From positions 1 to 64,000 of the forward strand of contig NZ_JAEHFX010000011.1 of assembly GCF_016623615.1 (NCBI RefSeq): a DNA stretch of 64,000 nt. The letters run 5' to 3'. This document shows positions 1-64,000 of this stretch, piece by piece. A program made the position numbers and the translations under genes. The notes below the pieces were generated by a model. It was not told where the DNA came from and searched no databases. It saw nothing but the letters and a program-made list of their open reading frames with translations. Position 1 is the first letter of the stretch, and each line of letters starts with the position of its first letter. Origin of the DNA: Adhaeribacter terrigena (GTDB lineage Bacteria; Bacteroidota; Bacteroidia; Cytophagales; Hymenobacteraceae).

Positions 1-3000
1 ATGATGTTGATCACATCTTTGATCTGGAGGATCTCGCCTTTTACATCTACCGTAATTTTCTGGGTTAAGTCGCCGTTGGCAATCGCAGTCGCCACTTTGG
101 ATACGTCGCGCAGCTGAACCGTTAAGTTACCGGCCATCGCGTTTACGTTATCGGTCAGGTCTTTCCAGGTACCGGCCACGCCGCTTACTTCCGCCTGGCC
201 GCCCAGCTTACCTTCCGAACCTACCTCACGCGCAACGCGGGTTACTTCCGAAGCAAAAGAACTCAGCTGATCTACCATGATGTTGATCACATCTTTGATC
301 TGGAGGATCTCGCCTTTTACATCTACCGTAATTTTCTGGGTTAAGTCGCCGTTAGCAATCGCAGTCGCTACTTTGGAAACGTCGCGCAGCTGAACCGTTA
401 AGTTACCGGCCATCGCGTTTACGTTATCGGTCAGGTCCTTCCAGGTACCGGCCACGCCGCTTACTTCCGCCTGGCCGCCCAGTTTACCTTCAGTACCTAC
501 TTCGCGCGCAACGCGGGTTACTTCCGAAGCAAATGCATTCAGCTGATCCACCATGGTATTGATGGTGTTTTTCATCTGAAGCATTTCGCCTTTTACGTCT
601 ACCGTAATTTTTTTGGATAAGTCGCCGTTGGCAACCGCGGTAGTTACATCGGCAATGTTCCGCACCTGACCGGTTAAGTTGCCAGCCATGGAGTTTACGT
701 TATCGGTTAAGCCTTTCCACACGCCGCCTACGTTTGGTACGTTTGCCTGGCCACCTAATATACCTTCGGTACCTACTTCACGGGCCACGCGGGTTACCTC
801 ACCGGCGAAGATGTTGAGGGAATCTACCATCTGGTTGATATTCTCCTTTAACTGGAGCATTTCGCCTTTTACATCTACCGTGATTTTTTTCGATAAGTCG
901 CCGTTGGCAACTGCGGTGGTAACTTCTGCAATGTTCCGTACCTGGCCGGTTAAGTTGCCAGCCATGTAGTTTACATTATCGGTAAGGTCTTTCCATACAC
1001 CAGCTACGTTTGGCACTTCGGCTTGTCCGCCTAGTTTTCCTTCGGTACCTACTTCACGGGCCACGCGGGTTACCTCACCGGCGAAAATGTTCAGGGAGTC
1101 CACCATCTGGTTGAGGATGTTCTTCAGATCGAGGATCTCGCCTTTTACTTCTACCGTCATTTTCTGGCTCAGGTCACCTTTCGCAACCGCGGTAGCCACG
1201 TTGGCAATATCGCGTACCTGCGAAGTTAAGTTAGAGGCCATGGAGTTTACGTTGTCCGTAAGTCCTTTCCACACCCCGCCTACATTTGGTACCGTAGCCT
1301 GGCCGCCGAGTTTTCCTTCAGTACCTACTTCAAGGGCCACGCGGGTTACCTCACCGGCAAAGATGTTAAGGGAATCTACCATCTGGTTGATATTCTCCTT
1401 TAACTGGAGCATTTCGCCTTTTACATCAACTGTGATTTTTTTCGATAAGTCGCCGTTAGCAATAGCAATGGCAACTTCGGCAATGTTCCGTACCTGGCCG
1501 GTAAGATTAGAAGCCATGTAATTCACGTTGTCGGTCAATGCTTTCCACACCCCGGCTACGTTTGGCACGGTTGCCTGACCACCCAGAATACCTTCGGTAC
1601 CTACTTCGCGCGCTACGCGGGTTACCTCATCACCAAAGATGTTGAGCGAGTCCACCATCTGGTTGATATTCTCTTTCAGTTCAAGAAGTTCGCCTTTTAC
1701 GTTCACCGTGATCTTTTGCGTTAAGTCGCCTTTGGCAACCGCAGTGGCAACGTTGGCAATATCACGCACCTGGGAGGTTAGGTTGGATGCTAAAGTATTT
1801 ACGTTGTCGGTGAGCTCTTTCCAGGTACCGGCAACGTTCGGCACGTTAGCCTGCCCGCCGAGTTTTCCTTCCGTACCTACTTCACGGGCTACCCGGGTTA
1901 CCTCATCACCAAAGATGTTGAGGGAATCCACCATCTGGTTGATATTCTCCTTCAGTTCCAGGAATTCACCTTTTACGTTTACCGTAATTTTCTGCGTTAA
2001 GTCACCTTTGGCAACCGCAGTGGCTACGTTGGCAATATCGCGGATCTGGGAAGTCAGATTGCTGGCCATCGTGTTTACGTTGTCGGTCAGTTCTTTCCAA
2101 ACGCCGCCAATGTTCGGCACTTTGGCCTGGCCGCCGAGTTTTCCTTCGGTGCCTACTTCGCGGGCCACGCGGGTTACTTCGTCAGCAAAAATGTTCAGCG
2201 AGTCCACCATCTGGTTGATGTTCTCTTTGAGCTGAAGCATTTCGCCTTTTACGTTTACTGTAATTTTCTGCGTTAAATCGCCTTTCGCTACCGCGGTGGC
2301 AACTTCAGCAATGTTACGTACCTGGCCGGTAAGATTGGAAGCCATGTAGTTTACATTGTCAGTGAGATCTTTCCAGATACCGGCTACGTTCGGCACGGAG
2401 GCCTGACCACCCAGTTTTCCTTCGGTACCTACTTCCAGGGCCACACGGGTTACCTCGCCGGCAAAAATGTTCAGGTTATCGATGGTGCGGTTAATGGTTT
2501 CGGCCATGAGTTTGAAGTCGCCGGAAACCGGGATCTGGAAGGTTTCGTCCAGATTACCGCGGGAAATATTCTTAAGTACTTTGCCTACTTCGAGTACCGG
2601 AACCGCAATGGAATCTACCAGACCGTTGATGTTGTTGATCATGTCTTTCCAGAAACCGGAAGCATTTTCAGCCGAAGCACGGGCTTTCAGGTTTCCTTCC
2701 ACCCCGGCAACTTTGGAAATACGCGATACCTCGCCCCCTACACCCCCGATCATTTCAACCATGGAGTTATAGGCTTCGGCGATCTCGGCAAAAATATCGT
2801 TGCTCTGTTTGGTTAACCGCACGGAAACGTCGCCTTTTTTAAAGGCATCGAGCGCGTAAAGCACTTTATTGAGCTGTTCGCTCATGTAAACCTCGGAGCG
2901 CGGATCCATTACCTCATTCAGTTCGAGCTCGGCTTTGGTACGGCTTTCGGCAGTAGATTTACGGTCTACGTATGGCTTGGGAAAGGGCGCTTTCTCATCG

Positions 3001-3185
3001 GTTTTTTTGGTTGGCGCCACAATTTCAGCAACTACTTCCGGCTCCTTTTTATCATTTAAAGGGGACGGAGGCGCGGCAGGCTTTTTCTCAGTACTGGCTG
3101 ATTTTTTTGGAGTTTCCGGCGTTTCTTCACCGGTTTTACCAATCAGCTTGTCTTTGTTCAATTTCATGTTCTTACCTAAAGCCAT
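1..3185 (-). CDS. Poly-HAMP sensor histidine kinase, N-terminal part (cut by window edge)
   Basis: The minus strand is open from an ATG at 3185 to the window edge, about 1,061 codons with no stop. After a roughly 90-residue Lys/Pro-rich N-terminus without a membrane segment come 11 HAMP modules in a head-to-tail array. Nine or so share a strict 92-residue (276-nt) period, with recurring [23 protein letters not shown] and [12 protein letters not shown] blocks. This is the architecture of Nik1/Os-1-type cytoplasmic hybrid histidine kinases, where the HAMP array passes osmotic or stress signals to a C-terminal kinase; the kinase part would lie outside the window. Units at 1-250 and 277-526 are almost identical in DNA. 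ATG 3167 (residue 7) is an alternative start with AGGTAAG ahead of it. Family assignment is firm; the kinase C-terminus is inferred. Confidence 0.88.
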
Positions 3186-3333
3186 ATTATCAGGGTAAAA
3201 TGTGCGGACACTTTACAATTGAATGAATTTCCTTTTTAAAGTATGTTGCCGTTATCAAAAGGCAATATACAAATTATCTACCCGAAACATGCTGCAAACA
3301 ATTTAATTTATCTGCTCCGGATAATTGTAATGA

Positions 3334-3362
3334 AAAACGGTACTATTTTGAAGCTAAAAACT
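3334..3362 (+). repeat. 29-nt AAAACG element, copy 1
   Basis: AAAACGGTA at the start and AAAAACT at the end, with a TTTT run between. It overlaps the stop end of the minus-strand parA-like gene. Confidence 0.8.
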
Positions 3363-4092
3363 CAGCGGCCAGCGCCAGGTAATCTTTGGCACCGTTGGAA
3401 CTGCGGTCGTACTCCAGAATGCTTTGCCCGAAAGAAGGTGCTTCGGCCAGTTTTACGTTCAGGCGGATGCGGTTCTCAAATACTTTTTCGCTGATGTTTT
3501 CGTGCAGGTATTCTTCTATTTCCTGGCTGAGTTTCCGGCGTTTATCGAACATTACCACCACAATTCCTTTAACCTTGAGCTTCGGGTTAAAAGCCTTCTG
3601 CACATCGGAAATCGTGTTCAGGATCTGCCCCAAACCCTGCAGGGTAAGCACTTCCATTTGCAGCGGAATCACTACTTCGTCGGAAGCAGCGAGCGCGTTT
3701 ACGGTAAGTAAAGAAAGTGACGGCGGACAATCGATGAGAATATAATCGTAGCCTTTGGCTTCTTTCAGAATGGTTTTCAGGAACGTTTCCCGTTCCGGCT
3801 GATTGACCAGGGAAATTTCGATATCGACCAGTTCATTTGATCCCGGTAAAACGCTTACACCCGAACGCTCGGATTTGATCTCGTGAAACGTTTTGTTTTC
3901 CGTAAAAACATCGGCCAGTGTACCAGCCGGTTCGGTAAGGCCCAGGGAATAGGAAAGATTGGCCTGCGGATCGAGATCTACAAGCAGCACTTTTTTTCCT
4001 AACGTTGCCAGGGCACAGCCCAGATTAATAGTAGTAGTAGTTTTGCCGGTGCCGCCTTTCTGGTTGATCACCGAAATAATTTTTGCAGCCAT
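3343..4092 (-). CDS. ParA/Soj-family ATPase
   Basis: This 249-residue protein is a deviant Walker-A ATPase of the ParA/Soj family. The KGGTGKTT P-loop is at residues 12-19, the switch DLDPQAN at about 40-46, and the Walker B-like IDCPPSL stretch at about 119-125. Such ATPases bind DNA cooperatively and position chromosomes, plasmids or protein clusters. No parB gene lies beside it, so it is an orphan here and need not act in chromosome partition. It is transcribed in the same direction as the poly-HAMP kinase 157 bp downstream. TACTTTTA at about 4120-4127 (read on the minus strand) resembles the Bacteroidota -7 box. Family call is secure; cellular role is unknown. Confidence 0.9.
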   Translation of the reverse strand: MAAKIISVINQKGGTGKTTTTINLGCALATLGKKVLLVDLDPQANLSYSLGLTEPAGTLADVFTENKTFHEIKSERSGVSVLPGSNELVDIEISLVNQPERETFLKTILKEAKGYDYILIDCPPSLSLLTVNALAASDEVVIPLQMEVLTLQGLGQILNTISDVQKAFNPKLKVKGIVVVMFDKRRKLSQEIEEYLHENISEKVFENRIRLNVKLAEAPSFGQSILEYDRSSNGAKDYLALAAEFLASK

Positions 4093-4316
4093 TTAAATTT
4101 TTCTGAAAAGCGAAAACGTAAAAGTATGGCTAAAACTACCGAATCGGATGTGATTTTCGTAATTTTTTTGTAGTAAATTCATAAACCCGCTAAGCCTCAA
4201 CACTTCAGACTTTTTCCGGTAAAAACAATACCATTTCCGGAAAAGGAATTCTAAAGCCTCAGGCTATACGTAAAATCAGGATTCAGAGTTTTCTTTCCCA
4301 AAGCGATACCATTTTC

Positions 4317-4811
4317 TTAGGCTTCGTCGGTAAGGTTTTTGGCTACGAGTTTGCCGGAATAAAAATGCAGGTCGGCCCAGTTTTCAATTTCGAAGGACAG
4401 GATCACGGCGCTGGCCGGCGGCAGGTAAGAAATGACCGTGGCCCCCAGCCGTATGGCCAACTGGGTAACCGTTGGGTTATGACCTACTATTAATAAGGAG
4501 TCTTCCTGGTGAAAGTTCTCGTGAATAAAATCGAGTACTTCGGATTCGGAGGCCCGGAATAAAACGTTTTCAGCTTCGAAGCGGCCTGAGTTCCCTAACA
4601 ACACCTTTGCCAGCGCTGCTGCAGTGGCCTGGGTGCGTTTGGCAGAACTGGCCACTATCTTTTTCGGGACGATGCCTTGTTCCTGGAGCCATTCGGCGGA
4701 TTTTATTGCGGCAATCCGGCCTTCTGGTGTAAGTTCGCGATCGTGATCATCCTGACCGGGAACTGGATCGTGGGTATGGGCATGGCGGACAATAATGAGG
4801 GTTTTCTTCAT
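4317..4811 (-). CDS. sixA: SixA-type phosphohistidine phosphatase
   Basis: The 164-residue protein belongs to the histidine phosphatase (phosphoglycerate mutase) superfamily. It has the catalytic RHA motif at residues 9-11, the acidic HDRELTPEG stretch that follows in SixA proteins, a Ser-rich AKRTQATA segment and the second catalytic histidine in VGHNPT at about 110. SixA removes phosphate from histidine in phosphotransfer (HPt) domains. Its place near a large hybrid-type histidine kinase gene is suggestive, but no direct link is shown. The gene stands alone; 160 bp separate it from the divergent topA start. Confidence 0.85.
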   Translation of the reverse strand: MKKTLIIVRHAHTHDPVPGQDDHDRELTPEGRIAAIKSAEWLQEQGIVPKKIVASSAKRTQATAAALAKVLLGNSGRFEAENVLFRASESEVLDFIHENFHQEDSLLIVGHNPTVTQLAIRLGATVISYLPPASAVILSFEIENWADLHFYSGKLVAKNLTDEA

Positions 4812-4970
4812 TCAGAATAAAAACAATTAAGAAACAAAGTTTGTTTGGAATTCATCGTAAAAATAAAATGCCCGTAAAGCCTCAAAAAGGGCGCCCGCGC
4901 TTTTATTTCGAAAAAAATATACATCTTTGAAAAAATTTGGTTTCAGTACCAAGACAATTATACAAGATAG

Positions 4971-7424
4971 ATGGCTAAAAATTTAGTGATAGTGGAGTCT
5001 CCGGCGAAGGCCAAGACCATAGAAGGCTACCTGGGAAAGGACTTTATAGTAAAATCGAGTTTCGGGCACGTGCGCGACCTGCCAAAAGATAATCATGCAA
5101 TAGATATTGAACACGGTTTTAAACCTACTTACGTAGTTTCAGCCGATAAAAAAGACGTAGTAGCCCAATTAAAAAAGCTCGCCAAGGAAGCCGAAATGGT
5201 GTGGTTAGCAAGCGATGATGACCGCGAGGGGGAAGCCATTTCGTGGCATTTATCCGAGGCTCTGAACCTGAACCAGGACAAAACCAAACGCATCGTTTTC
5301 CGGGAGATCACCAAAAGTGCGATCCTGAACGCCATTGAACATCCGCGCGATATTAATATAGACCTGGTGAATGCGCAGCAGGCCCGCCGCGTGCTGGACC
5401 GCCTGGTTGGTTTTGAACTGAGCCCGGTGCTCTGGAAAAAGATCAAAACCGGTCTTTCGGCCGGCCGGGTGCAATCGGTGGCCGTGCGTTTGGTAGTAGA
5501 AAGAGAACGGGAGATTGAGCGTTTCAAGGCCGAATCGGCTTATAAGATCACGGCACTTTTTGAAGTGGACGGCAAGAAGCTGGAAGCTGAATTGCCCCAA
5601 CGCTTTAAGCAGGAAGCAGATGCCCGCGCGTTTTTAGAAAAATGCATCGGCGCCAATTATTCCATCGAAAACCTGGAGAAAAAACCGCTGAAGCGTTCGC
5701 CGGCTCCGCCTTTTACCACTTCTACCCTGCAGCAGGAAGCGAGCCGGAAACTGAGTTTTTCGGTAGCGCAAACCATGACAGTGGCCCAGAAACTCTACGA
5801 AGCCGGTAAGATCTCTTATATGCGTACCGACTCCCTGAACCTGAGCGTAGATGCCCAGCAGGCGGCGGCCGCACAAATTACCAAAGCCTTCGGTGCCCAA
5901 TACGCGCAAACGCGGCATTATAAAACCAAAAGCGCCGGCGCGCAGGAAGCGCACGAAGCCATCCGCCCGACGGATTTTGGCGCCATAGAAGTGAGCGGCG
6001 ACCGCAACGAACAGCGGCTTTACGAACTGATCCGCAAGCGGGCCATGGCCTCGCAGATGGCTGATGCGGAAATTGAAAAAACTACCGCAACCATTGGTAT
6101 TTCTACCCAGGAAGCGAAGTTTGTGGCCACCGGCGAAGTGATAAAATTTGAAGGCTTTCTGAAAGTTTACATTGAAAGCAAAGACGAGGAAGAAGGCGGC
6201 GACGAAGATGTGAAAGGCATGTTGCCTCCGCTTGCTGTTGGTCAGGCTTTAAAACCGATCCGGATCAACGGCACGCAGCGTTTCAGCCGGCCCTTGCCGC
6301 GTTATACGGAAGCAAGTTTGGTGAAGAAACTGGAAGAAATGGGCATTGGCCGTCCTTCTACCTACGCACCTACCATTTCTACCATTCAGAAGCGCGGCTA
6401 CATCGAGAAAGACAGCCGCGAGGGCAAGGAACGCGCGTTCAAGACTTTTTCACTCGAAAACGATACCATTTCCGAAGCTACCAAAACCGAGATAACCGGC
6501 GCCGAAAAAGCAAAGCTTTTCCCGACGGATATTGCCATGGTGGTGAACGATTTCCTGGTGGAGCATTTCCCGGCGATCATCGATTACCAGTTCACGGCCA
6601 AAGCGGAAGAAGAATTTGACGAGATTGCCAACGGCAAGCAGCAGTGGAATAAAATGATCGCGAATTTCTACAGCCCTTTCCACGATAAAATTACGACCAG
6701 CGAAACCATTGAACGCTCCTCGGTAAGCGGCGCCCGCGAACTGGGTTTCCACCCGGAAAGCGGCAAGAAAATTTCGGCGCGGTTAGGGCGGTTTGGCCCG
6801 TTTGTGCAGTTGGGCGAAGAAAACCCGGACACCGGCGAAAAACCACTTTACGCCAGCCTGCGCAAAGGCCAGTTCCTGGAAAGCATTACCCTGGAAGATG
6901 CGCTGGAATTATTCAAACTGCCGCGCCTGGTGGGTACTTTTGAAGAAAAGGAAATGACGGCTGCTATTGGTCGTTTCGGTCCGTTTATCAAGCACGCCAG
7001 CAAATTCTATTCGCTGCCTAAAACCCTGGACCCGTTTACCGTAACCGAACAGGAAGCCGTAGACCTGATAGAAGCAAAACGCAAAGCCGACGCTGAAAAA
7101 CTGATCAAGAGTTTCCCGGAAAACCCGGAGATCCAGGTGTTGAATGGCCGTTTCGGACCATACATTTGTGTTGGCAAAAAGAACGTAAAAATTCCGAAAG
7201 GCAAAGAACCGGCTGACCTGACGCTGGAAGAATGCCTGGAGCTGGCTGCCGCCACACCGGATAAACCAGCCCGTGGCCGTTTCGGGAAGAAAGCAGAACC
7301 GGCTAAAACTGAAACTGCCGATAAGCCGGCAGCCAAGAAAAAAGCCCCGGCAAAGAAAACGGCAACCAAGAAAGCGACTACGGCTAAAACGGCTACCGCT
7401 AAAAAACCGGCAGTCAAAAAATAA
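4971..7424 (+). CDS. topA: DNA topoisomerase I (type IA)
   Basis: 817 residues. It relaxes negatively supercoiled DNA through a 5'-phosphotyrosine intermediate. The Toprim domain opens at residues 3-10 (NLVIVESP) and carries the acidic SDDDREGE cluster near 98. The catalytic tyrosine is Tyr283 within SYMRTDS. The C-terminal region has three GRFGP repeats (TopA C-repeats) rather than cysteine zinc ribbons, followed by a roughly 50-residue Lys/Ala-rich tail that probably binds DNA nonspecifically. Length and domain order are normal for Bacteroidota TopA. TATACATCTTTG at 4918-4929 may contain the promoter -7 region. A strong terminator follows at 7444-7475. Confidence 0.98.
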   Translation: MAKNLVIVESPAKAKTIEGYLGKDFIVKSSFGHVRDLPKDNHAIDIEHGFKPTYVVSADKKDVVAQLKKLAKEAEMVWLASDDDREGEAISWHLSEALNLNQDKTKRIVFREITKSAILNAIEHPRDINIDLVNAQQARRVLDRLVGFELSPVLWKKIKTGLSAGRVQSVAVRLVVEREREIERFKAESAYKITALFEVDGKKLEAELPQRFKQEADARAFLEKCIGANYSIENLEKKPLKRSPAPPFTTSTLQQEASRKLSFSVAQTMTVAQKLYEAGKISYMRTDSLNLSVDAQQAAAAQITKAFGAQYAQTRHYKTKSAGAQEAHEAIRPTDFGAIEVSGDRNEQRLYELIRKRAMASQMADAEIEKTTATIGISTQEAKFVATGEVIKFEGFLKVYIESKDEEEGGDEDVKGMLPPLAVGQALKPIRINGTQRFSRPLPRYTEASLVKKLEEMGIGRPSTYAPTISTIQKRGYIEKDSREGKERAFKTFSLENDTISEATKTEITGAEKAKLFPTDIAMVVNDFLVEHFPAIIDYQFTAKAEEEFDEIANGKQQWNKMIANFYSPFHDKITTSETIERSSVSGARELGFHPESGKKISARLGRFGPFVQLGEENPDTGEKPLYASLRKGQFLESITLEDALELFKLPRLVGTFEEKEMTAAIGRFGPFIKHASKFYSLPKTLDPFTVTEQEAVDLIEAKRKADAEKLIKSFPENPEIQVLNGRFGPYICVGKKNVKIPKGKEPADLTLEECLELAAATPDKPARGRFGKKAEPAKTETADKPAAKKKAPAKKTATKKATTAKTATAKKPAVKK

Positions 7425-7443
7425 GCTACAATTGATTTTTTTT

Positions 7444-7475
7444 AAAAACTCAGCTCCACAAAAGCTGAGTTTTTT
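7444..7475 (+). terminator. Intrinsic terminator after topA
   Basis: A 12-bp stem (AAAAACTCAGCT paired with AGCTGAGTTTTT) encloses a short A-rich loop and runs directly into eight or more T residues. It starts 19 nt after the topA stop. Confidence 0.9.
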
Positions 7476-7578
7476 TTGAAGTTTTAGTTGCAAATAGATA
7501 AGAAAATTAGTCAGCTTGATACTTTGTAGAACTTTGTTACATTTGAGAATGAAATCATCGTTAACCAGAAGTTTTTAA

Positions 7579-7607
7579 AAAACGGTATCAAAACCGGATG
7601 AAAAACC
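7579..7607 (+). repeat. 29-nt AAAACG element, copy 2
   Basis: AAAACGGTA core; the distal end is AAAAACC instead of AAAAACT. It lies between the topA terminator and the cassette-like region. Confidence 0.65.
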
Positions 7608-7610
7608 TCC

Positions 7611-7658
7611 GTATATAATAGGGATAAGCCGAATATTCGGTATATACAGTAGTTAGCA
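7611..7658. other. Nested palindrome and GTTAGC boundary before first cassette-like gene
   Basis: GTATATA (7611-7617) pairs with TATATAC (7641-7647) and encloses the perfect palindrome CCGAATATTCGG (7629-7640). GTTAGCA follows at 7652-7658, 10 nt before the ATG of the next gene. GTTAGC is repeated at the attC-like site after that gene, so this may be the left cassette boundary or an attI-like site. No integrase gene is nearby, so this is inference. Confidence 0.45.
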
Positions 7659-7668
7659 ACCATTTAAA

Positions 7669-8277
7669 ATGAATAAACCTTTTGAATTATTTAATCAATT
7701 TAACTTGGGGATTATTGAAGATTCTCTTGAAAACTGCATTTTAAATTTTCAAAAGCTGCTGAAAAAAGGTACTTTGTCAATACTGAGAACGAAAGAGGTA
7801 AACTTTAAGTTAGTATGCGATTCTCAAGATTTGCCCTACAATCCTAAAGACCTAAAATTTATGCTTTATGAGCCTCTTTCGAATAAAAACATCACGGTTT
7901 TCTTTTCCAATATCAATGAGGGCTGGTATACAGCAATTTATAACTACACAAGGCTTTTTCATAAGAATGCCTACTTCCCTGGTTTTACTGTAAGCTTAGG
8001 CCATCCTGAACCAGCATATTTCTTTAGATATTTCCAAAGCATAGACAATGAGGTAGAAGAAAGGGTTGTTTACTTAATTAAGGAGAATAATTGGGTATTC
8101 TTCGAGAAGTCTCATCCGCTGAATGTTGAGAATCCTGAGACGTATTTGAAAAAGAAAAAAGTAGATAGACTGAATAATGAGATAATAATTGATTACCTCC
8201 GCAGCGCAGGATATGATTTACTGGATGACTCCTTTTATAAATCAGATAAAACTGTTTATCAAATAAAGTATAGCTAA
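7669..8277 (+). CDS. Hypothetical protein, first cassette-like gene
   Basis: 202 residues. I do not recognise the family. It is clearly more AT-rich than its neighbours, rich in Asn, Lys, Phe and Tyr, and has no signal peptide, membrane segment or obvious catalytic motif, so it is probably a soluble cytoplasmic protein. The start ATG lies 10 nt after a GTTAGCA boundary and the stop codon TAA is embedded in the AGCTAAC arm of an attC-like inverted repeat. Both are typical of integron gene cassettes, where the coding region fills nearly the whole cassette. Different base composition from topA and the EamA gene suggests horizontal acquisition. Confidence 0.75.
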   Translation: MNKPFELFNQFNLGIIEDSLENCILNFQKLLKKGTLSILRTKEVNFKLVCDSQDLPYNPKDLKFMLYEPLSNKNITVFFSNINEGWYTAIYNYTRLFHKNAYFPGFTVSLGHPEPAYFFRYFQSIDNEVEERVVYLIKENNWVFFEKSHPLNVENPETYLKKKKVDRLNNEIIIDYLRSAGYDLLDDSFYKSDKTVYQIKYS

Positions 8278-8323
8278 CCACACCTATAGCGCATTAAAAC
8301 GCGCCATAGCCCAGCCGTTAGCT
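8272..8323. other. attC-like recombination site 1
   Basis: Imperfect palindrome of 52 bp. The outer arms AGCTAAC (8272-8278) and GTTAGCT (8317-8323) are perfectly complementary and resemble the R'' and R' boxes of attC sites, although consensus R' is GTTRRRY and here the sixth base is C. The inner arms CTATAGCGC (8284-8292) and GCGCCATAG (8301-8309) pair with one mismatch around an AT-rich loop. The conserved GTT is at 8317-8319, where cassette recombination would occur. A second, related sequence at 9283 follows the next gene. Confidence 0.6.
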
Positions 8324-8339
8324 TTAATTCAATAAAGGT

Positions 8340-9278
8340 TTGATAAAATTTTTAATAGTCATATTTTTAATTCCGTTCTGTTCTTTTGTTCAAAAAGATG
8401 ATACCCTCCGGTATTTACCCCAAAATTATAGAATAAATTCTGCTGGCTTAAATAATGTATTTATATACTCATTTAAGGGTAAAAATGGCTTGTATCGTTT
8501 AGATGATAGGCCTATAACTGAAGCAAAGTATGATACTATTTATCCGTATGACCGGATGAAAGGTAAAATATTTTGGGTATATAGGAATAAAAATATTTAT
8601 GGAATTTTAGACAGTTCAGGTGCAATAATAATTGATGGAATGTCCGCCAGATATGGTACTATAGTATCTACAAATTACATAACTATTGAAATTCAGAAGA
8701 AGTGGTTCCTATTGAGAAGTAATGGAACAATAGTAAATGCAGAAGGATATGATAATCAGAATCTATATTTTGACAAGTTTGGGTTCTTATATTTCTCTTT
8801 AAACAAGAAATGGGGCGTTATGAATAAAGAATTTAAAGTTATTATACCACCTACTTATCAAGAACCTGTGTATTTTGGAGAATATGGATTAGCAAGGGCC
8901 AACCAAGGTAAATACTTTGGATTTATTGATACTTCAAATAATTTTATTATTCCTCCCAGTTACAAAAAAGCTGGTTATTTTTCAGATGGTTTAGCCCCCG
9001 TTAAAGGCAAAGAAAAATGGGGTTATATAGACTTGAATAATAATGTTGTAATTCCTTTTATGTATGTTGCTGCTGGCCAATTTTCAAAAAACCTTGCACC
9101 TGCAAAAAGAAAATTAAAATATGGCTACATAAATAAGCAAAATGAAACTGTTATTCCTTTCAGTTTCTGTAAAGCTTATTGTTTTTATGACGAAGAAAAA
9201 ATGGCAGTTATTAAGACATCATTTTTTAGGTGGAGAATGGTAGATAGGAAAGGAAATATTTATAAATATGAAGAATAA
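8340..9278 (+). CDS. WG-repeat protein, second cassette-like gene
   Basis: 312 residues with a hydrophobic, signal-like N-terminus (MIKFLIVIFLIPF) and then at least four WG beta-repeats of the kind W/F-G-x-I/V-x...I-I-P-x-x-Y, for example at about 160-185, 205-225, 230-250 and 255-275. WG-repeat proteins are common in Bacteroidota; their ligands are mostly unknown. The start is TTG at 8340, chosen because it gives the signal peptide and no ATG lies near it. It begins 17 nt after the GTTAGCT arm of the attC-like site and ends 4 nt before another AGCTAAC, so it sits like a second integron-type cassette. Strongly AT-rich. Confidence 0.8.
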   Translation: MIKFLIVIFLIPFCSFVQKDDTLRYLPQNYRINSAGLNNVFIYSFKGKNGLYRLDDRPITEAKYDTIYPYDRMKGKIFWVYRNKNIYGILDSSGAIIIDGMSARYGTIVSTNYITIEIQKKWFLLRSNGTIVNAEGYDNQNLYFDKFGFLYFSLNKKWGVMNKEFKVIIPPTYQEPVYFGEYGLARANQGKYFGFIDTSNNFIIPPSYKKAGYFSDGLAPVKGKEKWGYIDLNNNVVIPFMYVAAGQFSKNLAPAKRKLKYGYINKQNETVIPFSFCKAYCFYDEEKMAVIKTSFFRWRMVDRKGNIYKYEE

Positions 9279-9282
9279 CTTA

Positions 9283-9322
9283 AGCTAACCACACCTAAAC
9301 GTCAGCTTCACCGCCGTTTAGC
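9283..9322. other. attC-like site 2, degenerate
   Basis: AGCTAACCACACCTA repeats the first site exactly over 15 nt. The inner arms CTAAACG (9295-9301) and CGTTTAG (9315-9321) pair, and GCCGTTTAGC replaces GCCGTTAGC, so an extra T interrupts the R'-like box. It has the same position relative to the upstream stop codon as site 1. Probably the right-hand end of the second cassette, somewhat decayed. Confidence 0.5.
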
Positions 9323-9347
9323 ACAGTCCGATGTAAATAAAAAACTT

Positions 9348-9660
9348 TCATAGCTCTAAATCTAATGCTAAAGGACTCTCCCAAGGCAGGTAAATCCATT
9401 CAAATAAACTTCTATCCTTTAACCATTGGGTGAACCATAGATATAAATTGCATCCGTCCTATAGAGTGAATACGATAGGTATTCCCCTCCAATTTATTCC
9501 ATGCTTTTTGTTTGCTTATTTCTGCTTTTAGAGACGCTAAAAAGTTGACATTCATTAGGGGGCTGACTTTCTTCCAGGCAAAGCATTTTCAAGATCGTCC
9601 TTAATACCCACTGCATTAGATTTGATCCGGTATCTCGAAACCAATCCTGCTAAAACAAAA
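9348..9660 (-). pseudogene. Frameshifted gene remnant
   Basis: Read on the minus strand, coding-like peptides continue across frames. An ATG at 9555 opens a 47-codon frame containing LASLKAEISKQKAWNKL, which stops at 9412. From about 9475 a neighbouring frame continues as DGCNLYLWFTQWLKDRS and ends at 9350-9348. Upstream, another frame carries SNAVGIKDDLENALPG. Together they read like one protein broken by at least two frameshifts. I do not recognise the family. It may be a dead cassette or a remnant of the pre-insertion sequence. Short reading lengths keep confidence low. Confidence 0.35.
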
Positions 9661-9766
9661 AATGTGAATGGGATTTATGTTTTTCCGATGATAAGCTAAA
9701 GTTGCTTTTGCCAGCGCATACCCCAACCAATGTATAAAAGATCCGGTAAAGCCGCGCACAATTGCA

Positions 9767-9774
9767 TACTTTTG
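9767..9774 (+). promoter_or_regulatory. Probable -7 promoter box of the EamA gene
   Basis: TACTTTTG matches the Bacteroidota -7 consensus TAnnTTTG. It lies 23 nt before ATG 9798 and so argues against the longer TTG-initiated reading from 9762. No convincing -33 TTG was seen. Confidence 0.55.
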
Positions 9775-9797
9775 CAGAAAGTTCTCTGCCTGCACCC

Positions 9798-10685
9798 ATG
9801 ACAAAACCGCGCCTTGCTCTATTCATTGGCATAATCTGCATTTCCATATTCCCGGTATTAGTCAAGCTTAACTATACTCCGGGACTGATTTCGGCTTTTT
9901 ATCGGATGGCCATTGCAACTGCGCTGCTACTGCCCTTTGTGCTGCTGACTAGGCAGCTGCAAATTCCGCCTGCCCCGGTATTGTTCCTGGCTATACTGTC
10001 GGGTATTTTTTTCGCTTCGGATGTGGCTGTATGGAACATTGCCATCCAACGGTCTACGGCAACGCAGGCAACGCTGCTCACCAACCTCGCCCCGGTATGG
10101 GTGGGTGTCGGCTCCTTTTTGTTTCTGGAGAACAAGCCGGCGCGCAACTTCTGGCTCGGGACGATAATTGCCTTGTTTGGAATGGTGGTGTTGGTGGGTT
10201 TTGAATTTTTCCTGGCGTTGCGCTTCAATCTGGGTTTTATGCTGGGCGTGCTGTCGGGTATTTTCTATGCCGTGTATATCTTGATGAGCAAACACGTGCT
10301 GGAACGCATGTCGGTACTTTCATTTATGTCAGTCAACTTGTTTTCATCCTCCGTTTTTCTGGGGTTGGTAGCTTACCTTTTCAAAGAACCTTTCAGCGGC
10401 TTTTCGGATCAGGGCTGGCTGGTGCTGTTAGTGCAGGGTATCGTTTGTCAACTGGTGGCCTGGTTGCTGCTGAGTTACGCTACGCAACACATGCGCGCCA
10501 CCCGCGTTTCCCTGAACTTGCTCAGCCAGGCCTTGTTGGCCGCTTTTCTGGCCTGGTTGTTCCTGGACGAACAAATCACACCGCGCATGATTGTTGGTGG
10601 ACTGATCCTGTTATGCGGGATCGGGATCACGTTCCTTACCGGCGATCTTTCGATGCGTATGTTCTCTGGCCAGAAAAAGGCCTGA
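9798..10685 (+). CDS. EamA/DMT-family transporter
   Basis: 295 residues from ATG 9798. Ten predicted membrane helices arranged as two EamA repeats; typical signatures are the AFYRMAIATALLLPFVLL segment in the first half and RVSLNLLSQALLAAFLAWLF in the second, followed by a GGLILLCGIGIT helix. Members of this drug/metabolite family export amino acids, nucleobases or other small metabolites across the inner membrane; the substrate cannot be told. A longer TTG start at 9762 exists but would overlap the promoter box. Stands alone. Confidence 0.9.
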   Translation: MTKPRLALFIGIICISIFPVLVKLNYTPGLISAFYRMAIATALLLPFVLLTRQLQIPPAPVLFLAILSGIFFASDVAVWNIAIQRSTATQATLLTNLAPVWVGVGSFLFLENKPARNFWLGTIIALFGMVVLVGFEFFLALRFNLGFMLGVLSGIFYAVYILMSKHVLERMSVLSFMSVNLFSSSVFLGLVAYLFKEPFSGFSDQGWLVLLVQGIVCQLVAWLLLSYATQHMRATRVSLNLLSQALLAAFLAWLFLDEQITPRMIVGGLILLCGIGITFLTGDLSMRMFSGQKKA

Positions 10686-10767
10686 CAAGGTGGTACAGAA
10701 CTTGCTTCGGAAGGCCAGTTACAACAACCAACTTGCCTTCATTATTCCTTTTTAAAATTATTACTTT

Positions 10768-11247
10768 ATGAAAAAACACCTATTCCTTGCTTCCTTTTTC
10801 GCCCTAACCCTGAGCGGGTGCAATGCAACCAAAAACGCCGACCTGGCTTCCAAAAAAGGCGCTACACAAATAACGAAGGAAGCCCAACAAGCAAGCACCA
10901 TTATGGAAAAGCGTTGGAAACTAGTAGAACTGGAAGGCCAACACGTGATCATGACCAGCGATCAGCAAACAGAAGCCCATTTTGTGCTCCATACTGCGGG
11001 CAATAAAGTTACCGGAAACGGGGGGTGCAATACTATTAACGGCACTTATTCCCTCTCCGAAGGCAACAGGATCCGTTTCTCCAAAATGGCTGTAACCATG
11101 ATGTACTGCCAGAATATGGAAATGGAAGGTCAGTTTTTGAAGGTATTTGAAATAGCTGACAATTATTCCCTACACGGCGACACCCTAACCCTGAACGTGG
11201 GCCGACGGGCATCGCTGGCCGTGTTCCATGCCGTTTACCTGCACTAA
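10768..11247 (+). CDS. META-domain lipoprotein (HslJ-like)
   Basis: 159 residues. A lipoprotein signal peptide ends at the lipobox LSGC (Cys18). From about residue 48 a META domain begins (RWKLVELEG), with the conserved GNGGCNTINGTY block and the MTMMYCQNME-like segment around residues 90-115 that define the HslJ/META family. HslJ proteins are envelope proteins linked to heat shock or novobiocin tolerance in enterobacteria; the biochemical role is unclear. Likely outer-membrane anchored. Confidence 0.88.
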   Translation: MKKHLFLASFFALTLSGCNATKNADLASKKGATQITKEAQQASTIMEKRWKLVELEGQHVIMTSDQQTEAHFVLHTAGNKVTGNGGCNTINGTYSLSEGNRIRFSKMAVTMMYCQNMEMEGQFLKVFEIADNYSLHGDTLTLNVGRRASLAVFHAVYLH

Positions 11248-11428
11248 GTTTATGATTTGAGCCGACTATAGCGAAACAAATTCCTGGCATCTTCTCCTGA
11301 AAAGAGATCTACCGGAAAACCAAGAGTTAAGGAACAACTTTTGACTGGTTTTTTGGTAAGCTGACGAAATAAGAAAACCATTTATAGTACGCTTTGCTGT
11401 GCCTGAGGCAAACCCGTTACATATAAAT

Positions 11429-11457
11429 AAAACGCTACCAAAAATGAAGAAAAAACT
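11429..11457 (+). repeat. 29-nt AAAACG element, copy 3
   Basis: AAAACGCTA core and AAAAACT end; the middle run is AAAA rather than TTTT. It spans the start codon of the sirtuin gene (11444), so its distal half is also coding. Confidence 0.7.
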
Positions 11458-12142
11458 CGTGGTGCTCTCCGGCGCGGGCATTAGTGCGGAAAGCGGAATT
11501 GCTACTTTCCGCGATGCGAACGGTTTGTGGGAAGGATACGATGTAATGGAGGTGGCATCGCCGGAAGGCTGGCGGAAAAACCCGGAGCTGGTGCTGGATT
11601 TTTACAACCAGCGCCGCAAAAATGCCCATACCGTAAAACCTAACCGTGGGCACGAAATTCTGGCAGAGCTGGAAAAGGATTTTGACGTGACCGTGATCAC
11701 CCAGAACGTAGACGACCTGCACGAACGCGCCGGTTCTACAAACGTTTTGCATTTGCACGGAAAGTTATTTGAAAGCCGCAGCACTCTGGATGAAAACCTG
11801 ATATACCCGATAGAAGGCTGGGAACTGAACCTGGGCGATACCTGCGAAAAAGGATCACAACTCCGGCCAAATATTGTTTGGTTTGGCGAAGCTGTGCCCA
11901 TGATCGAAAAGGCCGCGGAAATAACCGAAAAGGCCGATGCTTTTATTGTGGTGGGCACGTCGCTGGTAGTATACCCGGCGGCCGGACTGGTGCATTACGT
12001 ACCCAAACTTGCGCCCGTTTTTGTGGTGGATGTAAATATGCCGGAACTACCCAAACGCCGGGACCTGCACCTGGTAGAAGAGAAAGCCAGCACCGGTTTA
12101 GCTAAAGTTGCGGAAATGCTTAAATACCGGTTCATAAGTTAG
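11444..12142 (+). CDS. cobB: Sir2-family NAD-dependent protein deacylase
   Basis: 232 residues from ATG 11444 (MKKKLVVLSG); a GTG 45 nt upstream would only add a poorly conserved leader. The NAD-binding GAGISAESGI motif is at residues 10-19, TQNVDDLHERAG at about 85-96, the catalytic histidine in LHLHGK at about 101-106, and GEAVPM and GTSLVVYPA follow. Tyr and Arg in FYNQRR match the class III (SIRT5/CobB) pair that accepts succinyl and malonyl lysine. The usual four zinc cysteines are missing: only one Cys is left in the small domain. The protein would remove acyl groups from lysines in the cytoplasm. Confidence 0.93.
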   Translation: MKKKLVVLSGAGISAESGIATFRDANGLWEGYDVMEVASPEGWRKNPELVLDFYNQRRKNAHTVKPNRGHEILAELEKDFDVTVITQNVDDLHERAGSTNVLHLHGKLFESRSTLDENLIYPIEGWELNLGDTCEKGSQLRPNIVWFGEAVPMIEKAAEITEKADAFIVVGTSLVVYPAAGLVHYVPKLAPVFVVDVNMPELPKRRDLHLVEEKASTGLAKVAEMLKYRFIS

Positions 12143-12254
12143 GTCTACTAAAAATTTAGGGCCTTAAACAAAATTTACCGGAAAGCAGGAAACCGTTTAA
12201 CCGAGCATCAGTAAAATCACATACTGTCTCTTCGTTAAACCACATCCTGCTACT

Positions 12255-12467
12255 ATGAACCGGAAATATTTACAATCTTCGAACGTATCAGCTGTTCGTT
12301 ATCAGCCTTTTACCGGCCTGCTGGAAATCGCTTTTCATGACGGACAGGTTTACCAGTATTTCAAAGTGCCGGCCAAACTTTACTCCGATATGATGCACGC
12401 GTCTTCGCATGGCAATTTTTTCAATTACAATATCCGCCGGCAGTTCACGTACCGAAAGCTGGGATAA
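12255..12467 (+). CDS. KTSC domain protein
   Basis: A 70-residue protein that consists of one KTSC domain: SSNVSAVRYQP at the N-terminus, LEIAFHDGQVYQYFKVP in the middle and the FFNYNIRRQFTY end are all typical. KTSC proteins are small, widespread and of unclear function; some are fused to lysyl-tRNA synthetase. It ends 34 bp before the convergent flavoprotein gene. Confidence 0.9.
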   Translation: MNRKYLQSSNVSAVRYQPFTGLLEIAFHDGQVYQYFKVPAKLYSDMMHASSHGNFFNYNIRRQFTYRKLG

Positions 12468-12500
12468 TGCAAACGTTTTCCGGAGCAGCAGCGGCAGTTT

Positions 12501-13571
12501 TTAATCTTCGTAACTGATGAGCGTGGTGTGCTGGCAAACCGTGTGCAGATCGCGGAAAAGCTGGTTGAGCAAACTCGTTTCGGTGGCTGCCGCCATGCCC
12601 AGATAAGGAAACATTTCGTGGGCTGCCTGGCGCGCAATTTTAGCCACTTTTTTGCTCGCCCGCGATACCGTTTTTTTCATTTCTTCAGAAAGCATTTGCT
12701 GCGTTTCCATTTCCTGCCACGAAGCAGTAACGGCGGTGTAAAAGGCTTCGCGTGCCTGAAGTAGTTCTTCCCGGGCGGTCTCATACTTTTTAAGGATAAA
12801 AGCATAGCGTTCCGGGGAAGCATCCTGGCGGCGTTGCCGGTTTTGTTCGAGCGTGGCAAAAGCTTCTTCCAGAAAATGCAGGCCCACGCCTAACGCTACT
12901 ACGGCAAAAGAAACTTCGGCAAACTGCCAGAACGGATACTTATAAAGCAAATAATCAGGAAACAGCAGCGGTGATTGGCTCAGGTCAAACGTTCTTTCAA
13001 CCGGCACAACCGCATTTTCTGCTTTTATAGAATGGCTGCCGGTTCCCTGCATGCCAAACGTTTTCCAGTCTTCTATGATCCTAACCTGATCTGGTAAAAG
13101 CACAAAACTGCGGATGGTTTCTGCTTCGGTAGCTCCTATTTTACAATTGGCCGTGAAAATGGTGGCATGGTGCGCGCCGCTGCAAAATTGCCATTGCCCG
13201 TTCACATTGTAGCCGGCTTCCTGTTTTATTGCTGTTCCGGTTATGGCGCCGCTGCCGGCAACTACAGCATTTTCCGGCGAAAAAAGCGTTTCGGCAACTT
13301 CCTGGCTTAGATAGGCCGCAAAGAAATTCCCGCCGCAGCCAATGGTTACCAGCCAGCCAAAACTGCCATCTATCTGCGCCGCTTCTTCAAAAATTCCCAG
13401 CGCTTCGGGCAAAGCCATTTCACGGCCATTCAGGCTTTGAGGCAGGAAAAGTTTAAAAAGTTGGTGCTCATAAATGTAAGCCAGAATCTCCGGTGATAAT
13501 TTCCCGGTGGCTTCTAATTGCCGGGAATACGCACGAACCTGTTGGATAATTTCTTCGCTGAAATGCTGCAC
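12501..13571 (-). CDS. Acyl-CoA dehydrogenase-like flavoprotein
   Basis: 356 residues with an acyl-CoA-dehydrogenase fold: N-terminal helical domain (residues 1-105), a middle beta domain (about 110-210) containing NGQWQFCSGAHHA-like FMN/FAD contact sequence, and a C-terminal helical bundle. The family members closest in layout are the flavin-dependent hydroxylases and monooxygenases of the HpaB/DszC type rather than true acyl-CoA dehydrogenases; the catalytic Glu of the latter is not obvious. Substrate unknown. A copy of the 29-nt element lies inside the coding sequence (12646-12674). Confidence 0.75.
   Translation of the reverse strand: MQHFSEEIIQQVRAYSRQLEATGKLSPEILAYIYEHQLFKLFLPQSLNGREMALPEALGIFEEAAQIDGSFGWLVTIGCGGNFFAAYLSQEVAETLFSPENAVVAGSGAITGTAIKQEAGYNVNGQWQFCSGAHHATIFTANCKIGATEAETIRSFVLLPDQVRIIEDWKTFGMQGTGSHSIKAENAVVPVERTFDLSQSPLLFPDYLLYKYPFWQFAEVSFAVVALGVGLHFLEEAFATLEQNRQRRQDASPERYAFILKKYETAREELLQAREAFYTAVTASWQEMETQQMLSEEMKKTVSRASKKVAKIARQAAHEMFPYLGMAAATETSLLNQLFRDLHTVCQHTTLISYED
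12646..12674 (-). repeat. 29-nt AAAACG element inside a coding sequence
   Basis: On the minus strand it begins AAAACGGTA and ends AAAAAAGT with exact 29-nt geometry. It encodes part of the C-terminal helical domain (TVSRASKK) of the flavoprotein. Confidence 0.7.
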
Positions 13572-13665
13572 GGTATTGTATTAATGAAGATGAAAGCTGG
13601 AAGCCTTTTCCGCAACCGGAAAAAGAACCTGCCAGCAGTTTTGAAGGCCTGAACCCTACCCTTTT

Positions 13666-14316
13666 TTAATTCGATTCGAAGGTCATCTTGCTGGAAACGG
13701 TGATCTGCTGAAAGCCGGTGAACGTTACCTGCTCCATCGTTTTGTTGTAGGTCAGGTCCAGTTCTTTGTTGCGCAGGCCATCTACGGTAAAATCGGTAAA
13801 AAGCGAACCTACCGGCAAAACCACGCCCTGGGGTACTTGCGAAAGACCGGCCATGGTTGGAAACTGCAACGCTGCGCCCAGGAAAACGCGCGCTTTCTTC
13901 TTGTCGGTATCGAGCCAGTACCAGTTATCTTCGCCCGTAGATTTTACGCCGATCAGGGTCTGAATCAGGGTATTTTCGTAAGTCAGTTTTCCTTTTTCTT
14001 TGATCATAAGCCGGTGGCCGAAACCAAAAGTGGTATCGCTGAGCAAAATGCCGTTTACGGCGGTTCTAACGTGCATGTCATAGCCATTAAAACTGGAGTG
14101 AATAACGGTTACCTGCGGCTCCACGCCCGGATTAATGACCCGGATCTCGTAATGATTTTCCATATTTCCAAGTTTCCAGTTCGCTTTCAGGCGGGCATCG
14201 CGCGAGCGCAAAGACAAAAACGGATCTTCGTCGCCTACTTTACAAGCCGAAACAATTAAACCTAACAGCAACACTAAAATTACCGGAAGCGAAAAATATC
14301 TGCGGAAACAATTCAT
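13666..14316 (-). CDS. Hypothetical lipoprotein
   Basis: 216 residues. A long hydrophobic signal sequence ends with lipobox VSAC at about residue 25. The mature part is beta-rich, with no recognised motif; I do not know the family. It lies 19 bp downstream of the VIT1-like gene on the same strand, so the two may share a transcript. Probably an outer-membrane or periplasmic lipoprotein. Confidence 0.8.
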   Translation of the reverse strand: MNCFRRYFSLPVILVLLLGLIVSACKVGDEDPFLSLRSRDARLKANWKLGNMENHYEIRVINPGVEPQVTVIHSSFNGYDMHVRTAVNGILLSDTTFGFGHRLMIKEKGKLTYENTLIQTLIGVKSTGEDNWYWLDTDKKKARVFLGAALQFPTMAGLSQVPQGVVLPVGSLFTDFTVDGLRNKELDLTYNKTMEQVTFTGFQQITVSSKMTFESN

Positions 14317-14335
14317 AGGCTGAAATTAAAGAAAT

Positions 14336-15061
14336 TTAATTTAGAACGATCTTTTCGAGCACAAAACCTACATAATACGCAATAAATGCAGCTAAGCCGC
14401 CTAACCCAACGGTTTCCAGGGTGCCCCGCAGCCGGCTTTTTCCGGTTACGATGCTTTTCAGCTGCCCGATAATGGCCAAAGCCAAACCGGTGGCGATACA
14501 CGAGATCAGAAAAAGATTGCTGCGCAGGGCCGGAAAAAAGGACACCAGTAAATACGAAAGCAAAGGAATTACACCGATAGCAATGAAAGAAAAGAAGGTA
14601 ACCCCGGCGGTTTTATGAGGCGTTTTATCATCTTGCATCAAGCCAAGTTCTTCGCGCATCATGGTGTCGAGCCAAAGCTCCCGGTTAGCGACAATGGTTG
14701 CTACCACCTGTTCCAGTAATTCACCTTCAAAACCCTTGGCCGCGTAGATCTGCCGGATCTCCTCAACCTCCTGATCAGGCAGGTTATCGATTTCCCAATT
14801 CTCCACGGCGCGGTGTTTGTCGTAATTATCGCGCTCGGCCTGGGTAGAAAAAAAATTCCCTACCGACATGGAGAAGCCATCGGCGATCAGATTTGCCATG
14901 CCCAGGATAATCACTACCGAAATATCGAGGTTGGCTCCCGCCGCCCCGGCTACTACGGCAAAAGTGGTTATGGCGCCATCAATTCCGCCGTACACAAATT
15001 CAGAAATATACGATTTGTCGATGCCCAAAAATCCGTGTTTCTGGTGAAATTGCGTTTCCAT
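14336..15061 (-). CDS. VIT1/CCC1-family transporter
   Basis: 241 residues. The family signature is at the N-terminus: an EFVYGGIDGAITTFAVVAG helix, then NLIADGFSMSVGNFFS. A central acidic, cytoplasmic loop (about 85-150, rich in Glu and Asp) is followed by three more helices, about five in all. VIT1/CCC1 proteins move Fe2+ or Mn2+ out of the cytoplasm in exchange for protons. It begins 25 bp downstream of menC on the same strand, so a shared transcript is possible but no functional link is evident. Confidence 0.9.
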   Translation of the reverse strand: METQFHQKHGFLGIDKSYISEFVYGGIDGAITTFAVVAGAAGANLDISVVIILGMANLIADGFSMSVGNFFSTQAERDNYDKHRAVENWEIDNLPDQEVEEIRQIYAAKGFEGELLEQVVATIVANRELWLDTMMREELGLMQDDKTPHKTAGVTFFSFIAIGVIPLLSYLLVSFFPALRSNLFLISCIATGLALAIIGQLKSIVTGKSRLRGTLETVGLGGLAAFIAYYVGFVLEKIVLN

Positions 15062-15086
15062 AATTTCTGGAATTAAAACTTCTGTT

Positions 15087-16169
15087 TCAGTCTGAGATCT
15101 CGGTTTGCCAGCCCAGGTTTTTGCGGTAGAAAAGATACCCTTTTTCTATAAGCAGCGGCGAAGCAATATTGTTGTGATAAAGCTGCCCCGTACCCAGACC
15201 CTGCGGAATCAGATCAGAAAAAGTAGAAGTAAACTGGGCAATGGCATTCAACCCGATATTCGATTCCAGCGCCGAAGTGATCCACCAACCAATATTGCGT
15301 TTTTCGGCCAGGTCTATCCATTTCTTGCTAGCCTCCAGGCCTCCGACCAGGGTTGGTTTTAAAATGATGAACTGCGGCCGGATCTGGTCGAGCATTTTTT
15401 CCTGCGCCGCCGGTTCCATCACCCCGATCAGTTCTTCATCCAGCGCGATCGGAACCGGACTTTCGGCGCAGATCTTTTGCATGGCTGCGTATTGGTTCGG
15501 TTTAATAGGCTGTTCCAGGGAATGAATGGAGAATTCCGAAAGCCTGCCGAGTTTTTCCAGCGCTTCTTTCGGGCTGAAAGCACCGTTGGCATCGAGCCGG
15601 ATCTGTAATTTTTCGGGGCTGGCCATTTCTCTTACGGATGCCAGCATTTTCAATTCCGTTTCAAAATCGAGGCCGCCAATTTTAAGTTTCAGGCAGGTAT
15701 ACCCCTGCTCAAGTTTCTGGTTGATCTGCTGCTGCATGAATTTTTCGTCGCCCATCCATACCAGACCATTTATCGGGATACCGGCTTCGTCGCGCGTAAA
15801 GTCAGTATCGAAAATTATTTTCCGGCCGCCGTTTTTATAATCGAACAAAGCCGTTTCCAAGGCAAATTTCAGGGCCGGAAGCTCCTGCAATTCTTGCTCC
15901 CTGATCCAGCTTTCAGCATCTGAAAAAACGCTATGTTTTTGCGCATTAAAAGTCTGGCAAAACGCTTCGACCTTCGCTTCGAAATCGGGCCGAAAATCTA
16001 CGCTCAACCCTTCGAGCGGAGCAGCCTCTCCCCAACCAGTAATTTCCGGATTTTTAGTTTCGGAAAGTTTCATGTAATAAGCTGTATGCGAAGTTAAACT
16101 GCCCCGCGAAGTACGGGCATCGAATTTGAACTGCAGGTTGTGACGGGAAAAAAGGAGTTGAAAAGCCAT
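15087..16169 (-). CDS. menC: o-succinylbenzoate synthase
   Basis: 360 residues, enolase superfamily. It dehydrates SHCHC to o-succinylbenzoate in menaquinone synthesis. Visible active-site elements are the Lys pair in TCLKLKIGG (general acid/base), the metal-binding acids in RLDANGAF, LEQP and ALDEEL, and the second catalytic Lys in ILKPTLVGG; the TSALESNIG segment is typical of MenC. Dipeptide epimerases share the fold, but the sequence fits the Bacteroidota MenC group better. No other men genes are in the window. A 29-nt element copy lies within the gene at 15925-15953. Confidence 0.88.
   Translation of the reverse strand: MAFQLLFSRHNLQFKFDARTSRGSLTSHTAYYMKLSETKNPEITGWGEAAPLEGLSVDFRPDFEAKVEAFCQTFNAQKHSVFSDAESWIREQELQELPALKFALETALFDYKNGGRKIIFDTDFTRDEAGIPINGLVWMGDEKFMQQQINQKLEQGYTCLKLKIGGLDFETELKMLASVREMASPEKLQIRLDANGAFSPKEALEKLGRLSEFSIHSLEQPIKPNQYAAMQKICAESPVPIALDEELIGVMEPAAQEKMLDQIRPQFIILKPTLVGGLEASKKWIDLAEKRNIGWWITSALESNIGLNAIAQFTSTFSDLIPQGLGTGQLYHNNIASPLLIEKGYLFYRKNLGWQTEISD
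15925..15953 (+). repeat. 29-nt AAAACG element inside menC
   Basis: AAAACGCTA at the start, TTTTT in the middle and AAAAGT at the end with exact spacing. It is antisense to menC, near the N-terminal capping domain. Confidence 0.75.
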
Positions 16170-16310
16170 GAAAAACGGGAGGATTTAAGCGCTTAAAAGT
16201 AAGATAGTTTGCGCGGATTTACTACGGTTTTGAGCCTGCAGCGTTCAGGAATTGCCAAACCTTTCATCAAAAAATGAGTTTAAATAAAAACCTGAATTCA
16301 CCAATTTTTT

Positions 16311-16339
16311 AAAACCGTATGTTTTTGCCGGTAGAAACT
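16311..16339 (+). repeat. 29-nt AAAACG element, variant copy at egtB start
   Basis: AAAACCGTA (CC for CG), a TTTTT run and a GAAACT end at the standard distance. It spans the egtB start codon. Confidence 0.45.
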
Positions 16340-17590
16340 GCACACCACCCTCTAACCGCCCGCTTTCTGGCCGTCAGAACTCAAACCGAAGAAATTTGCC
16401 AGCCCTTGCAACCCGAAGACACGGTGGTACAACCCATTATCGATGTAAGTCCGCCTAAATGGCACCTGGCACATACCACCTGGTTTTTCGAAACGTTTGT
16501 GCTGGAACCGCACCTGCCAGGCTATAGGGTATTTCATCCCAAATACAGCTTCCTTTTTAATTCGTATTACAACAGCATCGGCAGCCGGGTTTTGCGTAAC
16601 CAGCGCGGCACGGTAACCCGGCCCACCCTGCAGGAAGTTTACCAGTACCGCGCTTACGTGAACGAACACATGCAGGAGTTTTTAAGCCAAACTTCCGTCG
16701 AAAAACTAACCGAAATTAACCCGGTGCTGGAACTTGGCCTACAGCACGAACAGCAGCACCAGGAACTACTGATTACCGACATCAAATTCATTCTGAGCAC
16801 CAATCCCCTGCTACCGGCTTACCTGCCAAAACCAGCCAATAAGCTAACCTCCAAAGCGGTAAAACCTGTAATGTTGCGCGTAAAAGGCGGTTTGCACGAA
16901 ATTGGTTACCAGGGAAAAGACTTTTGCTTCGACAATGAATTGGGCGTGCACACGGTTTACGTAGAAGATTTCAGCATTATGAACCGGCTGGTAACCAATG
17001 CCGAATACCTGGAATTTATGCAGGCCGGCGGGTACCGGGATTTCCGGCACTGGCTCGGCGAAGGCTTTGAACTGGCCACCACCGAACACTGGGAAGCGCC
17101 GCTTTACTGGTTTCAGCACGAAGGCCGGTGGCAGCATTTCACCATGCATGGCCTGGAAGACATTGACCTGCACGCACCTGTAACGCACATCAGCTTTTAC
17201 GAAGCCAACGCATACGCAACCTGGGCCGGCAAGCGTTTACTTACCGAATTTGAATGGGAAATTGCCTGTAACCAATTCCATCCGGATCCGGCAAAGGGCA
17301 ATTTTCTGGAACAAAAAAAGTTTGGGGCCAGGACCGCGACACCAGGCGAAACCTGCTCGCAATTGCTGGGCGACCTTTGGGAATGGACCTACAGCGCTTA
17401 CCACCCTTACCCGCATTTCAGCAAAGCGCCCGGCGCGCTGGGCGAGTATAACGGCAAATTTATGATCAACCAGATGGTGCTGCGCGGCGGTTCCTGCGCA
17501 ACGCCGCAAAACCACATCCGCCCCACTTACCGCAATTTTTTTCATCCTGACAAACGCTGGCAATTTTCCGGAATCCGGCTGGCGGAATAG
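16319..17590 (+). CDS. egtB: Ergothioneine biosynthesis protein EgtB
   Basis: 423 residues. Non-heme iron sulfoxide synthase that joins a thiol compound to hercynine. The N-terminal DinB-like domain has WHLAH with iron ligand His52, and HEQQH with ligands His143 and His147, matching the three-His site of EgtB. The C-terminal half is a formylglycine-generating-enzyme-like domain containing LLGDLWEWT and a final GGSCATPQNHIRPTYRNFF stretch. The WHLAHTTWFFE motif is like that of EgtB enzymes that use cysteine rather than gamma-glutamylcysteine, and no egtA or egtC is nearby. First gene of an egtB-egtD-PLP operon. Confidence 0.93.
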   Translation: MFLPVETAHHPLTARFLAVRTQTEEICQPLQPEDTVVQPIIDVSPPKWHLAHTTWFFETFVLEPHLPGYRVFHPKYSFLFNSYYNSIGSRVLRNQRGTVTRPTLQEVYQYRAYVNEHMQEFLSQTSVEKLTEINPVLELGLQHEQQHQELLITDIKFILSTNPLLPAYLPKPANKLTSKAVKPVMLRVKGGLHEIGYQGKDFCFDNELGVHTVYVEDFSIMNRLVTNAEYLEFMQAGGYRDFRHWLGEGFELATTEHWEAPLYWFQHEGRWQHFTMHGLEDIDLHAPVTHISFYEANAYATWAGKRLLTEFEWEIACNQFHPDPAKGNFLEQKKFGARTATPGETCSQLLGDLWEWTYSAYHPYPHFSKAPGALGEYNGKFMINQMVLRGGSCATPQNHIRPTYRNFFHPDKRWQFSGIRLAE

Positions 17591-17602
17591 CTAAAACAAA
17601 CT

Positions 17603-18610
17603 ATGGAATTTATTACTAACGCTCCCCAAACCAATGCGAACGTGGAAAACGAAGGCGTAAAAAACTACGATCCGGAACTGGCCCGCGACGTGCTGGCTGG
17701 TCTGACGCAAACTCCGAAAAGCCTTTCTTCCAAATATTTTTATGATGGCGCCGGTAGTAAATTATTTCAGCAGATCATGGAACTGCCCGAGTATTACCCT
17801 ACCCGAACGGAATTTAAGATCCTGGAAGAGCAGCAGGCTGAAATTGCCGGCTTTTTCGGGCTAACCGATTTTTTTCACCTGGTGGAATTAGGTGCCGGCG
17901 ACGGCTTAAAAACCAAAATCCTGCTCCGGCAACTGCTGCACATGAAAGCTGATTTCGAGTATGTGCCCGTCGATATTTCCGGCGATATTCTGAAGCAACT
18001 GGAAAGCAGTTTACAAACGGAACTCCCCGCCTTAAGAACCGAAAGTTTTGCCGGCGATTATTTTAAAGCGCTGCATTGGCTGCAGCACAATAAGGAAGGC
18101 CGCAAAGTGGTTTTGTTCTTAGGTTCCAACATCGGTAATTTTGAAGACAACGGCGACCTGGAATTTTTGCAGGAGATCCGCAAATATTTAAAGCCGGAAG
18201 ATAAAGTGTTGGTAGGTTTCGATCTGCGCAAAGATCCGCGCACTATCCGGCAGGCTTACGACGATGCCGCCGGGGTAACGGCCGCTTTTAACCTCAATCT
18301 GCTCAAACGCCTGAACCGCGAATTAGGCGCTGATTTTAACCTGAAACAGTTCGAACATTTCACCGATTACGATCCGCTCGAAGGCGTGGTGAAAAGTTAC
18401 CTGGTAAGTAAAAAACAGCAGACGGTTACTTTTTCGGCCCTAAACCATCGCGTTTCTTTTGCTGCCTGGGAAGCCATTCACACCGAAAACTCGCATAAAT
18501 ATACCCCGGCTCAGATTGAGGAACTGGGTAAAAAGGCAGGTCTAAAGTCCGAACAATTCTTTACCGACGAAAAACATTATTTTGCCGATGTGCTATTCCG
18601 CGTAATGTAA
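17603..18610 (+). CDS. egtD: L-histidine N-alpha-methyltransferase EgtD
   Basis: 335 residues. SAM-dependent trimethylation of histidine to hercynine, the first step of ergothioneine synthesis. The family motif SSKYFYDGAGSKLFQQI at about residues 40-57 precedes a PEYYPTRTE sequence; the Rossmann SAM loop is ELGAGDGLKT at about 96-105 and FLGSNIGNF follows at about 173-181. It starts 12 nt after egtB and ends 5 nt before the next gene, so the three are almost certainly cotranscribed. Confidence 0.95.
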   Translation: MEFITNAPQTNANVENEGVKNYDPELARDVLAGLTQTPKSLSSKYFYDGAGSKLFQQIMELPEYYPTRTEFKILEEQQAEIAGFFGLTDFFHLVELGAGDGLKTKILLRQLLHMKADFEYVPVDISGDILKQLESSLQTELPALRTESFAGDYFKALHWLQHNKEGRKVVLFLGSNIGNFEDNGDLEFLQEIRKYLKPEDKVLVGFDLRKDPRTIRQAYDDAAGVTAAFNLNLLKRLNRELGADFNLKQFEHFTDYDPLEGVVKSYLVSKKQQTVTFSALNHRVSFAAWEAIHTENSHKYTPAQIEELGKKAGLKSEQFFTDEKHYFADVLFRVM

Positions 18611-18615
18611 CCGCC

Positions 18616-19722
18616 ATGAAAATCCTGGATCTGGCTTCGGGAGCGGCGCACTTTTTAAGCCCGCCCGCGGCAGTAGAAAACACCATTGCAGCGCTGCGGA
18701 AAAACGAAACGTTTTACGGGGAAATTGCGGGTTTGCCGACTTTGCGCGAAGCTGTTGCCAAACGGTACAAATCCGGTTACCAAGTAAACCTTTCTCCGGA
18801 AAATGTACTGATCACAGCCGGCACCAAACATGCCCTTTTCACCTTGTTTTCCGTGCTTTTAAAACCCGGCGACGAAGTGATCCTGCCTGCTCCTGCCTGG
18901 TTTGGTTTTACTGAAATTTTTAAACTGCTGCAGGTAAAACCGGTTTTGCTGGAAACTGTACCGGAAGACAATTATGCAATTCGACCAGAAAAGCTGGCAA
19001 GTCTGATCTCCGGAAAAACAAAGCTGTTCCTCTATTCGAACCCGGGCAACCCGACCGGCAAAATTTATGCAAAGCCGGAAATTGCCGGCTGGCTGCAGGT
19101 GCTGGAAAAATACCCGGAAATTAAAATTCTGAGCGATGAAATTTACGACCTGATCGTTTACGACCAGCAAAAGATTACTTCGCTTACGGAGTTTCCGGAT
19201 CTGCAGCAAAAACTTATGCTGGTGAACGGGTTTTCGAAGAATTTCGGAATGAGCGGCTGGCGGATCGGCTATATTATTGCACCAATGGAAATACTGGAAA
19301 AGTGCGTGCATTTTCAGCAAACCACTATTTCCGGCGTAAACCCTTTTATCCAGGAAGGTGCGGTGGCTACTTTAGAAACCCTGCCGGATTTTTTACCGGA
19401 ACGACTGCAAGCCCTGCATAAAAACCGGGAAATAATCTGCCACTGGCTCGATAAACAACCCGGAATTTCCTATTTAAAACCGCAGGCAGCGTACTACATT
19501 TTTGCAGACCTAACCCATCTTTTGAAAACCGGGAAACTGCGGCAAAAAGGCCTTACCACTTCCGAAACTTTTTGCCGGTATCTGCAGGAAGAACTTAAAA
19601 TTCTGATGCAGCCCGGTGAAAAATTCAATGCGCCGGGGAATGTCCGCATTACGTTTGCCGTTCCGGAAAAAGATCTGCTGGAAGCTTTGAAGCGGTTAGA
19701 AGATTTTCTGGCGCTGGCCTAA
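18616..19722 (+). CDS. PLP-dependent class I/II aminotransferase-fold enzyme, candidate C-S lyase
   Basis: 368 residues, fold-type I. The family elements are TAGTKHALF near residue 56, SNPGNPTGK at about 141-149, the Asp/Tyr pair in LSDEIYDLIVYD, and the PLP-binding lysine in NGFSKNFGMSGWRIGY at about 205-220. By sequence it resembles aspartate aminotransferases. Because it starts 5 nt after egtD, it may serve as the missing EgtE-type sulfoxide lyase of the ergothioneine pathway; this is inference from position. It could equally be an ordinary aminotransferase. Confidence 0.88.
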   Translation: MKILDLASGAAHFLSPPAAVENTIAALRKNETFYGEIAGLPTLREAVAKRYKSGYQVNLSPENVLITAGTKHALFTLFSVLLKPGDEVILPAPAWFGFTEIFKLLQVKPVLLETVPEDNYAIRPEKLASLISGKTKLFLYSNPGNPTGKIYAKPEIAGWLQVLEKYPEIKILSDEIYDLIVYDQQKITSLTEFPDLQQKLMLVNGFSKNFGMSGWRIGYIIAPMEILEKCVHFQQTTISGVNPFIQEGAVATLETLPDFLPERLQALHKNREIICHWLDKQPGISYLKPQAAYYIFADLTHLLKTGKLRQKGLTTSETFCRYLQEELKILMQPGEKFNAPGNVRITFAVPEKDLLEALKRLEDFLALA

Positions 19723-19817
19723 TTTCGCCCGCTTAATACGGTTAACGCAATTTTATCCAATTCAGAAAACTTGCGTAATTACCAGGAAACATAGCGTTTA
19801 TTCTGGTAAATCCTGCC

Positions 19818-19825
19818 TACTTTTG
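19818..19825 (+). promoter_or_regulatory. Probable -7 promoter box of the MATE gene
   Basis: TACTTTTG matches TAnnTTTG and lies 25 nt before the ATG at 19851. It shares bases with the end of a minus-oriented 29-nt element. Confidence 0.5.
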
Positions 19826-19847
19826 CGCCCCCAAATCCTACCGTTTT
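19819..19847 (-). repeat. 29-nt AAAACG element, minus orientation
   Basis: On the minus strand AAAACGGTA leads and GCAAAAGT ends, 29 nt apart. The middle is ATTT rather than a full TTTT run. It occupies the MATE leader region. Confidence 0.6.
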
Positions 19848-19850
19848 TTT

Positions 19851-21185
19851 ATGTACGCCCTCACTTACAAAGACCATTTCAAGGCCAATATTTTTTTAGC
19901 TTATCCGGTTGTGCTGAGCCAGTTGGGCCATATTATGGTTAACATTTTCGACAGCATGATGGTGGGCCAACTGGGCACCACCGAGCTGGCGGCTTCTTCG
20001 CTGGCCAACAGCGTTTTTGTAATTGCTATGGTTTTCGGGATGGGCATTTCTTATAGCATCACGCCGCTGGTTGCTTCGGCGGCCGGCAATAATAATCATA
20101 ACCGCATGTCTTTGCTGCTGGTAAACGGCACGGTTTTATGCACGTTTTTCGGGATTATTCTGGCCGCTGCGGGTTACTTTTTTGCCCCCATGGTCGCTTA
20201 CCTGAACCAACCGGTAGAAGTGGTAGAAAAAGCGGTGCCATACATCAGCATTATGTTTTTATCCCTGCTGCCGCTCATGGTATTTCAGAGTTTCAAGCAA
20301 TTTGCCGAGGGTATGTCCATTACCAAACCGCCCATGCTTATTTCGATTTTTACCAACGTATTAAATGTTATACTGGTTTATGCCCTGATCTATGGGAAGT
20401 TTGGTTTGCCGGAACTAGGCATGAACGGCGCAGCAATTGCCACCTGTATTGCCCGTTTTTTAATGGCTGTTATCATGGCGTTTTACGTGATGCGTTCCGA
20501 AGATTTCAAACAATACAGCTACCATTTTAAACGCAAATATTTGTCGTTCATCCACATGCAACGTATCACAAAAATTGCGTTTCCCATTTCGGTGCAAATG
20601 ATCTTCGAAGTAGGCGCTTTCAGTTTTTCGGCGGTCATGATCGGTTGGATCGGGGCCAAAGAACTGGCCGCCCACCAGATCGCGATCAGCACGGCTTCGG
20701 TTTCTTACATGATGGCCAGCGGCCTGGCGGCGGCAGGCACTATTCGGGTTGGCATGCAGGCGGGCCGTAACGATTTTTCGGAACTGCGCAGAGCCGGCAA
20801 CAGCAACATGATCCTGGCCATTATCTTCATGACCTTGTGTGCGCTGCTTTTTGTTTTCCTGCAAAATGTAATTCCGCATTGGTACACCAATAATACAGAG
20901 GTAATTCAGTACGCGGCTGGTTTGCTGGTTATTGCGGGCATTTTTCAGATCTCCGATGGCGTGCAGGTGGTAGGTTTAGGCGTGTTACGCGGGCTGGAAG
21001 ATGTGAAAGTACCGGGCCTGATCTCGCTGCTGGCGTATTGGGTGGTGGCTTTGCCAATGGGATATTTGCTGGGTTTTAAGTTCGGAATGGGCGTTTACGG
21101 CGTCTGGACGGGTTTGCTGGTAGGCCTTACCATTGCGGCCGTTTTGCTTTACCTGCGTTTCCGGAAATTAAGCCACACGCACTGA
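19851..21185 (+). CDS. MATE-family efflux transporter
   Basis: 444 residues with twelve predicted membrane helices in two similar halves. The N-terminal signature includes LAYPVVLSQLGHIMVNIFDSMMVGQLG, split here as AYPVVLSQLG followed by VNIFDSMMVG, and the second half contains EVGAFSFSAVMIGWIGAKEL. MATE proteins expel cationic drugs or metabolites in exchange for Na+ or H+. The length is normal. It stands alone with its own promoter box. Confidence 0.93.
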   Translation: MYALTYKDHFKANIFLAYPVVLSQLGHIMVNIFDSMMVGQLGTTELAASSLANSVFVIAMVFGMGISYSITPLVASAAGNNNHNRMSLLLVNGTVLCTFFGIILAAAGYFFAPMVAYLNQPVEVVEKAVPYISIMFLSLLPLMVFQSFKQFAEGMSITKPPMLISIFTNVLNVILVYALIYGKFGLPELGMNGAAIATCIARFLMAVIMAFYVMRSEDFKQYSYHFKRKYLSFIHMQRITKIAFPISVQMIFEVGAFSFSAVMIGWIGAKELAAHQIAISTASVSYMMASGLAAAGTIRVGMQAGRNDFSELRRAGNSNMILAIIFMTLCALLFVFLQNVIPHWYTNNTEVIQYAAGLLVIAGIFQISDGVQVVGLGVLRGLEDVKVPGLISLLAYWVVALPMGYLLGFKFGMGVYGVWTGLLVGLTIAAVLLYLRFRKLSHTH

Positions 21186-21246
21186 ACATTTTTCTGCCGA
21201 AATTACGTTATAGTTTCAGGCTGAAAAAACATAGCCTTTTGCTATT

Positions 21247-21798
21247 ATGTTATTTATCACGCATTTATCCTTCATTTTTAGCTGGTTTCTGAGCTTCGAA
21301 AATCCAGCAAAACCGGTTGTAACCGTAGCCGACGAAATTTCCTGGAAAGCCTCGCGCCGCCTGACCTGGGAGGATTTTAAAGGCAAAGCCAACGCCCAGG
21401 ATCCGCTGCACGCCCTCACCGCCACCAACATCGACATGAAGGCCAAATGCGATAACGGTGAACTGAAAGTAAAGATCGAATCTACTTTTGCCCCGCACGA
21501 GTCCTGGTCGAAAAACAAGAAATCAGAACGCCTGCTTTTCCACGAACAGCTGCATTTTGATATTACCGAAATTTACGCGCGCCGCTTATTCAAAGAACTT
21601 ACTTCCCTGAAAAACGCCTGCGATAATTCTGAGCAGTTAAACAAAATTGCCACCCGGGTTTTCGACGAATGGAAAAAACAGGAAGATATATACGACAAAG
21701 AAACCAACCACGGTCTGGATCAGGAAAAAATGAAAGTCTGGGCGGATAAAGTGAACGCCGAACTGAAAAGCCTGGAAGCTTACGCCGATAAAGACTAA
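21247..21798 (+). CDS. DUF922-like protein with HExxH motif
   Basis: 183 residues. The N-terminal hydrophobic stretch suggests export. The body has the features of DUF922: WEDFKGKAN near residue 40, a series of short strands, and FHEQLHFDITEIYARRL, which contains an HExxH zinc-binding motif at about residues 98-102. DUF922 proteins are suspected metallopeptidases, but no activity is proven. The C-terminus is helical and charged. A strong terminator follows at 21873. Confidence 0.75.
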   Translation: MLFITHLSFIFSWFLSFENPAKPVVTVADEISWKASRRLTWEDFKGKANAQDPLHALTATNIDMKAKCDNGELKVKIESTFAPHESWSKNKKSERLLFHEQLHFDITEIYARRLFKELTSLKNACDNSEQLNKIATRVFDEWKKQEDIYDKETNHGLDQEKMKVWADKVNAELKSLEAYADKD

Positions 21799-21872
21799 AC
21801 CCGATTGTTCTATACAAACAACTTCCCATTTACCAGCTTAAAAACCAGTATTAAGCGAATTCAAATTCTATG

Positions 21873-21901
21873 AAAAGGAGGCAAATTGCCTCCTTTTTTT
21901 A
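21873..21901 (+). terminator. Intrinsic terminator after the DUF922 gene
   Basis: AAAGGAGGCAA pairs with TTGCCTCCTTT with no more than a few loop bases, and the right arm runs into seven T residues. Confidence 0.9.
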
Positions 21902-22301
21902 TTCCTTAATTAATTTGTACTTAGCTTTAAACTATTTTCCGAAGGGAATCAGAATGTTGTGCCTGCTATAAATTCAAGTTATTATTGAAGTTGCTTTTTC
22001 ATGCTTCATAAAAACGAGTCGGGTTACTTTTAAGGCGCAAAACAATAGCGTTTTTAAAGGTTTAAAGAGTTCTCTTCCCCCTTTTTATTAACTTTTCCCT
22101 TACTTGGCAATCAGAAAATACAAGCAATAAACGGTAGCAATTTGAATTGAAAAAGTATTGAAATTACCGGGCTAGGTGTAATACGCAACGTTCGTTTAGG
22201 CTTAAAAATACCGGCATATAATGAACTACCAATGCAATAAATAAGCGTAATAGATCTCAGATTTTAAGGGAAGTTTTGCAGGGGGAAATTTCTCTGAAAC
22301 G
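21902..22301. other. Intergenic region, 400 bp
   Basis: AT-rich. It holds one minus-oriented 29-nt element (22026-22054). No open reading frame or RNA gene could be supported. Confidence 0.6.
22026..22054 (-). repeat. 29-nt AAAACG element, minus orientation
   Basis: On the minus strand AAAACGCTA, a TTTT run and TTAAAAGT at the end with exact spacing. Confidence 0.8.
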
Positions 22302-22784
22302 CTATCCTTTCCGCATAAAAAACAAGCTTAACGATAAGATAAGGATAATGCTCGGTAGTACTAAAGCATTCCAACCTAAACTGCTGATCGTTATCCCTTT
22401 TACAGCGGTGGTGTTTACAATCATAGAAATGGTAAAAACTACCAGGGTTACCATAATGGTTTCCCAAAGCAGCACCTTCAACTCCTTAAAATTATCGATC
22501 TGGAGCCACGAAGGTAAATTCTCAATGTGTTGCTCTTTTACAAAGAAAAGTTTATAAATCCCTAAGCTGAATATCATAAATACAAAAGCTATCAGAAATC
22601 TGTCTAAAGCTTCCATAAAATAAATACCTATTAATATCTTTTCGCCGGTCACCAATTTCCTGAAAAATATCTGGAAACCGTGAACAGATTCAATAACGCC
22701 AGAGATCAGGAAAAAAATTGAATTGATTAAAGTGAAAATTACCGCTATTATATATACATAACGGATAAGAAGTAAATTTTTCAT
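22302..22784 (-). CDS. YqhA/UPF0114-family membrane protein
   Basis: 160 residues, four predicted membrane helices. It has the features of UPF0114: an N-terminal helix followed by an internal LDRFLIAFVFMIFSLGIYKLFF helix-turn, and the conserved sequence LPSWLQIDNFKELK before the third helix. Function of the family is unknown. AT-rich for this region. Stands alone between two long spacers. Confidence 0.85.
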   Translation of the reverse strand: MKNLLLIRYVYIIAVIFTLINSIFFLISGVIESVHGFQIFFRKLVTGEKILIGIYFMEALDRFLIAFVFMIFSLGIYKLFFVKEQHIENLPSWLQIDNFKELKVLLWETIMVTLVVFTISMIVNTTAVKGITISSLGWNALVLPSIILILSLSLFFMRKG

Positions 22785-23486
22785 TTCCAGTGGACTTAAG
22801 CGATAGAAATACTTATTGACATTCGTAATTGAAATTAATTTTGAAGATTAATTAAAAGCGAAAGGCGGTGGTCATTTTCCTGATCTTAACAGCGTAGTTT
22901 TTTGCTTCAAAACCCTACCGTTTTTTGCTTTTTAATTTAGCTTACCCCTGATGCCAAAAAACCTAATGGCCGGGTGTGAAATCGGTCAATTGCAGCATTC
23001 GGATTTCCCGCCGGTATCAATGGCGTTCTACTTGTACTCCAGAGCATAACTGCAGGAGCTTCCTTTATTTCCGGAAGAATAACTGGATCTGAAGTTTCCT
23101 GATCAGCCTTCATTCCCAAAATACAATTCTGGTTTTGTTTGTTTAGTAATTATGAACGGAAGGTATTATGATGAATACCATAATTCCTCTAAAATGTTTA
23201 ATTCTGAACTAAGCGCTCCTGAACAAACCTGAACGGATCATTTAGTTGCTTTAACCTTTCAAAAAAGTGATTAATAGCTGCTTTAAAAATCCTAAAAAAC
23301 ACTTATAACAGGATATTGTTGGCAGAGTGTAAAAAATTATTGGTGAACAACCTGTGTCTTTTAGTAGAACGCACACCCGAACCCTACCGCCGATTGTTTA
23401 TAATTCAAAAACTAGAACGGATTACCTTCCTACTGAAATTTCGAAACTGCATAACTTAAAAAACACAAACTTTTAATTTCTTTAAC
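22785..23486. other. Intergenic region, 700 bp
   Basis: Contains a minus-oriented 29-nt element at 22896-22924. A 60-codon frame on the minus strand (22937-23119) has no upstream signal and no family resemblance, so it is not called. Nothing else is supported. Confidence 0.55.
22896..22924 (-). repeat. 29-nt AAAACG element, minus orientation
   Basis: On the minus strand AAAACGGTA, a TTTT run and AAAAAACT at the end; exact 29-nt geometry. Confidence 0.8.
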
Positions 23487-24344
23487 ATGAACAATCCAGA
23501 TAAAAAAAAGCCGGCTGCGGCAAGATGGTTTTGGTTTTCGGTTATGCTTATTGCCATAATAAGCATAAGCTGGAAAATGCTATCGGTTTCGTATGGAAAA
23601 ACCGAAACGTTAAACCTGTTCTCGGCTAAAATTCAGACTCCCAAAATTGATAAACAGGCAGATAAAATTCTGAAACAAATGAGTGACCACCTCACCGCGA
23701 TGCAGCAATTTTCCTATAAATCGCAGGGTTCTTACGAGGTGGTAGACAAAGACAAAAAAAAGGAACAACTCACCTACAGTTCTGAAGTGTTTGTAAAACG
23801 GCCGAATAAATTGCGGGTAAACGCCAAAAACAACAACCGTGATGCAGCTGTGTATTATGACGGCAAACAGTTTACGGTATTAGGCAAAAATGCGAATATG
23901 TATGCCGTAGCTGAGGCCCCGCCAACGTTAGATGCCGCCCTGGATAGTGCCCGCGATAGATTCCAGATGGATCCGCCCGGCGCTGACCTGATCTACTCTA
24001 ACCCTTATAAAGGCTTAATGGAAGAAGCTACCCAGGGCCAGTTAGTAGGCGAGGAAGTTATAAACGGCAAAGCCAGCAACCATTTAGCCTTTAAAAGCAA
24101 AGAAGTTGACTGGGATATCTGGATTCAGAAAGGTTCTTCTCCGGTGCCGCTCCGGTATAAGATCATCTCTAAAAATATCCCGGCCCGCCCGGAATTCATC
24201 GTGAATTTTACGGATTGGAAACAAGGAACCGGGCCTGATTTCGCTGATCAGCAATTTGTTTTTAGCCCGCCGGCCAATTCCAAAAAAATTCCTTTTATGC
24301 GCCTTGGCGATGCTCCGACTGCCAGTAATACGAAAAAGAAATAA
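23487..24344 (+). CDS. DUF2092 family exported protein
   Basis: 285 residues. One N-terminal hydrophobic segment (WFWFSVMLIAIISISWKML) should anchor or export it. The remainder matches DUF2092, a periplasmic LolA/LppX-like lipid- or pigment-binding beta fold: ILKQMSDHLTAMQQFSY, VFVKRPNKLRV and the FTVLGKNANMYAV segments are characteristic, and the C-terminal PARPEFIVNFTDWK is also typical. It is followed within 12 and 50 bp by two small paralogous genes and probably forms an operon with them. Confidence 0.85.
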   Translation: MNNPDKKKPAAARWFWFSVMLIAIISISWKMLSVSYGKTETLNLFSAKIQTPKIDKQADKILKQMSDHLTAMQQFSYKSQGSYEVVDKDKKKEQLTYSSEVFVKRPNKLRVNAKNNNRDAAVYYDGKQFTVLGKNANMYAVAEAPPTLDAALDSARDRFQMDPPGADLIYSNPYKGLMEEATQGQLVGEEVINGKASNHLAFKSKEVDWDIWIQKGSSPVPLRYKIISKNIPARPEFIVNFTDWKQGTGPDFADQQFVFSPPANSKKIPFMRLGDAPTASNTKKK

Positions 24345-24356
24345 TAATGCACAGTT

Positions 24357-24734
24357 ATGAAACGGTATAAAAAATTCGCAATACTACTGGCCGCCTTCTT
24401 CCTGATGCTGCTTGCCGCGGAAGAGATACTCTTATTAGCACAGGGCATTCGCAACCAGCGGGCCCGGATGGATGTGCGCGGCACTTCACGCCGTACTGCG
24501 CGGAGGGTAAACAGAAGACACGACTATTGGAATGGCAGCCGGGGAACTTACGGCGGTTATTATGCTGCTCCGGTTGCCGCTGCAGCCGTTGTGGGCGCTA
24601 CCGCAGCGGCCGTTTACTCATTGCCCAGCGGCTGTACAGATTACAATGGCTACTATAACTGCGGCGGCACCTATTACCAACCGCAAATGCAGGGCAACGA
24701 AGTGGTTTATATTCAGGTGGAAATTGATGACTAA
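24357..24734 (+). CDS. Small exported protein, paralogue A
   Basis: 125 residues with an N-terminal hydrophobic segment, a basic middle (GIRNQRARMDVRGTSRRTAR), an Ala/Val-rich hydrophobic stretch at about 75-92 and a C-terminus rich in Gly, Tyr and Cys (two cysteines in SGCTDYNGYYNCGG). The same plan is repeated in the next gene. It resembles small DUF6515-like proteins that accompany DUF2092 genes elsewhere, as far as I recall; function unknown. Likely envelope associated. Confidence 0.75.
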   Translation: MKRYKKFAILLAAFFLMLLAAEEILLLAQGIRNQRARMDVRGTSRRTARRVNRRHDYWNGSRGTYGGYYAAPVAAAAVVGATAAAVYSLPSGCTDYNGYYNCGGTYYQPQMQGNEVVYIQVEIDD

Positions 24735-24784
24735 TTGATTCCAGGCTCGAATCCGGAAACTACCCACCTTAACCAACCAAAGAA

Positions 24785-25156
24785 ATGAAAAAAACAACTA
24801 CAAACCGCATCAAGAAAATAAGTGCCTTGCTGGCCACCTTCTTTCTGATATTACTTTTTTCAGAAGAGATGCTGGTAATCGCGCAGGGCATCCGCAACCA
24901 GCAGGCCCGGATGGATGTGCGCGGAACCTCCCGTCGTACTGCCAGACGAGTAGACAGAAGGCATGACTATATGGAAGGAAATAATACCGGCTATGTAGAG
25001 CCGGCGCCTGCCGCCGCAGCTGCAGCCACGGCAGCGGTGCTTTATTCGCTGCCCGGTAATTGTGCCGATGAAAATGGGTTATACAATTGTAACGGTATTT
25101 ATTATGAAGCGCAAATGGAGGGTACTACGGTAGTATACGTGCAGGTGCAGCGTTAA
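24785..25156 (+). CDS. Small exported protein, paralogue B
   Basis: 123 residues, a tandem duplicate of the preceding gene: EEMLVIAQGIRNQQARMDVR and GTSRRTARRVDRRHDY are nearly identical, and the Ala-rich segment and C-terminal NCADENGLYNCNG cysteine pair are kept. The N-terminus is longer and more basic. The last gene of the probable DUF2092 operon. Function unknown. Confidence 0.75.
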   Translation: MKKTTTNRIKKISALLATFFLILLFSEEMLVIAQGIRNQQARMDVRGTSRRTARRVDRRHDYMEGNNTGYVEPAPAAAAAATAAVLYSLPGNCADENGLYNCNGIYYEAQMEGTTVVYVQVQR

Positions 25157-25492
25157 TAAAACTGCTGCTGCACGAACCTTTAGACCCGGCCAGGTTACAA
25201 AACGCTATAGAAAACGCCCTAAAAAGTATCGCGAACCGGAAGTTAGATTAAACAAATTTATTACGTCTTCCCTACCATGCAAAGAGAATTATCGCATACC
25301 AAATTCCGAACGAAAGGCTCTTCCTTGGGTCGCTTAAATACCAACGAAGTAAAAATATGTTCCTTCAAAAAGCTCAGAATGACCGTCTTTTTTTAGCCTG
25401 ACAATTAGTTTTTTTTAATTGCTTCAGTCTGAAAAAGCACTCGTGTATTACCTTCTTTCATTTAAACCGCTGTTAATAAACTGCTTAAAATC
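25157..25492. other. Intergenic region, 336 bp
   Basis: Holds a 29-nt element at 25199-25227 and an AT-rich stretch before the porin gene. No gene is supported. Confidence 0.5.
25199..25227 (+). repeat. 29-nt AAAACG element
   Basis: AAAACGCTA, an AAAA middle run and TAAAAAGT at the end, 42 bp after the small paralogue gene. Confidence 0.8.
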
Positions 25493-26713
25493 ATGAAGCA
25501 TTTAACAAAAATCATTGCCGTGGTATGCTGCTTTTTTGCAGTAGGCGCAAGCGCACAAGATGCCCCGCCACCGGAAAAGCAAAAGGCCATGGAAATTTAT
25601 GGCTTTACCATGATGGATGCCGGCTATAATTTTGGGCAGATACAATCGGACTGGTTCGATACGATGCGGCCCACCAAATTGCCGGCCTTTAAAGACCAAT
25701 ATGGTGCCGATGGTCAGACTTATTTCAGTGTAAGGCAAACCCGTTTCGGGGTGAAAAATTATTTCCCAACCAGCAAAGGCGAATTAAGGACCATTTTCGA
25801 ATTTGAATTGTTTGGAACCGGGGTAGATGCCGGACAAACAACTCTGCGCCTTCGCCACGCTTACGGCGAACTGGGTAAATGGGGCGCCGGCCAATACTGG
25901 AGCCCTTTTATGGACATCGACGTTTTCCCGAATTCTGTAGAATACTGGGGCCCGAACGGAATGGTTTTCTTCCGCAACGTTCAGATCCGCTACATGCCAA
26001 TCCAGGGCGATACCCGGCTGACTTTTGCGTTGGAACGCCCGGGAGCTAGTGCTGACCAGGGAATTTATTCCGATCGGATCGAGCTCGACGGAATTTCACC
26101 GGATTTTTCGCTGCCCGATCTTTCGGCTGAATACCGGTATGGCAGTTCCTGGGGTTATGTAGAACTGGCCGGTATAGTACGCAAGATCGCCTGGGAAGAT
26201 AAAGACACCATTTCGTTAGACTTCAGCGGTGATGCAACCGGCTGGGGTCTGAACCTGAGTTCCGGCATTAAATTCTTCAAAAAAGACATGTTGAAATTGC
26301 AGGTGGTTTACGGCGAAGGCATTCAAAACTATATGAACGATGCCCCGGTAGATATCGGGATCCAGAACCGGCCCGGTGATGCGAACCGCCCACTTGAAGG
26401 AGTGGCTTTGCCAATGCTTGGCGTTGTGGCTTTTTACGACCGTTACTGGGGCGATAAATTCAGCACCTCGATCGGCTATTCCATGCTCGATATCGACAAC
26501 TCCAATGCTCAAACGCCCGATGCTTTCAAAAAAGGACAATACGCTTTGGCTAACCTCCTCTATTATCCTACAGAAAATGCATTGGTGGGTATTGAATACC
26601 AATGGGGCGCCCGCGAGAATTTTAAAGACGGCTGGGATTATGATACATCCAAGATACAGCTCACTTTCAAATACAATTTCTCCCACACTTTTTACCACGA
26701 ACCTAAACCCTGA
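25493..26713 (+). CDS. DcaP-like outer-membrane porin
   Basis: 406 residues with a signal peptide ending near ASAQ (residue 21). The mature protein is an amphipathic beta-barrel with a final FKYNFSHTF strand. The early GFTMMDAGYNFGQIQSDW segment, RQTRFGVKNYFPTSKGEL and RLRHAYGELGKWGAGQYWSPF stretches are like DcaP porins, which carry dicarboxylates and other negatively charged solutes. It is the first gene of the acidic amino acid block and could admit aspartate, asparagine or fumarate; substrate is inferred from context. Confidence 0.85.
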   Translation: MKHLTKIIAVVCCFFAVGASAQDAPPPEKQKAMEIYGFTMMDAGYNFGQIQSDWFDTMRPTKLPAFKDQYGADGQTYFSVRQTRFGVKNYFPTSKGELRTIFEFELFGTGVDAGQTTLRLRHAYGELGKWGAGQYWSPFMDIDVFPNSVEYWGPNGMVFFRNVQIRYMPIQGDTRLTFALERPGASADQGIYSDRIELDGISPDFSLPDLSAEYRYGSSWGYVELAGIVRKIAWEDKDTISLDFSGDATGWGLNLSSGIKFFKKDMLKLQVVYGEGIQNYMNDAPVDIGIQNRPGDANRPLEGVALPMLGVVAFYDRYWGDKFSTSIGYSMLDIDNSNAQTPDAFKKGQYALANLLYYPTENALVGIEYQWGARENFKDGWDYDTSKIQLTFKYNFSHTFYHEPKP

Positions 26714-26791
26714 TCAGCAACGGAATTTCACCCGGCATAGCTGATGGCAAAAATGGACAGCTATTCACAAAACTTTCCTGAAAGGAAATAA

Positions 26792-26820
26792 AAAACGCTA
26801 TCCTTTTCAGGTCAAAAAGT
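26792..26820 (+). repeat. 29-nt AAAACG element
   Basis: A near-consensus copy: AAAACGCTAT, a TTTT run and AAAAAGT. It lies 63 bp before the aspartase start. Confidence 0.9.
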
Positions 26821-26882
26821 AAGGTGAAGGTTGTTGCAGCAAGCTGCAAGGCAATTGCATTTTAATATTAAAGCCTCTAATT

Positions 26883-28430
26883 ATGAAAATAAAATTACGT
26901 TATCCTGCGCTTGCACTTATTATAGTCAGTTCAGTCGGGAATTCCCTTTTTGCTCAGACAACCCGTACTGAAAAAGATCTGTTGGGAGAGAAACAAATTC
27001 CGGCAGATGCTTATTATGGCGTACAAACTGCCCGGGCACTCGAAAATTTCCAGGTAAGCGGCGTTCCGACCAGTTTCTACCCGGATTATGTAAAGGCTTA
27101 CGCAATGGTTAAACTGGCGGCGGCCCGCGCCAATGCCGAAGATGGCAGGCTGAAGCCGGAAAAACTCGCGGCCATAGAAAAAGCATGCCTGGCTGTGATG
27201 GATGGAAAATACCACGAACATTTTTTGGTAGATCTGTATCAAGGGGGCGCCGGAACTTCGGCCAATATGAATGCCAATGAAGTACTAGCCAACATTGCCC
27301 TCGAAATGAGCGGCCATAAAAAAGGGGAATACCAGTTTATTGAGCCGCACGACGACCTGAATATGGGCCAGTCAACCAACGATGTATACCCCACCACGCT
27401 TCACGTAGCCATGCTGCTTCACAACGACAAGGTTGTAAAAGAAGCAAGGGCTTTATCGGCGGCGTTTCATAAAAAAGGCGACGAATTCAAAAACCTGTTA
27501 AAATTAGGCCGCACCGAAGGCCAGGATGCAGTACCCATGACCTTAGGCCAGGAATTTCACGCCTTTGGCTACCAGATAGATGCCGCCATCGATGCCCTGG
27601 TAAAATCGGAGGCTTACCTGTACGAAGAAAATATGGGCGCAACCGCTATTGGTACCGGGATTACTGCCTCGCCGGGTTACGCCGAAAAATGCGCCGTGCA
27701 CCTGGCAAAAATTACCGGTAAACCAATGCATTTAAGTAAAGATCTGGTGGCTGCAACTTCCAGTATGCAGGGCTTTGTAATGTTTTCCGGCGCAATGAAA
27801 AACCTGGCGATAACCCTTTCTAAAATTTCCAGCGATCTGATCTTCCTGGCTTCCGGGCCGCGCACGGGCATTTTCGAGATCAACCTGCCGCCCATTCAGC
27901 CGGGGTCTTCCATTATGCCGGGCAAAGTAAACCCGGTTATGCCGGAACTGATGAACGAAATATGTTTTAAAGCCATCGGCAACGATATGACCGTGACCAT
28001 GGCCTCACAGGACGGTCTGCTGCAGTTAAATGCTTACGAACCTGTGGTAGCAGTTGCAATTATGGAATCGCAGGGTTTGTTCTTTAAAGGTATTCCGTTG
28101 TTCCGGAAGCAATGCATAGAGGGTATTACGGCCAACGAAAAAGTCCTGAAGCATTACATGGAGCGCAGCGTGGGCATCGTAACCGCCCTGAACCCGGTGC
28201 TGGGTTATGACAAAACTACCGAACTGGCCAAAGAAGCTTTACAGTCAGATAAAGGAATTCTGGAACTGATAAAGGAGAAAAACCTGCTTACTGATGCCCA
28301 GATCAAAGAGCTTATGGATCCGGCAAAATTAACGGCCCCAACCCCTATTGCGGGTGCATCAGCCGCTCCTGCCGATAAAAAAGCTTCCGGCGGCAAAAAG
28401 AACAAAAAAGCGAAATCGAAAACAAAATAA
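26883..28430 (+). CDS. aspA: Exported aspartate ammonia-lyase
   Basis: 515 residues. Converts L-aspartate to fumarate and ammonia. The aspartase/fumarase signature GSSIMPGKVNP is at about residues 339-349, with GQSTNDVYPT at about 163-172 and TEGQDAVPM at about 203-211. Unlike the usual cytoplasmic enzyme it begins with a cleavable signal sequence (hydrophobic core LALIIVSSVGNSLF, cleavage after FAQ at residue 25), and it ends in a Lys-rich tail (KKASGGKKNKKAKSK) absent from standard AspA. Followed after 23 bp by an exported asparaginase, so asparagine could become fumarate in the periplasm. Confidence 0.93.
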   Translation: MKIKLRYPALALIIVSSVGNSLFAQTTRTEKDLLGEKQIPADAYYGVQTARALENFQVSGVPTSFYPDYVKAYAMVKLAAARANAEDGRLKPEKLAAIEKACLAVMDGKYHEHFLVDLYQGGAGTSANMNANEVLANIALEMSGHKKGEYQFIEPHDDLNMGQSTNDVYPTTLHVAMLLHNDKVVKEARALSAAFHKKGDEFKNLLKLGRTEGQDAVPMTLGQEFHAFGYQIDAAIDALVKSEAYLYEENMGATAIGTGITASPGYAEKCAVHLAKITGKPMHLSKDLVAATSSMQGFVMFSGAMKNLAITLSKISSDLIFLASGPRTGIFEINLPPIQPGSSIMPGKVNPVMPELMNEICFKAIGNDMTVTMASQDGLLQLNAYEPVVAVAIMESQGLFFKGIPLFRKQCIEGITANEKVLKHYMERSVGIVTALNPVLGYDKTTELAKEALQSDKGILELIKEKNLLTDAQIKELMDPAKLTAPTPIAGASAAPADKKASGGKKNKKAKSKTK

Positions 28431-28453
28431 TCAATCTTAAAGCAATTTGCATT

Positions 28454-29587
28454 ATGAAAAATTTTAACGCCTTTACTATTGCTTTTCTAGCTTGCGCGTT
28501 GCTTTCTGGGAATGCCGTAGCACAAACGAAACCGGTACTGGCTTCGTTTGCCCCGGCTGGCGGAACCAAAACAATAAAATCACCTTCTATAAATAAACCT
28601 GCCCTGCCTAATGTGGTAATTCTGGCAACCGGTGGCACCATTGCCGGTGCTGCAGCCTCCGGTACGCAGGCCGGCTATACTTCCGGACAGGTAACCATCG
28701 ATGCGATGGTAGACGCCGTACCTGATGCCAAAAAACTGGCCAATATTAAAGGGGAACAAATCTCCAACGTGGGTTCTCAGGATATGAGTTTCGAGATTAT
28801 GTTGAAACTGGCCAACCGCATTAACGAACTTACCAAATCCGGCACCGACGGCGTAGTAATTACCCACGGCACCGATACAATGGAGGAAACCGCTTATTTC
28901 CTGAACCTGGTGGTAAAAACCGATAAACCGGTAGTGCTGGTAGGTTCTATGCGTCCAAGTACTGCCATGAGCGCCGACGGCCCGTTAAATCTCTACAACG
29001 CCATTTCGGTAGCCGCCGATCCGGAAGCCAAAAATCACGGCGTAATGCTGGTTATGAACGACTGGATCCATTCGGCGCAAAGCTTTGTAAAAGTAAGCAC
29101 TACTGCCGTTCAAACTTTTATGTCGCCTATGCGGGGTATAATGGGAACTTCCAATTATGGCAAAAATGAATTCTATCGCGTGCCGCACAAAAAATTCGGA
29201 AACAAAAGTGAATTTTCAGTAGATGGAGTAAAAACGTTGCCAAGAGTGGATATCGTTTATGGCTATGTAGATATGGACGGGGAAATGATTGACGCCGCCG
29301 TAAAAAATAAAGCAAAAGGTATTGTAATTGCCGGTCTGGGAAATGGAAATATGACCAAAGCTGCGCTGGAAGCAGTAAAAAGAGCCACCAAAAAAGGTGT
29401 GGTTGTGGTAAGAAGTACCCGCGTTGGAACCGGCGATGTTGGCCGCGATGTGGAAATTAAAGACGCAGAATACGGCACCATTGCCTCTCATGAACTGAAC
29501 CCGCAAAAGTCCAGAATATTGCTAACACTGGCCTTGTTGAAAAACCGTAAACCGGAAGATCTGCAACGTCTCTTTGAGGAATATTAA
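28454..29587 (+). CDS. ansB: Type II L-asparaginase, exported
   Basis: 377 residues. A signal peptide ends near AVAQ (residue 24). Two active-site threonines are in ILATGGTIAG (about 57-66) and THGTDTMEETA (about 137-147); SMRPSTAMSADGPLN follows. These fit periplasmic high-affinity asparaginases, which turn asparagine into aspartate and ammonia. It starts 23 bp after aspA, so the two are surely cotranscribed and act in sequence. Confidence 0.95.
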   Translation: MKNFNAFTIAFLACALLSGNAVAQTKPVLASFAPAGGTKTIKSPSINKPALPNVVILATGGTIAGAAASGTQAGYTSGQVTIDAMVDAVPDAKKLANIKGEQISNVGSQDMSFEIMLKLANRINELTKSGTDGVVITHGTDTMEETAYFLNLVVKTDKPVVLVGSMRPSTAMSADGPLNLYNAISVAADPEAKNHGVMLVMNDWIHSAQSFVKVSTTAVQTFMSPMRGIMGTSNYGKNEFYRVPHKKFGNKSEFSVDGVKTLPRVDIVYGYVDMDGEMIDAAVKNKAKGIVIAGLGNGNMTKAALEAVKRATKKGVVVVRSTRVGTGDVGRDVEIKDAEYGTIASHELNPQKSRILLTLALLKNRKPEDLQRLFEEY

Positions 29588-29613
29588 CGGATCTGGATTC
29601 CCTACTTACCTCT

Positions 29614-29658
29614 ATTGAATTCAGCGCAAACACCAGCAGTTTTTGCGCTGAATTCAAT
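29614..29658. terminator. 17-bp perfect hairpin between ansB and the transporter
   Basis: ATTGAATTCAGCGCAAA (29614-29630) and TTTGCGCTGAATTCAAT (29642-29658) are perfectly complementary around an 11-nt spacer. It lies 27 bp after the ansB stop and probably stops or attenuates transcription, though no long T tract follows. A minus-oriented 29-nt element spans the right arm. Confidence 0.6.
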
Positions 29659-29666
29659 ATCGTTTT
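29638..29666 (-). repeat. 29-nt AAAACG element, minus orientation, CGATA variant
   Basis: On the minus strand AAAACGATA leads and CAAAAACT ends at the exact distance. It lies in the right arm of the 29614 hairpin. Confidence 0.6.
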
Positions 29667-29692
29667 CCGGTGTATTTGCAAAGACCACGATT

Positions 29693-31093
29693 ATGAACAA
29701 GGCAGAAAAAGATACCAAAGAGAAAAAGAAAAGCCGGAAATCCATTATTTACTTTATCGGCTGCCTTGTTTTTTCGCTCGGAATGACCTGGCTTTTGCGG
29801 GAGCCAAACTTTACCGATTCGCAGGTTTACGCGCTGTTTTTGTTGTTCTTCGCCATCAGCCTCTGGATAACCGAAGCCATTCCGCCGTTTGCGGTCGGAC
29901 TTTTTATTTTGGCCTACCTTACTTATACTTTTGGTAATCCACATCTGAATTCCAATCCGGAACCGATAGATAAGTACGTGAATACCTTCTCCAGCAGGGT
30001 TATCTGGCTTTTGCTGGGCGGCTTTTTCCTGGGTGCTGCCATGTCGAAGACCAGGCTGGACATGAAACTGTTAAGGTTTGTGCTGCACCATTCAGGAACC
30101 AACCCCCGGAATATTTTAATAGTACTGATGTTCACAACAATGGTGGCTTCCATGCTGATGTCGGGTACCGCTACTACAGCCATGATCGTGGTGGCTATTA
30201 TGCCGCTTCTGAATACATTGGGAAAATCGGGTATTAGCAAGGCTATGTTGCTTGGCGTTGCAATGGCATCTTCTTTGGGTGGCATGGGCACCATTATCGG
30301 TAGCCCGGCCAATGCAATGACTGTTGGTATTCTGGAAAATGAAGGCGTGAGGGTAAGTTTCCTGAGTTGGATGATTTACGGCCTGCCGGTTGCAATTGTA
30401 CTTACGGCGCTCTGCTGCTGGCTTTTACTTAAAATATTTGTAAAAACAAATGATCCCCTTTCACTTGCTTTTCTGGACAATGATAAAGATAATGAAGAAG
30501 AATCGCCTTTTCAGCAACGCATTGTAATTGGGGTATTGCTGGTAACGATTCTTCTCTGGTTAACTAGTTCCTGGCACGACATTACGGTAGCCGCCGTTTC
30601 GGCAATTCCACTGGTAGTCCTTACGCTTACCCGCGTGCTTACCAGCGCCGATATGAAAGCCTTACCCTGGGATACCCTTTTTTTAGTGGCCGGTGGCCTC
30701 TCGCTCGGAGCTGCGCTGCAATCCACAGAAATTCTGCACCACTATGTGCACCAGTTTAAAGACATAGACATCAACCCCTACGTATTTATTTTGATCTTTG
30801 CGTTAGTCAGCAACATTTTTGCAGGCCTGATGAGCAACGCTGCTTCTACCATGATTTTGGTACCCTTAGGGATGACCTTGCTTGCCGGACTGGAAAAAGA
30901 AGTAGCGCTTAGTATTGCCTTGGCTGCTTCCACGGCAATTTTTTTACCCATTTCAACTACCGCCAACGCCATTGTTTACAGTACAGAATTGCTGGACCAA
31001 AAGGATTTCCGGTTGGTTGGGCTCCTGATCGGAGTGCTGGGGCCAGTTTTGGCTGTCTTATGGGTCTTGTTGGTAGGCGGAAAGCTTTTCTGA
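29693..31093 (+). CDS. Divalent anion:Na+ symporter (SLC13/DASS family)
   Basis: 466 residues from ATG 29693 (a TTG at 29615 would extend into the hairpin). A basic, Lys-rich N-terminus precedes about 11-12 membrane helices. Family marks are WITEAIPPFAVGL near the N-terminus, SGTATTAMIVVAIMPLL and SLGGMGTIIGSPANAM in the first half, and SNAASTMILVPLGM and PISTTANAIVYST in the second. DASS carriers take up fumarate, succinate or malate with sodium. Next to exported aspartase, the most sensible cargo is fumarate. Confidence 0.9.
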   Translation: MNKAEKDTKEKKKSRKSIIYFIGCLVFSLGMTWLLREPNFTDSQVYALFLLFFAISLWITEAIPPFAVGLFILAYLTYTFGNPHLNSNPEPIDKYVNTFSSRVIWLLLGGFFLGAAMSKTRLDMKLLRFVLHHSGTNPRNILIVLMFTTMVASMLMSGTATTAMIVVAIMPLLNTLGKSGISKAMLLGVAMASSLGGMGTIIGSPANAMTVGILENEGVRVSFLSWMIYGLPVAIVLTALCCWLLLKIFVKTNDPLSLAFLDNDKDNEEESPFQQRIVIGVLLVTILLWLTSSWHDITVAAVSAIPLVVLTLTRVLTSADMKALPWDTLFLVAGGLSLGAALQSTEILHHYVHQFKDIDINPYVFILIFALVSNIFAGLMSNAASTMILVPLGMTLLAGLEKEVALSIALAASTAIFLPISTTANAIVYSTELLDQKDFRLVGLLIGVLGPVLAVLWVLLVGGKLF

Positions 31094-31252
31094 GTTATTG
31101 CCATTTCACCTTCGTTTAGTTTCTCTGGCTAATATAAGAGAAAATGGAAATTCCAGTGAGCCATTGAGCAATTTTGGTGCAGATACACTGGCTTTTTGAT
31201 GCTCAGTTCATAGCATTATTAACCTTTATTTTTAGCTTATTAAATTAGCAGA

Positions 31253-32602
31253 TTATAACTGGAACTGAACCCGTGACTGGAAGAATTGTGTGCCGCCTTG
31301 CAGGCCAAAACGGTCGAGCTCACCGTAGCCGTACGTAAATTCGAGTCTAAAATTATCAGTTAGGTGCCAGTTCATCATGGGTGTAATGCGCCAGAATTTT
31401 CCGCCGGAAATTTCCGCATCACTCAGGTCTATGTAAGACAAACGCAACACCGCTTCAAGTGCGCCAAAGCCACCATTAAATAATGGCCGGTCCGGCGAAA
31501 TTCCTTTAAAAAATCCCCCGGCGGTATTGTAAGCCCGTGTTTCGCCGGTTATCATCCAGGTAGCCACAACTTCTCCGCCGTGAAACCGCGGATTCCCTTT
31601 TTCCGGAGAGTCTACATCCTGGAACCAATATTCTGAGCCAAAAAGCCAGGCCCCTTGCCGGTAGTAAATTTCACCGCCGTACATAAACGTTTGGGTGGCC
31701 CGAAACGCTTTCGTATCTACAAAATAGGGGGCTGTCCAGGCTTCCGGCCGCGACCGTAGTTGCAAGGTGTCTTTATCTACATTTCCCTTCCGGAAGTTGG
31801 CTCCCAGGTGAAAAACTTTCCGTTCTTTTTCCGATAGGATTGGCAACCACATCACCCTTAAAACCACCTGGTTGTCGTAAGAGGAAAAGGATTGGTCTTC
31901 GTTGTATTTATCTACAAAATATCCGGCATTCCAGCCAATACGGGGTTTAGGCAGAAAACCCAGATACTTTATGCCATCGCCCAGAATAGGAACGGTAGCA
32001 TCGCTCATGGTAGAGCGTTCCTGGGTCCAGCCGGCGTAACCCACCATTACTTTATTCAGCGAAAAACCTTCCTTGGTCCGGCCAATAAAAAAGCTGCCCC
32101 ACAATTCCGGAACCCCGATCATAATGCCCGTTTCGCGGAATAACCACGAGTTGGTAGGTTCGCTGTACATAATGCCTACTGAATAGGTAATCGGGTGTTT
32201 CATTTTTTCCGGTCCGAATCTGCCCTTAAATACAAACCGGCCGTCGCGGAATTTAACGTCTTCTTCAATATCACCAACCTGCTTTTTGTTTTCGTCGTCC
32301 TGCAAAAAAGTGCCAAAATCGTAAAGCAAACCGCCGCCTACACGCACACTGAAATAAGGCCCTCTGTATTCATTGAATTTCACGAGTTGGCGGCGTGGCG
32401 TTTCCACGTCGGCCAGGTCACCGGCTTCAATTACCCGGACTATTGAAGAATCGGGCGCAACTGCAGTGGTATCCTGGGCAAAAGAAGAAAACGGCAACTG
32501 GAGCATTATAAAAGCCAGGGAAACAATTCTGATTTGTTTTTTACAAAAGCAAGCAGCCTTTGAATAATCAGACAAAACGTATTTAAAAGTTATGTAACGC
32601 AT
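31253..32602 (-). CDS. Porin_O_P (OprP/OprO-like) outer-membrane porin
   Basis: 449 residues. The signal sequence ends near SSFAQ (about residue 42) and the rest forms a beta-barrel ending in FFQSRVQFQL with a terminal Leu. RDGRFVFKGRFGPE, YSVGIMYSEPTNSW and the repeated W/G/Y strands are typical of the Porin_O_P family, which takes up phosphate, polyphosphate or other anions. It is the only minus-strand gene of the acidic amino acid block; its role there is unclear. The start is uncertain; the given one yields a long N-terminus. Confidence 0.82.
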   Translation of the reverse strand: MRYITFKYVLSDYSKAACFCKKQIRIVSLAFIMLQLPFSSFAQDTTAVAPDSSIVRVIEAGDLADVETPRRQLVKFNEYRGPYFSVRVGGGLLYDFGTFLQDDENKKQVGDIEEDVKFRDGRFVFKGRFGPEKMKHPITYSVGIMYSEPTNSWLFRETGIMIGVPELWGSFFIGRTKEGFSLNKVMVGYAGWTQERSTMSDATVPILGDGIKYLGFLPKPRIGWNAGYFVDKYNEDQSFSSYDNQVVLRVMWLPILSEKERKVFHLGANFRKGNVDKDTLQLRSRPEAWTAPYFVDTKAFRATQTFMYGGEIYYRQGAWLFGSEYWFQDVDSPEKGNPRFHGGEVVATWMITGETRAYNTAGGFFKGISPDRPLFNGGFGALEAVLRLSYIDLSDAEISGGKFWRITPMMNWHLTDNFRLEFTYGYGELDRFGLQGGTQFFQSRVQFQL

Positions 32603-33152
32603 GGCTTCGGGATGGCTGTTAAGAATCAGATAGCGTAAGCTTTGCCTAAAATATGCTATGCTTTTAAGGGGAAAAAGTATGTCCGCAGGAAAGCAAAAGC
32701 TCCATAAATTTAACAGTTAATGCCCGTATTTGTTCTGCCTGCTAACCTGTAATAAAGTAACGCCAACTTTAGCCCTTAAGCGCTTTTTCCCATCTGTAAA
32801 AAAACCAGGTTGGGTGCAGCTTAAGCTACGGTTTAAATCCTGGTATCATTTCAGCAATATTTTGATTAATGTGGTAACCGCACTTTTATTAAATATGAGT
32901 GCTTCGCAAGCTGCATTAAAAGGGAGGTTAAGAGTCCCCTTCCCGTATAATTACCTGAAATAAAAATTTTAGCTTCTAGCTATTTATAGTTAAAGAAATA
33001 GGTCGACCTGCATTTAGTAAACCAGGTTTAGTTTCCCTAAAACATTCCTTTACCTTGCTTGTTCTTTTGCTATAAAGCAGTTGGCTTATTCCTGTAAATC
33101 AATTGTATTTTCCCCGAGTTTTTAATCAGCTTTAACTTTAAAGAATAATTGT
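32603..33152. other. Intergenic region, 550 bp
   Basis: Divergent spacer between the Porin_O_P gene and glutaminase. It holds one 29-nt element. A 77-codon frame at 32730-32963 shows no protein-like features and is not called. Promoters for both genes should be here; I could not place them. Confidence 0.5.
32650..32678 (+). repeat. 29-nt AAAACG element, TGCTA variant
   Basis: AATATGCTAT replaces AAAACGCTAT; the TTTT run and AAAAAGT end are intact. It lies 48 bp upstream of the porin start. Confidence 0.65.
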
Positions 33153-34220
33153 ATGAAAAAAAGATATTCAGGCTTCCTGACAACGGTATTAGCCTGCTTC
33201 CTTTTCTGTTTTTCAGGTTTAAGTTTCGAAGCCAATGCCCAGAAAAAGAAATCAAAAACCAAGGACGGCACAACTGCCACCTCCGATAAAGGCAGCATCG
33301 AAGCGGCTCTGAATGAAGCCTATACCAAATACAAAGACCTGAAAGAAGGAAAAAATGCCGACTACATTCCGGAACTTGCCAAAGTACCTTCCGAGCAGTT
33401 TGCCATTGTAATTGTTACCACCGACGGCCAGGTTTTTTCCAAAGGCGACATCGATGCCTTGTTTTCCATCCAGTCGATTTCCAAAGTAATTACGCTTGCC
33501 CGCAATATAGAAGATCATGGCGCCCAGGCAATTCAGGATAAGATCGGCGTAGACCCGACCGGCGAAAAATTCAATTCGGCTGTGATCGTGGAAAATAAAA
33601 AAGGCAAGGAAATAAATCCGCTGGTAAATGCCGGAGCCATTGCTTCAACCAGCATGATCAAAGGCAAAGATTATAATGAAAAATGGAATACCATTATGCA
33701 GGTTCACAACGATTTTGCCGGCAGACAATTAGCCGTGAACGATCCCGTTTATAAAAGCGAAGCGGCCACTAACCAACACAACCAGGCCCTTGCTTCCCTT
33801 ATGAATTCCTTCGAACGGATGTATTTCGATCCGCCCCAATCGGTTGATATTTATACCAAGCAATGCGCGATAAATGTAAACACCAAAGATCTGGCCCAAA
33901 TGGCAGCCACCTTTGCTAACGGCGGAACCAACCCGGTAACGAAGAAAAAAGTGGTTTCCCCGCAAACAGTGGCGCATACCTTGCCGGTTATGGCAACCTG
34001 CGGCCTCTACGACGACTCCGGAATCTGGTTCTATAATGTGGGCCTGCCGGCAAAAAGCGGCGTTGGCGGTGGCATCATTGCAGTAGTTCCGGGCCAGTAT
34101 GGTATTGCTGCCTTTTCACCCAGATTAGATGAAGCCGGCAACAGCGTGCGCGCTCAGAAAGCAATAACTGACATCGTAAACAAGCTGAACCTGAATCCTT
34201 ACCTGGTCCAACCGAAATAA
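33153..34220 (+). CDS. glsA: Exported glutaminase
   Basis: 355 residues. Hydrolyses glutamine to glutamate and ammonia. The serine-dependent (beta-lactamase-fold) active site is visible as FSIQSISKV (Ser-x-x-Lys) at about residues 108-116, followed by NPLVNAGAIAS and the CGLYDDSGIWFY and SGVGGGI stretches. A signal peptide (cleavage near ANAQ, residue 30) is followed at once by a Lys-rich linker (KKKSKTK). Most GlsA enzymes are cytoplasmic, so export is unusual and fits the neighbouring exported aspartase and asparaginase. Confidence 0.93.
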   Translation: MKKRYSGFLTTVLACFLFCFSGLSFEANAQKKKSKTKDGTTATSDKGSIEAALNEAYTKYKDLKEGKNADYIPELAKVPSEQFAIVIVTTDGQVFSKGDIDALFSIQSISKVITLARNIEDHGAQAIQDKIGVDPTGEKFNSAVIVENKKGKEINPLVNAGAIASTSMIKGKDYNEKWNTIMQVHNDFAGRQLAVNDPVYKSEAATNQHNQALASLMNSFERMYFDPPQSVDIYTKQCAINVNTKDLAQMAATFANGGTNPVTKKKVVSPQTVAHTLPVMATCGLYDDSGIWFYNVGLPAKSGVGGGIIAVVPGQYGIAAFSPRLDEAGNSVRAQKAITDIVNKLNLNPYLVQPK

Positions 34221-34241
34221 AAACCGATCATGAGTTCAGGC

Positions 34242-34270
34242 AAAACGGTATCCTTTTCAGGAAAAAAAGT
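34242..34270 (+). repeat. 29-nt AAAACG element overlapping a terminator
   Basis: AAAACGGTAT, TTTT and AAAAAGT in standard spacing. Its last six bases are the start of the terminator stem at 34265. Confidence 0.8.
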
Positions 34271-34304
34271 CCCGGGCATTTCCAGCAAGAAAGCCGGGAC
34301 TTTT
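34265..34304 (+). terminator. Terminator after glutaminase
   Basis: AAAAGTCCCGG pairs with CCGGGACTTTT around an 18-nt loop. Its presence supports a start for the next gene at ATG 34314 rather than 34230. Confidence 0.75.
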
Positions 34305-34313
34305 CTTGTTTTT

Positions 34314-35633
34314 ATGAAGCACGCATTTTCGCTTCTCCTATTAATAACGCTATGGTTTTTACCTGAAAAAGTGCAGGCGCAGGACGACATGAAAGTGGAA
34401 GCCTACGATACCCTGAACATCGAAAAAGAACCCATTCCCACGACCCAGGCCGGAGAATTCAGCCCTGGGCGAGGTTTCGATCTTTACAAAAGCAAGATGG
34501 GCAGCCTGAATATAAGCGTTTATGGTTTGATCCGGTATACCAATCACCTGCCCGCCACGCAATCTTTTACCGACCACCTGGGCAGAGAAAGAAATGTAGA
34601 TACCCGCCACGATATTCAATGGCACCGTACGTTCGTTTGGGCTTCCGGCTTTTTTTATACGCCTAAACTGCGCTATACCATAAGCGTTTGGGGCTTGGCT
34701 TCTACCGGCCAAACACTGGTTTTCGGTAATATGCATTATCAGGTACACAAAGCCTTACGCATTGGGGCAGGAATTGGACCTAACCTGGGAACCAGATCAC
34801 TGCAGGGACCCTGGCCGTATTTTATGGCCACCGACCGGCAAATGGCAGAAGAAGCAGTCCGCCCTGGTTTCACCGGGGGTTTCTGGCTTACCGGCGAACC
34901 CTTACCAAGATTCAATTACTGGCTTTTCCTGGGAAATAACCTTAGCACGCTGGGCATAAACAACACCCAGGAAACCCGCGATCTGACCAAAAGTGCCAGT
35001 ATCTGGTGGATGCCAACCACCGGGGAATTTGGTCCGCGCGGCGGCTTCGGCGATTTTGAGCAACACGAAAAACTGGCAACCCGCTTTGGTGCTTCCTATG
35101 TATATGCCCGCGAAAACCGCTTTAACGATGTTTCCAACCCAACGCCCGCTGAAACCCAGGTCAGGCTTTCCGACGGCGTATATTTGTTCGAAACCGGTTC
35201 CCTGGCAGAAGGCGTAACCATCCGGAATGCGCGTTACCAGATCGGCGCGGTAGACCTGGGTTTAAAATTCAAAGGCTTCCATTTGCAAACTGAATTATAC
35301 CTGCGCAAACTCTCCAACTTTAACGCCACCGGTCCAATTCCGGAATCTGAATCGGAGATCACCGACGATGGTTTTTATGTGCAGGCTTCCTATTCGATCA
35401 TCAAGAAAAAGCTGGATATCTACGGCGCGTATTCCACGATCAGAGACCAGTTCGAACGCAATCCCTGGGAAGTGGCGGGCGGCCTGAGCTTTTTCCCTTC
35501 CGGCACCCGCAGCTGGCGCATAAATCTGCACGTTATCCGGATCGAGAAATCGCCGGCCGGCTCCACTTTTGGCTATTATACGGCCGGCCAAAGCGGTACT
35601 ACGGTTTCTTTAGCTACCGATATTCTGCTGTAA
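34314..35633 (+). CDS. Outer-membrane beta-barrel protein, paralogue 1
   Basis: 439 residues from ATG 34314, which gives a good signal peptide (SLLLITLWFLP, cleavage near VQAQ). The mature protein is a beta-barrel that resembles the product at 36900 throughout: GRGFDLYKSKMGSLNISVYGLIRY corresponds to GMGFRLVTKKEGTLN; both share GPWPYFMA/GNWPHWLR and the LRLSDG segment. The ends (FGYYTAGQSGTTVSLATDILL) are typical barrel strands. Probably a porin-like channel; substrate unknown. A longer start at 34230 crosses the terminator. Confidence 0.75.
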   Translation: MKHAFSLLLLITLWFLPEKVQAQDDMKVEAYDTLNIEKEPIPTTQAGEFSPGRGFDLYKSKMGSLNISVYGLIRYTNHLPATQSFTDHLGRERNVDTRHDIQWHRTFVWASGFFYTPKLRYTISVWGLASTGQTLVFGNMHYQVHKALRIGAGIGPNLGTRSLQGPWPYFMATDRQMAEEAVRPGFTGGFWLTGEPLPRFNYWLFLGNNLSTLGINNTQETRDLTKSASIWWMPTTGEFGPRGGFGDFEQHEKLATRFGASYVYARENRFNDVSNPTPAETQVRLSDGVYLFETGSLAEGVTIRNARYQIGAVDLGLKFKGFHLQTELYLRKLSNFNATGPIPESESEITDDGFYVQASYSIIKKKLDIYGAYSTIRDQFERNPWEVAGGLSFFPSGTRSWRINLHVIRIEKSPAGSTFGYYTAGQSGTTVSLATDILL

Positions 35634-35681
35634 TAAAGCGGCATTTTTCTGCATCGATTTTCATCCTGGTTTTGCATTACT

Positions 35682-36836
35682 ATGAAAAGCTCAGCGCAAC
35701 AAAAATGGTATCTTTTCTGGCTTAAAAACTGCGGACTGATCCTGCTCTTTTTTTTCGTGGCGAATTTGGAAACGCTTGCCCAGAAGAAGAAAAAGAAAGC
35801 TTCTGCCCCACCGCCAAACTACGATTTCCACGATTCGCATTTTCACCTCACGAACTATATTCAGGAAGGCATTAGTCCGCAGAAATTCCTGGAAATTATG
35901 GGCAACCGGGTAGGCCGTTCAACCTTGTTTGGCATTCCCTTGCAGCAAATGTGGTCGTATCAGAATTCCGGAAAATTTAGCCCGACTTACTATTTGCAAA
36001 CCGATGCGCCGCTCTACTATTATTCCTTTACTGACGCGCACATCGCCAGCGTGTACAACAAACTATCTACGGAAGAAAAACAACGTTTCGACCCGATGAT
36101 AACCGGTTTTAACCCTTCCGATATGTACGCCAAAGCGCACATCAAACGGGCTTTGCAAACGTTTCCAGGCGTATTTTCGGGCATCGGCGAATTTACTATT
36201 CATAAAGAATTTGTTTCCTCCAAAATTCCCGGCGAAGTGGCCAGTCTTACTAATCCGGCGCTGGACAGCATTCTCGATTTTGCCGGCGAAGTAGGTTTGG
36301 CGGTAATCCTGCACAATGATATGGATATGCCTTTCGCCAAAGCCGGCGCCGAACCGGTGTACCTCACCCAAATGAAAGACCTGCTGAAACGCCACCCGAA
36401 AACTACCATTATCTGGGCGCACATCGGGTTGGGAAGAATTGTGCATCCGGCGCAAAATGCCGCTTCCGCCACGCCCGGCGAACGCAGCCCGATCTTTATG
36501 GAAATTGTGGAAGGAATTCTAAGCGATCCGGCTTATAAACACGTCAATTTTGATATTTCCTGGGATGAAGTTGCTAAATACGCGGTCAGTTCTCCCCAGG
36601 CTTTGCAGAATACCATAACCGTTTTGAACAAATATCCGGACCGTTTCCTGTTTGGTTCCGATGTGGTAGCGCCTAAAGATCCGGAAATGTATTTCGCGGT
36701 TTTTAATATGTACGAACCGCTCTGGAAAGGCCTTACGCCAGAAGCCAGCGAAAAAGTACGCAAAGGAAACTACGAACGCATTTTCAACGAAGCCCGGCAG
36801 AAAGTAAGGAATTGGGAGAAAGCAAATGTGAAATAA
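35682..36836 (+). CDS. Exported amidohydrolase-family enzyme
   Basis: 384 residues. The signal segment (CGLILLFFFVANLETLAQ) is followed directly by a Lys-rich stretch (KKKKKAS). The domain belongs to the amidohydrolase-related (amidohydro_2) family: DSHFHL gives the two metal-binding histidines at about residues 51-53, GIGEFTIHKE and ILHNDMDM supply further ligands, IIWAHIGLGR and the final LFGSDVV the catalytic Asp. Such enzymes hydrolyse or decarboxylate small ring or amide compounds. It sits between two paralogous barrel proteins; substrate unknown. Confidence 0.85.
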   Translation: MKSSAQQKWYLFWLKNCGLILLFFFVANLETLAQKKKKKASAPPPNYDFHDSHFHLTNYIQEGISPQKFLEIMGNRVGRSTLFGIPLQQMWSYQNSGKFSPTYYLQTDAPLYYYSFTDAHIASVYNKLSTEEKQRFDPMITGFNPSDMYAKAHIKRALQTFPGVFSGIGEFTIHKEFVSSKIPGEVASLTNPALDSILDFAGEVGLAVILHNDMDMPFAKAGAEPVYLTQMKDLLKRHPKTTIIWAHIGLGRIVHPAQNAASATPGERSPIFMEIVEGILSDPAYKHVNFDISWDEVAKYAVSSPQALQNTITVLNKYPDRFLFGSDVVAPKDPEMYFAVFNMYEPLWKGLTPEASEKVRKGNYERIFNEARQKVRNWEKANVK

Positions 36837-36864
36837 ATCTTGACCAAGCTGGATATAAAATCTA

Positions 36865-36893
36865 AAAACGCTATCCCTTTAACCCGAAAAAGT
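36865..36893 (+). repeat. 29-nt AAAACG element
   Basis: AAAACGCTAT, a CTTT run and AAAAAGT; it ends 6 bp before the likely TTG start of the next gene. Confidence 0.85.
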
Positions 36894-36899
36894 AACGCC

Positions 36900-38207
36900 T
36901 TGAAAAGCCTTTTAAAATATTTTGTGCTACTCTTTATTCTGTTTTCAGGAGTATTGACTGTCAGGCCGGCCTTGGCCCAGATACCTTCCAACCCTGCCGA
37001 GACAGACAGCATCAAAACCGTAGCGGAGCATTTACCCGGCATGGGTTTTAGGCTGGTAACCAAAAAAGAGGGCACCCTCAATTTTGCGACTTATCTGACC
37101 TCTCGTTACCTGAACCAGCAAGGCATAAATAGCAGCTATACCGATGCTTTTGGCCGGACTTTTAATTTGCAGAAGCGCAACGACCTTCAGTTTCAAAAAG
37201 TAATGCTCTACTTCAAAGGCTGGCTGTTCGATCTGAATTTCCGGTATTTGCTTTATGGCTGGACCTCGGGTTCAAATAATGGTCAGAATGGCTCAGTTAT
37301 AATTGCGGGCAACGTGCAGTATAAAATTTCTGATTTCCTGGATCTGGGAGTTGGGGTTGGGGGGCTTCCTACCTCCCGTTCTATGATCGGTAACTGGCCC
37401 CATTGGCTGCGGCAGGATGCCAGGCCCATGGGTGAAGAATTTTTCCGCGGATCTTTTACCACGGGAGTCTGGGCGCAGGGTAAAATTACCAACAGCTTGT
37501 TTTATAAAACCATGGTAGGCAACAACCTGAGCCAGATGGGAATAGATGCCGGCCAGCTCGACGATGAATTCGATACCTGGAGCACCGCCTTGCTTTGGAA
37601 AACGGAAAACTTCGGTAACCTGGCAACTTACGGTGATTTTGAAAAAGTGCAAACCCCGGCTTTTATGCTCGGTGCATCTTATACCCGCTCCGACGAAACC
37701 CGCGAATCACAGCCCGGGATCGAAGCTCCAGAAAACACCCAGCTCCGGCTTTCGGATGGTACCCGTATTTTCTTTGCCAACACCATTGCCGATAGTTCGA
37801 GCGTGCACGCAGCCAGGTACCGGATGGCTTCTTTTAACGGTGGTCTGAAATATAAAGGTATTTCCCTGGACGGGGAATATTTCCTGCGGTGGCTCACCGA
37901 TTTTAAAGCCGATGGCCGGTTGCCTTTTTCAGAACTTTTCGACCACGGTTTTACAGCACAGGCTGCCTACATGCTCATCGATAAAACGCTCATGGTTTAC
38001 AGTACCGGCTCATACATAAACGGCGAATACGGCAAGCCTTGGGAAATTACTGCCGGCCTGAACTGGTACCCACACAAAAACCGAACGCTGCGCATTAATT
38101 CCGAAGTAATTTCAGTAGAACGTTCGCCCGTTGGTTACCTTAGTTATCCTACGGTAGTTGGCGCCACCGGCACTGTTTTCATGATGAACTTAGAGCTATT
38201 TTACTAA
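36900..38207 (+). CDS. Outer-membrane beta-barrel protein, paralogue 2
   Basis: 435 residues if it starts at TTG 36900, which yields a clean signal peptide (MKSLLKYFVLLFILFSGVL, cleavage near ALAQ). A TTG at 36840 would add a leader that crosses the 29-nt element. The mature barrel matches the product at 34314 in order of blocks, including the IPSNPAETDS-like N-terminus, LRLSDGTRIFF and the final FMMNLELFY. It follows the exported amidohydrolase closely and probably shares its transcript. Likely a specific channel; substrate unknown. Confidence 0.75.
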   Translation: MKSLLKYFVLLFILFSGVLTVRPALAQIPSNPAETDSIKTVAEHLPGMGFRLVTKKEGTLNFATYLTSRYLNQQGINSSYTDAFGRTFNLQKRNDLQFQKVMLYFKGWLFDLNFRYLLYGWTSGSNNGQNGSVIIAGNVQYKISDFLDLGVGVGGLPTSRSMIGNWPHWLRQDARPMGEEFFRGSFTTGVWAQGKITNSLFYKTMVGNNLSQMGIDAGQLDDEFDTWSTALLWKTENFGNLATYGDFEKVQTPAFMLGASYTRSDETRESQPGIEAPENTQLRLSDGTRIFFANTIADSSSVHAARYRMASFNGGLKYKGISLDGEYFLRWLTDFKADGRLPFSELFDHGFTAQAAYMLIDKTLMVYSTGSYINGEYGKPWEITAGLNWYPHKNRTLRINSEVISVERSPVGYLSYPTVVGATGTVFMMNLELFY

Positions 38208-38354
38208 AAGAACGGAAGCCAGAAAGGTCGCTGAATACTATGAACGCTTCATCAGGAAAAGGTACAAGTAAAAGACCAGTAAAACGAAATTTGAAAGATG
38301 CCTTTTAACCTAATTTTAAAAACTAACCGACGTGAACAGCCAAACGGAAATTTA

Positions 38355-38382
38355 AAAACGCTATGCTTTTAGACTAAAAAGT
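38355..38382 (+). repeat. 29-nt AAAACG element, one base short
   Basis: AAAACGCTAT, TTTT and AAAAAGT; the spacer is one nucleotide shorter than in other copies. It lies 69 bp before the next start. Confidence 0.8.
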
Positions 38383-38451
38383 AAGGCCAAAACCTGGAAT
38401 GCCCCCAGGAAGAAAAGAGGAATTAGTAATCTGTAAAAACTGGATAAAATT

Positions 38452-39243
38452 ATGGACATAGCACATATCATCACGTCGTTGCATCCTATAATCTTGTTCG
38501 GGCTCGTAATTGTGTTCTGTATTTTATGTGCTGAAGGGGGTGCCATTGTTGCGCAATTCCGGGTAAAAAAAGGCATTAAAGAGCCTGATGCACCGCTAGG
38601 AACCGCAGTTGGCGCAATGTTGGGGCTCCTTGCTTTTATGCTAGGCTTTAATTTTTCGATCACAGCTTCCCGTTTTGCTGATAGAAAAGAATTGACAATT
38701 AGACAGGCAAATGCCATTGGAACCTGTTACCTGCGTACCAGCACCATTCCCGAAAAACAAAAACAGGAGATCCGGAAATATTTCCGCCAATATGTAGATA
38801 TTCTGCTCGGTAAAGGTTACGACGAAACCCGGATAGAAGAAGCTGTTAAAAAACTGGACAAACTGCATATTCAGATCTGGCGACAAACCGCTTCGCTGGT
38901 ACAGGAAAATATGGATTCTGAACTAAGATCTTTATTTACCGCCTCGGTTAACAGTGTAATTGATATAGCCGGGGAAAGAAAAACAGTTGCCCTGGTTTTC
39001 CGGATCCCGTCTATGCTCTGGACCTCGCTATTCTTACTGGCCGGTTTAAGTATGTTTTCCATTGGCTACCAGACCGGAACGTTCGGCCACCGGCGGATCC
39101 TGGATTTGCCTTTACTGGCGGCCGCTTTTGCCTTGGTAATCGTTATGATAGCCAATATGGATTCTGTCGCGGAGCATCGTTTCAAAGTAAGCCTGAAACC
39201 ATTTTCCGATCTGGAAGAAATGATGCAGGAAGAAATTCCCTGA
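38452..39243 (+). CDS. DUF4239 (bestrophin-like) membrane protein, copy 1
   Basis: 263 residues. Two N-terminal membrane helices (ILFGLVIVFCILCAEGG and LGLLAFMLGFNFSITASRF), a roughly 110-residue cytoplasmic helical domain with the RQANAIGTCYLR motif, then two C-terminal helices. That plan and LLAFMLGFxFS are typical of DUF4239, described as a bestrophin-like domain, so an ion channel role is possible. The next gene is a paralogue. Confidence 0.85.
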   Translation: MDIAHIITSLHPIILFGLVIVFCILCAEGGAIVAQFRVKKGIKEPDAPLGTAVGAMLGLLAFMLGFNFSITASRFADRKELTIRQANAIGTCYLRTSTIPEKQKQEIRKYFRQYVDILLGKGYDETRIEEAVKKLDKLHIQIWRQTASLVQENMDSELRSLFTASVNSVIDIAGERKTVALVFRIPSMLWTSLFLLAGLSMFSIGYQTGTFGHRRILDLPLLAAAFALVIVMIANMDSVAEHRFKVSLKPFSDLEEMMQEEIP

Positions 39244-39280
39244 AAAAAGCGAACGCATTCTGATCTGGATTCCGGAATTC

Positions 39281-39309
39281 AAAACGCTATGATTAAAAAG
39301 GCAAAAACT
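39281..39309 (+). repeat. 29-nt AAAACG element
   Basis: AAAACGCTAT, an AAAAA middle and CAAAAACT at the end; 7 bp before the start of the second DUF4239 gene. Confidence 0.75.
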
Positions 39310-39316
39310 CTGAATT

Positions 39317-40108
39317 ATGGGTGCAGCAAACCTCATCTCTTCCATGCCTTCGTGGGCGCTGTTTGCGCTCCTTGTAATCATTGGCGTGCTGGCAACCCAG
39401 GTGGGTTTCTGGATGGGCCGCCGCCGGCACCAAACCGAAATAAAAGAATCTACCGCCCACATTAGCACCGCGGTTTCAGCCATTCTGGGACTTTTGTCTT
39501 TTATGCTCGGTTTCACTTTTTCTACCACTTCTTCGCGTTTCGCCGAAAGAAAAGGTCTGGTCATTTCTCAGGCGAACGCCATCGGAACCAGTTATTTGCG
39601 CGCGGGACTTCTGCCGGATAAGCAGAAAATAACTATCCGGAAACTGTATGCGGAATACACCGATCTTTTACTAAAAATGCCAGAAGCAACAGATATAAAA
39701 CCGTTGTTCGACCGCCGCGACCACATCCATATGCTGATCTGGGAACAAGCCATTTCCCTGGAAAAAGAAAAAGACTTTCCTCCGGCAATAATATCACTTT
39801 TTATCACTTCAGTGAACCAGATTTTCGACCTTACGGAAGAACGAAATACGGTAGCCCTGGTTTTCAGGATCCCCGACGCATTGTGGAGAGCCTTATTTTT
39901 ACTCAATGCCATGAGCATGTTCGCTTTCGGGTACCAGAAGGGCATAAACGGAAACCATAAAAGCTTCGGATTCCCCATACTGCCCATTGCCTACGCCATC
40001 GTAATCGTACTGATCGCCGATATGGATTCCACCAGTTTCCGCCGGTTCAAAGTAAGCCAGCAGCCGCTTATTAATCTGCAGAAAATGATCAGAATGAGTA
40101 CGCCTTAA
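39317..40108 (+). CDS. DUF4239 (bestrophin-like) membrane protein, copy 2
   Basis: 263 residues, the same length and topology as the preceding gene: LGLLSFMLGFTFSTTSSRFAERK, SQANAIGTSYLRAG, TVALVFRIPDALWRALF and the closing VIVLIADMDSTSFRRFKVS all have counterparts there. A tandem duplication, each copy preceded by its own 29-nt element. Function unknown; channel activity is only suggested by the family name. Confidence 0.85.
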   Translation: MGAANLISSMPSWALFALLVIIGVLATQVGFWMGRRRHQTEIKESTAHISTAVSAILGLLSFMLGFTFSTTSSRFAERKGLVISQANAIGTSYLRAGLLPDKQKITIRKLYAEYTDLLLKMPEATDIKPLFDRRDHIHMLIWEQAISLEKEKDFPPAIISLFITSVNQIFDLTEERNTVALVFRIPDALWRALFLLNAMSMFAFGYQKGINGNHKSFGFPILPIAYAIVIVLIADMDSTSFRRFKVSQQPLINLQKMIRMSTP

Positions 40109-40115
40109 AAACAAA

Positions 40116-40144
40116 AAAACGCTATGCTTTTAGCTCCCAAAAGT
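40116..40144 (+). repeat. 29-nt AAAACG element
   Basis: AAAACGCTAT, TTTT and CAAAAGT; 25 bp before the BASS transporter start. Confidence 0.85.
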
Positions 40145-40169
40145 AACTCCTTTTATTAATCCGGTTTAG

Positions 40170-41027
40170 ATGAATTTCGTTGAAATAATTAAGCTCGCTC
40201 TAAAAACAAGCCTTTTTCTTACAGCTTTGGGCTTCGGGTTAAAAGCATCGCCTGGTGCGGCTTTTTATTTGTTCCGAAACCCCGCCCAATTGCTGCGTTC
40301 AGTTTTGGCAATGAATATTATTATGCCATTGGTGGGCATTTCGATGGCTCTGATTTTAGACCTGCTCCTACTGGTAAAAGTTGCCTTAATTGCTATTTCT
40401 GTTTCACCGCTGGCTCCCATTTTTCCTAAAAAACCCTTACGGGCCGGTGGCCGGGAAGAATACATAATCGGGTTAATGATGGCGGTTTCTTTGTTTTCCA
40501 TAATCCTGATCCCGATCACGATGGAACTTATTGAGAAAATAGCTCACAAACCCATTTCCATTTCTAGTAAAGCCATTTTAATCACTGTATTGGTAACCGT
40601 AATTATACCTCTGGCCTTCGGTATCGCCATCCGGCATTTTATACCCGTTCTCTCCGAAAAGATCACAAATGTGGTGGCCCGGATAGCACAGGTTATATTG
40701 ATCATTACCGTAATACCAGTGCTTTTCAAGGTTTTACCGTCCATTTTACAATTGATTGGCAACGGTACAGTTTTAGCCATTGCAGCTTTTGTAGGGATTG
40801 GGGTTTTAGTTGGTCATATACTTGGAGGCCCGGCCGGAGAAGACCGAACCGTACTTGCACTTGCAACAGCAACGCGACATCCGGCGATCGCCATTACGCT
40901 GGCCAGCGCCAATTTACCCGACCACAAACTTGTACCCGCAACCATTTTATTATACCTGCTCATTAATGCTGTTGTGGTAATACCATACCTGAAATGGCTG
41001 CAAAAAGCAAAAACTGAAATGTATTAA
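40170..41027 (+). CDS. BASS-family (bile acid:Na+ symporter-like) transporter
   Basis: 285 residues with about nine membrane helices. The two-domain pattern, an early NIIMPLVGISMAL helix, the SPLAPIFPKKPLRAGG loop and the conserved TATRHPAIAITLASAN crossover segment place it in the BASS/SBF superfamily. Relatives carry bile acids, keto acids or organic anions with sodium. Substrate cannot be inferred with certainty; with its neighbours a small organic acid is plausible. Confidence 0.82.
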   Translation: MNFVEIIKLALKTSLFLTALGFGLKASPGAAFYLFRNPAQLLRSVLAMNIIMPLVGISMALILDLLLLVKVALIAISVSPLAPIFPKKPLRAGGREEYIIGLMMAVSLFSIILIPITMELIEKIAHKPISISSKAILITVLVTVIIPLAFGIAIRHFIPVLSEKITNVVARIAQVILIITVIPVLFKVLPSILQLIGNGTVLAIAAFVGIGVLVGHILGGPAGEDRTVLALATATRHPAIAITLASANLPDHKLVPATILLYLLINAVVVIPYLKWLQKAKTEMY

Positions 41028-41148
41028 ATTATCGTGAGCGCAAACGAAAGCTGGTCCAACAGGAATTAATTTCACAAAGCATACTTAGGCAATAAAAATA
41101 TTCCGGAGAATTTCAGGCACATCCTGGCTGGTGTTAATTAAAGCGAAA

Positions 41149-41177
41149 AAAACACTATCCTTTTCACGCTAAAAAGT
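41149..41177 (+). repeat. 29-nt AAAACG element, CACTA variant
   Basis: AAAACACTAT, TTTT and AAAAAGT, in the spacer between the convergent BASS and cyanophycinase genes. Confidence 0.75.
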
Positions 41178-41285
41178 AAAAAATAATGCACCGGGAGAAA
41201 ACCTGAAATTAGTTTAGCGCTACAAAAAAGCAGCGTTTTTCAGGCCGGGTGCGGAAAGATATTGACTGAAGGTAAAAATATAATA

Positions 41286-42137
41286 TCAATAAAAATTTGC
41301 TTCTTTAAATTCAAAAATCTCCCCTTTTGGCAGCACATGAACAATTATGCGTTGGAGGCTTAAATGGTTGCCGTTCAGAATCTCGGCATAATTATTTTTC
41401 TTTAGTTCACGTCCGTCTATAACCACCACCATACCGGAACCAATTGTTTCAACTTTATTATTTCCGGTAACCAGAATAGCCGTGTCTTCGCCCAGCCCAA
41501 TACCAATGTGGTCGGGAAAGGCTGCTACCGCTTCAAGCAATCGGGAAAAACGGCTCCGGACAATAAAATGCGTATCCAGAATCATCTGGTACAGAAAACC
41601 CAGCCCTGTGCCCGTCTGCACAGAACCCTTTATCAACGGTATTTCTTCAAAACTGCCCATTATCATTACCTGACTCATACACATAGCTCCGGCACTGGTT
41701 CCTGCAATCAGAAAATTTTCTTCATCGTGGTACCTCTCCTGCATAATACGCAGAGCTTTAGAACCAATAAAAAAACTAACCAGCCGGTTTTGGTCCCCGC
41801 CACTGATCATTACCGCGTGTGCTTGTTTCAGGCGGTCCAGAAATTCCTGTTTATTGGCATCTTCTTTATTTTTAATATGCATGATCCCTACATCGGGCAC
41901 ATCCAGGTTTTTAAAAGCTTCCTGATACATTACCCCAACTTCCTCCGGAATCAGCGAAGCGCTGGTTATTACTTCTATTTTAGGATTGTCAATATTTATT
42001 TCTTTTATAATCCGCTTCAAAACGCCCTCCGAAAGAAATATATTTTTCCGCTGAAGCTCTTCTTCCGACATTGTTTCATAATTGCCTTTGTCTTCGTGAC
42101 CGCCAATAATTATCAGTTTGCCTTTTGCGTTTTTCAT
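41286..42137 (-). CDS. Cyanophycinase-family peptidase (S51)
   Basis: 283 residues from ATG 42137, which has GGAAGAA just ahead; a longer frame to 42281 lacks support. The fold is a class I glutamine-amidotransferase-like peptidase: KLIIIGGHEDKG opens it, the nucleophile Ser is in AGTSAGAMCMS, GGDQNRL precedes it and LDTHFIVRSRFSRLLEAV and GIGLGEDTAI follow, as in cyanophycinase. That enzyme releases Asp-Arg dipeptides from cyanophycin. No signal peptide is visible, so it would be cytoplasmic. No cyanophycin synthetase is present in the window. Confidence 0.88.
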   Translation of the reverse strand: MKNAKGKLIIIGGHEDKGNYETMSEEELQRKNIFLSEGVLKRIIKEINIDNPKIEVITSASLIPEEVGVMYQEAFKNLDVPDVGIMHIKNKEDANKQEFLDRLKQAHAVMISGGDQNRLVSFFIGSKALRIMQERYHDEENFLIAGTSAGAMCMSQVMIMGSFEEIPLIKGSVQTGTGLGFLYQMILDTHFIVRSRFSRLLEAVAAFPDHIGIGLGEDTAILVTGNNKVETIGSGMVVVIDGRELKKNNYAEILNGNHLSLQRIIVHVLPKGEIFEFKEANFY

Positions 42138-42363
42138 AATTTCTTCCAGGAAAAATGTGCTCAATATTGTAATAGAACAACCGCCCATTCCTATTGTTTT
42201 TGCCGGAAATAAGTAAAAAGAATTTAGCAGCCAGGTTAACTTAATTGGTTTCAGTTCGCCGAACAGGATACACGAAAACAAAACGGTTTTAAACGTTATG
42301 AGCAGACAGCTTCTAACCTGAAAACCATAAATTCTGATCGAATTTTATTAAATGGAAGGCTCG

Positions 42364-42392
42364 AAAATGCTATGTAAACCAACTGAAAAAGT
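42364..42392 (+). repeat. 29-nt AAAACG element, TGCTA variant
   Basis: AAAATGCTAT, an AAA middle and GAAAAAGT at the end; in the spacer after the cyanophycinase-family gene. Confidence 0.65.
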
Positions 42393-42457
42393 CTCGACGG
42401 GAATTGTATTTCTGCAGCCTCGTACCCATTTTAAGCAACACCTAATCGGGTACAGTT

Positions 42458-43225
42458 TTATTTCATGAATAATATTTTCAGTTCCTCTGCTTTCCTGCGC
42501 CCGGCCTTATAATTTGGATCCAGGCTTATAGCTTTCTCCAAATATGTTAATGACTGTTCCCTGTATTTTTTTCCCTGATGCTGGTTTGCCCAGGCCCAAT
42601 AGGTAAAACTAATAATCTTCCAATCTGCATACTCCGGATCTTTGGTTTGCTTATTTATTATCGCCTGAAAATCCTGGTTCGCAGATCTCCTTTTTGCAAA
42701 GAAAAACCACGGTAGATTTTCAGCTACGCTTCCCCTTAAAAACTCAGGCAGATAACTAAATCTGGCATACTTTTCCACCGCGTCTTCGAATAAAGAAAAT
42801 GCTTCGCCAAGTAATTGCAGCTTTTTTGTTTCTGCACTAACCAAAGCTAAAGCGGATGCTCTGTATGAAGCAATAAAAGGCAATAACTCCGGGGTAGTTG
42901 AAGGGGAATTGAACAGTTCGGTTAATTGCTCGAAGCTCTTTTTGGCATAACCTTTATAGGTTGTCTTTGAAAAGAAAGCTAAATTCAAAGCGGTTTCGTG
43001 GTAAACAATGCCCAGGCGTACTTTATTAATTTCGCTAGGGTTTTGCTGGAATTGATGCTCTGCATTATTGAGTTTTATTTTCAGTTCAGCAGTATCAATA
43101 ATCTCCATCACGTCGCTCAATACGTGCTCGTAAATTTTAACTTTAGAAACATCTAATTCCCTGGCTTTTAAGGTGGTAGTAATTGCCATGGTAATTAAAA
43201 TTAATACGAATAGTTTGTGTCTCAT
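42458..43225 (-). CDS. Exported TPR-like protein
   Basis: 255 residues from ATG 43225, chosen because it leaves a compact signal peptide (MRHKLFVLILITMAI, cleavage near LKA); ATG 43249 is an alternative. The rest is helical, and the C-terminal YLEKAISLDPNYKAGRRKAEEL is a TPR-type repeat. Function unknown. It is followed upstream by a Crp/Fnr gene 62 bp away on the same strand, so the pair may be cotranscribed. Confidence 0.7.
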   Translation of the reverse strand: MRHKLFVLILITMAITTTLKARELDVSKVKIYEHVLSDVMEIIDTAELKIKLNNAEHQFQQNPSEINKVRLGIVYHETALNLAFFSKTTYKGYAKKSFEQLTELFNSPSTTPELLPFIASYRASALALVSAETKKLQLLGEAFSLFEDAVEKYARFSYLPEFLRGSVAENLPWFFFAKRRSANQDFQAIINKQTKDPEYADWKIISFTYWAWANQHQGKKYREQSLTYLEKAISLDPNYKAGRRKAEELKILFMK

Positions 43226-43287
43226 TTTTCTTGGTTTTATGAGATACAAAAATGCAGTTACCAGGCGCCTTGAAACGATGACTTAAG

Positions 43288-43872
43288 TTAAGATTTTTGC
43301 TTTTGATGGATCCTGTTCCGGATGCGGCTCAAACTTTCCGGACTAATGCCCAGAAAATTCGCAATGTATTTCTGAGGAACGCGCTGAAAAAGCTCCGGTT
43401 GTTTTTTAATAAGATTCAGAAATCTTTCTTCCGGCTTTTCTGAAGCAAGCGACATTGCAATTTCAGTTGCGCGCTGTGCCACCTGCTCCGCCATTAGTCG
43501 CCCGAAAGTTTCATATTTATTACATTCTTTATAAAGCTTATATAAATTTTGTTTCCGGATCAGGAAAACTGCGGAATTTTCCATTGCCTGCAAATTTATT
43601 TTGCTGATTGTATCTAGAGTAAAGCTTTGGAAATCTGTAACCCAGGAATTGTTAAACGAAATATCGCAGGTTCTTTCTACTCCGTCTTTTATGTGAAAAT
43701 GCCTGATTGTTCCTGCTGAAACAAAAGCAATAAAATTGCAGCTTGTATTGTCCTGCAATAAGAATTCTTTCTTCTTTAAATGCTTACTTTCAAAATACTT
43801 TTCGATTAGCTCAAGCTCTGTTTCGGAAAGAGAAACAAATTGTTTACAATACTTTTTTAGCTCGTCGAACAT
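43288..43872 (-). CDS. Crp/Fnr-family transcription regulator
   Basis: 194 residues. The N-terminal cyclic-nucleotide-binding fold (residues 1-120: LKKKEFLLQDNTSCNFIAFV, SAGTIRHFHI) lacks the phosphate-binding cassette of true cAMP receptors and has no cysteine cluster. The C-terminal helix-turn-helix is reduced: PQKYIANFLGISPESLSRIRNRI at about 167-190. This is the common Bacteroidota Crp-like single-domain type; ligand and targets unknown. Confidence 0.9.
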   Translation of the reverse strand: MFDELKKYCKQFVSLSETELELIEKYFESKHLKKKEFLLQDNTSCNFIAFVSAGTIRHFHIKDGVERTCDISFNNSWVTDFQSFTLDTISKINLQAMENSAVFLIRKQNLYKLYKECNKYETFGRLMAEQVAQRATEIAMSLASEKPEERFLNLIKKQPELFQRVPQKYIANFLGISPESLSRIRNRIHQKQKS

Positions 43873-44460
43873 TACGTTATTTAAAAATTACTGCTAAGAA
43901 ATAAAACAGATGCTATGGTAAATTAAGCTATATAATTTGGTATGGCTTGATCTATTAAAGGAAACGGAACGGATCAAGGCCCCTTCATATTCCAAGTTAT
44001 TGCAATATCAAATAAATCTACCTCCTTTTGCAAAACCATGTAGCTTTAACTGAAGAATAATTGCATTATGAATTCAGCTTTGACGGCAGGTTGGATCTAA
44101 AATAACGCGTCACGCAGCATGCAGATTCTAAAGCCCACTTGCTAAATTCAGGAATGTAAAATGATGAATTGCTAAAACAAAGATGAAAAATTCAAGTTTG
44201 AAGAAGCCGAAAATTTAAAAAGTTCAGCAATGAAAAAGACTTTCCTGCCGGCACTTTTTCAGCACAAAATACTACCGTTTGGTAAACCGTTACTGATAAT
44301 TAAATTCCAATAGTAATCTGACAAAAAAACACTTTTATTGGTCATCACCATTTAAGGCTGTATCTGATCTGGTTAATACTAATTACTCTTCCGGTTTTAT
44401 GCTACCTCATTCATGAGATCTCTACTTAAAGGTCAGAAAAATCGCCAGGCTTTAAACAAA
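43873..44460. other. Intergenic region, 590 bp
   Basis: AT-rich spacer between two minus-strand genes. One minus-oriented 29-nt element at 44253. No gene or RNA could be supported. Confidence 0.5.
44253..44281 (-). repeat. 29-nt AAAACG element, minus orientation
   Basis: On the minus strand CAAACGGTA leads (first base C), a TTTT run follows and GAAAAAGT ends it. Confidence 0.65.
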
Positions 44461-44462
44461 AA

Positions 44463-44494
44463 AAAACTGCTTCCAGATATTCAGAAGCAGTTTT
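44463..44494 (-). terminator. Terminator of the FAD/Rieske oxidoreductase gene
   Basis: AAAACTGCTTC and GAAGCAGTTTT pair around a 10-nt loop. Read on the minus strand the hairpin runs into a T tract, 49 bp after the gene's stop. Confidence 0.85.
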
Positions 44495-44542
44495 ATTTAT
44501 GATTACAATAGTTTTTCAAACGTTTAGCTGTTTCCAGGAACC

Positions 44543-46093
44543 TTACTTTTCGGCCGGACCCAGATCGCTTAAAGCCGGCCCGTTCATTACTTTGCCCAAA
44601 GCATCGAAACGCGAACCATGACACGGACAGTCCCAGGATTTTTCTACGTTGTTCCAATGCACAATACAACCAAGGTGCGGACAAACGGCAGAATGCTCAT
44701 GATGGTTACCGTCCTTATCGCAGTAAACCGCCACTTTCTGCATGCCTTTCCGGATCACGCAACCTGTTTCCGGCAATAAACTGTCGGCCGTCGGTGCATC
44801 GCCGGGCGTAACCCAATCAGTGTATTGCTGGGCCACGTTCAGGTTTTCCTTCATAAATTCGCCGGCCGTGGTTACGTTCAGCGAAATGCGGCCCGGGTCA
44901 TACAAGGTTTCCCAGGGGTTATCCCGTTTCATGATCAGGTCGGTTATCAGCATGCCGGCAATGGTAGCGTGCGTCATGCCGTGGCCCGAATCGCCGGTGG
45001 CAATATACACGTTTTCTGAATCGCCGGGATTGCGGCCAATAAAGGCCAGATAATCTACGGGCTCCATTACCTGGCCCGACCAGCGGTAAGCTTCCGACTC
45101 TATAATGTTGAAATGCTGCCGGGCCCAGGCATCCAGGCAATTAAAGCGTTCCTCCGGATTTTCTTCCTGCCCGGTTTTATGATCTTCGCCGCCAACGATC
45201 AATAGGTCCTTTTCAACTTTTCCCTCGCTGGCCTTGCCCCGCATGGTCCGGATGTAATGGTACGGATCAGAATTATCCCAGTACAAACCTTCCGGAACAG
45301 AATTATGAGGAACATTATAGGCCAGCACGTAAGTGCGGTAAGCTGCCTGTTTGGTATGCATCGTAACCCAGTCGTTTACCGGTGTATTGGTACAAACCAC
45401 CAAATTATTGGCCGTAACGGTGTGTTTGTTAAGCGTTTGCACGCGAGCCACCAAACCACTTTCAAAACTATGCGCCTGCGAATCGGTAAAAATATGGCCG
45501 CCGTTATCCAGAATGATCTGCGCCAGCGCGGCCAGGTATTTCATCGGGTGGAACTGTCCCTGATCCGGGAAACACAACACCGGCCCTTTGGAAAGCGTTT
45601 GAATAGGATTGTGCTGGAGCTTAATAACTTCGGTATAACCAATTTTATGCGTGGCTTCCAGCTCTTTGTCCAGTTCCTCTTCTTTGTCCGAAGGCAGCAG
45701 AAACAAATAGCCTTTGGTGCGTTGAAAATCGCAGTCGATATTTTCTTGCTTTACAATTTCCTCAATTTTATCAATGGCCGCGGCGTGGCTTTCGGCGGCC
45801 AGCATTGCGCCTTTTACCCCGTGCACCTGAATAATTTTCTCGTAGCGGTCGTCTAAGGCGTCGGAAAGATGCGCGGTGGTGCGGCCGGTTTCGCCGCCGC
45901 CAATGGGGCCTTTGTCCAGCACTACCACTTTTTTTCCTTCTTTCTGAAGCAGATAAGCCGTGGTTATACCCGCCAGGCCGGCGCCTACAATGCACACATC
46001 ACAGGTAATATCGTTTTCAAGCGGTTTGGTGGCAGGCATTTTCACTTCGGGCATCCAGCACGAAACCGTATTGCCGGTATCAGATTTTAACAT
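44543..46093 (-). CDS. FAD-dependent oxidoreductase with C-terminal Rieske domain
   Basis: 516 residues from ATG 46093; a further ATG at 46132 adds 13 poorly conserved residues. The N-terminal DAO-type FAD fold has VCIVGAGLAGITTAYLLQKEG (Rossmann, about 32-52) and GGETGRTTAHLS. The C-terminal Rieske 2Fe-2S domain has CPHLGC (about 475) and CPCHGSRF (about 494), giving the two Cys and two His ligands. Enzymes of this architecture oxidise amines or similar substrates; the actual one is unknown. Length and fusion are normal for the family. Confidence 0.92.
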   Translation of the reverse strand: MLKSDTGNTVSCWMPEVKMPATKPLENDITCDVCIVGAGLAGITTAYLLQKEGKKVVVLDKGPIGGGETGRTTAHLSDALDDRYEKIIQVHGVKGAMLAAESHAAAIDKIEEIVKQENIDCDFQRTKGYLFLLPSDKEEELDKELEATHKIGYTEVIKLQHNPIQTLSKGPVLCFPDQGQFHPMKYLAALAQIILDNGGHIFTDSQAHSFESGLVARVQTLNKHTVTANNLVVCTNTPVNDWVTMHTKQAAYRTYVLAYNVPHNSVPEGLYWDNSDPYHYIRTMRGKASEGKVEKDLLIVGGEDHKTGQEENPEERFNCLDAWARQHFNIIESEAYRWSGQVMEPVDYLAFIGRNPGDSENVYIATGDSGHGMTHATIAGMLITDLIMKRDNPWETLYDPGRISLNVTTAGEFMKENLNVAQQYTDWVTPGDAPTADSLLPETGCVIRKGMQKVAVYCDKDGNHHEHSAVCPHLGCIVHWNNVEKSWDCPCHGSRFDALGKVMNGPALSDLGPAEK

Positions 46094-46187
46094 AGTTTTA
46101 CGTTGGTTTGAGATTGGTTTCCGGAAACACACCGGGCAGATTTTTCAGACTTTTAACGACCGCTGCCGCCTTAGGTTACCTGCTGCA

Positions 46188-46216
46188 AAAACGCTAGGGT
46201 TTCAGGCCAGAAAAGT
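46188..46216 (+). repeat. 29-nt AAAACG element
   Basis: AAAACGCTA, a GTTT run and GAAAAGT; 34 bp before the CsaA-like gene. Confidence 0.8.
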
Positions 46217-46249
46217 CTGCAGCCATTACAACTGAAAACTTACCTGAAT

Positions 46250-46585
46250 ATGAATACAATTTCCTGGGAAGATTTTGAGAAAATAGATATCAGAGTGGGC
46301 ACCATTATCGAAGCCCGTGAATTTCCGGAGGCCCGAAAACCCGCCTACCAGCTTTGGATAGACTTAGGGGAACTGGGCATAAAAAAGTCAAGCGCGCAGA
46401 TCACGCAGCTTTATACGTTGGAAGAATTAGCAGGAAAGCAGGTAGTCTGCGTGGTGAACTTTGCGCCGCGGCAGATCGGAAAATTTATGTCGGAAGTGTT
46501 GGTTACCGGTTTTCCGGATCAGCATGGCGCGATTGTATTGGCCGGACCCGAAAGAGACGTACCGAACGGAAGCCGGTTGATATAA
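46250..46585 (+). CDS. csaA: CsaA-like tRNA-binding protein
   Basis: 111 residues, one OB-fold tRNA-binding domain: [15 protein letters not shown] at the N-terminus, then [43 protein letters not shown] and [15 protein letters not shown] at the end. CsaA is a dimeric tRNA-binding, chaperone-like cytoplasmic protein. The length and ends are exactly those of the family. Convergent with the DUF4296 gene, 10 bp apart. Confidence 0.93.
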
Positions 46586-46595
46586 AGGCGGTTGC

Positions 46596-47081
46596 TTATT
46601 TTATAGTATCTATACTTTTAAGCCGCTCTCTACGGGCCTTTACCTTTTCCAAAAGTTTATTTTTGATGGTATCAGGCATTTTTTTGGCGTTGGCCGAATC
46701 CGGTTTTGCGCTATCGGGCTTCATTCCGGTATTCCCGCCTTTGGAAGTAAACTGCACTTCGCGCATGGTAAGCGTATCTATCAAACTTTCATAAATTTTA
46801 TCCAGATCGTTCAGGTTATTAAGATAATAGGTGTAGGTTTTATCGAATTGCTTTTCCGGAACGCCGTATTTTTTCAAAACTTCGGCCTGCAACCGGTTAA
46901 AAACCACTTTGGCTGTATCCGGGCTCAGCCGCATATTTTCCACCTGCGCTTCGGCAATATGAATATCTGCTAAAATACTGGTTAACTTGGCCGGCGGCAG
47001 CAAACCGGCCGGAAGTTTCTTCTTTTCTTCCGCGCAGCTGAACAGACCAAAGAGGCTAAATATCAAAAAAAGCTTTCTCAC
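46596..47081 (-). CDS. DUF4296 lipoprotein
   Basis: 161 residues. Lipobox LFSC puts the lipidated Cys at about residue 16. The DUF4296 domain follows: PPAKLTSILADIHIAEAQVE, EVLKKYGVPEKQFDKTYTYY and LDKIYESLIDTLTMRE. The C-terminal third is rich in Lys, Pro and Asp. DUF4296 is specific to Bacteroidota; function unknown. It is divergent from the DUF58 gene, sharing a 61-bp spacer. Confidence 0.88.
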   Translation of the reverse strand: MRKLFLIFSLFGLFSCAEEKKKLPAGLLPPAKLTSILADIHIAEAQVENMRLSPDTAKVVFNRLQAEVLKKYGVPEKQFDKTYTYYLNNLNDLDKIYESLIDTLTMREVQFTSKGGNTGMKPDSAKPDSANAKKMPDTIKNKLLEKVKARRERLKSIDTIK

Positions 47082-47142
47082 GAATGTAAAATAGCAGAAT
47101 TAATTCTAATTTTAAAAACGCTAAGCCGTACCCGAATTTTAA

Positions 47143-48021
47143 ATGAAAGAAATCCTACAGAAGCTGCAAAAGTTTGAACTCCGCATCCGCAAGGTGATTG
47201 ACACCCAGATGCAGGGCGACTTTCATTCAGTTTTTAAGGGTACCGGCCTGGAGTTCGACGAAGTACGCGCCTACCAGTACGGCGACGACGTGCGCACTAT
47301 CGATTGGAACGTTTCGGCTAAAGGGCACGGCACGTTCGTGAAAACCTACAAAGAAGAAAAAGAGCAGTCCGTTTTTTTAATTCTGGATGTAAGCGGTTCC
47401 CAGAATATCGGCCCGGAAAAACAGCAGAAAATAAACATTGGCAAGGAAATTTGCGGTATCCTGGCTTTAACCGCGGCGCGGCAAACGGCTTCCATTGGTT
47501 TGATCTGCGTTTCGGATCAGCGCGAAAAATTTGTAAGACCCGGCAAAGGCATTGAGCACGCGTATTCGCTCATTAAAACGCTTTTTGAACTCAAGCCGGC
47601 TTCTACCCGAACCAACCTGGCTTCGGGCATAAAAACTGCGCTCAGCGTAATAAAACGCCGCAGCATGATCCTGCTCATTTCCGATTTTATAGATCGTAAC
47701 TACGAAAAGGAAGTAACCATGCTGGCCCGCAAACACGATCTTATTGTGGTGCAGCTCATGGATCAGAAAGAACAGAATTTCCCGAAGCTGGGCATTATTC
47801 CGTTGCGCGATGCCGAATCGGGGCAGGTTTCCTGGGTGAATACTTCGTCGGAAGCGTTCCGGGAAAAATACCTGCATGACCTGACCCGGAACCGCGAAAA
47901 CCTGCAATTGCTCTGCCGCCGGCACAAAGCCGATTATTTAGCCATCGATACTTCGGCCGATTACGTGCTGCAATTGGTAAATTTGTTTAAGATCAGGAAA
48001 AAGACCCGGAAAAGTGCGTAG
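47143..48021 (+). CDS. DUF58 protein of the Bat operon
   Basis: 292 residues. The DUF58 hallmark is FKGTGLEFDEVRAYQYGDDVRTIDWNVSA (about 25-55, written here in part), followed by a von Willebrand A-like domain with the ILDVSGSQN start and LISDFID. In the Bat (Bacteroides aerotolerance) operon this protein partners a MoxR ATPase and the BatA/BatB proteins. It overlaps the next gene by 8 bp. No MoxR gene is in the window. Confidence 0.92.
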   Translation: MKEILQKLQKFELRIRKVIDTQMQGDFHSVFKGTGLEFDEVRAYQYGDDVRTIDWNVSAKGHGTFVKTYKEEKEQSVFLILDVSGSQNIGPEKQQKINIGKEICGILALTAARQTASIGLICVSDQREKFVRPGKGIEHAYSLIKTLFELKPASTRTNLASGIKTALSVIKRRSMILLISDFIDRNYEKEVTMLARKHDLIVVQLMDQKEQNFPKLGIIPLRDAESGQVSWVNTSSEAFREKYLHDLTRNRENLQLLCRRHKADYLAIDTSADYVLQLVNLFKIRKKTRKSA

Positions 48022-48922
48022 AGTTTTTGTCTTGATTTGCATAGCGTTTTCAACTGCCGCGGCGCAGGTTCCCGAAAAACCGGCCGGCTATTTTCTGCAG
48101 GAAAAAGTCAAGATCGGCGAACCGGTAAAGTTTGCGTTGGTGTTTAAACACCAACCCGAAACCGAAGTAGTTTTTCCGGATTCTGCTTTCCGCTTTGCGC
48201 CTTTCGAATTCATTTCCAAGGAAGTTTATCCCACCCAAACGGTAAATAATAAGAGTACCGACAGCGTGGTTTATTTGCTGCGAACGTTTGACATTGAGCC
48301 GCTGCAAAAACTGAACCTGCCGGTTTTAATTCTGCACCAAAACGATACGCTGAAAGTTTTCGGCAACCCGGCTACCATTAAATTGCAGGAAGTGGTAAAG
48401 CAAATTCCGCAGCCGCTCGCTTTTCAGGAAAATACCGAATTGCAAACCATAGAACCACGCTTTAATTACCCGAACCTGATCCTGGGTTTAGTGCTTTTGG
48501 CTTTGCTTTTCGGGGGCATTTGGTTTGTGTTCCGGAAAAAGATCCTGATGCGTTACCGGCTTTACGTGCTGAAAAAAAATCACCGGAATTTTATTTACCG
48601 CTACAACACCTACATCGATCGTTTCCATAAGTCGGCTTCCCTTACGGATATGGAAAAAGCCATTACACTCTGGAAAAACTATTTAACCGGGCTGGAAGAC
48701 ACGGCCATTAACAGCTTCACCACCAAAGAGATTGTGAGTTACTACGACAACGACGAAGACGTAACCACGGCCCTGAAACTGTTCGACCGCGCCATTTACG
48801 GCAATATTCTCTCCGATAAAATTTCCGATACGCTAACGGCTTTTTATTTGCTTCACCACTTTGCCGACCGCCGTTACGACATTATAAAAGAAAAAACCCG
48901 CGATGCTGCAAATGCCCGATAA
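48014..48922 (+). CDS. BatD-like/DUF4381-like membrane protein of the Bat operon
   Basis: 302 residues from GTG 48014. A signal sequence leads to a periplasmic beta domain (about 20-150), then one membrane helix (LILGLVLLALLFGGIWFVF) and a cytoplasmic helical domain with FIYRYNTYIDRF and YDDNDEDV-like segments. The layout and position between DUF58 and BatA fit the accessory protein of that operon. It overlaps both neighbours by 8 and 20 bp. A 29-nt element lies in its N-terminal coding region. Confidence 0.8.
   Translation: MRRVFVLICIAFSTAAAQVPEKPAGYFLQEKVKIGEPVKFALVFKHQPETEVVFPDSAFRFAPFEFISKEVYPTQTVNNKSTDSVVYLLRTFDIEPLQKLNLPVLILHQNDTLKVFGNPATIKLQEVVKQIPQPLAFQENTELQTIEPRFNYPNLILGLVLLALLFGGIWFVFRKKILMRYRLYVLKKNHRNFIYRYNTYIDRFHKSASLTDMEKAITLWKNYLTGLEDTAINSFTTKEIVSYYDNDEDVTTALKLFDRAIYGNILSDKISDTLTAFYLLHHFADRRYDIIKEKTRDAANAR
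48022..48050 (-). repeat. 29-nt AAAACG element inside a coding sequence
   Basis: On the minus strand AAAACGCTAT leads and CAAAAACT ends it with exact geometry. It lies in the signal-peptide part of the BatD-like gene, antisense to it. Confidence 0.7.
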
Positions 48923-49955
48923 TTTTACGGATTGGTTTGCCTGGCGCTGGTTCAGTCCGGCCACCTTGCTTGGTTATGACTGGGCTCGCCCGTTCTTTTT
49001 GTATGCCATTATTCCGGTAGCTATTTTTTTGCTGGTCTGGAGTCTGGTGAAACTGAAAGTGCGCCGCAAAACCGACGTAGCCTTTTTCGAAAGCAAACCG
49101 ATCCGCAACTGGACCAGCTACCTCCGTTTCCTGCCCGATGCATTTTTTGGTTTAAGTTTGATCCTGACCTTTCTGGCCCTGGCGCGTCCGCAAAAAACGA
49201 GTGAGCAGGTAGAACAATACGCCGAAGGCATTGATATTATGCTGATCCTGGATACTTCGGGTTCTATGGAACTGAAAGATTTTAAACCCAACCGCCTGGA
49301 AGCCGCCAAAAAAGTAGCGCTGGAATTCATCAACGGTCGTTTTCAGGATAGAATTGGCCTGGTAGTTTTTGCCGGCGACGCATATTCATTAGTGCCTTTA
49401 ACCACCGATTACGACCTGCTGCGCACCAACTTACAAAGCGTAAAACTGGGCATGATCCCCAACGATGGCACCGCCATTGGCAGCGCGCTGGCCGTAACCA
49501 TAAATCGGATGCGCGACTCCAATGCCAAATCGAGAATTGCGATCTTAATATCCGACGGGGAAAATACGGCTGGAAATTTAGACCCCAGCATTGCCGCAAA
49601 AATGGCCCAGGCTTTCGGCATGAAGATCTATACCATTGGCGTAGGCGCGGAAGGCACCGTTCCGTACGGCACCGATGTTTTCGGAAATACCACCTACGTA
49701 GAAACCCGCCTGGATGAAAGCAACCTGCGCGAAATTGCCGAAATTGGCAACGGCTATTTTTACCGCGCCGAAAACCAGAATGCCCTGCAGGAAATTTTCC
49801 GCACCATCAACAAACTCGAAAAAGTAGCTATCAAAGAAACCCGCTACCGCGATACCAGAGAATTTTACCAGGTGTATTTGCGGTTTGCTGTCGTGTTTTT
49901 CTTAATGTGGCTGTTTACCAAGAACTCGTTTTTAACGAATGCGCTGGAGGATTGA
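48903..49955 (+). CDS. batA: BatA-like VWA-domain membrane protein
   Basis: 350 residues. Two N-terminal membrane helices, then a VWA domain with the full MIDAS motif DTSGSMELKDF (about 118-128), and the metal-coordinating Thr in TDYDLL and Asp in LISDGEN; a final membrane helix (VYLRFAVVFFLMWLF). This fits BatA of the aerotolerance operon, which acts at the inner membrane in envelope stress. It overlaps the upstream gene by 20 bp. Confidence 0.93.
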   Translation: MLQMPDNFTDWFAWRWFSPATLLGYDWARPFFLYAIIPVAIFLLVWSLVKLKVRRKTDVAFFESKPIRNWTSYLRFLPDAFFGLSLILTFLALARPQKTSEQVEQYAEGIDIMLILDTSGSMELKDFKPNRLEAAKKVALEFINGRFQDRIGLVVFAGDAYSLVPLTTDYDLLRTNLQSVKLGMIPNDGTAIGSALAVTINRMRDSNAKSRIAILISDGENTAGNLDPSIAAKMAQAFGMKIYTIGVGAEGTVPYGTDVFGNTTYVETRLDESNLREIAEIGNGYFYRAENQNALQEIFRTINKLEKVAIKETRYRDTREFYQVYLRFAVVFFLMWLFTKNSFLTNALED

Positions 49956-50018
49956 TTAATGTGCTAATTCTTTAATGTGCTAATGTAAAAATGTTCTTAA
50001 AATTCATTAAAACTCAAA

Positions 50019-50579
50019 ATGGTTTTATTTAATACCGTAAGGCATAATCTTCATCTTAAGACTGTATTTGTAATAATTCTTGTTTCTATGTCTGGATGTG
50101 ATTTGCCAATGAGTAGTTATGAACTTCATGATAATTTGAAAGAATTTGGATTAACGCTAAAAGAGGAACCAAACTTCAGGGTAAATAGCAAATACGCAAC
50201 CCATATTGATTATTACGAAAATGTAGAGTTAAAGCTTTCAGACGCTGAATTAGCAAATCTCCAGACTCAGATAAAAAATTCGAATGGCTTCACTAATTTA
50301 AAAAATTATGAAAAAGGCCTTCAAGAGTTCAGAGAAACCGATTGGAAATCTTATAACACTTTCGATAAAAATCACCTCACAGAAAATGAGAAAACTTTAT
50401 ATCCGGAAGCAATTGATATGGCCTATTACCATGAAGCACATTTGGGCAAGTGGGTAGAAAGAATTGATGCAAATTCAAAACTTTTCGAATATTATAATAC
50501 GTGGGGAGGTGAAAGCGGAGCAACAGTCACCATAATTCCTAGCAAAAAAAAACTTTTCTATTACCTGCAGGATGATTAA
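50019..50579 (+). CDS. Hypothetical lipoprotein
   Basis: 186 residues. A hydrophobic N-terminus ends with lipobox MSGC (Cys27). The body is AT-rich in DNA, has no recognised domain and is helical. It starts 64 bp after batA, with a spacer made of a doubled TAATGTGCTAAT word. The base composition differs from its neighbours, so it may be a recent acquisition. Confidence 0.75.
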   Translation: MVLFNTVRHNLHLKTVFVIILVSMSGCDLPMSSYELHDNLKEFGLTLKEEPNFRVNSKYATHIDYYENVELKLSDAELANLQTQIKNSNGFTNLKNYEKGLQEFRETDWKSYNTFDKNHLTENEKTLYPEAIDMAYYHEAHLGKWVERIDANSKLFEYYNTWGGESGATVTIIPSKKKLFYYLQDD

Positions 50580-50633
50580 TTATTATTTAATTTTCAATCA
50601 TTCTCTCATCCACTCATTCAATCATTCAAACTC

Positions 50634-51317
50634 ATGACCATAGCCGAATCGGTAGCCTTTTTCAACCAAAAACTCGAAGGAACGAATTGCCGCTTGGTGG
50701 CCGTTTCTAAAACCCATCCGGAAAGTTTAATCCAGGAAGCGTATGATGCCGGCCAACGCATTTTCGGGGAAAATAAAGCCCAGGAAATGACTGCTAAACA
50801 CGAAAACCTGCCGCAGGATATTGAGTGGCACATGATCGGGCATTTGCAGACGAACAAGGTAAAATACATCGCGCCTTTCGTGCACACCATTCAGAGCGTA
50901 GATAGCTTAAAGCTGTTGCAGGAAATTGAAAAACAAGCCGCCAAAAACAACCGCGTCATTAACTGTCTACTGCAAATTTATATTGCCGACGAAGAAAGTA
51001 AATTCGGGTTAAGCGAAGCCGAGGCTATAGAAATTCTGGAAAGCGAAAGCTATAAAAATATGCAGCACGTGCAGATTTCCGGGGTTATGGGCATTGCCAC
51101 GAACACCAAAAACCAACAGCAGCTTCGCAAAGAATTCACCGCGCTTAAAAATACCTTCGAAAAACTGAAGCAGAATTTTTTCCCGGAAAATGATACCGTT
51201 TTCAAAGAAATTTCCATGGGTATGAGCTCCGATTACGAATTGGCGATAGAATGTGGAAGCACGTTTATTCGGGTAGGAAGCGCTATCTTTGGGAATCGGG
51301 ATTACGGGAAAATGTAA
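50634..51317 (+). CDS. yggS: YggS-family PLP homeostasis protein
   Basis: 227 residues. Fold-type III PLP-binding protein. The PLP lysine is in RLVAVSKTHP (about residue 26), followed by the FGENKAQEM, WHMIGHLQTNKVK and SVDSLKLL motifs and the phosphate-binding SMGMSSDYELAI and RVGSAIFGNR. YggS/ProsC controls cytoplasmic PLP. A 29-nt element lies inside (51174-51202). Length is normal. Confidence 0.95.
   Translation: MTIAESVAFFNQKLEGTNCRLVAVSKTHPESLIQEAYDAGQRIFGENKAQEMTAKHENLPQDIEWHMIGHLQTNKVKYIAPFVHTIQSVDSLKLLQEIEKQAAKNNRVINCLLQIYIADEESKFGLSEAEAIEILESESYKNMQHVQISGVMGIATNTKNQQQLRKEFTALKNTFEKLKQNFFPENDTVFKEISMGMSSDYELAIECGSTFIRVGSAIFGNRDYGKM
51174..51202 (-). repeat. 29-nt AAAACG element inside yggS
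   Basis: On the minus strand AAAACGGTAT, a TTTT run and GAAAAAATT; the distal end is ATT as at 51486. Antisense to the gene. Confidence 0.6.
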
Positions 51318-51358
51318 AAATATTGGAATTAGAAAATGTGTGAATTAGAAAATAATAA

Positions 51359-51464
51359 CCCACTCCTAACCCCTCCGAGGAAGGAAATTATCGGATAATT
51401 TGATCGTCGAATTTATTTTAAAAGGAATGTTCCAATTCCCCTCCTCGGAGGGGTTAGGGGTGGG
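51359..51464. repeat. REP-like inverted repeat
   Basis: CCCACTCCTAACCCCTCC (51359 on) and its near-complement GGAGGGGTTAGGGGTGGG (to 51464) face each other about 60 bp apart. The right arm also contains CCCCTCCTCGGAGGGG, a compact palindrome. This GC-rich motif type is frequent between genes of Bacteroidota and may be a REP or small MITE-type unit. Confidence 0.7.
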
Positions 51465-51485
51465 TAAATTTAACTCAAACCACGG

Positions 51486-51514
51486 AAAACGCTATGCATT
51501 TTCACTAAAAAATT
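51486..51514 (+). repeat. 29-nt AAAACG element, ATT-ended
   Basis: AAAACGCTAT, TTTT and TAAAAAATT; 55 bp before the DUF423 start. Confidence 0.65.
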
Positions 51515-51569
51515 CCTTCCGCTTTCAAAATAAACCAACAACCACCAACGAACAACCAACAACTAAATT

Positions 51570-51947
51570 ATGAATCAGAAATTAACCTTAATAGCCGGTA
51601 GTTTATTTGGCGCTTTATCCGTGATGATCGGCGCTTTTGGCGCCCATGCGCTGCGCAACCTGCTTACCCAAACCAACCGCCTCGAAACCTTCGAAACGGC
51701 CGTTAAATACCAGTTCTACCATGCGTTGGCCCTGATTTTAATTGGTTTACTGGCTTTTCATTTGCAGCATGCCGGTTTGCGTTGGGCGGCCATTTGCTTT
51801 ACGCTCGGCATCCTGATCTTTTCCGGTTCGCTTTATATTCTTTGCCTGACGGGTATAACCTGGCTGGGCGCCATCACGCCAATTGGCGGCACCTTCATGA
51901 TCATCGGCTGGTTCAGCTTGCTTTATGCCGTGGCTAAGTCGCTGTAA
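51570..51947 (+). CDS. DUF423 membrane protein
   Basis: 125 residues with four membrane helices. Family marks are GALSVMIGAFGAHALRN at the N-terminus, TFETAVKYQFYHALAL in the middle and LGAITPIGGTFMIIGWFSLL at the end. YgdD/TMEM256-like; function unknown. It is preceded by a CAAC-rich spacer and followed by a strong bidirectional terminator. Confidence 0.92.
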   Translation: MNQKLTLIAGSLFGALSVMIGAFGAHALRNLLTQTNRLETFETAVKYQFYHALALILIGLLAFHLQHAGLRWAAICFTLGILIFSGSLYILCLTGITWLGAITPIGGTFMIIGWFSLLYAVAKSL

Positions 51948-51948
51948 A

Positions 51949-51977
51949 AAAACGGTAGGCAAAATGCCTTAAAAAGT
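51949..51977 (+). repeat. 29-nt AAAACG element before a terminator
   Basis: AAAACGGTA, an AAAA middle and TAAAAAGT; the terminator stem starts at the next base. Confidence 0.8.
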
Positions 51978-52012
51978 AAAAGCGCCCCGCAAACTGAATT
52001 GCGGGGCGCTTT
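51978..52012. terminator. Bidirectional terminator between DUF423 and DUF1573 genes
   Basis: AAAAGCGCCCCGCAA pairs with TTGCGGGGCGCTTTA across a 6-nt loop, with A and T runs on both sides. It serves the convergent genes on each strand. Confidence 0.92.
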
Positions 52013-52033
52013 ATGTTTTATTTCAAACCAAGA

Positions 52034-52573
52034 TTATTTCTTCGTTTTGGATTTCGTTTTACCGTTAGAGGTTTTTACTTTAGTTTCAGCCGTAGCATTC
52101 GTAGCAGCCGTTACTGCCGGACCTTCTGCAGGTTTTACCAAAGCAGCACCACCTGCTGGTTTTTCCTGGATGTTAGTGATGATCGTAACCTGCGCCGGAC
52201 CTTCTACGGAGTTAGACTGTACAGTAATCACTTTGTTTTGCTGACCTAATTTACCGGTGCTGTTAAATACCGCTTTTATCTGACCAGATTTACCCGGTGC
52301 GATCGGCTCTTTCGGCCACTCCGGCGTGGTGCAGCCGCAGGTTACATCTACGCGGGAAATTACCAGTGGTGTAGTGCCGGTATTTTTAAATTTGAAAACG
52401 TGTTCCACCACATCGCCCTGGTGAATGTTACCAAAATCGTGGCTTTTCTCGGCAAATGTAATTACCGGACCGGCCGTGATAGATTTCGCAGCTTTGGCAT
52501 CAGAAACAGTTTGAGCTGTTGCTGCACCAAAGGAAAGCGACGTTGCAACAGCCAGAATAAATAATTTTTTCAT
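52034..52573 (-). CDS. DUF1573 exported protein
   Basis: 179 residues. A signal peptide ends near AAAQT (residue 21). The DUF1573 domain follows: ITFAEKSHDFGNIHQGDVVEHVF, FKNTGTTPLVISRVDVTCGCT (split here) and the WPKEPIAPGKSG turn; this is an immunoglobulin-like fold often seen in Bacteroidota envelope proteins. The C-terminus is a Thr/Lys-rich tail. Preceded by a good promoter at 52604-52632. Confidence 0.9.
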   Translation of the reverse strand: MKKLFILAVATSLSFGAATAQTVSDAKAAKSITAGPVITFAEKSHDFGNIHQGDVVEHVFKFKNTGTTPLVISRVDVTCGCTTPEWPKEPIAPGKSGQIKAVFNSTGKLGQQNKVITVQSNSVEGPAQVTIITNIQEKPAGGAALVKPAEGPAVTAATNATAETKVKTSNGKTKSKTKK

Positions 52574-52603
52574 ACCGATTTGATCAAGTTAAAGTTAATA
52601 AAG

Positions 52604-52632
52604 CAAATATATACTTATTGGGGAGATTCCAA
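52604..52632 (-). promoter_or_regulatory. Promoter of the DUF1573 gene
   Basis: Read on the minus strand: TATATTTG (52604-52611) matches TAnnTTTG, and TTG (52630-52632) lies 18 bp upstream, the normal Bacteroidota -33/-7 spacing. It is about 31 bp from the start codon. Confidence 0.75.
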
Positions 52633-52673
52633 TAATCCTGCCACATAAATTTATAAACGTAAAAGACCTTAAA

Positions 52674-54077
52674 TCAGGACAAAAGTTCCGAATAAAAATT
52701 CACCAGGTACAATTCTTCCGACGACCGGGTTACGGCTGTATAAAGCCAGCGGGTAAATTCCGGGGTTATCATTTCTTCTTTCAGATACCCGTGATCTACA
52801 AAAACCGCCTGCCACTGCCCGCCCTGCGCTTTATGACAGGTTAAGGCATACGCAAATTTCACCTGAAGGGCATTTAAATACGGGTTCTTTTTCATTTGCT
52901 GGCTCCGCTCCCGCTTTGTGCCCAGGTCCGAATAATCTTTCAGCACCTCGGCGTAAAGCTCTTTATTTTTGTCCGCAGGCAAGGCCGGCGCTTCAGAATA
53001 AAGTGTATCGAGCATGATCTTTACCTCCACTTCTTCTTCGTTGGGGTTATCTACAAAACGTAGACGCACGTCGGCAAACCGGAAACCGTACATTTCTTCG
53101 TAGCGGATGATCTTGGTAATTTCCACGAAATCGCCGTTGGCCATAAACCCGATCTCCGAATCTTTGGGCAGCCAGTGGTAATTATTTTTCACGATCATCA
53201 GGTAATCGCCCGCCGAAATTTCGTCTTCATGAAAAAAGATCTGCCGCCGGATGTGCTGGTTATACAAGTTCGCATTCTTGTTCGAACGACAGATTACCGT
53301 AGTATTTTCGATCCCGAATTTATCGTAAGCGTAGCGCAAACCGTCTTCCAGGCGCTCGCCCGTCATGCGGTAAATATCTTTGTAGCCGCCGGTTTTAATT
53401 TTCAGGTTTGCCTTTTCAGCTGAAAGTTGTTCGCGCAGGTTTGTGGCGTTCATTAAAATTCCCGAAGCTTCGGCTTGGCGCATCACCTGTTTCATTTCCA
53501 CCTCAAAAACCTGGCACCGGAAATTAGATGTTAAATAAGCCCCATTCAGCGATGGACTCAAAGCCTGACCCACCGGCGGCAGCTGCGCCGTATCGCCCAC
53601 CAGCATCAGCTTGTTGTTCTTTTTTTCGAACACGTAATGCATCAGGTCCTGCAGCAAGCCATTCTCCCCGAAACCACTTTCATCGGAAAGCATGGAAGCC
53701 TCATCGACTATAAAAATGGTATCGGTAATTTTATTGGGCTGGCGCGTAAAAGACAAGCCTTCGGAATACGGATTAGCCGTTTGGCGATAAATTTTCTTGT
53801 GAATGGTAGACGCCGGCTTGCCCGAATAATTAGACATTACTTTGGCCGCGCGGCCGGTGGGTGCCAGCAACACATATTTATACCCGAACCGGTTCAGAAT
53901 TTTAACCAGCGCGCCTAAAACCGTAGTTTTACCCGTTCCCGCAAATCCTTTCAGCAGAAAAACATCCTTGTTTTCGGCTTTACTCATCAGAAAGTCGTCG
54001 AGCTTTTTAAACAGCCGCACCTGGTCAGAAGTCGGTTCAAACGGAAAATTCTGGCGTATTAAGTCTTCTGGGCGCAT
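52674..54077 (-). CDS. RecD-like ATP-dependent DNA helicase
   Basis: 467 residues. Superfamily 1 helicase: Walker A in GFAGTGKTT (about 44-52), LLAPTGRAAKVMS, Walker B in FIVDEASMLSD, GDTAQLPPVG (motif III), and at the C-terminus LTCHKAQGGQWQAVFVDHG and LYTAVTRSSEEL of the UvrD_C_2 type. It resembles the helicase core of RecD/RecD2 but lacks the N-terminal extensions of those proteins. Acts on DNA in repair or recombination; role unspecified. Confidence 0.9.
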   Translation of the reverse strand: MRPEDLIRQNFPFEPTSDQVRLFKKLDDFLMSKAENKDVFLLKGFAGTGKTTVLGALVKILNRFGYKYVLLAPTGRAAKVMSNYSGKPASTIHKKIYRQTANPYSEGLSFTRQPNKITDTIFIVDEASMLSDESGFGENGLLQDLMHYVFEKKNNKLMLVGDTAQLPPVGQALSPSLNGAYLTSNFRCQVFEVEMKQVMRQAEASGILMNATNLREQLSAEKANLKIKTGGYKDIYRMTGERLEDGLRYAYDKFGIENTTVICRSNKNANLYNQHIRRQIFFHEDEISAGDYLMIVKNNYHWLPKDSEIGFMANGDFVEITKIIRYEEMYGFRFADVRLRFVDNPNEEEVEVKIMLDTLYSEAPALPADKNKELYAEVLKDYSDLGTKRERSQQMKKNPYLNALQVKFAYALTCHKAQGGQWQAVFVDHGYLKEEMITPEFTRWLYTAVTRSSEELYLVNFYSELLS

Positions 54078-54115
54078 TAGTTGGTATCAGGTAATAAGTA
54101 TCAGGTATGAGGAAA

Positions 54116-54144
54116 AAAACGGTAGGTAAAACAACTAAAAAAGT
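54116..54144 (+). repeat. 29-nt AAAACG element
   Basis: AAAACGGTA, an AAAA middle and AAAAAAGT; 39 bp upstream of the helicase start, in opposite orientation to the gene. Confidence 0.8.
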
Positions 54145-54348
54145 CGGGATCATGGGTTACGTAGGGTGTAAACCTAAACGTAGCTCTTTCACAAAATTTT
54201 ATTCCGCTTGGTAAATTTAAAAATATGTAAATCGGTATCGGCAAAAAAACTACCCCTACCTGTTCTCCAGCAACAGATTACCACAGGTCTTAAACCGTGA
54301 AACTCCGGAGAAATAAATCAACAATTTAACAATCGGCCATTTAACAAT

Positions 54349-54801
54349 TTAGCGTTTAATATCTTCGGGCGTAAGCGTGGCCATGGTTGCGGAAGCTTTA
54401 GCAATTAAAACCGGTTCGTTTTCACCGGAAATGCTGTAAACTTCGGCTTCGCAAAAGTTAAGTTTGCGCCCCTGTTTCAACACCCAGCCTTTGGCAAAAA
54501 GTTTCTCACCGAGGCCCGGATTTAAATAAGAAGTTTTTAATTCTACCGTAACCACGTGGTGATCTTTAGGCACCAGGCTTACGGCTGCAAAACCGGCCAC
54601 AATATCGGCTACAGTAGCAATTACGCCGCCGTGCACAAAGCCTTTGTGTTGTTTATGGGCATCCTGCAAAACCAGTTCGCCTTCTATTTTTCCTTCTGAA
54701 ATTTCGGTAATTTTAAAACCAAGCAGCTGCATAAAGAACTGCCGCTCCAGTTTTTCGTTAATGGTATTTTTAAAATCCGGGTTATACGTTTTTACGTTCA
54801 T
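54349..54801 (-). CDS. PaaI-type thioesterase (hotdog fold)
   Basis: 150 residues. Hotdog-fold family: GKIEGELVLQDAHKQHKGFVHGG contains the HGG signature at about 57-59, followed by ATVADIVAGFAAVS and VTVELKTSYLNP. It should cleave acyl-CoA thioesters in the cytoplasm, with the usual loose specificity. Divergent from the Nudix gene by 38 bp. Confidence 0.9.
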   Translation of the reverse strand: MNVKTYNPDFKNTINEKLERQFFMQLLGFKITEISEGKIEGELVLQDAHKQHKGFVHGGVIATVADIVAGFAAVSLVPKDHHVVTVELKTSYLNPGLGEKLFAKGWVLKQGRKLNFCEAEVYSISGENEPVLIAKASATMATLTPEDIKR

Positions 54802-54839
54802 AGCCCGAAATTAACGACCTGAAATCCGGCAAGCAAACC

Positions 54840-55313
54840 ATGGAAGAAACAAATAAATTTTACGAAGGCAAACTGCGGGTACGCGTATGCGGTATTAATC
54901 TCCGGAACAAGTCGCTGCTGCTGGTTTGCCACAAAGGTTTGCTGCCCGGCCGCGATTTCTGGGCGCCACCGGGCGGCGGTTTGCATTACGGCGAAAGCGT
55001 ACAATCCTGCCTGAAACGCGAATTCCTGGAAGAAACCGGCCTGATCGTAAACCCGGGAAGATTTCTTTTCATTAACGAATTTCTGCAAGCTCCCCTGCAC
55101 GCCATCGAATTATTTTTTGAAGTGGAAGTAACCGGCGGCGAACTAAAACCAGGCACAGATCCCGAACTTTCAAAAGAAAACCAGATGATTGCCGAAGTTG
55201 CCTACAAAAACCTGTCAGAATTAAGCAAGATCCCGCTTGCAGAAAAACACAGCATCTTCCACCAACTCGTAGATCTGGACGACCTTTTTATTCCGGATAA
55301 CCGGTTTATTTGA
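54840..55313 (+). CDS. Nudix hydrolase
   Basis: 157 residues. The Nudix box reads GGGLHYGESVQSCLKREFLEETGL, with its catalytic glutamates at about residues 62-65, preceded by FWAPPGG. Cleaves a nucleoside-diphosphate-linked compound; substrate unknown. Followed by an unusual inverted repeat at 55318. Confidence 0.9.
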   Translation: MEETNKFYEGKLRVRVCGINLRNKSLLLVCHKGLLPGRDFWAPPGGGLHYGESVQSCLKREFLEETGLIVNPGRFLFINEFLQAPLHAIELFFEVEVTGGELKPGTDPELSKENQMIAEVAYKNLSELSKIPLAEKHSIFHQLVDLDDLFIPDNRFI

Positions 55314-55317
55314 CATG

Positions 55318-55459
55318 TTAGATTTGAAAATTTGGAGATTTGGAGATTTGAAAATCCTATTGAACTACGCTGGCGGTTAACACTTGCGCGAGCAGAGATG
55401 GTTTTGAGAACTCAATATCTTCAAATCTCCAAATTTTCAAATTTTCAAATCTTCAAATA
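55318..55459. repeat. Inverted repeat of AAATCTCC-type words
   Basis: The left part (55318-55355) is built from doubled words TTTGGAGATT and TTTGAAAAT; the right part (55413-55459) carries CTTCAAATCTCCAAATTTTC in inverse. The middle 57 bp are more GC-rich. It could form a long imperfect hairpin after the Nudix gene. Not similar to the 29-nt element. Confidence 0.6.
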
Positions 55460-55476
55460 CTTTTAGTCTTTTTCAA

Positions 55477-55484
55477 TAATTTTG
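55477..55484 (+). promoter_or_regulatory. Probable -7 box of the DUF3822 gene
   Basis: TAATTTTG matches TAnnTTTG; 31 bp before the TTG start at 55516. No clear -33 element. Confidence 0.5.
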
Positions 55485-55515
55485 CGGTTTTTTGAAGGAA
55501 GATTAATCCAGAACG

Positions 55516-56403
55516 TTGAGCACTGCAACTACCCATTACCGGCAGGTACTTAAAATTACCGACGAAGCCCTGTTAACCGGCCAAACCGGCCCGTTGAATT
55601 TATACTGCAGCCTGAGCACGCGGCATATCCGTTTGGCCGTGGCCGATGCGCAGCGCAACAAGATCCTGTCGCTCGAAGATTACGAACTTTCTACCATTTT
55701 CAGCCAGCTGCAACTTACCGAACAATTAAACCTACTGGCCGACGAAAATGAATCCCTGACCAAAACGCACTGGAATGAGATCCGGGTGGCCATTAAAAAT
55801 CAGAATTTCACCTACATTCCGGAAACCCTTTTCGATCCTTCGGCCGCGCAGCATTACCTGAACCTGCACGCCGAACCTGACGAATTTCACGAAGAAATAT
55901 TAACCTACCGGCATCCGAAAATAGAAGCCGTTAGCATTTTTACCATCGACAGTTATTTAATAAAATGGTTTGAAGAAACCTTTACGCGCAAAAAGCTGCG
56001 TTTCATGCACCAGACCAGCCCGCTGATAGAAGGCATTTTAAACGAACACCAGCGGAGCCTGCAAAAGAAAACCTATCTGTACATTGAGCAAAACAACCTG
56101 AGCATTTTACTTGCGCAGGATGGCCGCCTGGAGTTCTGCAACCAATTTTATTACGCTTCGGCAGAAGATTTTATTTATTTCACGCTGCTGGTCATGCAGG
56201 AGCAAAAACTCAATCCCGATCAGGATCCAGTTACGGTTTGGGGCGACCTTACCCACGATTCAGCTTTATTTACCATTTTAAGAAAATACATCCGGAACGT
56301 AACACTGGGCAAGAAACCGCAAAACATGACCTTCAGCTACAAATTCGACGACGTTTTTGACCACCGCTTTTTCGATCTCTACAACCTGCACCTTTGCGAG
56401 TAA
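55516..56403 (+). CDS. DUF3822 protein
   Basis: 295 residues from TTG 55516; no ATG occurs for a long distance and the promoter box at 55477 agrees. DUF3822 family, actin-like ATPase-fold relatives specific to Bacteroidota, usually found beside rsmD and coaD. Marks are NLYCSLSTRHIRLAVAD, FTYIPETLFDPS and SIFTIDSYLIKWFEETF. Here coaD follows after 670 bp, but rsmD is absent between them. Function unknown. Confidence 0.85.
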   Translation: MSTATTHYRQVLKITDEALLTGQTGPLNLYCSLSTRHIRLAVADAQRNKILSLEDYELSTIFSQLQLTEQLNLLADENESLTKTHWNEIRVAIKNQNFTYIPETLFDPSAAQHYLNLHAEPDEFHEEILTYRHPKIEAVSIFTIDSYLIKWFEETFTRKKLRFMHQTSPLIEGILNEHQRSLQKKTYLYIEQNNLSILLAQDGRLEFCNQFYYASAEDFIYFTLLVMQEQKLNPDQDPVTVWGDLTHDSALFTILRKYIRNVTLGKKPQNMTFSYKFDDVFDHRFFDLYNLHLCE

Positions 56404-56429
56404 TATAATTGTTAATTGTTGATTGATTT

Positions 56430-56458
56430 TAACCGGTATGGTTTCAGGCTTAAAAAGT
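56430..56458 (+). repeat. 29-nt AAAACG element, weak 5' end
   Basis: TAACCGGTAT replaces AAAACGGTAT; TTT run and TAAAAAGT are intact. 26 bp after the DUF3822 stop. Confidence 0.6.
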
Positions 56459-56914
56459 CTGGATCAGGATTAAAGAGTTGTCTGAATTGATATTTGTAGG
56501 ATTAAGGGATTAAAGGATTATTGTCCTCAAAATTACCAATCGAACGCGCCAGCGGAGTACGATCAACGAAAGCGATGAAAAGCAAGCAAAATTTGCGCTT
56601 ACGGCAGCAAATTATGCCGCCTGCAGGAGCAGAAAAGTTTTCTATCAAGGCACTTTTCAGTTTTCTATGAAATGCAAGAAGTTATCAGGGTGCGCTTTTG
56701 TCAAGCGCACTGTTTGAGCGGTCAGCGCCTGTCCCGCAGGCTTGCGGGAAGTTTGCGCTTGCCCCCGGAAATGCTTCGGGACGTGCCGCTTGATTTTCGT
56801 TGGTTCTTTTTGTATCAAGCGGCACATCCCGAACCCTTTCGGGGACAAAAAGAACACTAAAGTAAGAGAAGAACTACTAAGGCAATTGATCAATAAGATA
56901 AAGCTAACGACCAA

Positions 56915-56943
56915 AAAACGGTATCTTTTTGAGCTGAAAAACT
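56915..56943 (+). repeat. 29-nt AAAACG element
   Basis: AAAACGGTAT, TTTTT and GAAAAACT. Confidence 0.85.
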
Positions 56944-56994
56944 CAGTAGCAAACTAAACTACCACCTTGATAAGATCCCTCCTATCGCCGGGAT

Positions 56995-57023
56995 AAAACG
57001 GTATGTTTTTCAGCTAAAAAACC
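56995..57023 (+). repeat. 29-nt AAAACG element
   Basis: AAAACGGTAT, TTTTT and AAAAAACC; 80 bp after the previous copy and 48 bp before coaD. Confidence 0.75.
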
Positions 57024-57071
57024 ATTAACTTACCCTGCTAAAAAAGCAAAAAATTAACAAACCACCTCTAA

Positions 57072-57560
57072 ATGAAAAGAATAGCAATTTTTCCCGGCTC
57101 TTTCGATCCCTTCACCAACGGCCATTTAGACGTGGTACAGCGCGGAACCGAACTTTTCGACGAAATAATAATAGCCATCGGCAACAACAGCAATAAAAAA
57201 CGCGCCTGGGAAGTAGAGCAAATGGTAGCGATTATTGAAGATATTTTTAAAGATCAGCCCCATATTTCGGTGCAATCCTACAAAGGCCTTACCGCCGATT
57301 TTGCACGAAATGTTGGTGCAAAATTTTTGCTGCGCGGTTTACGCAATACCACAGATTTTGAGTACGAGAACACCATTGCCCAGGCCAACCGCCACGTTAA
57401 TAAAGATCTGGAAACAGTGTTTTTAATTACTTCGCCGCACCTTGCCGCCATAAGTTCTTCCATTATCCGGGAGATTCATTCTTACGGCGGCAACGTGAAC
57501 GACTTTATTCCTTTCCGGCTTTCAGACTTTTCAGGTAATAATTCATCACAAATTCAATAG
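57072..57560 (+). CDS. coaD: Phosphopantetheine adenylyltransferase
   Basis: 162 residues. Adenylyltransferase of coenzyme A synthesis. FPGSFDPFTNGH is the nucleotidyl-transferase signature at residues 8-19; LRGLRNTTDFEYE and ISSSIIRE (about 130-137) are the other PPAT motifs. Length is normal. Its 3' end overlaps the 3' end of the convergent Nudix gene by 56 bp. Confidence 0.97.
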   Translation: MKRIAIFPGSFDPFTNGHLDVVQRGTELFDEIIIAIGNNSNKKRAWEVEQMVAIIEDIFKDQPHISVQSYKGLTADFARNVGAKFLLRGLRNTTDFEYENTIAQANRHVNKDLETVFLITSPHLAAISSSIIREIHSYGGNVNDFIPFRLSDFSGNNSSQIQ

Positions 57561-58185
57561 AACCGTAGGCGTCTTTCAGCACTTCTTTTACTTCTTCGGG
57601 CGTCATCCAGCGTACTTCTTCAATAAATTCTTCGGCCTGGGGCTTCATCAGGCTGTCGTCGGTGCAGGCCATTAAAAACCAGCTCGTTTTCTTTAGAATT
57701 TTGTTGCCTTTATAAGCGTAAGAGTGCCAGGTGTTGGGTAATTCATCTATTACCTGCACCTTTATGCCGCATTCCTCTTCCACTTCGCGGATGGCGCCTT
57801 CGCGCACGTCTTCCACTTTTTTCATTTTGCCTTTCGGAAGATCCCATTTACCCAAACGGTAAATCATCAGGATCTTGCCGTCTTTTATAACCAGGCCGCC
57901 GGCCGCTTTCACGATCTTGAACTGGTCTTTCAGGTGCTGAATGATGCGGCGTTTTTTGTCGGTAACCAGCGTTAGCGAATCGAGTTTTTTTAGTTTTTTT
58001 ACTTCCAGCAACCGGATGATTCGGTCGATCAGGCTTTCGTTCACATCCCGGATCAGCACATCGCCAAGCAGGGTTTTAGAATTAAAATATTCGTCCGCAT
58101 CTAAAACCAGGTCGTAGTGGTGCTTGTATACTTTATCACCAGCTTTCTTGAGAATTAACGGAATGTCGTTTATAAAGACGTTCAT
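57505..58185 (-). CDS. Nudix hydrolase with N-terminal extension
   Basis: 226 residues. The N-terminal 90 residues are an uncharacterised extension common in Bacteroidota members. The Nudix box is in GKMKKVEDVREGAIREVEEECG at about 128-150, preceded by GKWDLPKG. Substrate unknown. Its last 56 bp are antisense to the end of coaD, so one of the two genes may use the overlap for transcription interference. Confidence 0.9.
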   Translation of the reverse strand: MNVFINDIPLILKKAGDKVYKHHYDLVLDADEYFNSKTLLGDVLIRDVNESLIDRIIRLLEVKKLKKLDSLTLVTDKKRRIIQHLKDQFKIVKAAGGLVIKDGKILMIYRLGKWDLPKGKMKKVEDVREGAIREVEEECGIKVQVIDELPNTWHSYAYKGNKILKKTSWFLMACTDDSLMKPQAEEFIEEVRWMTPEEVKEVLKDAYGSIEFVMNYYLKSLKAGKE

Positions 58186-58293
58186 TGGGTAATGATTTTG
58201 CGGAGTTTGTAATTTTTACAAATCAATAAAAAAAAATGGAAACAAAAACGCTTCATGGTAAAAATACGGAAATAATATTTTCTAATTTTGGCC

Positions 58294-58932
58294 ATGGAAA
58301 AAGACGAAACTGCCCGGAAAATTGCGGCTTACCTGCTCGAGACCGGCGCTGTAAAACTGCGCCCGGAACAACCTTTTAAATGGAGTTCCGGCTGGAACTC
58401 TCCGATCTATTGCGACAATCGTGTTACGCTTTCGCATCCCGCTATACGTACATTTATCAAAAAGGCTTTAGCTACGGCCATAAAAAATAATTTCCCGAAG
58501 GTGGAAGTGATTGCTGGCGTAGCCACAGCCGGCATTGCCCAGGGTGCTTTGGTAGCGGAAGAACTGGGTTTACCGTTCGTGTATGTGCGTCCGGAACCGA
58601 AAAGCCACGGCATGGGCAACCAGATTGAAGGCCACCTGGAAGCCGGAAAAAAAGTGGTGATGCTGGAAGACCTGATCTCTACCGGCGGAAGCTCCTTAAA
58701 ATCGGCTAAAGCGGTGCAGGCTGCTAACGCTGAAGTTATTGGCATGGCCGCGATCTTCACTTACGGCTTCGCCAAAGCCGACCAGAATTTTGAAGAAGCC
58801 CATATTCCATTGGTGACGCTCAGCAATTACAACGTTTTAGCCGAAGTGGCCCAGGAAAAAGGAATCATCAAACCCGAATCATTCGAAAGCCTGAAAAGCT
58901 GGCGCGAAGCTCCGGAAGTTTGGGGAGTTTAG
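58294..58932 (+). CDS. pyrE: Orotate phosphoribosyltransferase
   Basis: 212 residues from ATG 58294. Pyrimidine biosynthesis; adds ribose-5-phosphate from PRPP to orotate. FKWSSGWNSPIYCDNR is the orotate site, YVRPEPKSHGMGNQIEG holds the catalytic Lys-rich loop, and the PRPP-binding VVMLEDLISTGGSS is at about 127-140. TAATTTTG at 58283-58290 matches the -7 box and ends only 3 nt before the ATG, which would make the transcript nearly leaderless. Confidence 0.95.
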   Translation: MEKDETARKIAAYLLETGAVKLRPEQPFKWSSGWNSPIYCDNRVTLSHPAIRTFIKKALATAIKNNFPKVEVIAGVATAGIAQGALVAEELGLPFVYVRPEPKSHGMGNQIEGHLEAGKKVVMLEDLISTGGSSLKSAKAVQAANAEVIGMAAIFTYGFAKADQNFEEAHIPLVTLSNYNVLAEVAQEKGIIKPESFESLKSWREAPEVWGV

Positions 58933-58943
58933 TTTTACTTTTA

Positions 58944-58972
58944 AAAACGCTACCATTTTTAATGCAAAAAGT
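58944..58972 (+). repeat. 29-nt AAAACG element overlapping a terminator
   Basis: AAAACGCTA, TTTTT and CAAAAAGT. Its last seven bases are the first seven of the terminator stem at 58966. Confidence 0.8.
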
Positions 58973-59004
58973 GCAGCCTGAAAATTTTCGGGCTGCACTT
59001 TTTT
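58966..59004. terminator. Terminator after pyrE
   Basis: AAAAAGTGCAGCC pairs with GGCTGCACTTTTTT around an 11-nt loop, with A and T runs on both sides; it can stop transcription from both strands. Confidence 0.9.
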
Positions 59005-59044
59005 AGTTTTAAGGCTAGTTTATTTTCTGAAGAATTAAAAATCA

Positions 59045-59073
59045 AAAACGCTATGATTTCAGGCCCAAAAAGT
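59045..59073 (+). repeat. 29-nt AAAACG element
   Basis: AAAACGCTAT, a TTT run and AAAAAGT; it touches the stop codon of the following minus-strand gene. Confidence 0.8.
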
Positions 59074-59738
59074 CAGTTCAAACTGAAATGCTGTTGCGGT
59101 TTTTTAGGTTTGGCCGATTTGGCCGCAAAGATCAGTCCCTGGATCAGCAAACCGACCCCGATCAGGATTGCCAGCTCAAATTGGGTTAAAAGCGAAGAAC
59201 CCGCGATCATTTTCTTAGACTTTTCGCTCAGCAGTCTGCCCTCCGCTACCTGAATTCCGGAAAGTTCGTGCAGGTTTTCGGCAGCCGATACATAAGAAGC
59301 ATCCAACGTAACTTTTTTTTCCGGCAGCGCCTGACCAACTCCGGCCATATATTGGCTTTCCAGTTTTTCGATCGTTGCCACGTTCTCCTTAAAATCCTGG
59401 AAGCTAACTGCTTCTTTTTCGGTGAGCCTGGTTTTTTCGTAATGCAGAATCAGTGAATGGATCGCGGAATTTTGCGCCCCGATCTTAGCCTGCAAATTCC
59501 CCAGATTCTCCTGGCTGCTGCAATTATCGAGCATGATCTTTTTCTGGTACAAATGGTCGGAAAGCTGATAAATGTAGCTTTCTACCACCAGGCGGTCTTC
59601 ATAAACTGAAGCAAAAGAATTTCCCAGCTCCGCCACCTTGCGTTCGTCGTAGCAGTTCTTTGCGAATACCAGCAGAAAAACCACGCCCAAAATAAGCGCT
59701 GCCCGGGTTTTCTGCTGAATGGTGAATGCCCATTTCAT
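59073..59738 (-). CDS. Four-helix-bundle MCP-type sensor without signalling domain
   Basis: 221 residues. N-terminal membrane helix (ALILGVVFLLVFAKN), a roughly 150-residue helical periplasmic segment like the 4HB_MCP_1 domain of chemoreceptors, then a second membrane helix (FELAILIGVGLLIQGLIFAA) and a short basic cytoplasmic tail. It lacks HAMP and methyl-accepting signalling domains. A stand-alone sensor or structural protein; function unknown. Confidence 0.7.
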   Translation of the reverse strand: MKWAFTIQQKTRAALILGVVFLLVFAKNCYDERKVAELGNSFASVYEDRLVVESYIYQLSDHLYQKKIMLDNCSSQENLGNLQAKIGAQNSAIHSLILHYEKTRLTEKEAVSFQDFKENVATIEKLESQYMAGVGQALPEKKVTLDASYVSAAENLHELSGIQVAEGRLLSEKSKKMIAGSSLLTQFELAILIGVGLLIQGLIFAAKSAKPKKPQQHFSLN

Positions 59739-59803
59739 GATAATTTATAAATTAATGTGAATCAGAGTAATATAAGCAATTTTTATTATAAAAAGAAGTT
59801 CAG

Positions 59804-60250
59804 TCAAGCAAAAATATCTTTGTCCTTCTTATTACTTTTATAATAGAAGATCATAGAAAGGGCAAAGCAAACTATCCATGCTAAGCCTTCAGTAGTCTTT
59901 TGATAATAATCATTATGCTTCCAATTATTAATGGCAAAATAAAATAAAGGTGTGGTAGAGGTTAGTAGAAAACCAGTTATAATTAATCTAACCCGCCGCT
60001 CTTTTTTTATCAACTTATTTGTAAAAAAAACGATGGGAAAATAAGTAATGATACTAACTGTCAGTGGAAACATATTATAAAAAAATGCCCCTCCAATCAT
60101 TTCTATAAAGATTAGTTCGGGTGCCGCTGGGAAATATCTTATTGTATCAGGTAAATATGTTTCATTTGTTATGTTGTATTTCATGAGAATGAAATAAACT
60201 ACCATGAAAGACAAATCCTTAATTAATATATGAATAACCGCTAATCGCAT
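59804..60250 (-). CDS. Hypothetical membrane protein
   Basis: 148 residues with four predicted membrane helices. AT-rich DNA and no recognised family. It might be a recent acquisition. The start ATG at 60250 is followed by a hydrophobic segment. Nothing in the neighbourhood points to a role. Confidence 0.6.
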   Translation of the reverse strand: MRLAVIHILIKDLSFMVVYFILMKYNITNETYLPDTIRYFPAAPELIFIEMIGGAFFYNMFPLTVSIITYFPIVFFTNKLIKKERRVRLIITGFLLTSTTPLFYFAINNWKHNDYYQKTTEGLAWIVCFALSMIFYYKSNKKDKDIFA

Positions 60251-60336
60251 AGGAATAGTTTGATTAGAAATTTCAAACTAGTTTGAAATCTCCTGAAAGT
60301 AAAAACCTAACTTTACAATTCCAATAAGAACCACCA

Positions 60337-60834
60337 ATGAAAATCGGCCTCCTCTCCGACACCCACTCCTACCTCGACGAACGCATTCTGCACCACCTCA
60401 GCACCTGCGATGAGATCTGGCACGCCGGCGATTTCGGCAACGTAGAAGTTTCGGATACGCTGGCCAATTTAAAGCCCTTACGCGGCGTTTACGGCAACAT
60501 CGACGATCAACGCATCCGTCTGATCCATCCGAAGGTAAACCGCTTTAACGTAGCCGGTTTGGAAGTTCTCATCACCCACATCGGCGGCTACCCCGGCAAG
60601 TACCATCCCGATATCAGAACGGAAATCCAGCAGAACCCGCCCGGTCTGTTCATCACCGGCCATTCGCACATCCTAAAAGTGATACCCGATAAAAAACTAG
60701 GGTTACTGCATTTAAACCCGGGCGCGGCCGGCAAGCACGGGTTTCATACCATGCGCACCATGATGAAATTCGACATAAACGCCGGGAAAATTGAAAACCT
60801 GCAGGTTATAGAATTGGGTAAGAGGGCCGGATAA
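60337..60834 (+). CDS. YfcE/MJ0936-type metallophosphoesterase
   Basis: 165 residues. Calcineurin-like phosphoesterase: LLSDTHSYLD (metal 1, residues 5-14), HAGDFGN (about 29-35), GNIDDQRIR (about 53-61), THIGGYPG and GHSHILK supply the six metal ligands. Cleaves phosphodiesters or phosphomonoesters with a broad range; true substrate unknown. Length is normal. A 29-nt element starts on its last base. Confidence 0.9.
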   Translation: MKIGLLSDTHSYLDERILHHLSTCDEIWHAGDFGNVEVSDTLANLKPLRGVYGNIDDQRIRLIHPKVNRFNVAGLEVLITHIGGYPGKYHPDIRTEIQQNPPGLFITGHSHILKVIPDKKLGLLHLNPGAAGKHGFHTMRTMMKFDINAGKIENLQVIELGKRAG

Positions 60835-60862
60835 AAACGGTATCCTTTCGGGCCTGAAAACT
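60834..60862 (+). repeat. 29-nt AAAACG element
   Basis: AAAACGGTAT, a CTTT run and GAAAACT; it overlaps the stop codon of the phosphoesterase. Confidence 0.75.
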
Positions 60863-61006
60863 ATTTTAACCCTTCAGCTCAACACAAACTAAAAACCACA
60901 GGCAAAAACATAAGCATTGCCTGTAAACTCCGTTTCTGCCGTTACCCAAGCAGGTCCAGCCACAAAGCAATACTTAAAAAACTTTTAAATCACCGACAAA
61001 ACAAAA

Positions 61007-61033
61007 AAGTGTGCCCGATAAACAGGCACACTT
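61007..61033 (-). terminator. Terminator of the small basic gene
   Basis: AAGTGTGCC (61007-61015) pairs with GGCACACTT (61025-61033). Read on the minus strand the stem runs into six T residues, 91 bp after the gene stop. Confidence 0.7.
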
Positions 61034-61044
61034 CTAATATTATG

Positions 61045-61073
61045 AAAACAGTATGGTAATTACACTAAAAACT
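61045..61073 (+). repeat. 29-nt AAAACG element, CAGTA variant
   Basis: AAAACAGTAT, a middle without a full run and TAAAAACT; in the region between terminator and gene. Confidence 0.5.
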
Positions 61074-61124
61074 GCTAAAGCTATATAATCAGACTAAAAC
61101 GACCAGGAGCTTTAACAGTAAAAA

Positions 61125-61394
61125 TTACTCAGCAGATTTTGCTTCGTCAGAATGCAGTGCGCTGTCAACTTTTTCTTTTACAGCTTCTACTACGTCTTCC
61201 ACTTTGTGAGCTACTTCAGAGATGGCTTTTTTTACAGTGCCAACAACGCCTGGTTTGCCGAACTGGGCTTTCAGTTCTTCCGGATCAACGTTTTTAATAA
61301 CCGGCACGCGCAGTAATTGTTTAATTACGGTCTGCTTGTTATTCGCTCTTGCTTTATTTTTGCGGTCTTTTCTTTTTAATCTTGTAATAGCCAT
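61125..61394 (-). CDS. Small conserved basic protein
   Basis: 89 residues. The N-terminal half is strongly basic (ITRLKRKDRKNKARANN) and the C-terminal half is an amphipathic, acidic helix (AVKEKVDSALHSDEAK). Similar short proteins with this MAITRLKRKDRKNKARANNK start are widespread in Bacteroidota as I recall it; function unknown, perhaps nucleic-acid or ribosome associated. Promoter box at 61419-61426. Confidence 0.75.
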   Translation of the reverse strand: MAITRLKRKDRKNKARANNKQTVIKQLLRVPVIKNVDPEELKAQFGKPGVVGTVKKAISEVAHKVEDVVEAVKEKVDSALHSDEAKSAE

Positions 61395-61418
61395 CTTTCA
61401 ATAGTTAAAATTGGAACG

Positions 61419-61426
61419 CAAAAGTA
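61419..61426 (-). promoter_or_regulatory. Probable -7 box of the small basic gene
   Basis: TACTTTTG on the minus strand matches TAnnTTTG; 25 bp before the start codon. Confidence 0.55.
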
Positions 61427-61471
61427 ACAGAATATTTTTAATTTTAAAACAAATTCTCAGCTAAATATCGA

Positions 61472-62494
61472 ATGAATACTATAGATCTCCGCTCCGACAC
61501 CGTTACCAAACCCTCCAAAGCCATGCTGGAAGCCATGTTCCAGGCCCAAACCGGCGACGATGTATATGGCGAAGACCCAACCGTAAACATGCTGGAAAAG
61601 AGCTGTGCGCAGTTTTTTGGCAAAGAAGCTGGCCTTTTCTGCCCTTCCGGTACCATGACCAACCAGATCGCCATCAAACTGCACACCGAACCGCTATCGG
61701 AAGTGATCTGCGACCTTACGGCTCACATTTATAATTACGAAGGCGGCGGTATTGCATTTAATTCGGCGGCTTCGGTTTGCGTGATTCCGGGCGAGCGCGG
61801 CAAAATCAACGCAGATCAAATAGCCCAATGCATTCGCCCCGACAATATTCACTACCCCATCTCCAAATTGGTTTCGCTCGAAAACACCAGCAACAAAGGC
61901 GGCGGTTCTTATTATACTGCGGCGGAAATTGCCCCGATCGCTGAACTATGTCGCAGCCAGAATCTGGCGCTGCACTTAGACGGCGCCAGAGTTTTTAACG
62001 CCTTAGTTGCCGCGAAGGAAACCCCGGCGCAGCACGGCCAGTATTTCGATACCATTTCGGTTTGCTTATCGAAAGGCTTAGGCGCACCCGTAGGATCGGT
62101 TTTATTAGGCACCGAAGCCAACATTAAAAAAGCCCGCCGGATCAGGAAAGTTTTAGGCGGCGGTATGCGACAGGCGGGTTATCTGGCCGCAGCCGGCATA
62201 TATGCCCTGCAAAACAACCTGGACCGCCTAACTCAGGACCACACCCGCGCCAAACAACTGGAAGAAAGCCTGAAAACCTGCGCTTTTATAGCCGAAGTGC
62301 TGCCCGTAGAAACCAACATTGTTATTTTCAAGCTTCAGAACGGCATCGATCCCGACACTTTCCTGGCTAAACTGGCCGAACAAAATATCCTGGCTTCCGG
62401 TTTTGGCCCGCAGCAGATCCGTTTTGTTACGCACTTAGATTTTACTGACGATATGCTGGAAAAAAGCATAAAGGTTCTGAAAGCAATCGCGTAA
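61472..62494 (+). CDS. ltaE: Low-specificity L-threonine aldolase
   Basis: 340 residues, fold-type I PLP enzyme that cleaves threonine or allo-threonine to glycine and acetaldehyde. IDLRSDTVTKPS opens it; EDPTVNMLEKSCAQFFGKE, LFCPSGTMTNQIAI, the Asp in LHLDGARVFNA, and the PLP lysine in VCLSKGLGAPVGSV follow. Length is normal. Confidence 0.93.
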   Translation: MNTIDLRSDTVTKPSKAMLEAMFQAQTGDDVYGEDPTVNMLEKSCAQFFGKEAGLFCPSGTMTNQIAIKLHTEPLSEVICDLTAHIYNYEGGGIAFNSAASVCVIPGERGKINADQIAQCIRPDNIHYPISKLVSLENTSNKGGGSYYTAAEIAPIAELCRSQNLALHLDGARVFNALVAAKETPAQHGQYFDTISVCLSKGLGAPVGSVLLGTEANIKKARRIRKVLGGGMRQAGYLAAAGIYALQNNLDRLTQDHTRAKQLEESLKTCAFIAEVLPVETNIVIFKLQNGIDPDTFLAKLAEQNILASGFGPQQIRFVTHLDFTDDMLEKSIKVLKAIA

Positions 62495-62541
62495 AACCAG
62501 TACTAACACATTACTGATTAACATAATTTTCAAACTGCAGC

Positions 62542-62570
62542 AAAACGCTATCTAATTTCTGCTCAAAACA
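62542..62570 (+). repeat. 29-nt AAAACG element, weak 3' end
   Basis: AAAACGCTAT and a TTT run, but CAAAACA at the end; it finishes one base before the glycosylase start codon. Confidence 0.5.
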
Positions 62571-62571
62571 C

Positions 62572-63186
62572 ATGCCCTATCAAAAAGCCATTGCCCATTT
62601 AAATTCCGATCCGGTTATTGCCGAACTTATAATTTCGCTTCCGCCAATCCCACCGAAACCGAAAGAACCGGATTTTTACCTGACTTTACTCCGCTCTGTT
62701 GTTGGCCAGCAACTTTCGGTTAAGGCAGCGGCTACGATCTATGCCCGCTTCATAAATCTGTTTCCCAGCACGTACCCGAACCCGGAAGAAGTGCTTTTGC
62801 TTTTAGATGAACAATTGCGCGGCGTAGGGTTATCGGGCCAGAAAAGCGGTTATGTGCGGGCAGTTGCGGAATTTAAGAAAAGCGGAAAACTGGAGCCGGA
62901 AGTGATCAGTCACCTGGATGATGAAGCGCTAATAAAGCATCTTACCAGCATAAAAGGCGTCGGTCGCTGGACCGCCGAAATGCTTTTAATGTTTGCCTTA
63001 GATCGTCCCGATGTTTTTCCGGCAGATGACCTCGGCATTCAAAACGCCATGAAAAAGCGCTATGGTTTAACTTCCGAAAAAAAAGTACTCCGCCAACAAA
63101 TGTTCGAAATAGCCGAAAACTGGAAACCCTATCGCACACTGGCCAGCAAATATCTATGGAAGAGTTTGGATAATATGCCGGGATAA
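62572..63186 (+). CDS. AlkA-type DNA-3-methyladenine glycosylase
   Basis: 204 residues. HhH-GPD superfamily: helix-hairpin-helix with the LTSIKGVGRWTAEM motif at about 124-137, and the catalytic Asp in VFPADDLGIQ at about 146-148. The N-terminal LLRSVVGQQLSVKAA also fits. It removes alkylated bases such as 3-methyladenine. It is shorter than E. coli AlkA because it lacks the N-terminal domain, which is usual in this subgroup. Confidence 0.93.
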   Translation: MPYQKAIAHLNSDPVIAELIISLPPIPPKPKEPDFYLTLLRSVVGQQLSVKAAATIYARFINLFPSTYPNPEEVLLLLDEQLRGVGLSGQKSGYVRAVAEFKKSGKLEPEVISHLDDEALIKHLTSIKGVGRWTAEMLLMFALDRPDVFPADDLGIQNAMKKRYGLTSEKKVLRQQMFEIAENWKPYRTLASKYLWKSLDNMPG

Positions 63187-63751
63187 AATTTGCCCAAAGC
63201 CATGCCGCTTTTATCGGGTAATGTGATTAATCACCCCAACCCTCCCCTGAAAATCTCCAAGATCTGCGACTGTCCAGGTGGGGAGCTTAAAACCATCAGC
63301 AATGATTTGAACACGATTTTAGGGATTTATGAGATGGGCAGGATTATTTGTCTGAATTTGGATTTATCAGATTAGGGGATTTAAGGATTCTTGTCAGAGT
63401 CCGAATTTTCTGAATTCAAGAATTTTCAGAATCAACAAATAGAATTTACCGGTAGGGTTACCTCTCGTGAGTGCCTTTTTACATTCCAATATCACCCCTA
63501 TCGCCAGCGCAGCGTACCTTGAAAATCACGTTATCCAGGAAACTAAAATAAAAAGAAGCTCACTACGAAGGGAAACAGACACCAGTTTCTGTGCGAGCGG
63601 CCTCCAAGACTTCCGGTGCCGAGGAACGAGGCAGCCCGCCAGGGCAGGAAGGGTTGCAGCCGCGAACGCAGAAACGAAGCCACCCGGCTTGAGGGAAAAA
63701 GTAAACTATGAAAGTAAACCATTATAGGTTAAAAGTAAAAAGCAGACTATG
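63187..63751. other. Intergenic region, 560 bp, with a GC-rich noncoding block
   Basis: Contains a fragment CCCCAACCCTCCCCTG at about 63235, related in style to the REP unit at 51359, and word repeats such as GATTAGGGGATTTAAGGATTC (63371 on), similar to those at 56495. A GC-rich block follows at about 63459-63710. No gene or known RNA can be supported. Confidence 0.45.
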
Positions 63752-63780
63752 AAAACGGTATGCTTTTGACCTAAAAAACT
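63752..63780 (+). repeat. 29-nt AAAACG element
   Basis: AAAACGGTAT, TTTT and TAAAAAACT; it overlaps the stop codon of the minus-strand DUF58 gene. Confidence 0.8.
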
Positions 63781-64000
63781 AAACCCTCATTTTCCCCCGC
63801 TTCACCAGATACCCATAAAGCACCTTATCAAAAGGCTCGTTTATATCTACCGGAATAAAATCGATCTTGTATTGATGGCATTTCAATTCCAGGCTGTGTT
63901 TAAATTCTTCAATCGCTTTTTTATAACTTTCCCGTACCTGACTAGGCTGTAATTTCAATTGCTCACCGGTTTCCACATCCACAAACACATAAGGCCGTTC
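63779..64000 (-). CDS. DUF58 protein, C-terminal fragment (cut by window edge)
   Basis: The minus-strand frame is open through the window edge; about 73 residues are visible. The end sequence (RPYVFVDVETGEQLKLQPSQ, then KCHQYKIDFIPVDINEPF and VLYGYLVKRGKM) matches the C-terminus of DUF58 proteins, in particular the long BatA-associated type. A GTG at 63988 is internal. The window thus has two DUF58 genes 16 kb apart. The N-terminal part would lie beyond 64000. Confidence 0.8.
   Translation of the reverse strand, partial: ERPYVFVDVETGEQLKLQPSQVRESYKKAIEEFKHSLELKCHQYKIDFIPVDINEPFDKVLYGYLVKRGKMRV

Follow-up and report, generated by a model that had tools for sequence, protein, structure and literature searches.

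Textbook accounts place aspartase in the cytoplasm. Of the described systems closest to the locus studied here, Campylobacter jejuni possesses a secreted asparaginase (AnsBs) alongside GGT, with DcuAB, DctA and Peb for uptake; in the part of that account used here, Asn (and Gln) is deamidated in the periplasm and the deaminated product is imported partly by C4-dicarboxylate carriers, aspartate being imported before AspA acts on it (PMC4178425). The ans operons, represented in the corresponding portion of a second source by Bacillus subtilis ansAB, Rhizobium ansPAB and the AnsR, AnsA2, AspA2 and AnsP genes of Corynebacterium glutamicum, bring asparaginase and aspartase genes together for the conversion of Asn to fumarate (PMC9145765). 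As the clusters of Rhizobium and C. glutamicum include an amino acid permease, their enzymes act inside the cell. The present locus resembles AnsBs of C. jejuni in its predicted periplasmic deamidation and import through C4-dicarboxylate carriers, and the ans operons in its neighbouring asparaginase and aspartase genes. Unlike in C. jejuni, a signal peptide is present on the aspartase itself, whose partner is AnsB, and export signals and linked dicarboxylate-family carriers are found where the Rhizobium and C. glutamicum clusters have a permease.

The window analysed is a stretch of 64,000 nucleotides from Adhaeribacter terrigena. A preliminary description had named porins, an aspartase, an asparaginase, a DASS symporter, a glutaminase and a cyanophycinase within it, and all of these were recovered in place with profile matches (Table 1). 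The asparaginase gene lies downstream of aspA across a gap of 23 bp, in line with the tight spacing first noted. The hairpin between ansB and the DASS gene has no T-tract and may uncouple expression of the carrier from that of aspA-ansB; the ATG was taken as the DASS start, the ORF program giving an alternative TTG at 29615. No compositional island was apparent at the block from base composition in 4 kb steps, and promoter and terminator scans did not exceed shuffled sequences (22 vs 18.1 ± 4.6 and 22 vs 19.7 ± 5.2, respectively).

Table 1. Features of the Adhaeribacter locus, with positions in the window
Feature	Position	Strand	Evidence
DcaP-family outer-membrane porin with signal peptide	25493..26713	+	PF19577, 94.5 bits (cut-off 27)
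Predicted exported aspartase AspAx, 515 aa	26883..28430	+	640 and 590 bits with the top-scoring curated models for aspartase, 435 with fumC
AnsB, a type II asparaginase bearing a signal peptide	28454..29587	+	TIGR00520, 441 bits (cut-off 314.3)
Highly stable hairpin with a stem of 18 pairs plus 2	29613..29659	+	RNA fold -26.3 kcal/mol, z -8.25 vs shuffles
DASS-family anion symporter	29693..31093 (ATG start)	+	TIGR00785, 229.6 bits (cut-off 198.6)
Porin_O_P family outer-membrane protein	31253..32602	-	PF07396, 64.7 bits
Predicted exported glutaminase A, GlsA	33153..34220	+	TIGR03814, 372 bits (cut-off 255.4)
OMPa, porin-like outer-membrane beta-barrel	34230..35633	+	Foldseek; no Pfam match
Predicted exported Amidohydro_2 / ACMSD-like metal-dependent enzyme	35682..36836	+	PF04909, 41.4 bits
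OMPb, second porin-like protein, paralogue of OMPa	36840..38207	+	32% identity to OMPa in alignment A3
Cyanophycinase	41286..42137	-	TIGR02069, 204 bits (cut-off 126.6)

Signal peptides had been proposed for the aspartase, asparaginase and glutaminase, and a Sec-type signal peptide is visible by eye at the N-terminus of each of AspAx, AnsB and GlsA. That of AspAx reads MKIKLRYPALALIIVSSVGNSLFA/Q, with a predicted cut after A24 and before Q25, and the enzyme fits a predicted Q-rule Sec/SPI substrate, in which Gln at +1 follows an n-h-c signal peptide. Gln at +1, expected to turn into pyroglutamate, is likewise the mark of the Q-rule Sec/SPI exports of Bacteroidetes, for which the portion of the account available here names no aspartase (PMC5837995). 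A crude signal-peptide rule is passed by 76 of the 81 aspartases of the exported clade, and by eye the number rises to 80, as four of the five failing proteins have a signal peptide and only L120 shows none. All 76 have Gln at +1, a figure to be read with the rule's own preference for Gln; with the Gln bonus removed, 75 of 84 cluster members pass (the 84 include three cytoplasmic forms) and, for at least one start, 60 still have their top cut at Gln. Applied bare, the rule is unspecific, 349 of 587 mixed background neighbour proteins passing it if any start within the first 40 codons is admitted, which makes cytoplasmic aspartases the useful control: none of 53 passes at its own N-terminus (0/36 plain, 0/17 with an N-terminal extension). 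Among the linked AnsB copies, 74 of 75 pass. The NCBIfam matches of AspAx, AnsB and GlsA include no type IX C-terminal sorting-domain family, the models for which are presumably part of that library.

The 640 bits of AspAx were obtained with NF008909 (cut-off 510), the 590 with the aspA model TIGR00839 (cut-off 681.2) and the 435 with the fumC model TIGR00979. AspAx thus falls under the TIGR00839 equivalog cut-off, which the cytoplasmic AspA of the same genome exceeds (687.7 vs 681.2), and NF008909 cannot separate aspartase from fumarase because the fumarase of this genome scores over the cut-off as well (542.7 bits). Alignment A1 and comparison with 1jsw and 1j3u reveal that the aspartase catalytic residues are kept (SS-loop serine, GSSIMPxKVN, QSTND and GGAGTS), the conserved positions being T125, S164-T165-N166, T211, S342-S343, K348 and N350. 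Glu212 aligns with His188 of AspB and Gln191 of E. coli AspA, the amine-contact position, which is occupied by Glu throughout the 81 exported-clade loci and in G647, and by Gln in all 53 cytoplasmic aspartases. Exported-clade sequences show 64-90% identity, with cytoplasmic forms at ≤53%, and a single branch of the tree (SH-aLRT 99) splits 81 exported rows, namely 80 of the 81 loci and G647, from the 53 cytoplasmic rows; the shortened row of L115 was left out. By these comparisons the predicted exported aspartases form one discrete clade with its own active-site signature. L082 was omitted from the aspartase alignment A1 and L133 from A2, A3 and A4. The distribution of the clade across Bacteroidota is patchy. 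A family-wide trait was rejected, as 56 of 58 other genomes (excluding the window's own and its congener) have only matches of ≤52% identity and two have none at E 1e-100; 28 of these matches were read as loci and the remainder judged by identity. Judged from record titles, carriers of the clade are soil, water and sludge strains.

The relatives' loci are the best 80 of 144 found by a named scan (26 of the 80 titles, counted by eye, are Flavobacterium), and together with the window they give the 81 loci; three genomes contribute two loci apiece, L085 and G001 share one contig, and a cluster denotes a single-linkage BLAST group of ORFs that a simple script had called. AnsB is present at 75 of the 81, including 57 of 57 loci where more than 7.5 kb of flank is available on both sides. 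Of the six loci without it, five fall short of 10 kb; in the remaining one, L117 (12.5 kb), the aspartase gene sits 1 kb from the end. In 72 of 81 loci AnsB is adjacent to aspA on the same strand, and as both orders occur (aspA-ansB in 53, ansB-aspA in 19) the pair outlasts reversal of gene order. Relatives hence keep the exported aspartase and AnsB together, rather than apart and without exported forms, and the synteny comparison proposed in the preliminary description bears out the pairing it reported. A porin-type protein occurs in 69 of 81 loci, with the DcaP cluster in 38 (37 of the 38 copies sharing the aspA strand) and the Porin_O_P cluster in 34. Acinetobacter needs DcaP3 to grow on a number of di- and tricarboxylic acids, according to the section of that work used here (PMC12338516); the window porin shares its Pfam family with the Acinetobacter DcaP porins, a likeness at family level, the substrate role being that seen in Acinetobacter.

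Linked dicarboxylate carriers, always on the aspA strand, are of the Dcu type in 31 of 81 loci and of the DASS type in 14 (window included); either is found in 37, and neither in 44, or in 33 of the 57 loci with full flanks. Five of 12 exported-aspartase genomes searched whole contain Dcu, with one match each, lying ≤1.7 kb from the exported aspA. No Dcu was found in the window's genome; in A. soli and G482, Dcu is absent from the whole genome and no DASS match exceeds the cut-off. The window DASS protein is related to VcINDY chains, in which SNT motifs hold carboxylates, and has SGT and SNA rather than SNT. Among 13 linked relatives, 12 carry SNT and one carries SNS as the first motif; the second is SNT in nine, SNS in one and not captured in three. 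The import through DASS put forward in the preliminary description is consequently supported as to family (a profile match over the cut-off) and, through the 31 Dcu loci, as to the kind of carrier, but not as a general DASS-based arrangement, given the 14 of 81 loci and the departure of the window copy from the canonical motifs.

Downstream, GlsA is the only PF04960 match in the genome, and S108 and K111 of SxxK, which we take to be the catalytic motif of glutaminase, are invariant in the glutaminase alignment A4. OMPa starts 9 bp after glsA and OMPb 3 bp after the amidohydrolase gene. The OMPa model has a mean pLDDT of 70.5 and finds an OprO mutant (4rjx) as its best Foldseek match (E 4.6e-12, TM ~0.5). 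For the amidohydrolase, the fold search gives 2ffi and ACMSD as best matches, and its hits, ACMSD-like enzymes among other metal-dependent hydrolases, have TM ~0.4-0.6; the amidohydrolase accompanies GlsA at 16 of the 81 loci. The cyanophycinase was rejected as a member of the exported set: its family assignment stands, yet its gene is on the opposite strand and inspection by eye shows no signal peptide. The same contig also encodes a cyanophycin synthetase (C2:96328-98916), and among the ORFs in the surrounding 14 kb, inspected by eye, there is no cyanophycinase. A cytoplasmic storage cycle is the likelier role on this gene content. In Adhaeribacter soli, a cyanophycinase relative is located between ansB and a porin.

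The same genome encodes a cytoplasmic AspA, a type I asparaginase and FumC, so that the aspartase and asparaginase of the block are additional forms. Together with the protein families, the signal peptides, the clade signature and the linkage, these separate paralogues make it probable that the locus is a periplasmic module for external deamination. Porins would let Asn, Asp and Gln enter, exported AnsB would convert Asn to Asp and ammonia, and AspAx, if active in the periplasm, would convert Asp to fumarate and ammonia. The nitrogen-free C4-dicarboxylate, presumably fumarate, would be imported via a Dcu- or DASS-type carrier into the TCA cycle, with carbon and energy use as the main purpose, and in parallel the exported glutaminase, served by porin-like proteins of its own, would convert Gln to Glu. 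Of the reading first proposed for the block, comparative evidence upholds the export signals, the aspA-ansB pairing and the logic of deaminating outside and importing a C4 acid, whereas the place of the cyanophycinase in it, the generality of DASS and nitrogen recovery through an ammonium transporter are weakened.

The same reactions could instead supply an electron acceptor, with Asn and Asp yielding external fumarate that a Dcu antiporter would swap for succinate, for fumarate respiration at low oxygen. Dcu is the commonest linked carrier (31/81 loci), and in the part of the C. jejuni account used here aspartate released by asparaginase feeds the formation of fumarate as electron acceptor (PMC4178425); with Dcu lacking from the window's genome and DASS carriers being, per the family name, Na+ symporters, we regard this purpose as possible but unlikely. 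Ammonia might also be the wanted product, as a nitrogen source or periplasmic acid neutraliser, a purpose suggested by the three predicted exported ammonia-releasing enzymes within one block and by the ammonium transporter Amt in nine of 12 exported-aspartase genomes. PF00909 (Amt) is, however, missing from both Adhaeribacter genomes, and carbon use therefore fits better there than transporter-based scavenging; the nitrogen supply initially envisaged, taken as recovery via such a transporter, is unlikely here. C4 carriers are moreover linked in 37 of 81 loci, and no ammonium carrier occurs among the identified neighbour clusters, a set outside which most rarer clusters lie. Ammonia as the goal is on this balance decidedly improbable.

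Since Glu replaces Gln/His at the amine-contact site (81/81) and AspAx misses the TIGR00839 cut-off that its cytoplasmic paralogue passes, its substrate could differ. Glu212 might then direct the lyase to a different amine-bearing succinate derivative, AnsB being linked for another reason. Constant pairing with an asparaginase, whose product is aspartate, conservation of the remaining catalytic positions and a 155-bit lead of the aspA model over fumC render such a switch improbable. That the co-location is accidental, or that the signal peptides are misread upstream extensions, is hardly credible: the bare rule is weak alone, with 349 of 587 background proteins passing, but none of the 53 cytoplasmic aspartases does so at its own N-terminus, the Glu signature is present in 81 of 81, and in the window aspA the stretch reaching from 14 residues ahead of the catalytic core's start to 8 beyond it contains neither ATG nor GTG.

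Considering all loci, the sequence comparisons moderately favour a mobile two-enzyme core, consisting of the periplasmic aspartase family with Glu in the amine pocket and asparaginase II, to which lineages add their own porins, C4-dicarboxylate carriers and exported glutaminase unit; both nitrogens of Asn would be removed outside the inner membrane and only the carbon skeleton imported. The Glu may represent tuning to periplasmic conditions such as external pH and low ammonia. No exported aspartase was found described in the titles and abstract starts listed from the open-licence literature, so that an earlier description is possible, and a search of the open-licence active-site literature likewise returned no such aspartase. 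The phrase "secreted aspartase" occurs in a Candida study.

A signal peptide and GRTE[GML]QDAVP, next to ansB, provide a marker for telling the exported from the cytoplasmic form, and the replacement of Gln/His by Glu is a natural active-site change relevant to aspartase engineering. If AspAx is active outside the inner membrane, the whole catabolic route, beyond deamidation, would be periplasmic in many Bacteroidota, which would release ammonia to their neighbours while importing nitrogen-free carbon.

Judged from its sequence, the block of exported amino-acid and amide enzymes put forward in the preliminary description is real, and it is more general than could be seen there, with an aspA–ansB pair conserved in most of 81 loci (80 from relatives plus the window). 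The exported enzymes are additions to the genome's own aspartase and asparaginase set. A second aspartase of 468 aa, lacking a signal peptide by eye, scores 687.7 bits on the aspA equivalog model (cut-off 681.2), on which the exported lyase scores 590, below the cut-off (fumC, 435). The genome further encodes a type I asparaginase, at 325 bits (cut-off 260.5), and a class II fumarase, at 790 bits (cut-off 664.75); only one glutaminase copy was found. Two species, Flavobacterium aquariorum and F. taihuense, carry a cytoplasmic-type aspA (GRTQLQDAVP) directly upstream of the exported one, which argues against redundancy.

Features of the locus and related genes (window coordinates unless a locus or contig is named)
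Feature	Position	Strand	Remarks
DcaP-family porin		+	first of four genes in order
Aspartase-type lyase	26883-28430	+	
Lysine-rich stretch	28370-28427		C-terminus of the lyase; in the aspartase alignment only in window and A. soli rows
Type II asparaginase (AnsB)	28454-29587	+	starts 23 bp past lyase
Hairpin	29613-29659		between ansB and DASS gene; 18-pair unbroken stem, -26.3 kcal/mol, z -8.25, no T-tract
DASS carrier		+	105 bp past asparaginase
Porin_O_P protein		opposite	after DASS carrier
Glutaminase (GlsA), porin-like barrel, Amidohydro_2 enzyme, second barrel			tight run after Porin_O_P; gaps 9, 48, 3 bp
Lysine-rich stretch	33240-33270		GlsA, directly past likely signal cut
Putative exported ACMSD-like amidohydrolase	35682-36836		the Amidohydro_2 enzyme of the run; accompanies exported glutaminase in 16/81 loci
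Lysine-rich stretch	35780-35800		amidohydrolase, directly past likely signal cut
Two tandem Bestrophin-like proteins (PF14023)	38452-40108		between second barrel and SBF-family carrier
SBF-family carrier			after Bestrophin-like pair
Cyanophycinase	41286-42137	-	after SBF-family carrier
Cyanophycin synthetase, full-length	G000 C2:96328-98916		window's own genome; 1197 bits, cut-off 850
Cytoplasmic-type aspA, Flavobacterium	L097:8543-9952; L156:8541-9950		directly upstream of exported aspA

Electrostatic anchoring through the lysine-rich stretches of the three enzymes is possible. The cyanophycin synthetase, some 54 kb from the cyanophycinase, likely forms an Asp–Arg storage cycle with it in Adhaeribacter.

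Signal peptides were scored by a script that sought an n-region with positive charge, a hydrophobic stretch free of charged residues and a cut site of the small-x-small type; Gln at +1, the residue of the Bacteroidetes Q-rule (PMC5837995), earned extra score. The exported-clade aspartases passed in 76 of 81 cases, all with Gln at +1, which the rule favoured; among the five misses, L088, L089, L100 and L156 have a signal peptide by eye and L120 does not. With the bonus removed, 75 of 84 BLAST-cluster members (3 of the 84 being cytoplasmic) still passed, and in 60 the top-ranked cut, for at least one start, still fell before Gln. None of the 53 cytoplasmic aspartases passed from their own N-termini, including 17 with long extensions. 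By itself the rule is unspecific: with any start within the first 40 codons allowed, it passed 349 of 587 mixed neighbouring proteins, a set in which many appear to be membrane or exported proteins. In the window, between 14 residues ahead of the catalytic core's first residue and 8 beyond it, the sole start codon is a TTG, which lies within the core. No type IX sorting family was found among the NCBIfam matches, so that the periplasm appears a likelier location than the surface.

The nearest named relative of the exported aspartase is that of Adhaeribacter soli (90% identity), a genome assigned to the same genus as the window's, which bears out a place in Hymenobacteraceae. In a draw of 60 family genomes it was restricted to these two congeners; 56 others matched at 52% or less, and two had no match at E 1e-100. 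Five further carriers (74–80%) were found among 341 genomes of the order, a sixth match at 50% being of the cytoplasmic type, and among 395 of the phylum there were five at 76–82% (one a repeat of an earlier find) and one at 64%. The named-genome scan (best 80 of 144 loci) covered Adhaeribacter, Paraflavisolibacter, Taibaiella, Niastella, Flavihumibacter, Flavobacterium, Algoriphagus, Chryseolinea, Bacteroidales and other MAGs, with 65% relatives in MAGs labelled Acidobacteria and Calditrichaceae. A 135-row tree was read without a root, as the fumarase outgroup was very distant; in it a single branch (SH-aLRT 99) divides 81 exported rows (every locus but L115, which was dropped, plus the exported-aspartase genome G647) from 53 cytoplasmic ones, and the exported aspartase is thus placed in a clade of its own. 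The window and A. soli stand beside a Chitinophagaceae sequence; this position, with no other genome of the family draw carrying the gene, suggests horizontal transfer. A separate feature, seen by eye at 17 loci from several other Bacteroidota families (L051-L056, L058, L059, L062, L064-L067, L069, L071-L073), is an N-terminal extension of ~160 residues on cytoplasmic aspartases (open frame about 617–655 aa) that resembles a CRP-like, cyclic-nucleotide-binding domain.

AnsB is found in 75 of 81 loci, and in 57 of 57 with flanks above 7.5 kb on each side. It adjoins aspA on the same strand in 72, as aspA–ansB in 53 and ansB–aspA in 19; the persistence of the pair through reversal of its order is good evidence that selection maintains it. 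Porins, of three groups or of the type of the glutaminase-unit barrels, occur in 69 of 81 loci. Members of the glutaminase unit also return, with GlsA at 18 loci, the amidohydrolase at 17 and the two together at 16. At least one C4 carrier, always on the aspA strand, is present in 37 loci (Dcu in 31, DASS in 14; Dcu only 23, DASS only 6, both 8) and neither in 44. Whole-genome searches of 12 exported-aspartase genomes gave Dcu in five, with one match each, at most 1.7 kb from the exported aspA.

A GRTE motif is found in all 81 exported-clade loci (79 GRTEGQDAVP, 2 GRTEMQDAVP) and as GRTELQDAVP in G647, versus GRTQLQDAVP in 53 of 53 cytoplasmic aspartases. In the alignments, numbered by hand, the position of Glu212 in the window is taken by Gln191 in E. 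coli aspartase (1jsw) and by His188 in Bacillus AspB (1j3u); His188 and Asn142 of AspB are reported to interact with the amine group (PMC11744663). Since the remaining catalytic positions are conserved, the lyase probably is an aspartase whose amine pocket has changed.

In the proposed scheme, Asn, Asp and Gln would enter through porins, the exported aspartase and AnsB would strip both Asn nitrogens in the periplasm, a C4 carrier would take up the fumarate, and GlsA would convert Gln to Glu. Conversion of Asn to fumarate in the periplasm, followed by fumarate import, is the probable route. Import is its weakest part in Adhaeribacter, given the very stable hairpin after ansB, the deviant DASS motifs of the window (SGT and SNA, against SNT in 12 and SNS in one of 13 linked relatives for the first motif, and SNT in 9, SNS in one and three not captured for the second) and A. 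soli, where no DASS scored above the cut-off and a cyanophycinase relative occupies its place. Another exported-aspartase genome, G482, had neither a DASS nor a Dcu match anywhere. The ammonium transporter (PF00909) was absent from both Adhaeribacter genomes and G647 among 22 searched and present in the other 19, nine of them exported-aspartase genomes; all 14 control genomes carried it. This argues against transporter-based ammonium recovery in Adhaeribacter; the argument does not extend to ammonia that diffuses.

Among known systems the AnsBs route of C. jejuni comes closest, sharing periplasmic Asn deamidation; there the aspartate is taken up before its deamination (PMC4178425), whereas at the window locus deamination would occur outside and fumarate would be taken in. 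The same two enzyme types are paired in the ans operons of other bacteria, to which Rhizobium and C. glutamicum add a permease (PMC9145765). No description of an exported aspartase was found in the open-licence literature among the matches listed, and what is new here, as read from the genomes, is the predicted exported aspartase together with the conserved locus around it.
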